Part shown: positions 1-41,159 of the stretch, piece after piece
Layout of the letters: each line of letters opens with the position of its first letter
How positions within the stretch are numbered: the first letter of the stretch is position 1
IMG/VR virus record: IMGVR_UViG_3300022752_000146
Coordinates: 1 to 41,159 of that record
DNA: 41,159 nt
Source of the DNA: a virus
Direction: 5' to 3' (one strand)
Notes under the pieces: generated by a model
Database searches by the model: none
Told to the model about the DNA's origin: nothing
What the model saw: the letters and a program-made list of their open reading frames with translations, nothing else
Made by a program: the position numbers and the translations under genes

Positions 1-1
1 T

Positions 2-553
2 TGGGGCAGTCCTCCTACAGCTACTTTTGGTGGCAGCTTCGATTGGGGCAGTCCTCCTACAGCTACTTTTGGTGGTAGCTTTGATTGGGGAAGTCCTCCT
101 CCAGCTACTTTTGGTGGCAGTTTTGATTGGGGCAGTCCTCCTACAGCTACTTTTGGTGGCAGCTTCGATTGGGGCAGTCCTCCTACAGCTACTTTTGGTG
201 GTAGCTTTGATTGGGGAAGTCCTCCTCCAGCTACTTTTGGTGGTAGCTTCGATTGGGGCAGTCCTCCTATAGCTACTTTTGGTGGCAGCTTTGATTGGGG
301 CAGTCCTCCTACAGCTACTTTTGGTGGTAGCTTCGATTGGGGCAGTCCTCCTACAGCTACTTTTGGTGGTAGCTTCGATTGGGGAAGTCCTCCTACAGCT
401 ACTTTTGGTGGTAGCTTCGATTGGGGAAGTCCTCCTACAGCTACTTTTGGTGGCAGCTTTACTTGGGGCAGTCCACCAGATGTTGGCGGCAGCTTTACTT
501 GGGGAAGCCCCCCAGAAGTTACTGTTACTTGGGGAAGTCCTCCAACTGTTACG
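2..553 (+). repeat. 42-bp tandem repeat array inside the fibre-like gene
   Basis: Eleven full 42-bp units run from base 2 to 463, followed by degenerate shorter units to about 553. Units differ mostly at synonymous sites (GGC/GGT, TTC/TTT, ACA/CCA), so the peptide repeat is kept while the DNA drifts. The array may extend left of the window. Confidence 0.9.
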
Positions 554-1189
554 GTTGAAGTAGTATGTGGTGGTGGTGGTGGAACGCCAATGTTACCAAG
601 ATCAAAAATGTTGGATGAGAATTTTATAGATGATTTTGATGAATCTATGAAATTAGAAATAGATAATACGGATATAGGCATACCATCAGAAATAAAAGTA
701 GTTGTTCCTAAATTTCCTGAAATAACAGTGAAACATGATATACCAGATTTTATTTCTATAAATTCTCAATTGCCTGATAGGATAGAGCTTTATCAAAGCC
801 AACCTCTTTTACATGCTCATGAAATAAGACTTATTAATGAAAATGTAATTCCTAAAACAATTGAAATAAAAGCAATGGATATACCCAAATCTATAAGCAT
901 AGACTCTGGTAATCTACCTAATTTTATTAGTCTTGTTGTGCCAAAATTCCCAGAGATAAAAGTAGATGCTTCTGGAATACCAGAGGTGATTCAGGTTACA
1001 GGAATACCAGATTCAATTGAAGTGAAGATGCCAAGTGAAATAACGGCAAAATTAGAAATACCAGAAAATTTAGAAATACCGCTAGTTTATAGAGGCGGCC
1101 CTGTGCCTATTCAATTTGATTCTTCAAATTTACTAGGCAATGAAGACAGACCGTGCTTTGCACTTGTTCCTTGTGATCCCAAAAAATGA
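2..1189 (+). CDS. Repeat-rich fibre-like protein, 5'-partial
   Basis: The frame is open from base 2, so the gene starts left of the window; 395 residues are visible. The first part is eleven near-identical 14-residue repeats (WGSPPTATFGGSFD, 42 bp each, Trp codons at 2, 44, 86 and so on to 422). Decaying 12- and 10-residue copies follow from 464 and 500, then a Gly run near 570. The second half carries a looser beta-type repeat with the pattern IP-x-x-I-x-V and VVPKFPEI seen twice. No signal peptide or enzyme motif is visible. Repeats of aromatic, Gly, Ser and Pro residues suit an elongated virion appendage, but that is inference. Reading frames in the +3 phase over the repeats give hydrophobic Leu/Val proteins and are artefacts. 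The stop overlaps the next ATG (ATGA). Confidence 0.75.
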   Translation, partial: WGSPPTATFGGSFDWGSPPTATFGGSFDWGSPPPATFGGSFDWGSPPTATFGGSFDWGSPPTATFGGSFDWGSPPPATFGGSFDWGSPPIATFGGSFDWGSPPTATFGGSFDWGSPPTATFGGSFDWGSPPTATFGGSFDWGSPPTATFGGSFTWGSPPDVGGSFTWGSPPEVTVTWGSPPTVTVEVVCGGGGGTPMLPRSKMLDENFIDDFDESMKLEIDNTDIGIPSEIKVVVPKFPEITVKHDIPDFISINSQLPDRIELYQSQPLLHAHEIRLINENVIPKTIEIKAMDIPKSISIDSGNLPNFISLVVPKFPEIKVDASGIPEVIQVTGIPDSIEVKMPSEITAKLEIPENLEIPLVYRGGPVPIQFDSSNLLGNEDRPCFALVPCDPKK

Positions 1190-2034
1190 GAATTAAAAAA
1201 TTTAAAAAAAATAAATATATTTTATCAAAAGATAATGTTTGGGTTCGTGATTTTTGCTCAAGAGCAGACTGCGTTGATATAAATAATTTTTATTTAAAGG
1301 AGAAAAAAATTTGCTTAGAAAATGAATTTGAAAATTTAAAAAAATCTAAATTAGAAATTCCTCAACTGACATTTTCAAATATGGCCATATGTTCAGATGG
1401 TCTTGATTGGATAGAAAAACAAGAAATTTTAGGCCAAATACCAAACAATGAATTGAGAATTATTGGAGTGAATGGAGCCTTAAGAAATTGGAAAATGGTT
1501 GGAGAAGGTGCAAAAATAAAAAGAACAATGTCTTATTATTTAGCTAATAATCCTTATAATGAATGTGAATCTTATTTGCCCAAAAAACACAACTATTACC
1601 CAGGTTTAATTTCTTCAATAAGAACAAATCCAAAATTTATAGAAGGTTATAAAAATAAAAATGAAATTTATTTTTATAAGCCTCCTGAAGATTTGGATTA
1701 TTCGAGTCCGCCCAACATATTGAATGTTTATTTGGATGATTATAGAAATTCTATATGTGCAGCCATAAGTCTTTCTTATAGATTCAATGTTAAAAATTTA
1801 TTTTTATTCTGTTGCGATGAAGCTTTTAGAGACGAACGTCCAGGAGCAGTTTTAATGGAAAATGGACTGTATCAATACCCGCAACAAATAATGTCCCAAA
1901 ATATAATTGACAAACAATTATATTGGCTGAAGCAGTCTGGGGTAAAAATTTTTGACCATTCTAGTGGTATAAAATATGAAAATGCAGAATATATAAATTC
2001 ACAGGATTTAATTTCTTTTTTTTCAAAGGAGTGA
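1186..2034 (+). CDS. MptE/DUF115-like Rossmann-type protein (tentative)
   Basis: This 282-residue protein starts at an ATG overlapping the previous stop by 4 nt, so it is probably co-translated with the fibre-like gene. A central segment with AICSDGLDW, then RIIGVNGAL-x-x-W near residues 65-105, and a later NLFLFCCDEAFRDERPGA segment resemble the nucleotide-binding core of 6-hydroxymethylpterin pyrophosphokinase MptE-like (DUF115) proteins. In bacteria these are often found beside sugar-transfer genes. The assignment rests on motif feel, not on diagnostic residues. A role in glycan modification would fit the glycosyltransferases at 3660, 14467 and 29810. It could also be an unrelated Rossmann protein. 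Confidence 0.5.
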   Translation: MRIKKFKKNKYILSKDNVWVRDFCSRADCVDINNFYLKEKKICLENEFENLKKSKLEIPQLTFSNMAICSDGLDWIEKQEILGQIPNNELRIIGVNGALRNWKMVGEGAKIKRTMSYYLANNPYNECESYLPKKHNYYPGLISSIRTNPKFIEGYKNKNEIYFYKPPEDLDYSSPPNILNVYLDDYRNSICAAISLSYRFNVKNLFLFCCDEAFRDERPGAVLMENGLYQYPQQIMSQNIIDKQLYWLKQSGVKIFDHSSGIKYENAEYINSQDLISFFSKE

Positions 2035-2044
2035 AAAAATTACT

Positions 2045-2338
2045 ATGTATAATGAAGATAATTTATCAATAGAACACTTTAGAAAGTGGATTAAACAACA
2101 AGAACAATTTGATTCAAAAATAGAGAAAAAATATCCTCTAGGAATACAAGTTGAATCAAAAGTAAATTCTAAAAAATTGTCAAACATAATGACTTTAGAA
2201 AACGGGCAAATGGGAAGAGTCATTAAAGATTTTATGAAAAATGGCGGAAAGATAGCGGAAGTTGATGGAGACAATTTTTTAATAGAAGTTACTATGGGGT
2301 CTTTCTACATCAAAAAAAGCTATGTAAGACGAGCTTGA
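2045..2338 (+). CDS. Hypothetical protein, 97 aa
   Basis: A small soluble protein, charged in its N-terminal half, ending in a beta-rich segment (GGKIAEVDGDNFLIEV) that looks like a small barrel or SH3-type fold. AGGAG lies about 12 nt before the ATG, rather far for a ribosome site. It overlaps the convergent minus-strand gene at its 3' end by 19 bp. No family recognised. Confidence 0.6.
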   Translation: MYNEDNLSIEHFRKWIKQQEQFDSKIEKKYPLGIQVESKVNSKKLSNIMTLENGQMGRVIKDFMKNGGKIAEVDGDNFLIEVTMGSFYIKKSYVRRA

Positions 2339-2703
2339 TCTGATTTTTTTCTTAACATAAGTGATTTTTTATTTAAAAATAATTTTTCATTTACTGTTTG
2401 GTTTTGATCTTGAAGTCTTAAATTAAATTGTTGTATAGGTAAATTTGTATATCCTCTTTTTCGTAGAGATTCTTTTAACTCATTGAAAGAGCTAGCAGAT
2501 TCCATATACATTTCATATTCTAATTTATTTTTTTCAATTTCAAGATAAAGTAAATTTTTTATCTGAAAGGAGAGCTGAAAATCTTCTATATTTTCAGCTT
2601 TTATTTTAATTGGATAAGTTTTACCATCATGTAAAAAATTAGCTATTAATTTAATTCCCTTCTTGTCTCTTCTCGCAAGATATATGAAAATCTGATTTTG
2701 CAT
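2320..2703 (-). CDS. Hypothetical protein, 127 aa
   Basis: The N-terminus (MQNQIFIYLARRDKKGIKLIANF) is beta-like. A helical middle contains YEMYMESASSFNELKESLRKRGYTNLP, and the tail is basic. No catalytic motif or membrane segment is visible. The upstream small frame at 2651-2821 overlaps its start by 53 bp in another phase. I do not recognise the family; it reads like the many small conserved proteins of T4-like viruses. Confidence 0.6.
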   Translation of the reverse strand: MQNQIFIYLARRDKKGIKLIANFLHDGKTYPIKIKAENIEDFQLSFQIKNLLYLEIEKNKLEYEMYMESASSFNELKESLRKRGYTNLPIQQFNLRLQDQNQTVNEKLFLNKKSLMLRKKSDQARLT

Positions 2704-2821
2704 TTAAAATTTCTCTAAAAAATTCTTCTAAAACTATCTTAGTATAAGAATCATAAGAACCAAATTGTTCTAAAAATGATTCTAAAGTCTTATTAATAAT
2801 TATTTCGTCGTTTTCTTTCAT
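2651..2821 (-). CDS. Small hypothetical protein, 56 aa
   Basis: It starts with MKENDEIIINKTLESFLEQF and ends REILNAKSDFHISCEKRQEGN. The sequence is amphipathic and helical, with normal composition for this genome. It lies just upstream of the 127-residue gene and overlaps it by 53 bp in another frame. Its ATG (2821-2819) shares bases with the ATG of the plus-strand gene at 2820. No clear ribosome site is visible, so confidence is moderate. Confidence 0.45.
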   Translation of the reverse strand: MKENDEIIINKTLESFLEQFGSYDSYTKIVLEEFFREILNAKSDFHISCEKRQEGN

Positions 2822-3086
2822 GATTTCTATTTCTGAATACTCTAAGGTTTATAACAAAATATGTGTTTTTTATAGTGGAAAGTTTATTGAAGTTTTAAAA
2901 TCTTTAGTAATTGAAGTCGAAGAAATAAAAAAATTTTATCCAAAAATAGAATTATTCTTAGCTTGTAAAGATGATTTATATTATTTACTAGATAAAAATT
3001 CAAAAATAATAAAAGAATCTGAATTAAAGAAGTTAAAAAATGAATTTTCTTATATTAAAGAAATTAAAAACTTAGAAGAGTTGTAA
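2820..3086 (+). CDS. Hypothetical protein, 88 aa
   Basis: A short Lys/Glu/Ile-rich protein (SKVYNKICVFYSGKFIEVLKSL near the N-terminus, then ELFLACKDDLYYLLDKNSKI). No signal peptide or known motif. There is no ribosome site before the ATG, because the region upstream is the divergent small gene. It ends 21 bp before the next gene, which has its own strong ribosome site. Function unknown. Confidence 0.55.
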   Translation: MISISEYSKVYNKICVFYSGKFIEVLKSLVIEVEEIKKFYPKIELFLACKDDLYYLLDKNSKIIKESELKKLKNEFSYIKEIKNLEEL

Positions 3087-3107
3087 ATATATAATTATGG
3101 AGGGTAT

Positions 3108-3647
3108 ATGAGTTTATTTAAAATAAAATTAGTAAATGCAATGCAGGGACAAATGTCATCAGGACAAAGAAGTGTTTATATAATGGGGCCAAACAAAGTA
3201 AACAGAATATTAAAAGATGGAGATACTTTTAGAGACTGTAACTATTGGAAGCGTTTTGCTTATCCTCAAGTTTCTTTAGAAGAAGCTTTTATAGAAGTTT
3301 TAGAGGATGATGGAATTCAATATTTAGATCACGGAACAAATAATTATCCAAAAGTTTACAACATAACAGCAGAAGAAAATTCAGATTTCCAAGATAATAA
3401 AGCTGATATTCTTGGAGATGCAGGCGGATACGCTTATTTTACGCAAATAACAAATAAAAACGACTCTCAATCAATAAAAATAAGACTAAATGGTTCGACC
3501 GAGGCGGTACTGGATTTACCTGCCGGTCACACACAAACTTTCGATGCGGGAGATGTTTCTATAAGCTCTATAGAAATTAAAAATGAATCTTTAGAACCTG
3601 TTGAAGTTCAAATATTAGTTTCAATTATGGTTACATCAAATAGTTAA
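3108..3647 (+). CDS. Probable virion structural protein, 179 aa
   Basis: GGAGGG lies 5 nt before the ATG. The N-terminal half has a compact segment with YIMGPNKVNRILKDGDTF and a conserved-looking NYWKRFAYPQVSLEEAF. The C-terminal half is beta-rich and looks like a sandwich domain (IKIRLNGSTEAVLDLPAGHT, then VSISSIEIKNESLEPVEVQI). This mix is typical of small head or tail decoration proteins, but I do not recognise a named family. The strong ribosome site groups it with the other virion genes in the window. Confidence 0.6.
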   Translation: MSLFKIKLVNAMQGQMSSGQRSVYIMGPNKVNRILKDGDTFRDCNYWKRFAYPQVSLEEAFIEVLEDDGIQYLDHGTNNYPKVYNITAEENSDFQDNKADILGDAGGYAYFTQITNKNDSQSIKIRLNGSTEAVLDLPAGHTQTFDAGDVSISSIEIKNESLEPVEVQILVSIMVTSNS

Positions 3648-3659
3648 CTATATTAGTTG

Positions 3660-4577
3660 ATGAATAGATTTGGAAAAATAAGCATTGAAAAATTTAATGA
3701 AATTCATAACAAAGTATTAATTAGGGTTGATGACTGTGGTTTGGGCGACATTTTTATAACTAGAATGTTGTTTGAAGACATAAAGAAAATTATGCCTTGT
3801 GCTTCTATTACTTTTGCTTGTCCGAAAAAATATATCGAAGCAGCTTCGGATCATCCTTTTATAGATAATGTTGTTGACTGCAAGGAAATAAAGGAATCTG
3901 ATTTTTTAATTCATTACAATACAACAGGGGTTTGCACTAGTTATGAAATGAGCATTGCTCCCTATTCTGATTTAAATAGGTCGGACATATTGGCAAATTA
4001 CTGTGGTTTTAAATTAAGAAATCACAACATGCATATTAGAATAGATGAGGATCTTGTTGCAGAAGCTAAAAATAAACTAAAAAACAAAAGGCCATGCTAT
4101 GCTTTGTGCCCCATTTCGGCAATTGCTTCTAGAAGTCTTACTATAAATCAAATTGATATAATTAATAAACACATAAAAAAAGAAAACGCTAATTTGATAT
4201 GTTTGCATAATAAAAAAATAAAAGAAATAGAAGATTTAGGAATAGAAATTTGGGACGATCTTTCAATAAAACAATGGATGGCAACAATATATTCAAGTGA
4301 CTATATAATAAGCACTGACACGGCTGGTTTTCACTGTGCCGGTGGTTTAGGCAAGCCTCTTTTGGGAATATTTTCATTTACTGACGGTAAAGTTTATGGA
4401 AAGTATTACAAATTTAATCTTGTTCAAAAACATAGAGATAACGGAGACTGGAATTGCGGGCCTTGTTACAACTGGATCTGTTGTCCTAAATCTCGTCAAG
4501 TTCACAAACCTTGCACTCTTGAGCTCACAGAAAAAGAAATATTAGAGGGTATTAATTTATTGAAAATTAGTATATAA
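3660..4577 (+). CDS. Glycosyltransferase family 9-like protein
   Basis: This 305-residue protein resembles ADP-heptose:LPS heptosyltransferases (GT9, GT-B fold). The N-terminal Rossmann motif is VRVDD-CGLGD-like near residues 21-30, followed by a helix and a FACPKKYIEAASDHPFIDNV strand-turn. The C-terminal nucleotide-sugar part contains SDYIISTDTAGFHCAGGLGK, the GT9 signature for donor binding. A Cys-rich segment near residues 265-285 (CGPCYNWICCPKSR) resembles C-terminal cysteines in some GT9 enzymes. I chose ATG 3660 over the adjacent TTG 3657. No ribosome site is present, and a TATATT box lies 5 nt before the ATG. It may decorate the virion or alter host surface sugars. Confidence 0.8.
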   Translation: MNRFGKISIEKFNEIHNKVLIRVDDCGLGDIFITRMLFEDIKKIMPCASITFACPKKYIEAASDHPFIDNVVDCKEIKESDFLIHYNTTGVCTSYEMSIAPYSDLNRSDILANYCGFKLRNHNMHIRIDEDLVAEAKNKLKNKRPCYALCPISAIASRSLTINQIDIINKHIKKENANLICLHNKKIKEIEDLGIEIWDDLSIKQWMATIYSSDYIISTDTAGFHCAGGLGKPLLGIFSFTDGKVYGKYYKFNLVQKHRDNGDWNCGPCYNWICCPKSRQVHKPCTLELTEKEILEGINLLKISI

Positions 4578-4581
4578 TTAT

Positions 4582-4815
4582 ATGGGAAATTTAATAAAAC
4601 CAGGCGAAATTAAAATTGTTACTAAAAATAATGAGCTTTTAGTAAATATAGCTTTAGAACTTAACATAAAATTAGATGGAAGTGTAACTAATTTAAACTT
4701 GGGTGGCAGTGAAATTTCTGGCATGGTAGCAAAAAAAGAAGATGATAAAGTAGAATGGGCAATACCGGATTTTGCTCCAAGCAATAAACTAAAATTTGGA
4801 AAAGAAAACAAATAA
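4582..4815 (+). CDS. Hypothetical protein, 77 aa
   Basis: A small protein beginning MGNLIKPGEIKIVTKNNELL, with an N-terminal beta pattern and a short acidic segment before IPDFAPSNKLKFGKENK. TATAAT sits 3 nt before the ATG and there is no ribosome site. It directly precedes the actin-like ATPase gene (9 bp gap) and may be co-transcribed. Function unknown. Confidence 0.6.
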   Translation: MGNLIKPGEIKIVTKNNELLVNIALELNIKLDGSVTNLNLGGSEISGMVAKKEDDKVEWAIPDFAPSNKLKFGKENK

Positions 4816-4824
4816 GGAGAAAAA

Positions 4825-5844
4825 ATGAGTGGAATTGGTTTTGACTGCGGAACATATCATCTTGTAAGCGCAAAAAGAAAAGATAAAGAAATAATATTCA
4901 AGAAAGAAGTAAATGCATTTTTAGAAATGCCATTAGATAATAGATTTGTTTTCAACATGATGAAAAACGCAGGCGTCCCACTAATTGAGCAAGAAGATGC
5001 AAATTTAGCTTATGCATTAGGAGAAGCGGCTGTAAATATGGCTTACACCATGAATCAATTAGAACTAAAAAGACCAATGAAAGACGGATGTTTGAATCCA
5101 AAAGAAAAACACGCTCAGCAAATCATGAATGTAATGTGCCATAGCCTAATAGGAGAAATTGACCATCCAGACGAAAAGCTTTATTATTCAGTTCCTGCAA
5201 ATGCAATAAACAAAGAAACTGATGCTGATTATCACTCGAAAATACTTCAAGCTATGTTCAAGGCTTATGAGAGCGAAAAAGGATATAAAGTAGACGCTCA
5301 CCCAATAAACGAAGCTTTAGCATTGGTTTACGCCGAATTGACAGAGAAAAATTGGACTGGAATTGGCATATCATTTGGAGCAGGAATGGTGAATTTGTGT
5401 TATGCAATATATGGCGCTCCTGTTTTTCAATTCTCTTTGGTCAATAGCGGAGATTGGATCGACAAAATGGCTTCAAAAGCTATTGGCGAAGAAACAACAA
5501 CATATGTAAATAAAGAAAAAATGCATGCTGATCTAACTTTGGAGAATCCAGATACTTTAGTCCAAAGAGCAATCAAATCTCAATATGAAATCATGATTCA
5601 TCATACAGTACAGGGGATTAAGAAAGGAATTGAAGAGGCTGGAAATAAAGCCAGATCAGAAAGCCCAGTAGATATTATAGTGGCTGGTGGTACTAGTATG
5701 CCGAAAGGATTTGACACCTTATTTGCTAAAATTTTAGAACAAGCAAAATTATCAACATTGAAAGTAGGAAATGTAATTAGACCTAAAGATCCTTTGTATT
5801 CAGTTGCAAAAGGATGTTTGATAGCAGCGGAAAATGCAAACTAA
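4825..5844 (+). CDS. Actin/Hsp70-superfamily ATPase (ParM/MreB-like)
   Basis: 339 residues with the full set of actin-fold nucleotide motifs. Phosphate-1 is GFDCGT near residues 5-9. A connect-1-like INEALALVYAE lies near 165. Phosphate-2 is GIGISFGAGMVN near 180. The adenosine loop is IIVAGGTSMPKG near 290, followed by a final SVAKGCLIAA helix. The length fits ParM, MreB and MamK filaments rather than full Hsp70, and there is no substrate domain. AGGAG lies 5 nt before the ATG. In other viruses such filaments position or segregate DNA or organise infected cells; that role here is inference. The following 72-residue gene may be its partner. A non-polymerising sugar-kinase-like ATPase is less likely. 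Confidence 0.8.
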   Translation: MSGIGFDCGTYHLVSAKRKDKEIIFKKEVNAFLEMPLDNRFVFNMMKNAGVPLIEQEDANLAYALGEAAVNMAYTMNQLELKRPMKDGCLNPKEKHAQQIMNVMCHSLIGEIDHPDEKLYYSVPANAINKETDADYHSKILQAMFKAYESEKGYKVDAHPINEALALVYAELTEKNWTGIGISFGAGMVNLCYAIYGAPVFQFSLVNSGDWIDKMASKAIGEETTTYVNKEKMHADLTLENPDTLVQRAIKSQYEIMIHHTVQGIKKGIEEAGNKARSESPVDIIVAGGTSMPKGFDTLFAKILEQAKLSTLKVGNVIRPKDPLYSVAKGCLIAAENAN

Positions 5845-5861
5845 AGAAAGAAAGGAAAGAA

Positions 5862-6080
5862 ATGAAAAAAACAGTAAGTGATTTGGGAGCAGGAGCTTAT
5901 TTGCTCATGCACGGATATAAGGTAGTTGGAAGAAAAGGAAAAGAATTCATATTCGAAGTGGGAGAATCTGAAGATTTGGATTTTGAACAAAGAAAGTTAG
6001 AATATTTATCTAGTGAATTTCACAGATTCGATTCTTACATAATGTCATTAAAAAAGATTAGTGAATACTCCCCTAGATAA
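5862..6080 (+). CDS. Small protein downstream of actin-like ATPase (DUF5659-like)
   Basis: 72 residues. AGGA lies 5 nt before ATG 5862, which decides this start over an in-frame ATG inside the preceding gene. The pattern DLGAGAYLLMHGYKVVGRKG, then KEFIFEV and a helical DFEQRKLEYLSSEF segment, resembles the short DUF5659 fold (AAYLLxKGxxLxG, then a beta hairpin and helix). It lies 17 bp after the actin-like gene, the usual place for an adaptor or regulator of a polymerising ATPase. A functional link is inferred only from position. Confidence 0.6.
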   Translation: MKKTVSDLGAGAYLLMHGYKVVGRKGKEFIFEVGESEDLDFEQRKLEYLSSEFHRFDSYIMSLKKISEYSPR

Positions 6081-6084
6081 ATTT

Positions 6085-6900
6085 ATGAATAAATTCGAAT
6101 TATTTAAAAATTTCAATCTAGAATTAATAGAATTAATTAAAAGCCTCGAAAAAGATTTATTGAGCGTTCATAATAAGGCTAAAACGTCTCAAAATAATCA
6201 AGGGGCACAAGTAGACCCTAAAAATAATAAAAGCCCTCTGTGGCGATTTGGGAGGTTTATAGGGTCTGTTGGACAAAATAAAACAGAGAATATAATTTAT
6301 TTATATAAAAATAGAAAAAACAGCCTATTAAATTATAATAAATTTCAGGAAAGATTTGAACAAATAATTTCTGAAATTAAAAATAATATTATTTTAGAAA
6401 ATACAGATCAAGAGATACCAGAAATAATAAGCAAATTTAAATTAAATTTAAATTCAATAATAGCAAAATATGCGGCAGAACTTCAATCAGATTGGGAAGA
6501 CGAAAGAGAAGATCAAATTAAATCTTCTGGTCACGAGGATAGATCAGACGATGAAATAGAAAGATTGCATACAACAGGTGGTGCTCCTAGTCCAGAAGAA
6601 AGTTCAATAAGTGGAAAAAGAACAATTCCTATAGATTCTGGTGATGGCAGTAGCATTATTCAAGAGTTTTCTAAATTAGATTCTGAAACAAAGGTGGATA
6701 TTCTAATTAAAGCTATTTTATTTCATTATCATAAAGAAAACCCGCCTTCGGACATATCAATTCCTCCTTTGTCTATACTTTTGGCGAAAAGTAAAGAATT
6801 TGAGAGGGCTGGAGGGGTTATGTCTTCTATTGTTGATTCTTTATCAGAAAAAGAATACGAAGATTATGAAAACAAACTAAAAACTTTGTTTCCTAGTTGA
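6085..6900 (+). CDS. Hypothetical protein, 271 aa
   Basis: A hydrophilic protein with an N-terminal helical region, a disordered acidic middle (SDWEDEREDQ to GGAPSPEESS, residues about 140-180) and a C-terminal globular part with KVDILIKAILFHYHKENPP. ATG 6085 lies 4 nt after the previous stop. A GTG at 6061 in the same frame is an alternative that would add 8 residues. No family recognised. It ends just before the convergent large gene, with 11 bp between stop codons. Confidence 0.6.
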   Translation: MNKFELFKNFNLELIELIKSLEKDLLSVHNKAKTSQNNQGAQVDPKNNKSPLWRFGRFIGSVGQNKTENIIYLYKNRKNSLLNYNKFQERFEQIISEIKNNIILENTDQEIPEIISKFKLNLNSIIAKYAAELQSDWEDEREDQIKSSGHEDRSDDEIERLHTTGGAPSPEESSISGKRTIPIDSGDGSSIIQEFSKLDSETKVDILIKAILFHYHKENPPSDISIPPLSILLAKSKEFERAGGVMSSIVDSLSEKEYEDYENKLKTLFPS

Positions 6901-6911
6901 TAATCATTTAT

Positions 6912-9371
6912 TTATTTGGTTGGTCTTCTTCCCAAAAATCTACTAATAAAAGATTGAGGATCAGCTTTAGGTTCTTCAGCAGCTTTATCACCAATTTGTG
7001 GTTTTGTTTGAGTTATTGTTGTTGGCAATTTAGCTGGCTTCGCTTGAACTTGAGGTGCTTGAGGTTTTTGTGGTGCTCTTGAAAAAATAGATCTTATGCC
7101 TAAGAATGTAGATTTCACCTTAGACATTACTGATTTTGACAAGTGAGCCAAACCTACAGAAACAACATTTTGAGCCAATTGTTTATCTGATTCTGATACG
7201 TCGCTGTCCCCAGAACTATTTATCGCTGCGGTTGTTTCTCTCGAGACTTTTTCTGCATCTTTTGATACTTGTTGTTCAATTTTTTCTAATATTTCTTTCT
7301 TGATAGATTCTTTTTCAATAGGAGTTGTTGAAGCATCTAATAACTTATCATACAGAATGCCTATTTCATGACTTTGTTTAGGATGAATATCTATGTGTTC
7401 ATCATAAAACCTTCTAAAAACAGATTCTAAAGAGATGTCATTTGGATTCTCTTGTCTAGTTGTTCTAACCTTTGGAAAAACTCTTGTTTGAAAACGTCTA
7501 TGGAGTTGCAACAAGCTTTGACAATAATTATTGCCTTGCTTAGAGCCTTGCTCGGCTATTTTGTTTATCAATGATCTAGCTTTTCTAGAGTCTGTCTCGC
7601 CTTCAATGTAAAGTTGCGCATACGAAGTAACAGCTTTTACAGATCCTTTTCTTTGAAAATATCTTGTAGCAAGTTTATCCAGCATATCTTTATTGCCCGG
7701 TTGAGTTAGAGCGTATTTTATTGCATCTGATACGGCATCTCCTCCTATAGAGTCAATCTTTCTATCAATTCCATTTATTACACTTTGTCTTATTTGCTTT
7801 TCATTCAATAAATGATTCCAGAACTCATTTGCTTGAGAATCAGAATCAAATATTTGTTTCATGGAACCATGAACTCTTTCTTTTTGTTGTTTATTAGGAT
7901 TGATGGTGCCAAAGCCAGTTAGGTCTGTGTGGCCTTTTCTTTCATCTTTGCTATGGTGTTTTATATTCCATTGATGAACGTCGTATCTGGCTGCGGTTTT
8001 TCTAATTTGACTTTCTCTTACATCAAAATAGCTTTTTATTCTTTCTATAAAACTTCTAATTACCTTAATTGACTCTTGTTCTGGGTTTTCATTAGCGGCG
8101 GCTTTTCTAAGTTGAGACCTTAATTTATCTGCAACTTTACTTTTGCTAGTCCCAAGCTGGGATATAGCTCTTTGCATATCCTCAGCAGAAACTTTCTTAT
8201 ATCCAAGTCTTCTAAGTAATTTTTCATTTCTGCTTCTTATGCCCAAATTGACATTTCCTAAAAACTCGGCTATAACACCCAAAGCATTAAGTCTTCCAAG
8301 TTCTTTTTGTTTTTGTTGTCTTTCGTTAGATTGAGGTGGAAGTTTTTTAATTTCAGATTGAATTTTATTTATTTTTCCAACAACTTCGGCCAATTTTTGT
8401 ACATTTATTAGATTAGGAGAATTTACATCTATTATTGAATAATATTCTCTTAATCCATCATCAGATCTCAAATCTGAATCTATCTGTTGACGTGCAGTTT
8501 TAGCAAAGCTATGTGCTTCAACAGCATTTGTATCAACCATAAAAGCTGGTTTCAGTATAGGCAAATAACCACGAATTTTTTTACCGCTTGTTGTCACCCA
8601 AACTTTAACTTCTCCGTCTGTGTCTACAAGTGAATTTCTAGCAGCAGGGGCTCCAGGTTGAAACACCGGCAGTTTTCTTTCTCCGCCACCGCCAAAATTA
8701 ATTTTTTGTTTATTTTTGATGGCTTCTGGGTCTGTTTTTTCTATATCTTCGTCTAGCCATCCGTCTTCAATGGCTTGATATAAAGTGCCTAATCTTTTTG
8801 CTATAGTTTTTTGATCTTGTTCTACATATCCTTCCGCCACAGATACTTTTCCATCTCTTTTCCAATTCTTTAATACAAATCCATGTGCTCCGTATCTTTT
8901 TCCTTCTTTTTTCTTTTCTTCCAAATGCTTAATATAAGAATCTCTTCCCGATTCGCCGGAGGTTGGATCTTTTAATCTTAGCTGAGAGAGTTTAACATCA
9001 TCTACGTCACTTGTGATTTTATCTAAAAGTTCATTTACGTTTGTATTAACTCTAAACGCAATATCTTTTCCGCCTTTCACTCTTGAAACTACAACATCTT
9101 GAATATCATTGAATTTAGAGCTAGATTGTTGTGCTTCGTGTGCTTTTTGCAATAAAATTCCATATCTCTTTTGTAAAGCGCTAGACCAATATTGAGGAGG
9201 AAATTGATATAAATATTCTATATCGTCTTGGTCAAAAAAAATAGGAGCTTTCCTTATTTCCTCAACAGTTTCTTCTGTCCCATCCTCGTTTTTCCAAGTC
9301 ATTGGATCATAGGCCATTTCGCTAACTGTTAAATCGCTGCGCTTATTGATATAATCAGAAAAAGATTTCAT
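6912..9371 (-). CDS. Large protein with possible capsid-targeting leader, 819 aa
   Basis: The N-terminus is MKSFSDYINKRSDLTVSEMA. It resembles the leader of T4 internal head proteins (MKTYQEFIAE), which gp21 cuts after a hydrophobic-x-Glu site; here VSE/M could be that site. The rest is hydrophilic, basic and mostly helical, with a Gly-rich loop near residue 230 and a Pro/Ala/Lys-rich tail (about 760-810). A segment with YDVHQWNIKHHSKDERKGHTD near 465 is striking but not assigned. No polymerase, kinase or ADP-ribosyltransferase motif is clear to me. It is probably a protein packed inside the head; function unknown. Confidence 0.65.
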   Translation of the reverse strand: MKSFSDYINKRSDLTVSEMAYDPMTWKNEDGTEETVEEIRKAPIFFDQDDIEYLYQFPPQYWSSALQKRYGILLQKAHEAQQSSSKFNDIQDVVVSRVKGGKDIAFRVNTNVNELLDKITSDVDDVKLSQLRLKDPTSGESGRDSYIKHLEEKKKEGKRYGAHGFVLKNWKRDGKVSVAEGYVEQDQKTIAKRLGTLYQAIEDGWLDEDIEKTDPEAIKNKQKINFGGGGERKLPVFQPGAPAARNSLVDTDGEVKVWVTTSGKKIRGYLPILKPAFMVDTNAVEAHSFAKTARQQIDSDLRSDDGLREYYSIIDVNSPNLINVQKLAEVVGKINKIQSEIKKLPPQSNERQQKQKELGRLNALGVIAEFLGNVNLGIRSRNEKLLRRLGYKKVSAEDMQRAISQLGTSKSKVADKLRSQLRKAAANENPEQESIKVIRSFIERIKSYFDVRESQIRKTAARYDVHQWNIKHHSKDERKGHTDLTGFGTINPNKQQKERVHGSMKQIFDSDSQANEFWNHLLNEKQIRQSVINGIDRKIDSIGGDAVSDAIKYALTQPGNKDMLDKLATRYFQRKGSVKAVTSYAQLYIEGETDSRKARSLINKIAEQGSKQGNNYCQSLLQLHRRFQTRVFPKVRTTRQENPNDISLESVFRRFYDEHIDIHPKQSHEIGILYDKLLDASTTPIEKESIKKEILEKIEQQVSKDAEKVSRETTAAINSSGDSDVSESDKQLAQNVVSVGLAHLSKSVMSKVKSTFLGIRSIFSRAPQKPQAPQVQAKPAKLPTTITQTKPQIGDKAAEEPKADPQSFISRFLGRRPTK

Positions 9372-9384
9372 AGTAAATTATTTA

Positions 9385-9822
9385 TTATATTTCTTGTTTA
9401 ATTTTATCAGACAATTTAGATAGTTCTTCTATATCTAAATTTGGATTAGATTTAATAATTTCTTGCTGTTTTTTTAATTCTTGATACTTTTTATCACCTT
9501 GGCTAATAGCTTTTTCATTAATTTTCTTAAAATCTTCTATGACTTTTGCATCTTCTGGTTTTGATGGATCTAATATTTCCTCTTCGGATATGCCTATAAT
9601 ATGGTTCAAGAAAAAATAGCTTCTTAATTTCTTGTTGTTATTCCACTGCTGTATGAATATACCCTTTTCATCAACCTCTAAAACCTTGCCAACAAAATAA
9701 TGAAAAACCGGCTGTGGGAATGTTGATGGATTTTCTGACTTAAAGTCTCTGTTGGTTGGAATAGTAAAAATAGTACAGACCTTGCCAACAAAGTACTCTA
9801 ATTGTTTTGATTTTAATTGCAT
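9385..9822 (-). CDS. Hypothetical protein, 145 aa
   Basis: The first part has two short beta strands around a repeated YFVGKV motif (residues about 10-15 and 42-47), suggesting a small barrel. The second half is a Lys/Glu-rich helix (EELSKLSDKIKQEI at the end), possibly a coiled coil. The start overlaps the primase gene end by 10 bp, so the two are probably translationally coupled. No function can be assigned. Confidence 0.6.
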   Translation of the reverse strand: MQLKSKQLEYFVGKVCTIFTIPTNRDFKSENPSTFPQPVFHYFVGKVLEVDEKGIFIQQWNNNKKLRSYFFLNHIIGISEEEILDPSKPEDAKVIEDFKKINEKAISQGDKKYQELKKQQEIIKSNPNLDIEELSKLSDKIKQEI

Positions 9823-10838
9823 ATTCTTCTCCCTTTTAGTTCTGTTCCTACAAAATTATCATATCTTTTTTCATGATTATTAATATAGATTCTAATTATT
9901 TTTTCTCCATCGCTTTGCAACATTGAATTCCAATCTTTATGTTCTTTTGGTGCTCTTATGAAAAACACATCTTTAAATCCTTTTTTGAGCAGGAAATCAC
10001 CCATTTTAATTAATGCATCGGCTCCGGCCTTATCTGCGTCTAAACAAATAACGGGGGTGTAGGGCTTTAATATCTCAGCTTGTGCCTCAGATAGGTTTTT
10101 CCCACCGAAAGCAGCAGAATTAAATCCTACTTGACTCAAAGACAAAGCATCAAACTCCCCCTCAGTAAGGTATATTTTTTCTCCTTCTTTAGGCCAATTT
10201 GGCACAAAAAGAACATCTCCTTTTCCTATACCAAGAGTCTTTGGAGGGCCTAAATATCTTAAGCCTTCATTAGAAAGGCTTCTTCCATTATAATAAATTA
10301 GCTCTTTGTTTTTATTATAATAAGGAATTATAATTCTATTTGCATATTGTCCTCTTGTGCAAAGAAATAAGCCTTCAGTAGAAATTTTTCTATTTCGAAG
10401 ATAATCCTCAGCAATTTTTCTTTGATTATTTATTGAAGGAAGATCATCAAAGGAATAGGTGTTAGGCGGAAGCTCTATCTTTGTTTTTTCTATTTCTAAA
10501 AACTCTTTAGGTTCATTTTTTTTATCAAATATTTCTTGAACCTTTTTTTCAAGATCCTCAATATTACTGTTTGTGCTATTGAGAACGTCTAGAGCTTCCT
10601 CAAAAGAACAGTTATCAACTTGCATAACCAAAGTTGCTAAAGATCCTTTGTTGTCAGTTTTCCAACAGTGAAAAACTCCATATGGAGAATTGTTTTTTCC
10701 TCCATAGGGGTTGCACCAAAGATGGTGTTTGTAATCTTCGCAAAATATAGAATTTACTTTAATTTCGTTGCCAGCGACAACGACATCTTTAAACCTTGAC
10801 TCTGCCCACTGTAAGAATAAATCAAAATCTATAGACAT
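9813..10838 (-). CDS. DNA primase with CHC2-like zinc finger and TOPRIM domain
   Basis: 341 residues, a DnaG/gp61-type primase that makes RNA primers for lagging-strand synthesis. The N-terminus has a CHC2-like metal site (C33, H38/H39, C42, then FHCW with C58), followed by the K-x-x-G-S-L and SFEEALDVL pattern of the family. The TOPRIM core shows YLTEGEFDALSL (acid E226) and VICLDADKAG (D267, D269). In between, NRIIIPYYN plus YYNGRSL matches the DnaG RNA-polymerase fold. No helicase domain follows, so the helicase must be elsewhere. There is no ribosome site before the ATG. It shares a short divergent region with the nuclease gene at 10890. Confidence 0.85.
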   Translation of the reverse strand: MSIDFDLFLQWAESRFKDVVVAGNEIKVNSIFCEDYKHHLWCNPYGGKNNSPYGVFHCWKTDNKGSLATLVMQVDNCSFEEALDVLNSTNSNIEDLEKKVQEIFDKKNEPKEFLEIEKTKIELPPNTYSFDDLPSINNQRKIAEDYLRNRKISTEGLFLCTRGQYANRIIIPYYNKNKELIYYNGRSLSNEGLRYLGPPKTLGIGKGDVLFVPNWPKEGEKIYLTEGEFDALSLSQVGFNSAAFGGKNLSEAQAEILKPYTPVICLDADKAGADALIKMGDFLLKKGFKDVFFIRAPKEHKDWNSMLQSDGEKIIRIYINNHEKRYDNFVGTELKGRRICN

Positions 10839-10889
10839 AATGCGTAATTGTACTAATTAATTATAGATAAATCCATACTAAGTTAGTTT

Positions 10890-11657
10890 ATGAATATAAC
10901 ACATATGAGCGTCTCAAGAAAAACAGTTTGGGACGAATGTCAAAAAAAATATTATTTTAAATATCATTTAAAATTAGAGCCAGAAGAGCCAGAGCCATTT
11001 TATTTTACCTACGGAAAAATAATTCATAAAATAGCGGAAGAATACGTACTTAGGGGCGGAAAATCAGAATTAAAAGAAGTTACCAATCAAGTTGTGAATG
11101 GAGAAATTGCATTAGAAGATGATCAAAAAACTTTTGCTCCGACCCTTCCAATGGAATATAAATTAAGAATGCCAGGTCATCTTTCTTCTCTTTATAAAAT
11201 AACAGAACAAATAGGTTTCGATGGAGAATTAGAATGGGACTTTAGGTACGATTTAGACAAGCCTAAAGAAAAATTTGTCATAGGTTTTATAGACAGATTA
11301 ATAAAAAGAAAAAATAATTTTTTCATTTTAGATTATAAAACAACAAAAAGAGGAAAGTTTAGAAAAAATAAAAACACAATAAAAGATGATTTGCAATTAA
11401 GAACTTACGCAAGAATAGTGCAAAAGCAATTTGACGTTCCTGCCGAGAATATAAATACAGCTTTATATTATTTAGAAGGTGGAGATTTGATCTCTACTAA
11501 ATTCACAGATAAATCATTAGAAGAAGCAGAAAATATTTTGCTTAATTCATATGATGATATTAAAAATTCTGATCCTGAAAAAATTTGGGGCAATGTTGGA
11601 AACCACTGTTACAGGTGTGAGTATTACAAAATTTGCCCCTTTTTTAAGAAAAAATAA
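10890..11657 (+). CDS. RecB/Cas4-like PD-(D/E)XK nuclease
   Basis: 255 residues. The RecB-type nuclease motifs are GKIIHKIAE (H46), GFIDRLI (D135), ILDYKTTKRG (D148, K150) and a QLRTYARI helix (QxxxY type). One Cys near the N-terminus (C17, DECQKKY) and three near the C-terminus (C-x2-C-x6-C) fit the iron-sulfur cluster of the Cas4/AddB branch. T4-like and other large phages often carry such an exonuclease for recombination or end processing. There is no CRISPR array nearby, so Cas4 function is unlikely. It is divergent from the primase gene and ends 1 bp before the convergent protease gene. Confidence 0.85.
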   Translation: MNITHMSVSRKTVWDECQKKYYFKYHLKLEPEEPEPFYFTYGKIIHKIAEEYVLRGGKSELKEVTNQVVNGEIALEDDQKTFAPTLPMEYKLRMPGHLSSLYKITEQIGFDGELEWDFRYDLDKPKEKFVIGFIDRLIKRKNNFFILDYKTTKRGKFRKNKNTIKDDLQLRTYARIVQKQFDVPAENINTALYYLEGGDLISTKFTDKSLEEAENILLNSYDDIKNSDPEKIWGNVGNHCYRCEYYKICPFFKKK

Positions 11658-11658
11658 A

Positions 11659-12576
11659 TTATTTATTTGTTGGAATTGGAATGTAATTAAAGTCATATTT
11701 TTTACTTGGTTCGCTCCAGTCAAAAACAGGAATGTTTCTTCCTGAGAACTCGCCAAGTAATAAAATCCATTCATGTCCATTATCTATAAAAACTTTATGT
11801 ATGGATTCTAGAGGTGTAAAATATCCAATACCACTGCCAGTAACAACATCAGAAGTTCCCCAACAAACTCCAACATGCCATCCTGAATTTGTTAACAGTC
11901 CTCCGCCAGATCTTCCTGGTCTAGGGCTATTCTTAATTGTAATTAAGTCCTCACCTCTTTTTTCTAAAAATTCCACTTCATATCTTGCTACTTCTCTGCC
12001 TCCGTCACATCCTAAAGAATTCAATTTATCTCCTTTATTTATCTTGTGATCTAAAGAAGCTATTGGAAAACAGTTTGGATTCCAATCTGGCTTGAATCTC
12101 AAACAGCTACAATCTCTGCCTCTTGTATTGCTATAAAATAAAACTTCTGCTTCGTATGACTTTGGCTCATCAATTCTTGAAGATCCAGGATACCAAGTAA
12201 TTATTTTTGCTTTTTCTTTATTTTTTAAAAGTTCTTTGTAAGATTTATTTCCATCCCAAAGATGACCACAAGAAATTACATAAGCCCAACCTTCTTCGGG
12301 TTCGTAGTAACAAATAGTTCCAGATCCACTTCCTCCATTGACGCTAATCTTAACTGAGGATAATAGAAATACCTTAAACTTCTCGTCTCTTTCTTCTTTT
12401 GGAGCCTGACTATTGGATACATTTATTGGTTTGCTGTTTCTTAGAACAGGCATCGCCACAACATCATTCTGTGGTGACCATTTTTCAATTATTTCATCAT
12501 TTTTATAATTGAAATTTAATAAAGAACATGCTAATATAATTGTAGAAAATAAGAACAAAATTGAAATCCTTTTCAT
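11659..12576 (-). CDS. Exported trypsin-like serine protease (putative lipoprotein) with C-terminal IPxP tail
   Basis: 305 residues. The N-terminal hydrophobic stretch ends in a lipobox (ILAC, Cys17), so it is probably lipid-anchored outside the cytoplasm. The chymotrypsin-fold triad is visible: SCGHLWDG (H105), GRDCSCLRF (D155) and PGRSGGGLL (S223, with the oxyanion Gly). The last residues are YDFNYIPIPTNK, a tail shared with the proteins at 13717 and 28879. GCAGGAGG lies 8 nt before the ATG. Exported trypsin-like proteases are rare in phages. Possible roles are cleaving host envelope proteins or blocking a competing virus. Confidence is high for the fold and low for the role. Confidence 0.85.
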   Translation of the reverse strand: MKRISILFLFSTIILACSLLNFNYKNDEIIEKWSPQNDVVAMPVLRNSKPINVSNSQAPKEERDEKFKVFLLSSVKISVNGGSGSGTICYYEPEEGWAYVISCGHLWDGNKSYKELLKNKEKAKIITWYPGSSRIDEPKSYEAEVLFYSNTRGRDCSCLRFKPDWNPNCFPIASLDHKINKGDKLNSLGCDGGREVARYEVEFLEKRGEDLITIKNSPRPGRSGGGLLTNSGWHVGVCWGTSDVVTGSGIGYFTPLESIHKVFIDNGHEWILLLGEFSGRNIPVFDWSEPSKKYDFNYIPIPTNK

Positions 12577-12610
12577 AGTTTAAGCCTCCTGCTTTTTTCT
12601 ACATATATAT

Positions 12611-13123
12611 ATGAATAATTTAGCTCTATTTATCACACATAATATTTTTTTTGACCAAACACAGATAAACTTGTTTTTGGAAAAAGATTACATCAAAATA
12701 GAAGGCGTAAGTGTTCCTGTTTGGGTTAACGCAAAGACTTCTAAAACAACAGAGCCCGCCCAAGAAATTTTTTGTGAATATGAGATTTTTAATAGACAAG
12801 AAAAAAATGATATATTATTAAATAAAAAAGGTTACAAGATATTATTATGCAATCAATTTTGGAATCCTCCAGAAGAGATTGACTTTAAAAAGTTAGCAAA
12901 TATGCATGAACAAGAAAGAATTGAATTTGAAGAAAAAAGAAACAAGTGGTGGAAAAAAAATCCAAAACCACTCTCCATAAGAGACTTTAAAGAAACAGAA
13001 TATTTTAGAATTGAAATTAAAAAGCTAAATGAAAAATTTGACAAGCTTCCTGGTCAAGAGGTAGATTGTCAGCACATAATAGAAATAAAGACCAAAAGTA
13101 AATTATATAATAGTTTGACTTAA
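12611..13123 (+). CDS. Hypothetical protein, 170 aa
   Basis: A hydrophilic protein starting MNNLALFITHNIFFDQTQ, with a middle segment WWKKNPKPLSIRDFKETEYF. No signal peptide or catalytic motif is seen. It has an alternating AT stretch just before the ATG and no ribosome site. Its stop overlaps the stop of the convergent gene by 4 nt. Family not recognised. Confidence 0.6.
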   Translation: MNNLALFITHNIFFDQTQINLFLEKDYIKIEGVSVPVWVNAKTSKTTEPAQEIFCEYEIFNRQEKNDILLNKKGYKILLCNQFWNPPEEIDFKKLANMHEQERIEFEEKRNKWWKKNPKPLSIRDFKETEYFRIEIKKLNEKFDKLPGQEVDCQHIIEIKTKSKLYNSLT

Positions 13124-13635
13124 TTTGAAGTTTGTAATGCCAAACCAATTCTCATTGTAACTAATTCGCCTTCAGATATAACTAAATTAGAGCCCAAAGG
13201 AACTGAGGATATTAATTTTCTAGTTCCTTGTGTTGCTCCACTAAGTGCTGTTGCTAAAAATATATTTCTAGCAGACCAATTGTTCGCGGTCGATCTGAAT
13301 ATAACTATTGGGCTGTTTGCTTGAAACCTACCGTTTATTCCGCTTGTCATAGTTACAGTGAAGTTTGTATTAGGAACTTCTTGTCTAGAGTATCCTTGAC
13401 CGCTAGACTCTACGCTTGGGATATCAAAAAAGCCATCATTGACATCTAAAACACTTCTTGTGTCTAGTCCTATATAATATTTTTGAACTAAAGAGATTCC
13501 GCCAAATAAAGCTTTAAGTATATATTCTTCTCCTTCTTTATGCAAAATATTTTTTAAATTTGAATTTTTATATAATATTTTGCCATTTTTATCTATATGG
13601 TTAATTTCTAAAACAGTCATTAAGTGGAAACTCAT
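13120..13635 (-). CDS. Probable virion structural protein, 171 aa
   Basis: GGAGG lies 7 nt before the ATG. The N-terminus has the pattern ILYKNSNLKNILHKEGEEYILKALF, then KYYIGLDTRS. The rest is beta-rich and Ser/Thr/Gly-rich, ending in LVISEGELVTMRIGLAL. Proteins with a NxLHxEGE...L-x-x-LF...YYxGLD layout occur among minor tail or base structural proteins of large phages. That comparison is from memory and not certain. No enzyme motif is seen. Confidence 0.55.
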   Translation of the reverse strand: MSFHLMTVLEINHIDKNGKILYKNSNLKNILHKEGEEYILKALFGGISLVQKYYIGLDTRSVLDVNDGFFDIPSVESSGQGYSRQEVPNTNFTVTMTSGINGRFQANSPIVIFRSTANNWSARNIFLATALSGATQGTRKLISSVPLGSNLVISEGELVTMRIGLALQTSN

Positions 13636-13668
13636 AATTTATCCTCCATAATTATTTAGTTAGATTAT

Positions 13669-13676
13669 TATAAATA
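13669..13676 (+). promoter_or_regulatory. TATAAATA box, T4-late-like
   Basis: An exact match to the T4 late promoter octamer, placed 40 bp before the ATG of the cysteine protease gene. That gene has a separate strong ribosome site. The genome is AT-rich, so a chance match is possible. Confidence 0.35.
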
Positions 13677-13716
13677 CATATGTGAATTTGATTTAATTGG
13701 TACTTCAAGGAGGTTT

Positions 13717-14463
13717 ATGAAAAAATTATTATTTTTAATATTTAGCTTTTCTTTAGCTATAGTATTTATATTAATATTAAATGAAGAAAGTGGAAATCAA
13801 GGTCTTGAAAAGTACCAAAAAGCACCAAAAAAAGCTTCAAAAATAGAGGGTGACTATAGAACCACATTTGTACCTTTTTATTCTTCTGGTCCGGGAGAAT
13901 TTGATTTAGAAAAAATACAATGCCCAATACCCTTAGAGGATAGAGTTAAAAATCATACAGGAATTCAATGCGTTTATTCTTCTATAGAAACGCTTGGAAG
14001 ATGGGCAGAAGAGCCCAAACTAACAAACCCTCCAATAACCAGCAGAGCAGAATGCAAAGGTTACTCTAGCCCAAGAAGAGCAGAAGAAATTCTTAATAAG
14101 CTCAATGTAAAATTTGAACAAACATACGGAAGCAAAGAAAAGGGAATATCGCTAATCAAAAAAGCAATGAAAGAAGGAAGAGGAGTTTTGTGGGATGTCC
14201 CAGGACATGCCATGGTTTTAGTTCATTATTCAGAAACAGAAAATAAAGTTTGTTGGGTTGATAATAGTGATAGGGCCTTAAGGGTACAGCAAACAACAAT
14301 TTCAAAATTTAATCAAAGATGGCAATCTTGGGTTTTAGTAATTTACGCAGATAAAGAAGTGGTAAAATACAAAATTTATAAAAATATAAATTTTCCCATA
14401 TTGGATCACAAATCTAAGAAAAATTTTCCTTTTGATTTTATTCCACTGCCAGAACTAAATTAG
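13717..14463 (+). CDS. Membrane-anchored or exported papain/C39-like cysteine peptidase with C-terminal IPxP tail
   Basis: 248 residues. The N-terminal hydrophobic segment (residues 3-21) is a signal peptide or membrane anchor, with no lipobox. The active-site pattern fits a papain-fold or C39-like peptidase: TGIQCVYSSIE (C85), PGHAMVLVHY (H164), then CWVDNSD (D182 or N183). The mature part has further Cys residues. The C-terminus is FPFDFIPLPELN, matching the tail of the proteases at 11659 and 28879. AAGGAGG lies 4 nt before the ATG. C39-type enzymes normally cut leader peptides; alternatively it could be a transglutaminase-like or amidase enzyme of the same fold. It acts outside the cytoplasm if exported. 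Confidence 0.75.
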   Translation: MKKLLFLIFSFSLAIVFILILNEESGNQGLEKYQKAPKKASKIEGDYRTTFVPFYSSGPGEFDLEKIQCPIPLEDRVKNHTGIQCVYSSIETLGRWAEEPKLTNPPITSRAECKGYSSPRRAEEILNKLNVKFEQTYGSKEKGISLIKKAMKEGRGVLWDVPGHAMVLVHYSETENKVCWVDNSDRALRVQQTTISKFNQRWQSWVLVIYADKEVVKYKIYKNINFPILDHKSKKNFPFDFIPLPELN

Positions 14464-14466
14464 TTT

Positions 14467-15153
14467 ATGGACTTATCTATTATAATTCAAACTTGCGACA
14501 AATATGAAAAATTTTGGCCTGGTTTTTTTTATTACATGAATAAATTTTGGGATAATAAAATAAAATCTAAAATTTACTTTTGCACAGAAGAAAAAAATAT
14601 AAATAATTGCAAATACCAACAAATTAATACCGGTCGTGGGACTTTCATTGAAAATCTTAATTTTATATTGAATAAAATAGAAACTAAATATGTGTTTTAT
14701 ATGTTAGAAGATTTTTGGCCATTGTGCGGAATAGACTATGACTTATTTTCTACAATATATAAGCTTATAGAAGAAAATGAAATAAATGCTTTTCAATTAA
14801 GTTCTTATACTCCTTATTACGACTTAGAAAAAACAAACATTAAGATAAGAAATCAAAATGTTTTTAAATTTAATAAAAATAGCGAATGGAGATTTAATTT
14901 TCAATCTAGATTTTGGAATAAAGAAGTATTAAAAAAATCTTTACTCGAACCAGAAATTTCAGAATCTATTGTAAGATCCGCTATAACAGCCGAAATTGCA
15001 TGTGATAAAAAATTCGACAAGGAAATAGAAGTTTATTTTTATCACCATTTCTGGTATCCGCTTAGCGGAGTGAGTTATCGGGGCAATTTTACTAATTTGG
15101 GAGAAGAGCTACATAATAATATGATGGTAGATTTATTTTCTAAAAGCATTTAG
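14467..15153 (+). CDS. Glycosyltransferase-like protein (GT-A type, tentative)
   Basis: 228 residues. The N-terminus, MDLSIIIQTCDKYEKFWPGF, reads like the first strand of GT-A enzymes. A later KYVFYMLEDFWPL (E81, D82) could be the metal-binding acidic motif. A C-terminal YFYHHFWYPLSGVSYRG holds paired His residues. It starts 3 bp after the protease gene stop, so it belongs to the same operon. The match is by general pattern only; a different nucleotide-sugar enzyme is possible. Confidence 0.55.
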   Translation: MDLSIIIQTCDKYEKFWPGFFYYMNKFWDNKIKSKIYFCTEEKNINNCKYQQINTGRGTFIENLNFILNKIETKYVFYMLEDFWPLCGIDYDLFSTIYKLIEENEINAFQLSSYTPYYDLEKTNIKIRNQNVFKFNKNSEWRFNFQSRFWNKEVLKKSLLEPEISESIVRSAITAEIACDKKFDKEIEVYFYHHFWYPLSGVSYRGNFTNLGEELHNNMMVDLFSKSI

Positions 15154-15157
15154 ACCA

Positions 15158-15577
15158 TTACCAATCTTCATCTTCATCTTCTAGACCCCATTCGTCTTCG
15201 TCTTCGTCTTCGTCTTCGTCTTCGTCTTCGTCTTCGTCTTCGTCTTCGTCTTCGTCTTCGTCTTCGTCTTCTTCATCGTCTTCATCTTCGTCATAGTCTT
15301 CATAGTCATCTTCATCTTCATCTTCATCTTCATCTTCATAGTCATCTTCATCTTCATCTATATCGTCATCGCCATCGTCATCGTCATCGTCATCAAAATA
15401 ATCATTATCATCATCGTCATCGGATGATGATTCTTCCCAATTCCAATTATTGTATTCTTCATTAATTATATTTAAATTGTCTTCTTGTCCGGAATACCAT
15501 TCGTTTTCATCATTGTATACATCGACTTCGTAAATGTCAGATTCACAAAAATCATTATCAGATTTTCCTAAATTCAT
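15158..15577 (-). CDS. Highly acidic Glu-Asp repeat protein
   Basis: 139 residues. GGAG lies 5 nt before ATG 15577 (MNLGKSD), which I prefer over an upstream in-frame ATG at 15619. The first 50 residues are mixed and aromatic (NEWYSGQEDNLN, NNWNWEESS). The rest is almost only Asp and Glu, with DEDE runs. Possible roles are DNA mimicry, cation binding or charge balance inside the head; none is shown by sequence. The Glu-Asp run is coded by a hexamer repeat that can change length by slippage. Confidence 0.6.
   Translation of the reverse strand: MNLGKSDNDFCESDIYEVDVYNDENEWYSGQEDNLNIINEEYNNWNWEESSSDDDDDNDYFDDDDDDDGDDDIDEDEDDYEDEDEDEDEDDYEDYDEDEDDEEDEDEDEDEDEDEDEDEDEDEDEDEDEWGLEDEDEDW
15191..15270 (-). 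repeat. TCTTCG hexamer microsatellite
   Basis: About 13 perfect copies of TCTTCG on the plus strand encode alternating Glu and Asp on the minus strand. The array is pure, so it is probably recent or prone to slippage. Confidence 0.9.
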
Positions 15578-15696
15578 TTTTACTCCAGTTCTAAATAATT
15601 GATGAAAACTATATATCATATAAAAAGCAAATTTTTACTTATTAATATGATTTTGAAATCTTATCATATTTTAACATTATAAGTCAATAGATAAAT

Positions 15697-17103
15697 CTAA
15701 ACTATATAATTTCTAATTAATTTATTGTTTTCTATTGACCACATGTTATTTTTATCTTGTTTTTCTATTATAGAAAGACAAAATAAAGAAGAATCTAATA
15801 GTTGTTGTTCGTTAGGAACAACCTCATCTATTAATGTTCCATTGTTATCAAATTCAAAGTAAATATCAGAAGGAACTTCTACTTCCACTTCTTTATTTGG
15901 GCCTGATAGGGCTGAAATACTCTGTATTTTCATCGTTTTATTTTTACTTAATTTGACAATTGTTCCTTTGCTATTTTTTACAACTTGATCATCTTTACTT
16001 AAGTTTAAAACAACTTCATCCCAAGAAGTATTTGATAAAATTTTTAAAGAATCTTTATTCAAAATATTGAATTCAATAAAAGATTCTTTTACTAAACTTT
16101 CGTATTCTGGATATTTTATTTTTGACAATGCAACCATGCATTTGGCTATCGCAGAATAATAATCTACTGCTCTCGGGCTGGTGGGGATTGCTTGTAGCAG
16201 TAGTGAAAAACAAATATCCCTAGCTTTTTTAATTGCTATAATTGGAGAATTTAACAAGCACTCTTTATTATAAACTTTAACAAAAACATTATACCAAGCG
16301 GCAGAAAAAACTCTACCAAAACTATGGCATTCCGCTGCGAGTTGTTCATTCGCAGCTTCTTCAGGTAAACTTCTTGGGTCAACGTACTTGAAAACTTCTA
16401 TAGAAGGATCTCTTAATGCATTTGGCAAATATTTATCTTGATAATTATTATAAATAAAAATTCCGACTTCTTCCGCCAATCTTGAAACTAAATTAGATTT
16501 AGATATGTCTCCATTTGTTTCTTCTAAAACTTTTTTCAAAGCTTCTTCATATTGCATTATGCTAACAATAGAACATATGTCTGCAAACGCCTCGTGAAAA
16601 GACCATATTTCTAAAGATTGAACGCTCCAGAAATCTGGTCGTGCTGCATCTAATATTGCATGTCCTAATTCATGAGATATTATATCTTGTGAATCCGCTG
16701 TATATATTGTTTTGTTATTGACTTTAGCGTAAAAAAATCTCAACGCTCTTCTGTCGTAGTAGGCATTAACATCGATTCCGGCCAAAGGAACTACGTCTAA
16801 ATTCTGCGTTGCTGCCCACTTTTTTATAATTGTTTTGCTATTTTTTTGAACATAATTTATAAAATTGCCTATTGTAATAAAGCAATTTAGGGCTCTTTTT
16901 TGATTTTGATTTTTTGGCTGCGGGTTGTAGTCTCTAACTGAATATTTTAATATTCCAACGGAAGGAATTTCTACTTTTTCAACTAAATTATAAGTAGAAT
17001 CATTAATTGTGTAATCTATAATTTTTTTAGTATTTAAATTAGAAGATTTGGGAGAAGATGCTTTAGATTTAGGAAATAACAGATTATATAAATTATAAAA
17101 CAC
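15697..17103 (-). CDS. Zinc metallopeptidase, gluzincin (thermolysin-like) type
   Basis: 468 residues from GTG 17103. AAGGAGG lies 6 nt before this GTG, while an in-frame ATG at 17127 is upstream of that site, so the GTG is the likely start. The active site is SHELGHAIL (H144, E145, H148), with the third ligand in SFHEAFADI (E171, Asp four residues later), the arrangement of M4/M36 peptidases. A helical domain follows, with AECHSFGRVFSAAWY. The last 150 residues are beta-rich and unassigned. The N-terminus (MFYNLYNLLFPKSKAS) is not a typical signal peptide. It lies between the exported cysteine protease and the MscL-like gene and lacks the IPxP tail. Confidence 0.8.
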   Translation of the reverse strand: MFYNLYNLLFPKSKASSPKSSNLNTKKIIDYTINDSTYNLVEKVEIPSVGILKYSVRDYNPQPKNQNQKRALNCFITIGNFINYVQKNSKTIIKKWAATQNLDVVPLAGIDVNAYYDRRALRFFYAKVNNKTIYTADSQDIISHELGHAILDAARPDFWSVQSLEIWSFHEAFADICSIVSIMQYEEALKKVLEETNGDISKSNLVSRLAEEVGIFIYNNYQDKYLPNALRDPSIEVFKYVDPRSLPEEAANEQLAAECHSFGRVFSAAWYNVFVKVYNKECLLNSPIIAIKKARDICFSLLLQAIPTSPRAVDYYSAIAKCMVALSKIKYPEYESLVKESFIEFNILNKDSLKILSNTSWDEVVLNLSKDDQVVKNSKGTIVKLSKNKTMKIQSISALSGPNKEVEVEVPSDIYFEFDNNGTLIDEVVPNEQQLLDSSLFCLSIIEKQDKNNMWSIENNKLIRNYIV

Positions 17104-17141
17104 AGCGAACCTCCTTGTAATATACATATCTATATATTTTT

Positions 17142-17585
17142 ATGAAATATAAATTTGAAAATCACAAATCATTTATTGGTGAAAATGAATTAAAAAAATA
17201 TAAAGAATTTGCATTTAAAGAAGACATGATGAAAATGTCTATAGCTTTTATTCTTGGTTCTTCATTCAACAAAATTATTGCAGGAGTGTCTGATCTCGTG
17301 TTGATGCCGATTATAAATTTCACGGCTAAAAAGACAGGGGATTGGAGATTGTGGAATTTTAGTTTAATTGAAGGTCTGACTTTTGAAGTAGGAAAATTTT
17401 TAGGAGTCTTAGTGGATTTTTTTCTTATTTCTATATTACTTTATATAGTTTACTCTAAAATATTACAAAACATAAATACATCAGGGCATGCTTCCGTTCA
17501 ATTAAAAGAATGCCCTTTATGTAAAAGTGAAATAAATTATTTTGCAATAAAATGCCCAGAATGCACAGGAGATTTAGATGGCTAG
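17142..17585 (+). CDS. mscL: MscL-like large mechanosensitive channel with zinc-ribbon tail
   Basis: 147 residues. The MscL core is clear: YKEFAFKEDMMKMSIAFILG as the N-terminal helix and start of TM1, SSFNKIIAGVSDLVLMPIIN after it, and TM2 as FLGVLVDFFLISILLYIVY. The C-terminus is CPLCKSEINYFAIKCPEC, the zinc-ribbon tail found on many bacterial MscL proteins. MscL opens under membrane tension and releases small solutes. In a virus it could relieve osmotic stress or disrupt the membrane late in infection; this is inference. TATATT lies 3 nt before the ATG and there is no ribosome site. Its end overlaps the next gene by 8 nt. Confidence 0.85.
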   Translation: MKYKFENHKSFIGENELKKYKEFAFKEDMMKMSIAFILGSSFNKIIAGVSDLVLMPIINFTAKKTGDWRLWNFSLIEGLTFEVGKFLGVLVDFFLISILLYIVYSKILQNINTSGHASVQLKECPLCKSEINYFAIKCPECTGDLDG

Positions 17586-18207
17586 TGCTGAGGAATTCGA
17601 AGATAAAATAAGAGAAAAAAGAATATTAGAGGCTAATAAAAAGGGTCTGATGGGGCAGAATGGAAAAATAGGCATAGTATTAAAAACATTTGGAGACCCG
17701 ATAATCAGTCAATCAGAAGGCGGCTACTATGTTGATTCTAATTACATAGATTTAGAAGGAATTAATAACGACGAGCCTTCAGAAATTAATAATTCAAATG
17801 ATTTGATGAAAAAAATTCCAATAATGAACATTGAAGGAAATAAAAGGCCAGATTCACAAGAATGGTATCAAGAAATGCCAGATCCTATTTCTTATGGCGT
17901 CGATACAATAGGCATACACTTTGATGGCCTAAACAGAGGAATGCATTTAGAAATAAAGTATGAGGAAATCTCGTCAGAATTGATTGTGTATTACAAGGGC
18001 TACTTAGTTTACAAAGAATCAAAAGGAGAACTTTTATCATACGCTCCATATGAAGAATGGGAAAAATGGATAGATTCTTTATATAAAGTAGCAAAAGAAA
18101 AACAAAGAATATTAAAAGAAAAAGAATTTGAAGATTCGGTGAAGCAAGCAGAAAAAGACAAATCTGCGTGGTGGGAATCTATTAAAAAAAGATGGGGAAT
18201 TAATTAA
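17578..18207 (+). CDS. Hypothetical protein, 209 aa
   Basis: The start overlaps the end of the MscL-like gene by 8 nt, so the two are probably translationally coupled. It is a soluble protein with a charged N-terminal helix, a middle region containing EEISSELIVYYKGYLVYKES and a long Lys/Glu helix at the C-terminus. No family recognised. A link to the channel rests on position alone. A hairpin terminator overlaps its stop. Confidence 0.6.
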   Translation: MASAEEFEDKIREKRILEANKKGLMGQNGKIGIVLKTFGDPIISQSEGGYYVDSNYIDLEGINNDEPSEINNSNDLMKKIPIMNIEGNKRPDSQEWYQEMPDPISYGVDTIGIHFDGLNRGMHLEIKYEEISSELIVYYKGYLVYKESKGELLSYAPYEEWEKWIDSLYKVAKEKQRILKEKEFEDSVKQAEKDKSAWWESIKKRWGIN

Positions 18208-18227
18208 TTCCCCAATAATCTTTTTTT
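18193..18227 (+). terminator. Bidirectional terminator between convergent genes
   Basis: A perfect palindrome (GGGGAATTAATTAATTCCCC, 18194-18213, extended by one T-A pair) is preceded by an A run (18184-18190) and followed by seven T (18221-18227). It sits between the stops of convergent genes, and the upstream A run would serve the minus strand. The T run is 7 nt from the stem, which weakens the plus-strand reading. Confidence 0.6.
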
Positions 18228-18237
18228 ATAAATATAA

Positions 18238-18618
18238 TCAATTAGCAAATATTAGATATGCCAAGCCTAGAACCTGAGCAGCAATAACTACAACCAATCC
18301 AATTGTTAATAAAGATGGTTTTTTGCTCATAAGTTTTTCTTCAACTAAAACTTGCATAGGAGACTTTACTTGATCAACTGACTCAACGACTGCGTTGTCT
18401 GAAACTTTCTCCACCACTCTACTTACAATTTCTCCAGTGACTTCGTCTATAGTTTCAATTTCTCTTTCGCAGACACAATATTTTTCAGTAATTCTTTGAG
18501 CCAACTTTTTCTCCGGCTTTGGTTCAACATATATTTCTGTTACTCTAGTCTTTCCTTGATCTATTTCAATTTTTTCTGCTTTTCTACCATCTTCAAATAA
18601 AAATTCAGAGTCAGACAT
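18238..18618 (-). CDS. Tail-anchored membrane protein, 126 aa
   Basis: AAGGAG lies 5 nt before the ATG. The first 100 residues are charged and soluble, with a Cys pair (CVCERE) and a Val/Glu-rich stretch. The last 25 residues form one membrane segment (LLTIGLVVVIAAQVLGLAYL), leaving the N-terminal part in the cytoplasm. There is no signal peptide. No family recognised. A spanin or holin role would need export or several membrane segments, which are absent. Confidence 0.65.
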   Translation of the reverse strand: MSDSEFLFEDGRKAEKIEIDQGKTRVTEIYVEPKPEKKLAQRITEKYCVCEREIETIDEVTGEIVSRVVEKVSDNAVVESVDQVKSPMQVLVEEKLMSKKPSLLTIGLVVVIAAQVLGLAYLIFAN

Positions 18619-18748
18619 TTTTTCTCCTTGATACTTTACTTTAAGAGTATATAGTTAAAAATAAAATTTTAAATTTCAAATAATATATACTGTATAAGAG
18701 TATAAATTGTTGTAATTTATATTTTAGTCTTATAACATGGAGGTTAAT

Positions 18749-20884
18749 ATGGCTGATATTAATAATATCTTGTCCAATTTAAATGAAAGATACGAAGAAG
18801 TAACAAATTTAATTCCTGATAAGGTCAACTTTGTAGATGATTTTGACTATGCAAAAAACGAATATGGTCAAAGTTATGACAACAATCCGCTAGGAAGTCA
18901 ACTTTATCTTCTGTCTAGTGGCAAGTACATTTGGGTGGGTATAGATGGAGCCAATCAAGATGCAAAGAATGTCCGTAGGTATAATATCGACTTAACTCTT
19001 GATGAAACTTTCACATGTCCTGATTTTGATACTAACAATAACGGATATGTACGCTCGGTAGTAGAGCAATCTAACGGCAAAATCGTTATTGTTGGCCACT
19101 TCACAAACATGTCAGGTTATAATTATATAATGCGTCTCAATACAGATGGTTCAATAGATAATACTTTTGAACCAGGCGGATTCAACGACAATGCTTTTGT
19201 TGTAAGAGTTCTAAGCGACAACAGTCTGCTTGTGGGAGGGTCGTTTAATTCATACGATGGAACATCCGTAAACAGAATGGTTAAACTAGGTGCCAATGGG
19301 GCTCTGGACACAAGTTTCTCAGACAATATTACTTTCAATAACCATGTCCATGAAATCTTTGTAGATTCTTCTAATGGAAAAATATATGTTGGAGGTCAGT
19401 TTAATCAAAAGATAAAAAGGTTAAATTCTGATGGCGCAGTAGATAATACTTTCTCAGCTTCATTCAACGACAGAGTCACTAGCATAAAGAAAGATGCTTC
19501 TGGAAATCTGATTGTTGGCGGTTGGTTCAATCAATATGGATCTAATCCCTGTAATCCTGGCGTGGTTCGTTTAGACGATACTGGGACGGTTGATTCGTCA
19601 TTCGAGACAGAAGGAACCGGACTCAATAGACCAGATGGTCTAGTGCAGACATTGGCCATTCAATCTAATGGTAAAATAGTGGTAGGAGGCTGGTTCAATG
19701 AGTACAATGGCGAAAGACAAGGAAATATAATTAGACTTAATACAGATGGCTCTAGAGACAATTCTTTTGTAACCGGATATGGGTTTTATGAAAACGGACA
19801 ACAATGGGAAAGTAGGGTTCAAAACATACTTATTAACGATAATAAGATTCTTTGTGTCGGTAGCATGATGCAGTACGGCGGTGGTGCTCTTTATGGTTTT
19901 GCTAGTTTAAATTTAGATGGATCTTTAAATCCAGAAAGATTGTTCAAGTATGCTTCCACTGGAATAGTGGACGGATACAACGACATGTACGACACTGGAA
20001 ACTTTATCAACACCAATATAACGCAACTGTTTGAAGAAATAGCTGGCGGTGGTGTAGATAATTCTTTAAGCATACCTAATACCCATTCGGCAGCATTGGA
20101 TGAATCTATTTTCGAAGACGAAGAAGATCCAACATATGAACCATTAATGGACGGAGTTGTGATGCCAGGAGATGATTACTTTGGCGAGGGTAGCCAATAT
20201 TTCACCAACATGTATCCTGGAATGTTTGTGATGGTTGCTACAAATGTAAACATCGATGAGTTCTCTATCACTGGGGGTCTTGGTTCTGATGGTAGCACCC
20301 AGAACGGTTCTTCGGTCATCATAGTTCATGAGGGAGCAACCTATACGGTATTTGTAAAGGTAAACAGAGAAGGTGATGGCGGCGAGAGCGGTTCTGACCC
20401 TTCTATAAATCACCTCATCATTGTTCCCGGAGAGCAGGAAGGGCTAACCCACCTAATCAACGAGAGCGGAGATAACGACGACGACTGCGTACAAGGTTTA
20501 TCCGACAGAAGCTCAATAGCGTATGTCTTAGTCGCCAGACAGGACAGTCAGTATTTATCAGATTCTGACGCAGAGGCAATTGCTCTTAAATTCTTAGATG
20601 TAGTTGGCGGTCTTTCTTCTACTGAGACCTACTCTGCTACAGGCGATAGTGCTTATGACCTTTCTCCTCAATTCATTCGTCAAATAGGAGAAGGATCAAT
20701 GGATACTGCCATAGTAATTAAAAATGGGGAAAGAACCTCAATCCAAAGAACTGGTTATTATGAGGTTGTAAATTCTCAAGGCGGCAGAAAAATTGTTGAA
20801 GTAAATGACGGAGAAAGTTGGGATGACACTCCTGAGACTCCAGAAGTTACTAGCAACCCAGCAGGACATCCATTCTTTTCTTGA
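18749..20884 (+). CDS. Virion-type protein with delta-60 beta-propeller repeats
   Basis: 711 residues. GGAGG lies 5 nt before ATG 18749; an ATG at 18737 overlaps that site and is rejected. Residues about 75-410 hold some seven delta-60 (DUF5122) repeats such as RLNTDGSIDNTF, KLGANGALDTSF and RLNSDGAVDNTF, each followed by a GKI-x-VGG-x-F strand, which build a beta-propeller. A second beta-rich domain follows (about 440-630). The last 65 residues (GEGSMDTAIV to NPAGHPFFS) are shared with the protein at 22720. This is probably a receptor-binding or other tail appendage protein. A strong terminator follows. Confidence 0.75.
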   Translation: MADINNILSNLNERYEEVTNLIPDKVNFVDDFDYAKNEYGQSYDNNPLGSQLYLLSSGKYIWVGIDGANQDAKNVRRYNIDLTLDETFTCPDFDTNNNGYVRSVVEQSNGKIVIVGHFTNMSGYNYIMRLNTDGSIDNTFEPGGFNDNAFVVRVLSDNSLLVGGSFNSYDGTSVNRMVKLGANGALDTSFSDNITFNNHVHEIFVDSSNGKIYVGGQFNQKIKRLNSDGAVDNTFSASFNDRVTSIKKDASGNLIVGGWFNQYGSNPCNPGVVRLDDTGTVDSSFETEGTGLNRPDGLVQTLAIQSNGKIVVGGWFNEYNGERQGNIIRLNTDGSRDNSFVTGYGFYENGQQWESRVQNILINDNKILCVGSMMQYGGGALYGFASLNLDGSLNPERLFKYASTGIVDGYNDMYDTGNFINTNITQLFEEIAGGGVDNSLSIPNTHSAALDESIFEDEEDPTYEPLMDGVVMPGDDYFGEGSQYFTNMYPGMFVMVATNVNIDEFSITGGLGSDGSTQNGSSVIIVHEGATYTVFVKVNREGDGGESGSDPSINHLIIVPGEQEGLTHLINESGDNDDDCVQGLSDRSSIAYVLVARQDSQYLSDSDAEAIALKFLDVVGGLSSTETYSATGDSAYDLSPQFIRQIGEGSMDTAIVIKNGERTSIQRTGYYEVVNSQGGRKIVEVNDGESWDDTPETPEVTSNPAGHPFFS

Positions 20885-20908
20885 AGAATAGATTGATAAA
20901 AAATTGGA

Positions 20909-20938
20909 AGCAGCCATCGAAAGGTGGCTGCTTTTTTT
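20909..20938 (+). terminator. Intrinsic terminator after the beta-propeller gene
   Basis: An 8-bp stem (AGCAGCCA/TGGCTGCT) with an 8-nt loop runs into seven T (20932-20938). It lies 24 bp after the stop at 20884. Confidence 0.85.
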
Positions 20939-20947
20939 ATTTAATAA

Positions 20948-20955
20948 TATAAATA
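20948..20955 (+). promoter_or_regulatory. TATAAATA box before the QueC-like gene
   Basis: An exact TATAAATA octamer between the terminator and the ATG at 20961. Only 5 nt separate box and start codon, so the transcript would be leaderless or nearly so. Chance is possible in this AT-rich DNA. Confidence 0.35.
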
Positions 20956-20960
20956 ATAAC

Positions 20961-21527
20961 ATGAAACCTAAAATACTGCTTATGTTTTCTGGCGGGCTCG
21001 ATTCCACTGGTGCTCTTTATAAACTAATTAATTCAAAAGAAGAGCTTCTTGTACATCACTTATATTTGTCTAATAAAGAAAATCGAGCAGAAGCAGAGGC
21101 CATTGCAGTAAAAAATATTATAGATTACATGAAAAAAATAAGAGATTTTTCATACGCAGAGAGCTATCATGAATACCCCTCTTACAATGGCAACTTTATG
21201 TGGGATAGCGACATTTATAATTTTGTTGCTGGCACTATTTGTCTTTCTGTCAAAACAATAAAAGAGGTAGCAATAGGCAGAACAAAGTCAGATATTGGAA
21301 TTGAACAAAGAGCAGAAAGAGGAACTAAAATACTCAATGTCTTATCTCCAAGCGTTAATAAAATATATCCGGTAGGGGAAATGACTAAAAAAGAAATATA
21401 CGACATGCTGCCAGAAGAATTGAGAAGATTAACTTGGAGTTGTAGAACTCCAATTTATAGAGATGGCAATATTGAGATTTGTAAAAAATGTAAAACATGT
21501 TTGGAAATTAAAAGAAATGGAATATAA
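20961..21527 (+). CDS. QueC-like PP-loop enzyme (7-cyano-7-deazaguanine synthase family)
   Basis: 188 residues from ATG 20961; an upstream TTG at 20904 would run through the terminator and is rejected. The PP-loop motif is MFSGGLDSTGALYKL (SGGLDS at residues 10-15). The C-terminus has C-x11-C-x2-C-x2-C (CRTPIYRDGNIEICKKCKTC), the zinc site of QueC. QueC makes preQ0, used for tRNA queuosine or, in some phages, for 7-deazaguanine DNA modification. It is somewhat shorter than usual QueC, and no QueD, QueE or DpdA is in the window. It could be a related PP-loop enzyme with another substrate. It overlaps the next gene by 11 nt. Confidence 0.75.
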   Translation: MKPKILLMFSGGLDSTGALYKLINSKEELLVHHLYLSNKENRAEAEAIAVKNIIDYMKKIRDFSYAESYHEYPSYNGNFMWDSDIYNFVAGTICLSVKTIKEVAIGRTKSDIGIEQRAERGTKILNVLSPSVNKIYPVGEMTKKEIYDMLPEELRRLTWSCRTPIYRDGNIEICKKCKTCLEIKRNGI

Positions 21528-22230
21528 AGATATATTTAGACATAGAGGAGAATCTTACGATCTAGCAATGAAAAAATATCCAGATGCTAGAAACAAAGAA
21601 TTTGAACAACTTTTTTATAAAATTCCTTTAATGAAAAATGAAACCGTTTTAGATCTTCCTGCGTTGGGCGGTTACTTAAAAAAATATTGTTTGCATGATA
21701 CCAACGTAATTTTTTTGGATTTTTCTCAATCTATAAACGGAATAGATGTTGTTTCGCCATATGAAAAGTGGAACGTGCCTGTTGTAGATAGAATAATTTG
21801 CTTGGCTGCTGCTCATCATATTGAAGATATCTACTTATTTTTACAAAACTGTTGTTTTCACGTTAAAAAAAATGGACTTATTCACCTAGCTGATGTTTCA
21901 GAAAGTAGCAAAATATCAAAATTTTTAGATGATTTTGTTGGACCTAACACTTCTACAAAAGAGCATAAAGGGAAGTATTATGATTGGAAAAAAATAAAAA
22001 TTCCCAATACCCTAAGTGTTCTTGATATAGAAGAACGCGAATGCCCTTGGATTTTTCAATCAGAATTAGAAATGATAGAATATTGCAAGTTGCTATTTGA
22101 TTTACAAAATATAAGTAATGAAGAAATTTTGCTTGCTTTGAAGAAATATGTTGGAATTAAAAAAAATGAAAATAATCTTCAAATAAATTGGCACCTAACA
22201 TACGTAGATTTTAAAATTGTTGAAAACTAA
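21517..22230 (+). CDS. Class I SAM-dependent methyltransferase-like protein
   Basis: 237 residues from ATG 21517, 11 nt inside the end of the QueC-like gene. The fold pattern is TVLDLPALGGYLKKYC (motif I, with P and A in place of the usual Gly residues), NVIFLDFSQ (acidic end of strand 2), DRIICLAAAHHIEDIYLFL (motif IV) and HVKKNGLIHLADV (motif VI), as in small-molecule methyltransferases. The degenerate motif I leaves SAM binding uncertain. It is coupled to the QueC-like gene and may act in the same pathway. Confidence 0.6.
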   Translation: MEYKDIFRHRGESYDLAMKKYPDARNKEFEQLFYKIPLMKNETVLDLPALGGYLKKYCLHDTNVIFLDFSQSINGIDVVSPYEKWNVPVVDRIICLAAAHHIEDIYLFLQNCCFHVKKNGLIHLADVSESSKISKFLDDFVGPNTSTKEHKGKYYDWKKIKIPNTLSVLDIEERECPWIFQSELEMIEYCKLLFDLQNISNEEILLALKKYVGIKKNENNLQINWHLTYVDFKIVEN

Positions 22231-22670
22231 TTTTCCCAAATAACTATCACAACATTTTCTTGTGTTGGAATCACCATTGTAGATTTAGGAAACTTTGTTG
22301 GGAAATGAGTTGCATATTTCATTCCTTGTAATTTTTTAAGAAAAACTCTACAAATTAACTTGTTTGTTACATTTAGTAAATTATCAACTAAATCTAATCC
22401 TGCTAAGTTTAAAACTCCATCTCCAATAACAACATCTACATTTTGATTAATTTTACTCCAATCACATTTTATAACTGGCCTCTCTTGTTTTATTGGATTT
22501 AGATCCACCATGAAATCACAGAACTTGACTAGTTCTTTTGTCATTCCTAGTAAACAAATTGGTCCGCATCCTTTTATGTGATGCTTATAAATTTCTATTT
22601 CATATTCATTTGGAGATAGAGGCGGTTTTAAATTTTGCCAATGTTCTATGTCTTGTAATAAATTTTTCAT
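22227..22670 (-). CDS. Small methyltransferase-like protein
   Basis: 147 residues with a Rossmann-type pattern: GCGPICLLGMTKELVKFCD (motif I-like), FMVDLNP (strand 2 acid), KINQNVDVVIGDGVLNL (motif IV-like) and LICRVFLKKL. It is about half the size of a full methyltransferase, with no substrate domain. It has a TATAAA box 5 nt before the ATG and no ribosome site. Its stop overlaps the convergent methyltransferase gene stop by 4 nt. It could also be a catalytically dead relative. Confidence 0.5.
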   Translation of the reverse strand: MKNLLQDIEHWQNLKPPLSPNEYEIEIYKHHIKGCGPICLLGMTKELVKFCDFMVDLNPIKQERPVIKCDWSKINQNVDVVIGDGVLNLAGLDLVDNLLNVTNKLICRVFLKKLQGMKYATHFPTKFPKSTMVIPTQENVVIVIWEN

Positions 22671-22684
22671 ATTGATTTATATAA

Positions 22685-22708
22685 TATAAATATAAATATA
22701 AATATAAT
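22685..22708 (+). promoter_or_regulatory. Overlapping TATAAATA boxes
   Basis: Three overlapping copies of TATAAATA at 22685, 22691 and 22697, followed by TATAAT, in a TATAAA repeat directly before the ribosome site of the virion gene at 22720. This could be a T4-type late promoter, or a simple repeat. Confidence 0.4.
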
Positions 22709-22719
22709 TGGAGGATTTT

Positions 22720-23634
22720 ATGTCAAGCAATTTAACTTCAAAGCCATGTTGGCTATCTACTCACGAAAATGAAACTGGTAAAGTCGAAGGAATAGATTTT
22801 GGATTTGATAATAAGGGAATGTGGTTCTCAGGAAACGCAAATGCAGGAAGCGGCGGATCAGGACCCGGAGGAGGATACCCAGTAAGATCCGTAACAGAAT
22901 TTGAAACCAACGATGTTTGCGAAGTAATCTATACAGTAGATTATCAAGATGGTTGCTCCGATCAAGGAATCTGCATATTTAATACAGGCACAGAGCCAGA
23001 ATGGCATTGGGAACCTAATGAAACTAGAATAGCATTTTCTATGAATTGTCCTCAACCATATATTTACGGACAAACAAACGAAACAGCAGGAGAAGGTGGA
23101 GAACTACAAGGTGGCGAAGGCGCAGAATATGTAGCAAATTATTACACCTTTCATTTTACATACAATCCCTCCGAAGAATCTATTGAAGTCATAGCTTATC
23201 AAGGAGAAGGCACTGAAGGAACTGTTGTAAACACATTAAATATATCTGAAAAACTCCCCGAAGGAAATTACAAAATAGGATTTTCAGCCGACCAAGATAA
23301 CATGGGCGAAAAAGCTTATTTTACAAATATGCAAATATTAAAAAATGGGCAAAATGCAACTAGTATAGCTCAGGAATACACATACGAACTAAGCCCAGAC
23401 AATCCAGAAATTATTCCTAATTATCAATATTATGGCGAAGGAAATATGGATACGGCAATTGTGGTCAATGAAGATGGAACAAGAAGATCAATACAAAGAA
23501 CTGGGTATTTTGATTATGTTGATGCTTGTGGGAATAGAAAAGTTATGAGAGTTAATGACGGAGAAACTATAACAGACGCTCCAGAAATTCCTTCTGGTCC
23601 AGAGAACCCAGCGGGACATCCTACTTTCAATTAA
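22720..23634 (+). CDS. Virion-type protein with lectin-like domain
   Basis: 304 residues. GGAGGA lies 4 nt before ATG 22720; a TTG at 22708 overlaps that site and is rejected. Residues 1-215 form a beta-sandwich-like domain with a Gly-rich loop (GSGGSGPGGGYP) and segments such as GICIFNTGTEPEW and YTFHFTYNPSEESIEVIAY, resembling concanavalin A/L-type lectin folds. The last 65 residues (GEGNMDTAIV to NPAGHPTFN) match the C-terminus of the beta-propeller protein at 18749. It is probably a tail appendage or decoration protein with a sugar-binding part; the ligand is unknown. Confidence 0.65.
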   Translation: MSSNLTSKPCWLSTHENETGKVEGIDFGFDNKGMWFSGNANAGSGGSGPGGGYPVRSVTEFETNDVCEVIYTVDYQDGCSDQGICIFNTGTEPEWHWEPNETRIAFSMNCPQPYIYGQTNETAGEGGELQGGEGAEYVANYYTFHFTYNPSEESIEVIAYQGEGTEGTVVNTLNISEKLPEGNYKIGFSADQDNMGEKAYFTNMQILKNGQNATSIAQEYTYELSPDNPEIIPNYQYYGEGNMDTAIVVNEDGTRRSIQRTGYFDYVDACGNRKVMRVNDGETITDAPEIPSGPENPAGHPTFN

Positions 23635-23729
23635 AAATTTTGCCATATAACTTAAAATTAAATTTAATAAAAGTAAATAATAATGTGCAAATGGACTGCA
23701 CACTTTACACTAGAAAAAGGAGTTTATAT

Positions 23730-24170
23730 ATGACACAAACAACCCAAGGAACAGGTCTAGGAGCAGCTCAAAGCTCAAGAGGTCCAGACGGAGGAAATAG
23801 ATTATCAGGAGTATACGTTACTCTAACTTCTCCTCGCGTAGTAGCAGCAGGCCATCTATACACAGAAAATAGCGAAGGAAATGGCAACTGGAAACAAAGA
23901 GTAAATTTTGAAACGCCCCTCTTTGGCGACCCACATGATTATGTTGTAATGGTGTGCCAAGACGACTATGGAACCAACGATGGTCGCAACAACTATCCTC
24001 CTCATATCGAAAAATTAGACGGAGAAGGAAATAATGAAGACGAAGGTTACACAGGTGGATTTGGTGGTTTTATCCTCCACACTGGAGACAATTCAGAACG
24101 CAGATTTATGTGGACTGTCATCAAGGTTGGAAACACCCCAGCATACAATTTGATTGGCCCAAATAGCTGA
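23730..24170 (+). CDS. Probable virion protein, 146 aa
   Basis: AAAGGAG lies 7 nt before ATG 23730, which decides the start; the frame runs open upstream to 23640. The sequence is Gly/Asn-rich and beta-like (GVYVTLTSPRVVAAGHLY, then DYVVMVCQDDYG and GGFGGFILHTGDN). It lacks the NPAGHP tail of its neighbour. No family recognised. A very stable terminator follows. Confidence 0.6.
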   Translation: MTQTTQGTGLGAAQSSRGPDGGNRLSGVYVTLTSPRVVAAGHLYTENSEGNGNWKQRVNFETPLFGDPHDYVVMVCQDDYGTNDGRNNYPPHIEKLDGEGNNEDEGYTGGFGGFILHTGDNSERRFMWTVIKVGNTPAYNLIGPNS

Positions 24171-24191
24171 TAAACTTTGTATAAAAAACAG

Positions 24192-24221
24192 AATAGCCGC
24201 CTTCGGGCGGCTATTTTTTTT
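24192..24221 (+). terminator. Intrinsic terminator with UUCG tetraloop
   Basis: A 10-bp stem (AATAGCCGCC/GGCGGCTATT) closed by a TTCG loop, followed by eight T. On the minus strand the stem is followed after 3 nt by six T, so it may also end the convergent gene at 24224. Confidence 0.9.
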
Positions 24222-24223
24222 AA

Positions 24224-25153
24224 TTAAGGATTAATCAAGTCGCCGCTTTGTAATACTATTGGAATTTCAACAACAGAACTAGGATTGGAATTAGATCCTG
24301 CATAGGAGTATTTTATTTTTCTTGCAAAATCTCCAACTTTTGCTCCTGCTGGGTATTCGATTATTTCTGTTATTCTATCTGATCCATCTACGGTTATTTT
24401 TTGAAATGTAAATAATCCTGGAGCTCTTCCTTCTAGCAATTCATAATCTTGTTTTGTAGAAGAAGAATTTAAATTTAAAGAATTACCTTTGTTATCAACT
24501 GCATTGTCAATAACATTATTATCTACATTAGAAGATCCGCCTGAATTTGATGGACTTAGTTCAACAAGAGCATTGGTTTCATCTGTTGGATAGGACATGT
24601 CTCCTCCCCAAACCTTATGCATTCTAAAATAACTAGGAAGTTCAGCAACGCCAGCTCTTGAATTAAAGCCTAGAACTTCTTCGGCACCGCCATTGACAAC
24701 AAAATATCTCATTCTTGAAGTTGGATATTTTTGTTTTATAATAATTTTATTTTTTAATACTTGATCAAAAGATTCAAGAGAAGCTGCGAAATATGAACTA
24801 AAGCTAGAATTTGAATTTAATATTGAGATTATTTGTGATGGTCTTATAGAAGAAGCATCTGGCGCTGGGTTTAAGCCTGCGTTAGAGTTATCTGTTAAAT
24901 CAATTTCAATATTTACCCATTCCTTATAACTTCCATTAATGGACATTCTTATTTTTAGTATTGATTTAAGATTTCCATCAGCATCATTTCCAGATAGATC
25001 ATAAATTCCATTGTTGGGTTGATTCCAAGCGGCTATGATTTCTTCTGACCTGCCTGTGTTTTGTGGACAAACAAATGTTAGAGAGTATTGTCTGTCTCCT
25101 AAGACCCAACTTCCTCTAAATTCTGATGCAAATGGATTTTGAAAATAACTCAT
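24224..25153 (-). CDS. Probable virion structural protein, 309 aa
   Basis: It begins MSYFQNPFASEFRGSWVLGD, then RQYSLTFVCPQNTGRSEE. The rest is Ser/Asn/Gly-rich and beta-like, with RYFVVNGGAEEVLGFNSR near 150-170, a low-complexity Asn/Ser segment near 205-235 and a C-terminal YSYAGSNSNPSSVVEIPIVL. The pattern suits a tail or baseplate component. There is no ribosome site, and its 5' end lies 28 bp from the structured element at 25182. I do not recognise a named family. Confidence 0.6.
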   Translation of the reverse strand: MSYFQNPFASEFRGSWVLGDRQYSLTFVCPQNTGRSEEIIAAWNQPNNGIYDLSGNDADGNLKSILKIRMSINGSYKEWVNIEIDLTDNSNAGLNPAPDASSIRPSQIISILNSNSSFSSYFAASLESFDQVLKNKIIIKQKYPTSRMRYFVVNGGAEEVLGFNSRAGVAELPSYFRMHKVWGGDMSYPTDETNALVELSPSNSGGSSNVDNNVIDNAVDNKGNSLNLNSSSTKQDYELLEGRAPGLFTFQKITVDGSDRITEIIEYPAGAKVGDFARKIKYSYAGSNSNPSSVVEIPIVLQSGDLINP

Positions 25154-25181
25154 ATTTAAATTGCCTCTATATTATCTAGAT

Positions 25182-25280
25182 TTTTATACGCCTTCCGCCA
25201 GAAAACCAGTCCCCCTTTAGGGGCTGAGATGAATGGCGGCAAAATTACACACTATATATATATAGTGTCGTTCAAGAAAG
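25182..25280 (+). repeat. Structured leader-like element, copy 1
   Basis: About 70 bases match the element at the right edge (41055) with about six differences, then a variable AT/AC repeat, then a shared GTCGTTCAAGAAAG. It can fold: outer stem CCGCCA (25195-25200) with TGGCGG (25234-25239), enclosing a C-run hairpin with a TTTA loop. A perfect 20-nt palindrome follows at 25249-25268. The element runs straight into a ribosome site and ATG. It may be a cis-acting RNA leader, or the end of an IS200/IS605-type element. Confidence 0.7.
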
Positions 25281-25288
25281 GAGAAATT

Positions 25289-25336
25289 ATGAAAAGTTTT
25301 AATGAGTGGATGCAAACAAATAAAATATTATATTAA
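25289..25336 (+). CDS. 15-residue MKSF mini reading frame
   Basis: The frame reads MKSFNEWMQTNKILY. AAGGAG lies 5 nt before the ATG, as good as any gene start here. The first residues match those of the large gene at 9371 and the small gene at 34539. It may be a leader peptide tied to the upstream element, or the remnant of a longer MKSF gene. Confidence 0.35.
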   Translation: MKSFNEWMQTNKILY

Positions 25337-25375
25337 GTGTATATTTTCCAAGTCTTTAGACAACAATGTCTTAGA

Positions 25376-25397
25376 AGTCCACTCCCTTTAGGGGGTG
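25376..25397 (+). repeat. CCC-TTTA-GGG hairpin
   Basis: CCACTCCC pairs with GGGGGTGG (one G-T pair) around a TTTA loop. The loop and C/G arms resemble the hairpin in the element at 25182. There is no T run, so it is not a plain terminator. Its shape recalls hairpins at IS200/IS605 ends, but no transposase is present. Confidence 0.5.
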
Positions 25398-25420
25398 GGA
25401 ACATTCACATAGTAATTAAA

Positions 25421-25454
25421 TAAAAAACCCGCCCGATAATTAAATCGGGCGGGT
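25421..25454 (-). terminator. Intrinsic terminator of the 102-aa gene
   Basis: An 11-bp stem (ACCCGCCCGAT/ATCGGGCGGGT) with a 6-nt loop, followed on the minus strand by six T (25427-25422). It lies 24 bp after the stop of the minus-strand gene at 25478. Confidence 0.85.
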
Positions 25455-25477
25455 CAGAGAGAATAAAAAATAATTAA

Positions 25478-25786
25478 TCAGGCGCCGCTTACAATCAAAT
25501 CTACTATTGAATGCTTTGTAAGGGTGCTTCTATCAGAATTCTTAGAATTCTTAGAAGTGCGAACCTGCCCCAGTCTGGCAATTTCGCTCTTCTTGAAAGA
25601 ATGAATCTTTGCATCCTGAAGGCGGCTGCAAACCTCATTCCCTCTTCTAAGAACATACCCCGTAACCACCTTGGCATTGTTTTCCACTACTGCTAGTGTG
25701 GTACGAATTGGCTTGGAATGATTACCCTTGTAATAAAATTTCCAAACCGGAAGATTTCTAACCAAAGCAAAAGAACGTCTCGACAT
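25478..25786 (-). CDS. Small basic hypothetical protein, 102 aa
   Basis: AAAGGAG lies 7 nt before the ATG. The protein is strongly basic (MSRRSFALVRNLPVWKFYYK, later RTSKNSKNSDRSTLTKHS), suggesting nucleic-acid binding. Its own terminator and ribosome site make it a single-gene unit. GC content looks higher than in its neighbours, which may mean later acquisition or high expression. No family recognised. Confidence 0.65.
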   Translation of the reverse strand: MSRRSFALVRNLPVWKFYYKGNHSKPIRTTLAVVENNAKVVTGYVLRRGNEVCSRLQDAKIHSFKKSEIARLGQVRTSKNSKNSDRSTLTKHSIVDLIVSGA

Positions 25787-25852
25787 GTTTGAACTCCTTT
25801 CTAAAAGTTCATGATTTAATCATTATCATAAAAATCACAAGAAAAGTCAACA

Positions 25853-26320
25853 TCAACTTTTCTTAATCATCATTCTAATATTGTCCGCATCAGATCTACT
25901 ATCTAATATTTGATCTTCTAAGAACAATTCGATGTATTTTCCATCAATCTTATCTTCACCTTCATTTTCTTGAAGCTTGGAGGCATCTTCTATTCTGGCG
26001 ACGTATTTGCTGACGACCTCTTCTTCCATTCTTAAAGCTTCTTCTAAGATTTCTTCAGGGCAGCTCAAATTATTTTTAAAATCAGCAACTTTAGTAGTAA
26101 CAGATTTATTAATCTGTCTTCTAGATAAAAGGCCATTTAAAAGCCTTTTAAATTCCTCTATGTGCTTCATTTCTCCTGCTGCTTCTTCAAGAAAAAACTC
26201 TCCTAGTTCTTCTCTATGCAGACCTGTTACAGACGTAGCGGCCTGCATGTAGAAATGCCAGTGGCTATATTCTCTAGAAAGATCTTCATTTAACAAATCA
26301 ATCAATTTATCTAAGTTCAT
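25853..26320 (-). CDS. Ferritin-like diiron-fold protein
   Basis: 155 residues from ATG 26320 (MNLDKLIDLLNEDLSREYSH); TTTGGAGT lies 8-9 nt upstream. Four-helix ferritin/bacterioferritin pattern: the first helix has NEDLSREYSHWHFYMQAA, the second has EEAAGEMKHIEEF with the E-x-x-H iron motif, and a later helix carries RMEEEVVSKY. The last helix has LEDQILDSRSDAD, where the usual E-x-x-H appears altered to Asp. Iron storage or oxidation, or Dps-like DNA protection, are possible. It overlaps the upstream gene by 14 nt and is probably coupled to it. Confidence 0.7.
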   Translation of the reverse strand: MNLDKLIDLLNEDLSREYSHWHFYMQAATSVTGLHREELGEFFLEEAAGEMKHIEEFKRLLNGLLSRRQINKSVTTKVADFKNNLSCPEEILEEALRMEEEVVSKYVARIEDASKLQENEGEDKIDGKYIELFLEDQILDSRSDADNIRMMIKKS

Positions 26321-26597
26321 CTTGTTTAACTCCAAATAGTGGTTCGTCGTTATCAAATCCAACAATAGAAAGTTTATCAGAAATAAAATTATTTAACAAT
26401 ATTTGTCCAATCTTAATACATCCTGCCCAGCTTACAACTCTCATTATTTCATCAAGCTCTGTGATATTTTGTTTTACACATGCTAAAATAATAGAATCTA
26501 TATCTTCTTTTGATAAAGATGTGTACTTTTTTTCTTCTTCGCACCAATGAAGATCATCCGCAGGTATGAGTTTATTTAATATTTTTTCATATTCCAT
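26307..26597 (-). CDS. Hypothetical protein, 96 aa
   Basis: A small mostly helical protein (MEYEKILNKLIPADDLHWCE, then ITELDEIMRVVSWAGCIKIG). It lies directly upstream of the ferritin-like gene with a 14-nt overlap, so the two are co-translated. No motif recognised. Confidence 0.6.
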   Translation of the reverse strand: MEYEKILNKLIPADDLHWCEEEKKYTSLSKEDIDSIILACVKQNITELDEIMRVVSWAGCIKIGQILLNNFISDKLSIVGFDNDEPLFGVKQDELR

Positions 26598-26660
26598 TTT
26601 GTTTTGCTTTAAATCAGGTTGTGTATTTTATAACAAAACAATAAACATTTATCAATATCA

Positions 26661-26810
26661 TTAAACTTTAGATTTTTCTTTTGTTTTCTTATGCCATTTT
26701 TCTAGTGTAATTTTAGTAAAGAAAGAAAACGTTCCGCTTATAATTCCGCCAAATATTATTTGGGTTAGCCAATAAGCTAAAGATATGTCTATAAATTTCT
26801 TTTTTTTCAC
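26661..26810 (-). CDS. Small single-pass membrane protein, 49 aa
   Basis: It starts at GTG 26810 (a TTG five codons upstream is an alternative). A basic N-terminus (KKKK) precedes one membrane segment (ISLAYWLTQIIFGGIISGTF), followed by a Lys-rich tail. The length is like that of small phage membrane proteins, but one segment is not enough to call a holin. No ribosome site is clear. It lies between the 96-aa gene and the divergent terminase gene. Confidence 0.45.
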   Translation of the reverse strand: MKKKKFIDISLAYWLTQIIFGGIISGTFSFFTKITLEKWHKKTKEKSKV

Positions 26811-26851
26811 AAATTTATTTATCAATAAAAATTAAAAAACTATATAATAAT

Positions 26852-28687
26852 ATGGAAAATAATAAATTGCCGCCCACAAATTTAGTTTATCCCACTGAGT
26901 CTTTTGAACATTTTTATCATCAATTTAAAAATGTTCGTGAAATGAGCGAGAGCGAAGATTGGAAAAATATATTTTCAATTTATTATGACCTAGACAAGTC
27001 GGAATTAAGCATTCCAATTGGGGAAACTACAGAAATGTTAAATTCTTTTTCCCCAGAACAGCAGCTTGAAGAAATTATAAAATGTGCAAAAAATTTCTTT
27101 TATTGGTGTCATCGATACGTTAAAATTCTTCATCCAAAATTTGGAACCATACCTTTCGTTCCATACAAATATCAAAGAAAAGTAATAAGAGAATATGAAA
27201 CTAAAAGATTTAATATGATCTCAAAGTTTAGACAGGGAGGACTGAGCACCTTGGCCGTGCTTTGGGGACTATGGAAATGCATGTATCAGAAAGATCAGCA
27301 AATATATTTTCTATCTAAAACAGACAGAGAAGCTTTAGCTGCTGCTGAAATTGCAAGAAGAGCAATGGATAATTTTCCTCACTGGATGTACGATGCAAAT
27401 CAAGCAGATATAACAAAACACGAAAAGAAATTTAATGACGTAGGATCAAAAATATGTTTTTATACACCTGAAGCTGCTCGTGGAAAGTCAGCAACATACA
27501 TTATAATAGATGAGGCTGCGTTTATTGATAATATGGATGAACACTGGAAGGCTATGTATCCCGTGGTTGCTACAGGCGGTCATATAGAGGTAATATCAAC
27601 GGTTAATGGATTGGGCAATTGGTATGAAGAAACATACCACGAAGCAGAAGCAGGTAGAAACTTTTTTAATATAATTAATTTGGATTATTGGGAACATCCT
27701 ACTTATGCCAACCCTGAGTGGGCAGAATCTATGCGTGCAAATTTGGGAGAAAAAGGTTGGCAACAAGAAGTTTTGCGAGACTTTTTGGGATCAGGAGAGA
27801 CTTATATTTCATCCAATATTATTAGCGAACTAGATAAAAGATCAAGGTCGGAAGAGCCAATTAGGTTTGCTTTTGAAAAATGGACGAACGAAGAACAACA
27901 AAGGCAAAATTATCCTAATGGTGCTTTGTGGATATGGAAAGAGCCAATGGAAGGACACGAATACATAATAGGAGCAGACTGCTCAGAAGGCGTTGGAAAA
28001 GATGGAGATAATTCTTGTTTTGAAATAATAGATGCAATAAGCTTAGAACAAGTTGCAGAGTTTTATAGCAATTTAACCCCTCCTCATACATTTGCACAAA
28101 TTATAAATCAAATAGGAATATATTATAATTCGGCAACTGTTGTTGTAGAAAACAACGCAATAGGCGGGGCTGTGATCAACAGCTTGTCTAATGATCTAGG
28201 GTATGAATCAATATACTATGAACACAAAAAAGGAATAGCATCTAAGCCTGGGGTAAAGATGGGGCCTTCTAATCGTCCATTATTATTAGAAAGCATGCAA
28301 CACAGACTAGGTAATAAATCACTAAAAATAAATAGCAAGCGTCTTGTAAATGAATTAAAAACCTTTATATTTAGTCCTCAAAAGAAAAGAGCAGAAGCAA
28401 TAAAAGGAAAACATGATGATGCAATAATGGCTATGTGCTTAGCTCTTTATGTTAGAGATGAAAGAGTTAGAGGCTTACCACTAGGGAGCGAGGAGTCTTC
28501 AGAAGTAATGTCTAAAATATTAAAAAGCAATGCTTACGAAGAAATAAAAAAAGAAATTTTAGAAGGCGGAGTAGAAAATTGGATCGATAAATCAGAAGAT
28601 GATATTGGCCCAAGTGTAAACATAAATAGTTTTGATTTTGAAATAAAAAGAAAGAATGACAAAATTCTAAAAGAATTCGGGTGGTAA
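26852..28687 (+). CDS. Terminase large subunit (T4 gp17-like)
   Basis: 611 residues. It packages DNA into the prohead: N-terminal ATPase, C-terminal nuclease. The ATPase P-loop is ISKFRQGGLSTLAV (residues 123-136). The usual Lys of GKT is Leu here, a variation seen in terminases with an upstream Lys/Arg. Walker B is YIIIDEAAF (D220, E221). The nuclease acids are IIGADCSEG (D376), VVVENNAIG (E433) and KHDDAIMA (D522/D523). TATAAT lies 3 nt before the ATG with no ribosome site. It heads the head module. No small terminase subunit is recognised in the window. Confidence 0.95.
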   Translation: MENNKLPPTNLVYPTESFEHFYHQFKNVREMSESEDWKNIFSIYYDLDKSELSIPIGETTEMLNSFSPEQQLEEIIKCAKNFFYWCHRYVKILHPKFGTIPFVPYKYQRKVIREYETKRFNMISKFRQGGLSTLAVLWGLWKCMYQKDQQIYFLSKTDREALAAAEIARRAMDNFPHWMYDANQADITKHEKKFNDVGSKICFYTPEAARGKSATYIIIDEAAFIDNMDEHWKAMYPVVATGGHIEVISTVNGLGNWYEETYHEAEAGRNFFNIINLDYWEHPTYANPEWAESMRANLGEKGWQQEVLRDFLGSGETYISSNIISELDKRSRSEEPIRFAFEKWTNEEQQRQNYPNGALWIWKEPMEGHEYIIGADCSEGVGKDGDNSCFEIIDAISLEQVAEFYSNLTPPHTFAQIINQIGIYYNSATVVVENNAIGGAVINSLSNDLGYESIYYEHKKGIASKPGVKMGPSNRPLLLESMQHRLGNKSLKINSKRLVNELKTFIFSPQKKRAEAIKGKHDDAIMAMCLALYVRDERVRGLPLGSEESSEVMSKILKSNAYEEIKKEILEGGVENWIDKSEDDIGPSVNINSFDFEIKRKNDKILKEFGW

Positions 28688-28688
28688 A

Positions 28689-28847
28689 ATGGATAAAAAT
28701 AAAAAATCAATTAATTTAATATATGAAGCTATAAAGTTTTTAGACCCATATGATATAAACATGAAATATGCAATTTCACATCTTAATTTAGCAATAAATG
28801 AAATTAAGAAAAATGAAAATAGATTAAAGAAAAATAAAAAAATTTAA
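28689..28847 (+). CDS. Small basic protein, 52 aa
   Basis: It starts 1 bp after the terminase stop codon and reads MDKNKKSINLIYEAIKFLDP, then a helical Asn/Ile/Lys stretch with a poly-Lys end. Its tight spacing and normal composition suggest a real gene co-translated with the terminase. A small terminase subunit would usually be longer. Function unknown. Confidence 0.5.
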   Translation: MDKNKKSINLIYEAIKFLDPYDINMKYAISHLNLAINEIKKNENRLKKNKKI

Positions 28848-28878
28848 ACTATATTATTTAAATGTTTTGGTTCTAATT

Positions 28879-29823
28879 ATGCGTTATTTATTTTTATTTT
28901 TATTTTTATCTTTAATCTCAAACAAAGCTTTTGGTCAAGATAAAACTGGTTTTGCAATAGATCCTAATGCAAATAATATTGCTGCTCTTTTTACAATGAC
29001 AGATGAATCTGGGCGGACAAAAAATTTAGATCTTATGGAAAGTGTTTTTGAGGATGGGTCGTTAGGTTTTGAGGCAGAAAGATATCATAATGTTCCTTCA
29101 AATTTTATTTATAATAAATTAACAGAATTAGCTCTAAAGCTAGAGTCGGATTCAACATTATTATTGTATTTTAACAGTCATGGAGGAGGTAGCGGGAACA
29201 GATTTATAATGACTGCTTCAGGTGGTAGCTTTAAGTTTAGCAAAGCATTAGAAGCATTAAAAAAATCAAATAAAAAAATTAAAAGATTAATTTTTCTAGT
29301 TGACACATGCCACGCAGAAGGCTCCATACAAGATAGTTTGGGACAAGATGGAGAATTATTAAGAGATATAAAATTATCCACCCCAACAAACTATCTCCCA
29401 GAATTGCCATCTAAATTTACAAGAAAAACAATGCCTTTCGTTTCAATTTTCAACATAAAGACAGATGGTCAAATAGACTTTGGAGAAGATGAAAATGTCT
29501 ATGAGGAAATTCTTATTATTAGTTCTTCAAGCGTAGAAGACTTATCTATGAGAGGAACTTTTGCATCTCGTTTGGCAAGTACATTTGAAAAAGTAAAAAG
29601 CAATAAAGAAATAACTCTAGGAGAATTTCTAAAGAAATTTGCAGAAAGTCATCCTAAAAGCGGACAGCAACCTCATTATAAAATATTGCCACAAAATTCA
29701 ATGATTAATGAATTATTGTTTGGACCATCGCAGGCTCAAACAATAAAAATAATTGATAGATCAAAAAATATATCTAAATTTCCAGTTGATTATATTCCAA
29801 TGCCGAGAATTAAATCTCAATAG
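28879..29823 (+). CDS. Exported caspase-like (C14) cysteine peptidase with C-terminal IPxP tail
   Basis: 314 residues from ATG 28879; a TTG at 28867 would add four residues before the signal peptide. Residues 1-19 are a signal peptide (MRYLFLFLFLSLISNKAFG) with a likely A-F-G cleavage site. The caspase-fold dyad is LLLYFNSHGGGSG (H101) and RLIFLVDTCHAEG (C144), with the hydrophobic strands expected before each. SVEDLSMRGTFASRL later fits the last strand region. The C-terminus is KFPVDYIPMPRIKSQ, the tail shared with the proteases at 11659 and 13717. Bacterial caspase homologues act in proteolysis and cell death; an exported viral one is unusual. No clear ribosome site. Confidence 0.8.
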   Translation: MRYLFLFLFLSLISNKAFGQDKTGFAIDPNANNIAALFTMTDESGRTKNLDLMESVFEDGSLGFEAERYHNVPSNFIYNKLTELALKLESDSTLLLYFNSHGGGSGNRFIMTASGGSFKFSKALEALKKSNKKIKRLIFLVDTCHAEGSIQDSLGQDGELLRDIKLSTPTNYLPELPSKFTRKTMPFVSIFNIKTDGQIDFGEDENVYEEILIISSSSVEDLSMRGTFASRLASTFEKVKSNKEITLGEFLKKFAESHPKSGQQPHYKILPQNSMINELLFGPSQAQTIKIIDRSKNISKFPVDYIPMPRIKSQ

Positions 29824-30553
29824 ATTGGGTAAAGTTTTTTATTAATTTTGCTTTTCCCCAATGGGCATTTTTATTTGCAATATAATCTTTATCAACAGCA
29901 CAATCGTGAGTTAAATTATAACTTAATTGCTTTGTAAACTCTATTTCTTTTAATTGACAATTTTTAGTTCTTATTTCATTGTCGTGAGATATACAATTGG
30001 TATACTTTTTATCTAAAATTACAAGATCAAGATTATTATGCATTCTGCACCGGTACTGATAATTTGTGTCATCCATCCCCCAGCCTAAACATATGCTTTC
30101 ATCATATCCATTTACAGAATAAAAATGATTTTTTTTAGTTATTATCATTCCACAACAACCATTGTTGCCATTTAGATCTTCTGTGTCTGATGCTAATATT
30201 ATATTTGGCTTTTTAAAAATTTCTACTATCTTTTCGCAATAGCCAGGAATTAAAAAATTATCTGCATCTAGATTGCAAAGCAATTCTCCATTAGCTAATC
30301 TTTGAGATATGTTTTTAGCATGGGCTGCTATCCAGTATTTGGGCTCATCTGTTTTATAGTAGCTAACAAGTCCAGATTTTATAAAATCTAATAGATTTTC
30401 TTTGGCCCATTCGTCAATTTCATCTTTGCTGTTGTAGTTAAGCAATACAAATTCTCTATTTTCATAAGAATTTGTATTTATAATGCTCTTTAGATAGGTC
30501 ATTTTTAAATGAAATAACCTATCCATAGATGTTGTGCAAAAAGAAATTTTCAT
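29810..30553 (-). CDS. Glycosyltransferase, GT-A fold (family 2-like)
   Basis: 247 residues. It begins with the GT2 strand pattern ISFCTTSMDRLFHLKMTYL. NLDADNF (D96, D98) is the DxD metal and nucleotide-sugar site. VNGYDESICLGWGMDDTNY (GWGMDD, residues 157-162) matches the galactosyltransferase-type acceptor region. It overlaps the oxygenase gene by 4 nt (ATGA) and is the last gene of a three-gene minus operon. It may modify virion proteins or host glycans. Its 3' end overlaps the caspase-like gene by 14 nt. Confidence 0.8.
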   Translation of the reverse strand: MKISFCTTSMDRLFHLKMTYLKSIINTNSYENREFVLLNYNSKDEIDEWAKENLLDFIKSGLVSYYKTDEPKYWIAAHAKNISQRLANGELLCNLDADNFLIPGYCEKIVEIFKKPNIILASDTEDLNGNNGCCGMIITKKNHFYSVNGYDESICLGWGMDDTNYQYRCRMHNNLDLVILDKKYTNCISHDNEIRTKNCQLKEIEFTKQLSYNLTHDCAVDKDYIANKNAHWGKAKLIKNFTQSIEI

Positions 30554-31182
30554 GGCATGAAAAATCCAACAATGCTAGATCTAACATGGTCTCCAGCATC
30601 CTTATCCACTCTATTTATAGAATGCCAAATTCCAGCCTTTGTTATAACAATTCTATTTGGTTTTGCAGTTATATATTGACCCATTCCAGCATGTGCTAAA
30701 AATTCATCTTCAAAAGTATGATCTAAGCAAGGTTGAGGCACAGACGCTAAGTCTATGTATGGAGTCTTAGCAATCATAAGCTCTCCTCCCCAAGTAGAGG
30801 CCCAATATGGATGAACATAAAAAATCATTGCTGCCTTATAGCCAGCATCATTATGCCAATTTAATTTTGTATCTCTGGGGTACAAATAAGCTCTCAAGGC
30901 GATATGACTGTATTCTCCAATCATATCGGCATGAACGCTTGCAAATTGCAAAAAACAATTCTTAAAAACGTCCATATAGTTATTATAAGGACCTTCTCTA
31001 GAGTCATAGAATTTTCCTCCCTGGCAAAGGCCGTCTGTTAGACGCCATACTTTTGTCCAATTTGCGATATGAGGTATAGAAAATTCTTCATGAGAAATTG
31101 CCTCCCAGCATTTATTAAATGTTTCTTTGTCTAAAACATTATCATAAACAGCACAATGGCTTTCTTGCATTATTTTATTCAT
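30550..31182 (-). CDS. 2-oxoglutarate/Fe(II)-dependent oxygenase (prolyl hydroxylase-like)
   Basis: 210 residues. The double-stranded beta-helix iron site is LNWHNDAGY (H110, D112) and GIWHSINRV (H187), with R201 (HVRSS) to bind 2-oxoglutarate. Between them, WGGELMI matches the prolyl 4-hydroxylase family. Such oxygenases are common in large T4-like and cyanophage genomes, usually with unknown substrates. It sits between the sulfotransferase-like and glycosyltransferase genes, so hydroxylation followed by glycosylation of a protein is a reasonable guess. Confidence 0.85.
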   Translation of the reverse strand: MNKIMQESHCAVYDNVLDKETFNKCWEAISHEEFSIPHIANWTKVWRLTDGLCQGGKFYDSREGPYNNYMDVFKNCFLQFASVHADMIGEYSHIALRAYLYPRDTKLNWHNDAGYKAAMIFYVHPYWASTWGGELMIAKTPYIDLASVPQPCLDHTFEDEFLAHAGMGQYITAKPNRIVITKAGIWHSINRVDKDAGDHVRSSIVGFFMP

Positions 31183-31761
31183 TTACCAAGCCCTTTTTAG
31201 TTTTAAGTTGTTCATATAATAATAATATCTTTCGTAACAATCTTCAATTTTTATCATTAGACTTTCGTTTATCTGATTTTCTATTTGAGAATTATTATCA
31301 AAAGATAAAATTTCTAATTTTTCTTTTAAACCAAGATAATTTTCAATTATACTATAAGTTTCTTCCTTATGCAAATCATCATAAGTTAAAAAAAGTCCAG
31401 AAGGTGTATTTTTGGCCATTTCGCAGATTCTTCTTAGTCTAAATCTATAATAGTTTATCATTTTTTTTGTACCAGGAATTTGAGAAAAAACCTGTCGTGG
31501 GGGCCTTATTAAATATATAAATTTACAATATTTATAAAGAGCCTTACATTGAAAAGAAACGTTGTGTAGCAAATGATCGCCAAAAACAGACCCAGAATAA
31601 TTTTTTAATTTTTCAAAATTAAACATCCATCTAATATCTTCTGGGTGAGTGTACTGGGTTTTCGATTCAAAGAAATTACATCTAGAATTTTTATTTAGAA
31701 TGTTTAAAAGAGCATAAGAACCAGATCCGAGATGACTAACTATAAAAGCAACCTTCTTCAT
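31183..31761 (-). CDS. Sulfotransferase-like protein
   Basis: 192 residues. The N-terminal FIVSHLGSGSYALLNIL fits the 5'-phosphosulfate loop of PAPS-dependent sulfotransferases. KFIYLIRPPRQVFSQI fits the 3'-phosphate motif (strand, then R-P-P-R). It is shorter than cellular enzymes. TATAAT lies 6 nt before the ATG and there is no ribosome site; it is the first gene of the operon and its stop abuts the next start codon. It would sulfate a sugar or tyrosine if active. A kinase-like P-loop protein is the alternative. Confidence 0.65.
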   Translation of the reverse strand: MKKVAFIVSHLGSGSYALLNILNKNSRCNFFESKTQYTHPEDIRWMFNFEKLKNYSGSVFGDHLLHNVSFQCKALYKYCKFIYLIRPPRQVFSQIPGTKKMINYYRFRLRRICEMAKNTPSGLFLTYDDLHKEETYSIIENYLGLKEKLEILSFDNNSQIENQINESLMIKIEDCYERYYYYMNNLKLKRAW

Positions 31762-31801
31762 AACTATATTATAGTAATCAAAGCAATAAAGAGGTAATTT
31801 A

Positions 31802-34300
31802 ATGGCTTGGTGGGATTTTTATAAACTTTGGACGTACCAATTTGAAAAAGGACCAATAGAAAAAAGAGGAATTGAAAATTCCCAAGCTATTGGGGCTGGA
31901 GTAACTGTACCTGATGCCATGCCTGACCTTAGAGGCGAAATGTGGAATGGAGGAGCAAAAGGTCAAATAAGGCTATACGATAGCAATGATTTTATAGACT
32001 TGTCCACAGTTACTAACAGACAGTCAAGATATAAAGAATATGAAAGACTAAGAAATGTTGCTGAAATAGAAATGGCAATGACGGTAATTTCAGATGAAGC
32101 CTGTATTGCGGGAGAAACTCGCGTATCAACTTTGTTTGAAGGATTTAGAACAATAGAATCTTTGGCCGCAAGATGGAAAAAAGACCCAACTCCATTTTTG
32201 GTTTATTGTTGGGATTTTGAAAAACAAGATTACACCTTAGGCTGGGCTTTTGAGCCTAGATTGGTAAAAAAATCTAAAACAATCAAAGTAGTTTTAGACG
32301 ATGGCAGCTATTTCATAGTAACACCAGATCATAGAATTTTGGATAAAAATCAAGAGTGGATCCATGCCGAAAACATAAAAAGAGGCTGTGAGCTTATGCC
32401 TTTTTATAAATTAGATCCCAACAAGTCTCTAAATCAAATAAAAACAAATCAATTCCCAAGAATTTACACAAATCAAGGATGGAAACACGAAAGGCAATTT
32501 ATAGACGAATGGAAAAATGGAACTAATGAAAGATATGCAAAAATAAGCAAGGCTTTGAGGCTTCTCGCTGATGGAGCAACCATAAGACAAACAAGTCAAA
32601 TAATGGGTCATCATTGGCAGACAATTGAAAGCTGGATAAAGAAGGAAGGATTTACAACAAAAGAATTAAAGTGGCTAGGCAAAAAAGAAAAACAAAGAAA
32701 AGTAATTGGGATATATCCTTATGAAGAAATGAATGTTTATGATCTTTCTGTTGCAGAACATGAAAATTTTTGCACAGACTCAACGATCATGCATAATTGT
32801 CAAAAAGACGAAAATGGAAATGTTGTCAAAATAAGTTGTAGCGATGAAGATGTTGTAAAAGAACTAGAATTCTTATGTTTTAATAGAAAAATGCTAAATT
32901 TAAATAAGAAAATTTGGCAAATAACAAAGAGATTGTGCATATTTGGCGATGGATTTTATGAATTGATCACAAATGCAAATAATCCAAAAGATGGGATTCT
33001 GAAGATTCAAGAATTGCCACCTGATTCTATGTATAAAATCGTAACTACCAAAGGAAAATTGGTCGAATTCCAACAGTCTAAAGAAGGTCCAGATTATCAA
33101 GCTCTGACTCGTAGCAGTATGGCGACTGCAACAGATTTAGAGTTGCAGCAATCTACCGCAATTAGATTTGCTCCTCAACAAGTTATTCATTTTTGTTTGG
33201 GAGAAGATAGGAAAACTTTCTACCCATATGGACAATCTTTAATAGAACCAGCACGTGGACCAGCTCATCAATTAAGACTTATGGAAGATGCAATGTTAGT
33301 ATACAGACTTACTCGCGCACCTGAGCGTAGAGTGTTTTATATAGACGTTGGCCAACTTCCACCATTCAAAGCAGAAGCATTCGTTGACAGAATGAAAGAT
33401 CAATTTAGAAAGAAAAAAGTAGGAACAAGTAGCGGGGCCGGTGCAAACGCCATAGAAGAAAGATGGCATGCTCCAGCTGCGGATGAGGATTATTGGTTAC
33501 CAATAAGACCAAATGCAAACACTAGAATAGAAACATTGCCAGGAGCACAAAATCTTGGGGAAATAGACGACGCTTTATATTTTAGAAATAAATTATTTAC
33601 TGCACTAAATTTTCCTAAAAATTATTTTAATGTAGAAGATCCAGGCTCCACAAGAATTACATTATCTGCACAGGACGCCAGATTTGCAAGAATGGTAGAA
33701 AGAATACAATCTAGCGTCGAAGATGGAATCCTGGAGATTTGCGAGAGACATTTGGAAATGCGAGGCTTTCCATTTGAATCTTTTGAAGATCTTAAAATTA
33801 GCATGACTCCCCCTTCTGCTTGGAAGGAACTTAGCGAAGCAGAAATAATAAACAATAGAATAAACTTAGTTACAACACTTAAGACGGCTTTGCTAATGTC
33901 TGATTATGACTTATTAACTAAATATTTAAAATATTCTGATGAGGAGGCTGAGAGAATAATTTCTAGAAATAAGATTCAAAAATTGGAAGAACTTAAGATT
34001 CAAATAATTGGACAAAACCCACAATTACTAGGAGTCGGAACCCCCGGTAACCCATCAGAACTAGAAATTGGAGCAGAGGCTGGTGGTCCTAGTCCGATGT
34101 TGGGAGTTGGGGGGCCAGAAGCAGAAAATCAAGAAAACGAAGCTCCAGAGGAACAAGAAGCACAAGAAAATCCCGAAAAAGAAGATCTAATTGGATTTGA
34201 AGAACCTTCTGAAGAAGATATTAAGAAATATGATCTAGATATAGAAGATTACAATAAATCTATCGATGATGAAGAAATAGATTGGAGCGAAGAAGATTAA
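31802..34300 (+). CDS. Portal protein (T4 gp20-like) carrying an intein
   Basis: 832 residues as coded, about 600 after splicing. The portal forms the dodecameric ring at the head vertex for DNA passage and tail joining. Diagnostic segments are YRLTRAPERRVFYIDVGQLPP and YFRNKLFTALNFPKNYF, both close to gp20. An intein interrupts it after Ala100 (see separate entry). The C-terminus is an acidic, Glu/Gln-rich tail. A weak GAGG site lies 7 nt before the ATG. Splicing must be efficient, because the portal is essential. The gene ends with a 4-nt overlap with the convergent gene at 34297. Confidence 0.95.
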   Translation: MAWWDFYKLWTYQFEKGPIEKRGIENSQAIGAGVTVPDAMPDLRGEMWNGGAKGQIRLYDSNDFIDLSTVTNRQSRYKEYERLRNVAEIEMAMTVISDEACIAGETRVSTLFEGFRTIESLAARWKKDPTPFLVYCWDFEKQDYTLGWAFEPRLVKKSKTIKVVLDDGSYFIVTPDHRILDKNQEWIHAENIKRGCELMPFYKLDPNKSLNQIKTNQFPRIYTNQGWKHERQFIDEWKNGTNERYAKISKALRLLADGATIRQTSQIMGHHWQTIESWIKKEGFTTKELKWLGKKEKQRKVIGIYPYEEMNVYDLSVAEHENFCTDSTIMHNCQKDENGNVVKISCSDEDVVKELEFLCFNRKMLNLNKKIWQITKRLCIFGDGFYELITNANNPKDGILKIQELPPDSMYKIVTTKGKLVEFQQSKEGPDYQALTRSSMATATDLELQQSTAIRFAPQQVIHFCLGEDRKTFYPYGQSLIEPARGPAHQLRLMEDAMLVYRLTRAPERRVFYIDVGQLPPFKAEAFVDRMKDQFRKKKVGTSSGAGANAIEERWHAPAADEDYWLPIRPNANTRIETLPGAQNLGEIDDALYFRNKLFTALNFPKNYFNVEDPGSTRITLSAQDARFARMVERIQSSVEDGILEICERHLEMRGFPFESFEDLKISMTPPSAWKELSEAEIINNRINLVTTLKTALLMSDYDLLTKYLKYSDEEAERIISRNKIQKLEELKIQIIGQNPQLLGVGTPGNPSELEIGAEAGGPSPMLGVGGPEAENQENEAPEEQEAQENPEKEDLIGFEEPSEEDIKKYDLDIEDYNKSIDDEEIDWSEED
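32102..32797 (+). other. Mini-intein in the portal protein, 232 aa
   Basis: It starts at Cys101 (CIAGETRV, splicing block A). Block B is YFIVTPDHRIL with the T-x-x-H site, block F is NVYDLSVAEHENFCTDS, and block G ends MHN before the Cys of the C-extein. All residues for standard Cys1-Asn splicing are present. No LAGLIDADG or HNH endonuclease is visible. The linker contains a helix-turn-helix-like segment (KALRLLADGATIRQTSQIMG), perhaps left over from a homing domain. Confidence 0.9.
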
Positions 34301-34539
34301 ACTTCTTCATTTCCAAAATTAGCATCAGCTAAATTTGGCGAAACTATATCTTTTTCATTAGATTTTAATTTATCCAGAATATCTTTTATTTCTTCGTCTC
34401 TACTGGCTAACATTTCAAAAAAATCTTTTGTTTCAGAAGTATATTTTTCTAAACAAATATTAAATAAATTTTTAAATAATTCGTATTTTTCAGAAGATTC
34501 TTTATAAATTTGACAAATATAATCTTTAAAGCTTTTCAT
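34297..34539 (-). CDS. Small helical protein with MKSF leader, 80 aa
   Basis: It begins MKSFKDYICQIYKESSEKYE, matching the leader of the large gene at 9371 and the mini frame at 25289. It is otherwise Lys/Glu-rich and helical, ending SPNLADANFGNEEV. T4 gp67, a small core protein, is of similar size and is also coded beside the portal gene, but this gene is on the opposite strand and not otherwise similar by eye. It could be an internal head protein. No ribosome site is clear. Confidence 0.6.
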   Translation of the reverse strand: MKSFKDYICQIYKESSEKYELFKNLFNICLEKYTSETKDFFEMLASRDEEIKDILDKLKSNEKDIVSPNLADANFGNEEV

Positions 34540-34672
34540 GGTTTTTTAATTTTTATTCGCAGGTGCATACTATATATTAGTTATATAATAGTGCTTTGGT
34601 ATAAATTCACTATATTTTTGAAAATTCAAAATAGCAAACAAACGCTACTTTAGCGATTAGGAGTATTAAGTT

Positions 34673-36505
34673 ATGAAGAGAAAACTCATTGAATTCGATG
34701 TTTTTGAAAGAATCAAACAAGACTCTTTATCAACAGCCGAAAAAGAACTAACAGAATCAGCAGCATATTTAGCAAAAAGCCTAAATCTAGAGAATCTAGA
34801 AGTAAATTGCTTTGGTTCAGAAGACGTAATTTTTGAATCAATAGATGGAACTTTTATTCATGCAAATTACAAAATTGATAATGGTTTTGTAGAATTTGAT
34901 AATATTGAACAATTGGTAATAAACGAGGATTCTGCCAAGGCTAAATCTCGTGAAATTCTATCAAAAATTATAGATCGTGTTGTTGAATCAAAAGATCAAG
35001 AAGCAAATGAATTATTTGCAGAATGGCTCGACCTACCAGTTTCAAAGAAAATATTCAATGAAGTAAGAAAACGTAGATTAATACCAGTAAGAAAAAATGG
35101 AAAAATGACCGGAAAGTATCGTGTTGGATACTGGCAAGACGGAAGCACCCCAAAGAAGCGTCAAAGTGCTGCTCTGAAGAGAAAGAGAGCAATAGGAAGA
35201 ATAAAAGCCAATAAAAAGAGACCAGCAGGTGCAAAGAGAATGAACTCACTAACCAGAAAGAGAATGAGTTCTTCACTAGGAAAAAGCGGAAAAGTTTCTG
35301 CTGGAATGGTCAAAGAATGGCACATGTTGGCCGAAAACGTAATTGACTATGTCAACTACTGTGATTTTGGACCAATTGTAAGAGAATCATTCGTAAGCCA
35401 AGACGAAAACAACAACGTTGTAGCAGTCAAAATTCCTACAATCAAAATGAGAAATGAAGCAAAAATGCTTCAGTTCAATTGGAAGACACTAAACACCGAC
35501 GTTGCAGTAAAGAGAAAGCAGTCAAAATCACTTCATGAAAATGAAAAATTCTCAAAAGACATTGCAGAAATAAAGAAGCAAAATGCTTTATCTGACGAGA
35601 AGGCATTAGAAGAAGCTCTTCAAAATGCAGCAACAAATTGGTCAGAAGTTTTGTATCTAACTCAAAGCGAACTAGCCAGCCAAGTAAAATTGGCCTTGGA
35701 ATCACTAAATGTATCAAACTATGACGATTCAACATGTGAATTCATTGCAGAAGGTCTACTTAGAACTGCACATGAAGTATTCGTTGACAAAGTCGCAAGA
35801 ATACTAAAATTAGCAGGTGCTAAAGTAAATGAAAATTCAAACGACAAATACGCTGAATTCAAGAGTGTTGTAGAAGCATATTATAAGAATCTTGATGAAT
35901 CAACAACATTAGAAATGCAAGTTTTCGTAGATCTTTACGAAGCCTTAAGAAGCATATATGAAACAGCAAAAGAAGAGCAAGATGATGAATTTGCTAATGA
36001 AACAGCAACTCATTTAGACAGCCTTCTTTCTATCATAAAGCAAGAATCAGCACCATCCTTAGATGTAGCTTCAGAAGCAGCAGATTGGTTATATGATGTT
36101 GTAGAAACCAATTTAGAAGGAATGGAATGGGAAGTTGAAGAGCCAGTTGTATCTGCAACAGGTGATCATCCAATGGTCAAGCAAAATGCTAAAAAGACCT
36201 ACAGCCCAGCAAGCGATTTATCAGACTATGATAAAGAAGTTCAAATGACAAGTGATGGAAAAGTTAGCGATGACGCTGCAGGCGAACTCGCTAATGATGG
36301 ACTAAGCAACGAAGGCGGAGAAGACGTTTATCCTAATTTGAATAACCCATACATTCTAAAAAACGGTGATTGCAAAATCTCTGGAGAAAAAGATATAGAA
36401 TCAGATTCGGATCAATTGGCTCACGCAGGCGGAGAAGAAGCTTGGCCAAACTTACAAAATCCATACGTAAAAAATGCAGAAGATGTTTTCAAGATTAAAA
36501 ACTAA
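34673..36505 (+). CDS. Prohead core-type protein between portal and protease, 610 aa
   Basis: It lies where T4 has gp67/gp68. Domains in order: N-terminal helical region (1-135); a strongly basic segment (about 135-205, with KRRLIPVRKNGKMTGKYRVG and many Arg/Lys pairs); a long helical region (210-480) rich in Glu/Ala/Lys; and an acidic C-terminal part with two copies of GGE-(D/E)-x-x-PNL-x-NPY. The basic segment could contact DNA. Processing by the prohead protease is likely but no single site is certain. GGAG lies about 11 nt before the ATG. Confidence 0.65.
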   Translation: MKRKLIEFDVFERIKQDSLSTAEKELTESAAYLAKSLNLENLEVNCFGSEDVIFESIDGTFIHANYKIDNGFVEFDNIEQLVINEDSAKAKSREILSKIIDRVVESKDQEANELFAEWLDLPVSKKIFNEVRKRRLIPVRKNGKMTGKYRVGYWQDGSTPKKRQSAALKRKRAIGRIKANKKRPAGAKRMNSLTRKRMSSSLGKSGKVSAGMVKEWHMLAENVIDYVNYCDFGPIVRESFVSQDENNNVVAVKIPTIKMRNEAKMLQFNWKTLNTDVAVKRKQSKSLHENEKFSKDIAEIKKQNALSDEKALEEALQNAATNWSEVLYLTQSELASQVKLALESLNVSNYDDSTCEFIAEGLLRTAHEVFVDKVARILKLAGAKVNENSNDKYAEFKSVVEAYYKNLDESTTLEMQVFVDLYEALRSIYETAKEEQDDEFANETATHLDSLLSIIKQESAPSLDVASEAADWLYDVVETNLEGMEWEVEEPVVSATGDHPMVKQNAKKTYSPASDLSDYDKEVQMTSDGKVSDDAAGELANDGLSNEGGEDVYPNLNNPYILKNGDCKISGEKDIESDSDQLAHAGGEEAWPNLQNPYVKNAEDVFKIKN

Positions 36506-36518
36506 ATAGGAGGTTTTC

Positions 36519-37241
36519 GTGGAGCTTTTACTAGAACATGATCTTACTCCTGGAACAATCTATGAAAATAGACTAATTTTAGGAGCTGGCGGTAGCTGTG
36601 CTATACTAAATGAAATGGATCTGCATGAAACTTCTGGATCTGGAAGCGGTCTTGTTAAATTCAAAGGCAAGTTTCAAGAAGCAGAAGCTATAAACAAAAA
36701 TAGAAGAATGTACCCTTTTGAAGTATTAAATTCAAATGTTAAGACTCTTCAGGAATGCATTTCGAAAGGTGGGCTAATTGGAGAACTAGACCATCCCACA
36801 GACTCCATAATCCATTTTGCTAATGCTTCTCACAAAGTTACTAAACTATGGTGGGAAGGAAAAACACTAATGGGCGAAGGGTTAATACTAAATACACCAA
36901 GCGGCAAAATTCTAAAATCACTCATCAATGATGGTGTGCGTGTTGGAATCAGCAGCAGAGGTGTAGGTAACGGCAAAGTGAATGAAGAAGGCATATTAGT
37001 CATTGGAGAAAGTTATAAACTTATAACCTTTGATGCAGTTGCTGACCCAAGCACTTCGCAGGCTTTCCAAGAGCGCGTAGTCTCAAAAGAAAGTGTGGAT
37101 TCTATTCCTGTGCTACCACAAGAAAATTTTGAAAAAATTAAAAGTAGCGGCATACATAAGATCAGCAAAGAACTTATTATTGCTGCCGTGAGTGGCATTG
37201 TTCATAAACAAGCTAATGAAATCAAAGCGAGGTTGAGCTAA
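36519..37241 (+). CDS. Prohead maturation protease (T4 gp21-like)
   Basis: 240 residues starting at GTG, with AGGAGG about 6 nt upstream. The gp21 signature is present: KFKGKFQEAEAINKNRRMYP, then GLIGELDHPTD (catalytic H92), then GVRVGISSRGVG (Ser145/146). It cleaves scaffold, capsid and core proteins after hydrophobic-x-Glu sites during head maturation. The stop overlaps the scaffold start by one base (TAATG), so the two are coupled. All expected catalytic residues are present. Confidence 0.93.
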   Translation: MELLLEHDLTPGTIYENRLILGAGGSCAILNEMDLHETSGSGSGLVKFKGKFQEAEAINKNRRMYPFEVLNSNVKTLQECISKGGLIGELDHPTDSIIHFANASHKVTKLWWEGKTLMGEGLILNTPSGKILKSLINDGVRVGISSRGVGNGKVNEEGILVIGESYKLITFDAVADPSTSQAFQERVVSKESVDSIPVLPQENFEKIKSSGIHKISKELIIAAVSGIVHKQANEIKARLS

Positions 37242-38158
37242 TGGAAAAAATTGTAGAAGCGTTGACAAAATTACTCCCAGAAGATGCAGTAAACGAAGTA
37301 TCAGAGGCAGTAAAAACAGAGCTTGAGAAAGCAAAGCAGGAATATGAGCAGGAGTTTAACTCCAAGCTCGAAGAAGCCTATGCTGAACTTTCAAGCGAGC
37401 TAAAAGAAACAGAAAAAACAGCCTTACAAGGCTACCAAGAAGCTTATGCTATTATCGAAGATCTTCGTAAGCGTCTTGAAGTACAACAAAAAGAATTTGA
37501 AACATCAATGGAAGAAGGCTACGAAGAAGCCTACCAAATGTTGCAAACAGAAAAATCTAAGAACGAAAACTTAGAAGTAGAAATGTACGAGCAATTCAAT
37601 CAAAAATTATCAGAAATGAAAGAGTATATGGTTGACAAGCTCGATGCATTCCTACAATATAAGGGCGAAGAACTTTACGAAGCAGCAAGAAAGAAAATAG
37701 TTAATGATCCTTCTATGGCTGAACAAAGAGTCGTTCTAGATAAAGTTGTAGAATGCGTATCAGACTATATCTCTGACGAACAATACACAAGCGTTGTTAA
37801 TTCCAAATTAGCAGAAGCTGAAAAGAAAGTTGATGAGCTAAAGGCTCAAACAAAGATTCTTGAAGCTCGTAATATAAGACTTAGCACCGAAAATAATAAA
37901 CTCAATGAATCTGTTCGTAAGGCAGAACAACTCCTTACAGAATCAGTCAAAGAGGAAAAGCAAGAAAGAGTTGAAAAAGCCAAGAATGTGCAGGGGAGAG
38001 GACGTGCTGTCAATGATCCTGAGCTTGTTGCCGAATGGAACGAAAGCAATAAGGCTGCTGATAAAAAGGAAACAGTTGACACAACTTTAGTAGAAGGCCT
38101 AGATCCAGAGTACTTGCGTCAAATACAAGTTCTTGCTGGAACAAAGGCTAGTGAATAA
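37241..38158 (+). CDS. Prohead scaffold protein (T4 gp22-like)
   Basis: 305 residues, almost wholly helical and charged. Long heptad stretches (about 25-125 and 190-250) predict coiled coils, as expected for the internal scaffold that shapes the prohead and is degraded by the protease. Possible cut sites of the hydrophobic-x-Glu type are common (LVEG, LTES regions). Identity rests on position between protease and capsid genes, coiled-coil content and coupling to the protease gene. Confidence 0.88.
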   Translation: MEKIVEALTKLLPEDAVNEVSEAVKTELEKAKQEYEQEFNSKLEEAYAELSSELKETEKTALQGYQEAYAIIEDLRKRLEVQQKEFETSMEEGYEEAYQMLQTEKSKNENLEVEMYEQFNQKLSEMKEYMVDKLDAFLQYKGEELYEAARKKIVNDPSMAEQRVVLDKVVECVSDYISDEQYTSVVNSKLAEAEKKVDELKAQTKILEARNIRLSTENNKLNESVRKAEQLLTESVKEEKQERVEKAKNVQGRGRAVNDPELVAEWNESNKAADKKETVDTTLVEGLDPEYLRQIQVLAGTKASE

Positions 38159-38192
38159 TTATCTTTAGTATAACCAAGGAGAAAAATAAATT

Positions 38193-39617
38193 ATGCAAGC
38201 AAATGCCAAATTTCTAAATGAAGCAAGAGAGCTTGAGTCTCGTTGGGCACAAACAGGTTTGCTAGAGAACATCAATGACAAGTACACACGTTCTTGCACT
38301 GCGGTTCTTCTAGAGAATCAAAGGCTCATCAACGAGAGTTCAACCGATAGCGGCGACGTAGCCCAATTCAAAAGAATCTCAATTCCTCTTGTTAGAAGAA
38401 TATATCCACAATTAATAGCCAATAAAGTTGTATCAGTACAACCACTACTTGGCCCAACCGGATTAGTTTATTACTTAAGATTCCGTTACGGTAGCAACAA
38501 AGGCGCAGTCCGTGGTGCTTCAAAGAGCGGTTTCCCAACAGACGACGCTAACAGCTTACAACAGCTCGCTAGTGGCGATGCTAATCTAAGTGTTTATTAT
38601 TCTCATCAATTCGTTGAGAATGAAACTCACACAGATGCAGGCGGAACAACAACAGCCGTAACAGTTGAACACACACCAGTTATTGGTGGAACTATGACCG
38701 GCACAGTATACGACGGCGCAACAGCCGTACAAACATTCGTTGTTGCTCAAAGTGGGACATTTACCTTTACAGACATCGGATCACCAAGTAACAAAGTTAC
38801 AGGTGGAACTCTTGATGTAACAACAGGCGAAGTTTCACTAACTTGGAATAGTGATCCAGGTGCAAACAGTGTTGTAGTCAGCTATGAATACAACATGGAA
38901 TGCAACCAAGATCTTCCAGAAGTCAACCTCGTTGTTGAAAGTGAAGAAATCGCTGCTAAGACCAGAAAGCTAAAGGCCGTTTGGAGTTATGAAGCTCAAC
39001 AAGATCTTCGCTCACAACACAACCTTGACGCAGAAGCTGAGCTAACAGCCGTTTTGGCCCAAGAAATCAATCTTGAAATTGACCGTGAAGTTCTAAGCGA
39101 TCTTCGCAACAATGCAGGAACAGTAGCATCTTGGGACTTCAACACCGCTCTCGGTGATACCATCAAGGAAAAATATGAGTCACTCTATGTCAAAGTTGTT
39201 GAAGTCAGCAACGTTGTTCATCGTAAGACTCTTCGTGGTGGTTGCAATTGGATCGTTACAAGCCCAGAAGTTGCTTCAATATTCGAAACAGCAACAGCAG
39301 GCTTTGCTCCAGCTCCAAGCGAAACATTTACAAGCAGCCTAGGCATTCAATATGTCGGCACTGTAAACAATCGTTGGAGATTGTACAAGGATCCACTATT
39401 CCCATCAGGACAACTCCTCATGGGTTATAAGGGCGACAGTTACATGGACAGCGGATACTTCTACTGCCCATACGTACCACTCACCCAAACACCAGTGGTC
39501 CTCGATCCAGAATCCTTCTGCCCACGCAAGGGAATCCTAACTCGTTACGGAAAAAAATTATTGAGGGAAGGGGCAAAATTTTATGCCAGACTCTCGATTG
39601 CCAACTTCGTCATCTGA
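38193..39617 (+). CDS. Major capsid protein (T4 gp23-like)
   Basis: 474 residues. The HK97-fold gp23 signature is clear: FKRISIPLVRRIYPQLIANK, then VVSVQPLLGPTGLVYYLRFR, and later LRSQHNLDAEAELTAVLAQEI-type helix and GGCNWIVTSPEVAS. A probable propeptide of 48 residues ends at LINE before SSTDSGD, matching the gp21 site rule. Residues about 145-235 are a Thr/Gly/Val-rich beta-sandwich insertion. AAGGAG lies about 11 nt before the ATG. Codon use is richer in G and C than in neighbours, as expected for very high expression. A strong terminator follows. Confidence 0.95.
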   Translation: MQANAKFLNEARELESRWAQTGLLENINDKYTRSCTAVLLENQRLINESSTDSGDVAQFKRISIPLVRRIYPQLIANKVVSVQPLLGPTGLVYYLRFRYGSNKGAVRGASKSGFPTDDANSLQQLASGDANLSVYYSHQFVENETHTDAGGTTTAVTVEHTPVIGGTMTGTVYDGATAVQTFVVAQSGTFTFTDIGSPSNKVTGGTLDVTTGEVSLTWNSDPGANSVVVSYEYNMECNQDLPEVNLVVESEEIAAKTRKLKAVWSYEAQQDLRSQHNLDAEAELTAVLAQEINLEIDREVLSDLRNNAGTVASWDFNTALGDTIKEKYESLYVKVVEVSNVVHRKTLRGGCNWIVTSPEVASIFETATAGFAPAPSETFTSSLGIQYVGTVNNRWRLYKDPLFPSGQLLMGYKGDSYMDSGYFYCPYVPLTQTPVVLDPESFCPRKGILTRYGKKLLREGAKFYARLSIANFVI

Positions 39618-39636
39618 TAAAGTTGCAAACAAAACT

Positions 39637-39667
39637 AACCTTGGCTGGAAACGGCCAAGGTTTTTTT
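39637..39667 (+). terminator. Intrinsic terminator after the capsid gene
   Basis: A 9-bp stem (AACCTTGGC/GCCAAGGTT) with an 8-nt loop, followed by a T run to 39667. It starts 20 bp after the capsid stop codon and closes the head operon. Confidence 0.92.
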
Positions 39668-39723
39668 GTATATTTTTTCTTTATCATAAGAAAATGCAAC
39701 AAGAAAAGCTTCGAGTTTTTTGA

Positions 39724-39751
39724 TTGACATCTTACGGCTGTTTGATAAAAT
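39724..39751 (+). promoter_or_regulatory. Sigma-70-like promoter of the endonuclease gene
   Basis: A perfect TTGACA (39724-39729), 16 bp, then TAAAAT (39746-39751, five of six consensus bases). It lies between the capsid terminator and the endonuclease ribosome site. A host-type promoter here would let the gene act as an independent unit. Confidence 0.55.
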
Positions 39752-39772
39752 AAAAACAATTAGGAGTGAATA

Positions 39773-40915
39773 ATGAACATAGAAGAATTTAATCAAAAAT
39801 ATTCAAGTTTCAAAGACATAGAGAAAATTGAAATAAATTGTGATCATCCTAATCATGAGCCTAAAAACGAAGCAATTTTAATTGGAAAGCAGCCAGCAAA
39901 AAGAAACATATTAAAAAATAATGGAAAAGAATTCATATGTAGAAAATGTTTTTTGTATTATAAAAATCCAATGAATAATAAAATGCAAGAAAATAGACAA
40001 ACAGACGAAATCATTGATGTGATATGCCCATGTGCCGAACACAAAGGCGATCCGGCAAGACAAATGAAAAAGAAAAACTATTATGGCTCGTTAGAAAAGC
40101 CTTATTTGCAACTTTGTAGCAGTTGTGTTCAATTAAATAAAACAATTAGCGAAGAACAAAAAGAAAAAATTAGACTTGCTTTAACTGGAATTAAGAGAAA
40201 TGAAGAATTTAAAAATAAATTAAGTGTTTATATGAAAAATAATATCGAAGGTATAGCCAGAGCATCTGCAAATTTAATACCTGGTTCTGGTGGCGGTTGG
40301 AACAAAGGATCGACCACCCCCGAAGACGTGAAACAAAAAATGTCCATAGCTCATACTGGCAAGGAATTTACAGAAGATCATTGTAATAATATTTCAATAG
40401 GCAGGAAAAAAATGTTAGATGAGACAGGAGGCTTTTCTAAAGAGCATAGAGAAAAAATATCAAAAGCAACAATAAAACAATATCAAAATGGATTCGAACC
40501 CAAATTGCATCACGTTACAGGGTGGCATATTTCTCCAAAGGCTGGTCGTGTTTATTTTCGATCTTCTTATGAGAAAAAAGCATTTATTAAATTAGATGAA
40601 GATGAAAATGTAAAAACATATAAAACAGAATCTATAGTCGCAGAATACTATAATCCAGAAAAACAAATTAATTCTTCATATCTAATAGATCTATTTATAG
40701 AGTATCAAGATGGATCTAAAAAGCTAGTGGAAGTAAAACCGGAAAAGTGGCTACAAGATAATGTTATTAGTCTTAAAATCGAAGCAGGAGCCTCCAAGGC
40801 AAAAGAAATGGGAATTCCATTTGAAGTTTGGACAGAAATGAATTTGTTTGGTCATGTTTATAATAAAAAAAATATGCAAATATTTATAGAAAAAATTAAA
40901 AAAGATAAAATTTAA
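39773..40915 (+). CDS. Putative free-standing homing endonuclease (zinc fingers, NUMOD3, PD-(D/E)XK)
   Basis: 380 residues. The N-terminus has two Cys/His clusters (CDHPNH with CRKC; CPCAEH with CSSC), probably zinc fingers. Residues about 125-235 carry three NUMOD3-type DNA-binding repeats (ISEEQKEKIRLALTG, PEDVKQKMSIAHTGKEF, SKEHREKISKAT). The C-terminal domain has RVYFRSSYEKKAF, then SYLIDLFIEY and KKLVEVKPEKW, matching the E, D and ExK residues of a PD-(D/E)XK nuclease. AGGAG lies 6 nt before the ATG. It follows the capsid gene, a common site for such mobile genes, and has its own promoter. Confidence 0.8.
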   Translation: MNIEEFNQKYSSFKDIEKIEINCDHPNHEPKNEAILIGKQPAKRNILKNNGKEFICRKCFLYYKNPMNNKMQENRQTDEIIDVICPCAEHKGDPARQMKKKNYYGSLEKPYLQLCSSCVQLNKTISEEQKEKIRLALTGIKRNEEFKNKLSVYMKNNIEGIARASANLIPGSGGGWNKGSTTPEDVKQKMSIAHTGKEFTEDHCNNISIGRKKMLDETGGFSKEHREKISKATIKQYQNGFEPKLHHVTGWHISPKAGRVYFRSSYEKKAFIKLDEDENVKTYKTESIVAEYYNPEKQINSSYLIDLFIEYQDGSKKLVEVKPEKWLQDNVISLKIEAGASKAKEMGIPFEVWTEMNLFGHVYNKKNMQIFIEKIKKDKI

Positions 40916-41154
40916 TCATTTTTCCATAACAAACCAAATTTTTCATTAGTATCTTTTGTTGTGCAAGATTTTAATCTATTAGCAGGTTCTGATAGGAATA
41001 AGGCTTTTGTTTCTCCAGAGGTCGCTTTTGAATCAAGATGATCGCATTGAGCTATTTTATACGCCTCCCGCCAGAAAACCCAGTCCCCTTTAGGGGCTGG
41101 GATGAATGGCGGTAAAATTACACACACACACACACTATATACGATGTCGTTCAA
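40912..41154 (-). CDS. Small protein or 3' gene fragment, right edge
   Basis: The last 58 residues (from GDWVFWREAYKIAQCDHLDS to FGLLWKND) read like real coding sequence, and its stop overlaps the endonuclease stop by 4 nt, as in other convergent pairs here. The N-terminal part runs through the structured element and an AC repeat (SVCVCVIL), so the TTG start at 41154 is doubtful and the frame is open to the edge. It may be a gene truncated by the element, or partly spurious. Confidence 0.35.
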   Translation of the reverse strand: MNDIVYSVCVCVILPPFIPAPKGDWVFWREAYKIAQCDHLDSKATSGETKALFLSEPANRLKSCTTKDTNEKFGLLWKND

Positions 41155-41159
41155 GAAAG
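41055..41159 (+). repeat. Structured leader-like element, copy 2 (cut by window edge)
   Basis: The same element as at 25182. The outer stem CCGCCA (41068-41073) pairs with TGGCGG (41107-41112). The inner stem CCCAG-T-CCCC (41079-41088) pairs with GGGGCTGGG (41093-41101), nine pairs with one bulged T and a TTTA loop. A variable AC repeat follows, then GTCGTTCAAGAAAG. The window stops exactly where copy 1 continues into a ribosome site and ATG. Confidence 0.7.

Follow-up and report, generated by a model that had tools for sequence, protein, structure and literature searches.

Why do three predicted exported proteases of unrelated folds, encoded by one phage, end in the same short C-terminal tail? 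The question is raised by the window, a 41,159-nucleotide stretch of DNA analysed here at its full length, which is an IMG/VR virus record (such records are possibly fragments) of a T4-like phage. Relatives of its capsid and terminase are spread over T4-like phages, and the nearest relative by these two proteins is LR756511, a 595-kb uncultured phage (capsid 77% and terminase 48% identical), while a search of INPHARED gave no match for the three proteases. The portal protein gene (31802-34300, plus strand) carries an apparent HINT/intein-like insertion (CIAGETRVSTLFEG...ENFCTDSTIMHNC), and a short-period repeat at the left end of the window (27-563, plus strand) reads (LVAALIGAVLLQLL)n in one frame.

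The first-pass annotation had described three proteases of unrelated folds with a common tail. All three are present with their tails; the trypsin-like gene has the coordinates given there, but lies on the minus strand (12576..11659). The features are as follows.

11659..12576, minus strand: HtrA/trypsin-like serine protease, 305 aa (Trypsin_2, E 1.5e-6; Foldseek, HtrA/DegS)
12520..12576, minus strand: predicted N-terminal signal/anchor helix of the trypsin-like protein, residues 1-19, with a lipobox-like ILAC (hydrophobicity)
11671..11742, minus strand: tail of the trypsin-like protein, GRNIPVFDWSEPSKKYDFNYIPIP (tail profile, E 1.7e-13)
13717..14463, plus strand: C39-like (papain-fold) cysteine protease, 248 aa (Foldseek, 3zua, ComA peptidase)
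13717..13794, plus strand: predicted N-terminal signal/anchor helix of the C39-like protein, residues 1-26 (hydrophobicity)
14389..14451, plus strand: tail of the C39-like protein, FPILDHKSKKNFPFDFIPLP (tail profile, E 7.9e-9)
28879..29823, plus strand: caspase-like cysteine protease (Peptidase_C14), 314 aa (Peptidase_C14, E 3.1e-10)
28879..28938, plus strand: predicted N-terminal signal peptide of the caspase-like protein, about residues 1-20 (hydrophobicity)
29734..29805, plus strand: tail of the caspase-like protein, TIKIIDRSKNISKFPVDYIPMP (tail profile, E 1.2e-12)

Each enzyme could be assigned its own fold and catalytic residues. The trypsin-like protein has the chymotrypsin fold of the PA clan (Foldseek probability 1.0 to HtrA/DegS; Trypsin_2 above cut-off), and its His-Asp-Ser triad of H105, D155, and S223 is invariant across 53 relatives. 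The C39-like family gave no match in Pfam or PHROG; the best Foldseek match of its model is the C39-like domain 3zua (E 8.1e-5), and Q84, C85, H164, and N183, the Gln-Cys-His-Asn/Asp set of C39 peptidases, are invariant across 37 relatives. In the caspase-like protein, H101 and C144 are conserved and form the His-Cys dyad of the C14 domain; the dyad is also present in a second subtype (L025/L031), which has no Pfam match.

Export was judged from N-terminal hydrophobicity, without a signal-peptide predictor, and by this measure a signal-like segment was flagged in the window only on the trypsin-like, C39-like, and caspase-like ORFs. This agrees with the export or lipoprotein signal proposed earlier for all three, lipoboxes being found in only a few relatives of the three proteases, and the three tailed enzymes are thus predicted to be exported. 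The sole other strongly hydrophobic ORF of the window encodes a phage MscL mechanosensitive channel (17142-17585, plus strand), which has an extra C-terminal zinc-ribbon-like motif and relatives in other loci.

The common tail comprises about 22-25 residues with the pattern [IL]P[IV]xD-x6-8-[YF]xx[DEN][YF][IV][PL]xP. The shorter pattern first noticed, (F/Y)-x-(D/N)-(Y/F)-I-P-x-P, holds within it, but the common stretch is longer and starts with (I/L)-P-(I/V)-x-D 6-8 residues earlier, and the basic Ser/Lys stretch said to precede it is not conserved, the linker being where the C-terminal region is least conserved. Information content is about 3.0 bits per position in the domain, 2.4-2.5 in the tail, 1.6-2.0 in the linker, and 1.1-1.2 in the N-terminus. 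Two dialects of the tail occur, ...DYIPxP and ...(D/E)YILxP. The tail profile had exactly three matches in the window, one per protease; these three tails are among the 25 rows from which the profile was built, so that the independent evidence is that from other genomes.

Family searches recovered 80 trypsin-like, 58 C39-like, and 28 caspase-like loci. Motifs were counted on 133 distinct relatives with an intact C-terminus, with 1,782 other ORFs of the same phage loci as background. The loose terminal motif is present in 125 of the 133 relatives (trypsin-like 60/65, C39-like 42/45, caspase-like 23/23) versus 7/1,782 other ORFs, and the eight failures mostly have the tail with a longer extension or an altered residue. 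The strict motif is present in 91 (50 trypsin-like, 29 C39-like, 12 caspase-like). Two outcomes had been named beforehand as counting against a shared signal, namely an equal rate in cytoplasmic proteins and orthologues without the tail. Neither was borne out: the strict motif was found in 0/1,782 other ORFs, and one of the 133 distinct C-termini, that of L219, clearly lacks the tail. Degenerate tails occur in a few relatives, e.g., L170 (strongly diverged) and L216. Like the catalytic residues, the last Pro of the tail never varies across 53 sequences of the trypsin-like and 37 of the C39-like family.

In five phages all three tailed enzymes were found. At identical tail residues within one phage, the same codon is used at 61 of 160 positions versus 73 expected from codon usage. 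The codons are thus randomised, which indicates that the likeness is kept by selection at the protein level and not by recent copying, and rules out that the tail was duplicated recently or spread by gene conversion. One trypsin-like protein is joined to one caspase-like protein by BLAST, presumably through the tail. For a sequence this short and proline-rich, one might suspect that the likeness arose by chance or survives neutrally from domain shuffling long ago; such an origin is already contradicted by the strict motif being absent from the background ORFs, by the near-universal conservation, and by the randomised codons, and has a negligible probability.

To find the tail independently of the enzymes, 2.9 million viral contigs were scanned with two DNA patterns that code for the tail alone and say nothing of the proteases. 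Pattern 1 (PIxD-x7-YxxDYIPxP) gave 27 stretches, all of them C-terminal with 0-24 residues beyond, and all 27 lie on a member of the trypsin-like, C39-like, or caspase-like family. Pattern 2 (DxNxxQGxYxx[DE]Y) gave 50 stretches, of which every C-terminal one (<=15 residues beyond) belongs to the three protease families, the remainder lying in unrelated phage proteins at a depth of >200 residues, as expected by chance. When whole records of up to 527 kb were searched with the tail profile, each gave 1-3 copies, again on these three families. The bacterial and archaeal genomes, 257 Gb in all, were scanned for the IP dialect only; pattern 1 matched once, in an unrelated ORF that runs on for 93 residues after it, and the tail profile misses this match. 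A 147-genome control gave one weak match containing stop codons. The tail is thus limited to three protease families and its distribution is phage-only; a cellular origin was rejected on the single chance, non-C-terminal match in 257 Gb (IP dialect). A plasmid search with one trypsin-like relative gave no match, and a phage-defence role was discarded on the lack of a PADLOC match. No NCBIfam family matched any of the 25 tails at E<=10, and Pfam gave weak unrelated matches only, which rules out a known sorting domain. A literature search of partial coverage found no description of such a tail, and we know of no C-terminal tag common to exported phage enzymes.

Whether the tail marks exported proteins in general can be judged from what else these phages export. 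A crude hydrophobicity rule, which also admits some spurious short ORFs, assigns signal-like or membrane N-termini to 39 ORFs of the 458-kb phage G023, and the tail is present on three of the 39, which are the three endoproteases; a fourth flag, on a membrane ORF of 78 aa, comes from the loose regex and marks no real tail. An exported Peptidase_M28 aminopeptidase, present in 5/10 tailed records and absent from LR756511, is tail-less. In several large phages its gene (L311:12131-13267, minus strand; L314:3646-4797, minus strand; L370-L372) and the tailed trypsin-like gene are no more than about 10 kb apart. A general export or sorting signal was rejected because of the 3/39 in G023 and the tail-less M28. 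Of the sorting or anchoring signal proposed by the first-pass annotation, there remains a restricted, selected C-terminal tail on exported proteins. The tailed proteases together with M28 suggest that endo- and exopeptidases are exported as one combined set.

These observations also bear on a second step of secretion or surface anchoring, in which a host machine would read the tail after Sec export, as in CTERM or type IX secretion systems. The C-terminal position on Sec-exported hydrolases and the layout of many proteins to one signal would fit it. We nevertheless hold this reading to be improbable, since a C-terminal tail is found nowhere in the 257 Gb of prokaryote genomes (IP dialect), matches no NCBIfam sorting model, has neither a transmembrane helix nor a basic cluster, and is missing from most exported proteins of the same phages.

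The restriction to endoproteases, with neither the exported M28 exopeptidase nor other exported proteins carrying the tail, is what one would expect if the tail were a regulatory or cleavage segment read by the proteases themselves, whether for activation in a cascade or for self-inhibition at a shared site. A conserved xD would suit the caspase and R/K the trypsin, and both the xD and the A-R positions of the tail are well conserved. On the other hand, conservation peaks at the terminal YI(P/L)xP and not at a site of the P4-P1' type, and the trypsin-like tail is kept in records in which no caspase was seen (these records are perhaps fragments). Such mutual control is therefore unlikely, though it has a better chance than a host-read second secretion step.

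The protease locus has a conserved order of primase, PD-(D/E)XK nuclease, trypsin-like gene, the genes at 12611 and 13120, C39-like gene, and M4-like metallopeptidase, and each neighbour of the protease genes was found in about 80-104 loci. Two neighbours lie between the proteases.

12611..13123, plus strand: conserved neighbour between the trypsin-like and C39-like genes, also in the tail-less LR756511
13120..13635, minus strand: conserved neighbour, in 5/5 tailed genomes checked at the locus and missing from LR756511

LR756511 keeps this order minus the trypsin-like, 13120, and C39-like genes, and neither a caspase-like gene nor any tail was found in it. The 13120..13635 protein tracks the tail, but has no signal peptide and was rejected as the partner. 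The M4/thermolysin-like metallopeptidase (HELGH; 15697-17127, minus strand), found in 87 loci, is neither exported nor tailed. A small DUF3568 lipoprotein, also without the tail, adjoins the C39-like gene in 55 loci, e.g., L004:10036-10461 (plus strand), and is absent from the window; it was rejected as the partner on its absence from the tailed phage G023. A possible partner is a signal-anchored family of 269-298 aa, which occurs without the tail in G023, G020, G008, and G007 (L289:1668-2477, L325:16712-17608, L337:1180-2019, L316:7279-8133) and was not found in INPHARED. We take this family to be reminiscent of planctomycetal proteins, which may be a lead to the host.

Covariation of the tails was examined as a sign of a single partner. 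In 22 of 24 phages the trypsin-like and the C39-like protein have the same tail dialect (IPxP or not), which is mostly explained by the co-inheritance of the two syntenic genes (domain distances r = 0.91). Beyond shared descent, the partial Mantel correlation is 0.16 (p 0.065, not significant), and the nearest-relative swap gave 14 versus 6 (p 0.06-0.12). Within-phage covariation beyond shared descent is at most suggestive, and it was set aside as a proof of a single partner because the clear dialect agreement is mostly co-inheritance.

In the AlphaFold models, the domain of the C39-like protein is mostly >90 pLDDT and its tail 60-65, and the domain of the trypsin-like protein is mostly 85-98 and its tail 65-74. 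The modelled tails are irregular, with no helix and single-residue bridges at most, which is consistent with a flexible tail, low pLDDT being no proof of a free one. The Pro-rich terminal IPxP often lies 0-6 residues from the end, as would suit a cap that shields this end of the protein, either against tail-specific proteases of the periplasm or against those of the phage itself. Up to 24 residues may however follow the motif, in one case about 50 that are Ser-rich, and the conserved core reaches about 20 residues inwards, so that a stability cap is a poor candidate, less probable even than host-read secretion.

We put at about even the chance that the tail serves for docking, as a short C-terminal peptide that binds one common partner in the envelope. 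Each protease would be exported via its N-terminal signal and fold in the host envelope, presenting a flexible tail of about 25 residues, whose core (I/L)P(I/V)xD...(Y/F)xx(D/E)(Y/F)I(P/L)xP would be bound by a common partner of phage or host make. Three endoproteases of different specificity could in this way be held at the same site, probably for the dismantling or remodelling of envelope proteins during infection. Recognition of the tails by one putative partner is plausible; a role in binding, a partner common to all three enzymes, and the purpose are inferred here, as are export and flexibility. A more tentative extension of the docking peptide, to which we give perhaps one chance in three at best, is a phage recruitment code, in which one C-terminal tag assembles a proteolytic machine of serine, papain-type, and caspase-type enzymes on a single envelope scaffold; if true, it would be an undescribed stage of infection by large phages. 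The tail offers a way into the question of why several proteases are exported by large phages. A binding partner could be fished with a 25-residue tail peptide, e.g., ARQIPIIDRNNPQGKYPKDYIPLP, and LR756511, without the three proteases and the tail, offers a clean genetic contrast. The 25 residues would also let annotators recognise the exported-protease set, including caspase-like and C39-like proteins that are missed by Pfam and PHROGs.

Among known systems, PEP-CTERM, GlyGly-CTERM, and LPXTG resemble the phage tail in being short C-terminal homology domains common to unrelated Sec-exported proteins, and GlyGly-CTERM (rhombosortase) is likewise found on secreted trypsin-like proteases (PMC3237569). 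CTERM signals consist of a motif, a transmembrane helix, a basic cluster, and a sorting enzyme (PMC3237569). The phage tails have no basic cluster, and those that were read have no hydrophobic membrane-spanning segment after the domain; a CTERM-type signal is disfavoured because these required parts are absent; moreover, CTERM signals occur on many kinds of exported proteins, whereas the phage tail is on three protease families only. The C-terminal domains of type IX secretion are also carried by exported hydrolases, proteases included, but they are folded domains of about 70-100 residues from Bacteroidota, whereas the phage tail has about 25 residues, is predicted to be irregular, and matches no model. 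By Foldseek, HtrA and DegS, the latter a membrane-anchored periplasmic protease, have the fold nearest to that of the trypsin-like domain; unlike HtrA, the phage protein has no room for a PDZ domain, the position of which is occupied by the tail, and it scores far below the NCBIfam HtrA cut-offs. The two cysteine proteases share fold and catalytic residues with C39 peptidases and bacterial caspases (C14), and differ from these in being stand-alone, predicted exported, phage-encoded enzymes with a common tail.

Follow-up and report, generated by a model that had tools for sequence, protein, structure and literature searches.

The window analyzed here is the whole 41,159-nucleotide (41-kb) piece of an uncultured virus record, IMGVR_UViG_3300022752_000146, and T4-type head genes lie within it, namely a terminase, a portal protein with an intein, a prohead protease, and a major capsid protein. 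An earlier note on this DNA described an envelope-directed cluster of serine, cysteine, and zinc peptidases beside an MscL-type channel, with a caspase-like enzyme further along (Table 1). Relatives of the trypsin-like serine protease (SER) and of the C39-like cysteine protease (C39) were obtained from IMG/VR scans, which yielded 70 loci with SER and 9 with the C39 gene, and 78 loci were compared.

Table 1. Positions of the proteases, their C-terminal tags, and neighboring genes in the window
Feature	Position	Strand	Basis or remark
Cas4-like PD-(D/E)XK nuclease	10890..11657	+	In synteny with SER at 64 loci
SER, exported trypsin/HtrA-fold serine protease	11659..12576	-	305 aa; Pfam, AlphaFold2, 43-sequence alignment
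C-terminal tag on SER, RNIPVFDWSEPSKKYDFNYIPIP	11668..11736	-	Tail profile matches
orf170	12611..13123	+	0.6-0.8 kb from SER wherever found (60 loci)
C39-like (papain-fold) exported cysteine protease	13717..14463	+	248 aa; AlphaFold2 and Foldseek, alignment of 17
C-terminal tag on C39, NFPILDHKSKKNFPFDFIPLP plus one preceding residue	14386..14451	+	Inside profile match 14386-14457
M4-like zinc metallopeptidase	15697..17127	-	476 aa; HELGH 152-156 and E179; about 40 loci
MscL-type channel	17142..17585	+	E = 2.8e-16; neighbor in about 16 loci
Caspase-like (C14) exported protease	28867..29823	+	Pfam, alignment of 4
C-terminal tag on caspase, QTIKIIDRSKNISKFPVDYIPMP	29737..29814	+	Tail profile A1, E = 1.7e-13 (this caspase is itself among the sequences building A1)

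SER is a trypsin-fold protein by its His/Asp/Ser triad and by its fold match. It scores 29.5 bits against Pfam Trypsin_2 (cut-off 27.6), and the triad H105/D155/S223, proposed previously, was verified and is invariant in 43 relatives. The AlphaFold2 model (pLDDT 90) matches DegS, DegP, and elastase in Foldseek (E about 1e-9), and the best bacterial structural matches are DegS/DegP/DegQ/HtrA. No PDZ domain was matched in SER by Pfam, and what comes after the protease is just a short tail modeled at low confidence; lacking a C-terminal PDZ domain, SER does not belong to the HtrA family proper.

The cysteine protease, which has no Pfam match, was recognized as C39-like from its C39/papain fold together with its Cys, His, and Asn. 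The best PDB matches of its AlphaFold2 model (pLDDT 80) in Foldseek are the HlyB C39-like domain and the ComA peptidase, and C85/H164/N183 are present and invariant in 17 relatives, so that this assignment, too, holds. The C39 domains of ABC exporters are fused to an ABC transporter and cleave double-glycine leaders, as in bacteriocin processing; the window protein is a stand-alone 248 aa with no transporter domain, and is thus not an ABC-exporter C39. The predicted caspase-like enzyme carries a His/Cys dyad in a caspase domain, which places it in the caspase/metacaspase C14 group: it reaches 40.5 bits against Pfam Peptidase_C14 (cut-off 21.4), and H105 and C148 are invariant in the 4 aligned sequences.

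The zinc peptidase was borne out as thermolysin-like (M4) by an HExxH motif and a downstream glutamate. The second glutamate, given earlier as E171, is Glu179 when residues are numbered from the ATG at 17127, as are HELGH 152-156; the number 171 agrees with a start placed 8 codons downstream. The two motifs are kept in 43 of 43 covering rows of a 44-row alignment. The window protein itself falls below the Pfam cut-off (18.9 vs. 22.4), and that of one relative, L005, lies above it (26.2). The adjacent MscL-type channel gene was likewise confirmed, at the E-value given in Table 1, and its product carries an extra C-terminal zinc-ribbon-like motif.

Across the 78 loci, a recurrent gene order with the same relative strands was found: primase, Cas4-like nuclease, SER, orf170, orf171, M4-like peptidase, and orf209. 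Among the loci with SER, the neighbors are primase (61), the Cas4-like nuclease (64), orf170 (60), orf171 (63), and the M4-like gene (40). In the 9 loci that have both genes nearby, 2.0-2.3 kb separate C39 from SER; in others the distance is greater. This conserved synteny and gene order indicate that SER and the M4-like gene are old parts of a phage locus rather than of a passing host island. Comparison of gene content in related loci thus removes a host-island origin of the proteases, one of two routes by which the earlier note could have been overturned; the other, loss of catalytic residues in relatives, also failed, as the active sites are invariant and none has been lost.

N-terminal export signals, called by a simple hydrophobicity test rather than by SignalP, were found in 3 of the 46 window genes, and these are SER, C39, and the caspase. 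The SER signal includes a lipobox-like IILAC, and that of the caspase looks cleavable (..AFGQ/DK). The M4-like protein has no signal peptide and is cytosolic. Accordingly, export is supported for SER, C39, and the caspase, each with an N-terminal signal or anchor, and not for the M4-like protein; since the latter has neither export signal nor the tail described below, and since MscL occurs in only about 16 of the 78 loci, neither is shown to be part of the exported set. The suggested roles in disarming defense proteins, or specifically in lysis, were not supported, and on defense proteins the evidence points neither way.

SER, C39, and the caspase, which lie 15 kb apart, end in a common C-terminal module, RxIPIxDRNxPQGxYPxDYIPLP. 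In SER, the C-terminus reads RNIPVFDWSEPSKKYDFNYIPIP and then TNK; in C39, INFPILDHKSKKNFPFDFIPLP and then ELN; and in the caspase, QTIKIIDRSKNISKFPVDYIPMP and then RIKSQ. Across carriers, this tag of ~23 residues has the general form RxIPIxD-x9-12-[YF]I[P/L]xP with an almost invariant aspartate, and 0-50 residues lie C-terminal to the tag. A first profile, built from nine tails, recovered three extra SER proteins outside its training set (E 3e-9 to 8e-6). The refined profile (45 tails) matched 83 of 7,428 ORFs at E ≤ 0.05, and none of the same ORFs reversed at that threshold. With the last 40 residues of the reference proteins disregarded, similarity placed these 83 carriers in SER (59), C39 (15), a legumain/caspase-like family (5), and the caspase (4), and in nothing else, although near-identical records of one phage may be counted repeatedly. 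In 40 scanned records (6.37 Mb), 51 tail matches were found; those that were fetched all fell in the four families, and the rest coincide by position and length with classified loci. Every SER ORF found by homology has the tail (56 of 56, seven of them diverged and read by eye), with relatives at 33-53% identity to the window protease, and in many records SER is the only carrier found. These records come from metagenomes; they are often fragmentary, with some redundancy among them. The module is absent from the earlier note; it links SER, C39, and the caspase and leaves out M4.

The legumain/caspase-like family, which occurs in relatives only and keeps a GHG...SC motif in 5 sequences, was reached by two DNA-pattern scans that were blind to proteases. 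Its homology to the caspase outside the tail is unproven: a profile probability of 96% stemmed from the tail, and a tail-free comparison gave 0.7% (E 0.09). Some members of the tagged families have departed from the tag. In the caspases of the records behind loci L230-L232, the tails have diverged beyond what the profile recognizes, the C39 of G007 has a diverged or degenerate tail, and the distant C39-like protein of L240 has none. Judged from sequence, a sizeable group of giant phages, most of them unstudied, carries exported proteases of as many as four unrelated kinds with a common tail.

Could these be ordinary lysis or nutrient-scavenging proteases, acquired singly, whose tails agree by chance or composition? 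Huge phages carry many accessory enzymes, and an exported M28 peptidase is present here as well, but tail matches down to E 1e-14 with zero reversed matches refute a chance origin of the similarity, and SER is syntenic among the fetched loci, all of which makes this explanation very improbable. A cellular origin of the tail was also dropped, as the profile recognized no C-terminal tail in 18 bacterial or archaeal contigs that match the tail DNA pattern. Compared with solved structures, the tail gave a best match of only E = 0.5. Among the tag carriers whose N-terminus is in hand, all have a hydrophobic segment of signal or anchor type at the start, and several have clear cleavage sites or lipobox-like motifs. 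The tail does not label exported phage proteins in general, since it is missing from the exported M28 peptidase (17 loci) and from a small lipoprotein (16 loci). The M4-like protein, also untagged, is a conserved neighbor outside the tagged set.

The tails of different families resemble one another more within a genome than between genomes. In 24 same-genome pairs from different families, the mean cross-family tail alignment score was 51.5, against 40.4 ± 2.1 when genomes were shuffled (p = 2e-4; 0 of 5,000 shuffles as high), in a test that treats related genomes as independent and uses tail boundaries drawn by hand. The excess of 11.1 compares with 1.8 ± 1.7 from composition alone, and the signal persists after the last five tail residues are removed. 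Recent gene conversion or copying between tails is unlikely, because codons are the same at only 49 of 124 identical tail residues (a raw count, with no codon-usage expectation). At the third-last tail residue, a P-to-L variant agrees between families in most genomes with a readable pair, the exceptions being G021, which holds both YIP and YIL forms, and G007. Since the L forms cluster on the SER tree, with about 6 changes (row L083 was mis-parsed and should read P), this variant was not taken as independent evidence.

In the AlphaFold2 models of SER and C39, the tails have pLDDT values of 55-77, while the catalytic cores for the most part reach 90 or above; the SER tag (61-77) is unpacked, and the C39 tag lies at 55-59. 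No packing in cis is thus predicted. Low pLDDT is no proof of a free tail. Taken together, the co-variation, the codons, and the low-confidence tails fit a peptide that is read by a partner or a processing enzyme specific to each phage. The concerted change of the tails within each phage points to one partner in the host envelope at which the carriers would dock or be sorted.

The chief rival to docking, a rival that we consider unlikely, gives the tail a role in maturation or inhibition, as a zymogen latch or cascade substrate that one protease of the set (e.g., SER or the caspase) cleaves in all of them. Every carrier found is a protease, a single processing enzyme with drifting specificity would also yield within-genome co-variation, and the conserved Asp and Asn of the tail might be compatible with cleavage of the caspase or legumain type. 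Set against this, SER is so often the sole carrier found that self-processing would be required, a far C-terminal site with 0-50 residues after it is unusual for a latch, the model packs the tail nowhere confidently, and the exported M28 peptidase does without a tail. It is still less probable that the tail is a partnerless stability cap against periplasmic tail-specific proteases. Such a cap would agree with the proline-rich ends and with the restriction of the tail to exported carriers, but it would need neither ~23 conserved residues, an almost invariant Asp, nor within-genome co-variation, and the same loci retain exported M28 and lipoprotein families that have no tag.

By a narrow judgment, we favor the tag as a phage-specific docking or sorting signal that gathers exported proteases on a common envelope partner. 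A huge T4-like phage lineage would send a set of proteases out of the cytoplasm by means of N-terminal signal or anchor segments, having recruited four unrelated families (trypsin/HtrA-fold, C39-like, caspase C14, and legumain/caspase-like), each fused to the same ~23-residue module through a low-confidence and probably flexible linker. Most likely, the module would act in trans, docking the proteases on one phage- or host-encoded partner at the periplasmic face of the envelope, and the docked enzymes, if proteolytically active, may then act together at a single location, remodeling envelope proteins in the course of infection. Among candidate partners, neither PDZ_2 nor sortase families were found in 16 large records, and the partner could still be a host protein or an unknown fold. 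The diverged or degenerate tails of some members and the mixed forms in G021 tell against this reading. Recognition of a free C-terminus in the PDZ manner is unlikely, given the 0-50 residues that follow the tail and the lack of PDZ_2 in those 16 records. A bolder extension, about which we are doubtful, is that the phages possess their own envelope-sorting code, in which a portable tag and a co-evolving partner would combine several unrelated exported proteases into one multi-protease machine at the host envelope.

The same location could instead serve superinfection exclusion, with periplasm-tethered proteases cutting the ejection or tail proteins of incoming phages and the tag holding them near entry sites. 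The exported or lipoprotein-like placement resembles that of phage exclusion lipoproteins such as Ltp (PMC3952083). We regard this reading as improbable. We know of no exclusion protein that is a protease set.

If docking is correct, phages would address exported proteases with a dedicated tag and not merely carry them; to our knowledge, dedicated address tags belong only to cellular sorting systems. The tag offers a handle for pull-down of the partner and for finding proteases in unannotated huge phages, supplies functional hypotheses for protein families without a clear PHROGs or NCBIfam match, and opens the question of how large phages affect the host envelope, a little-known process.

Several known systems share parts of this arrangement. 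In the annotated phage collection, the nearest relative by terminase and M4 is LR756511.1, a 595-kb uncultured phage, in which the terminase (48% identical) and the M4-like protein (35%) also lie close together; unlike in the window, its sole SER-like protein is a distant exported trypsin of 258 aa without the tag, and the whole record gave no significant tail match. A direct protein search among 50,697 phage records found no relatives of SER, C39, or the caspase, and single-sequence scans with SER and the caspase as queries gave no matches. No matching system for the combination was found in libraries or in the open-access literature, the text of which yielded no report of phage C-terminal sorting tags or exported protease sets.

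SER resembles HtrA/DegS in joining an N-terminal anchor or signal to a trypsin-fold periplasmic protease, but a 23-residue tail replaces the PDZ domain, and none is predicted downstream. Like LPXTG/sortase and PEP-CTERM/exosortase signals and the type 9 CTD, the tag is a short C-terminal module on unrelated signal-peptide proteins. LPXTG and PEP-CTERM signals consist of a motif followed by a hydrophobic helix and a basic tail, and are read by a sortase or exosortase. The phage tag differs from them in its motif and has no hydrophobic segment and basic end after it, nor was a sortase (PF04203) found in the 16 records; in the features tested, it fits neither an LPXTG/sortase nor a PEP-CTERM signal. 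A type 9 secretion CTD does not fit either, the tail being ~23 residues with no folded CTD, and no Pfam or NCBIfam type 9 CTD profile matched the window SER, C39, or caspase. In addition, unlike cellular sorting signals, the tag was not found in the cellular genomes scanned. In logic only, it resembles encapsulin cargo-loading peptides, by which one short peptide brings unrelated enzymes to one partner (PMC8346489); unlike those of encapsulins, the carriers here are exported, no matching shell or scaffold has been identified, and the motif is unrelated. The protease folds are of kinds already known; the combination for which no match was found is one C-terminal module shared by four unrelated families of exported protease, seen here only in huge-phage records.

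Among the 78 huge-phage loci from IMG/VR compared with the window, about 17 encode an M28 peptidase, predicted to be exported and lacking the C-terminal tag (the ~23-residue module of four other exported protease families). M28 is an additional class of exported peptidase in huge phages bearing SER, the trypsin/HtrA-fold serine protease gene. The MscL homologue with its zinc-ribbon-like end is found in about 16 related loci, the tail-anchored protein in 26, and the ferritin-like gene is kept in 38; the acidic ORF has no relatives in these loci. The WGSPPTATFGGSFD tandem repeat runs off the left end of the window, and the homing-endonuclease-like gene immediately follows the major capsid gene.

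Features of the window and of related locus L004 (prefixed coordinates)
Feature	Position	Strand	Details
Long tandem repeat	1-560		14-residue unit WGSPPTATFGGSFD; left edge
Volactin-like gene	4825-5844	+	PF25216, 231 bits (strong match)
Acidic ORF	15158-15619	-	extreme Asp/Glu repeats
M28 peptidase	L004:15987-17165	-	predicted exported, untagged
MscL homologue	17142-17585	+	extra C-terminal CxxC..CxxC, zinc-ribbon-like
Tail-anchored protein	18238-18618	-	126 aa; one C-terminal transmembrane helix
Ferritin-like protein	25853-26365	-	50.6 bits
T4-like portal gene	31802-34300	+	intein insertion; Pfam Intein_splicing, 36.4 bits
Homing-endonuclease-like gene	39773-40915	+	NUMOD3 and TnsA-like nuclease domain

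The Volactin-like gene, which lies approximately 6 kb from SER, is kept in 37 of the 78 loci. Its product is a predicted actin-like protein encoded by a phage of the SER-bearing huge-phage lineage; Volactin itself is an actin described in Haloferax volcanii (PMC10869688).
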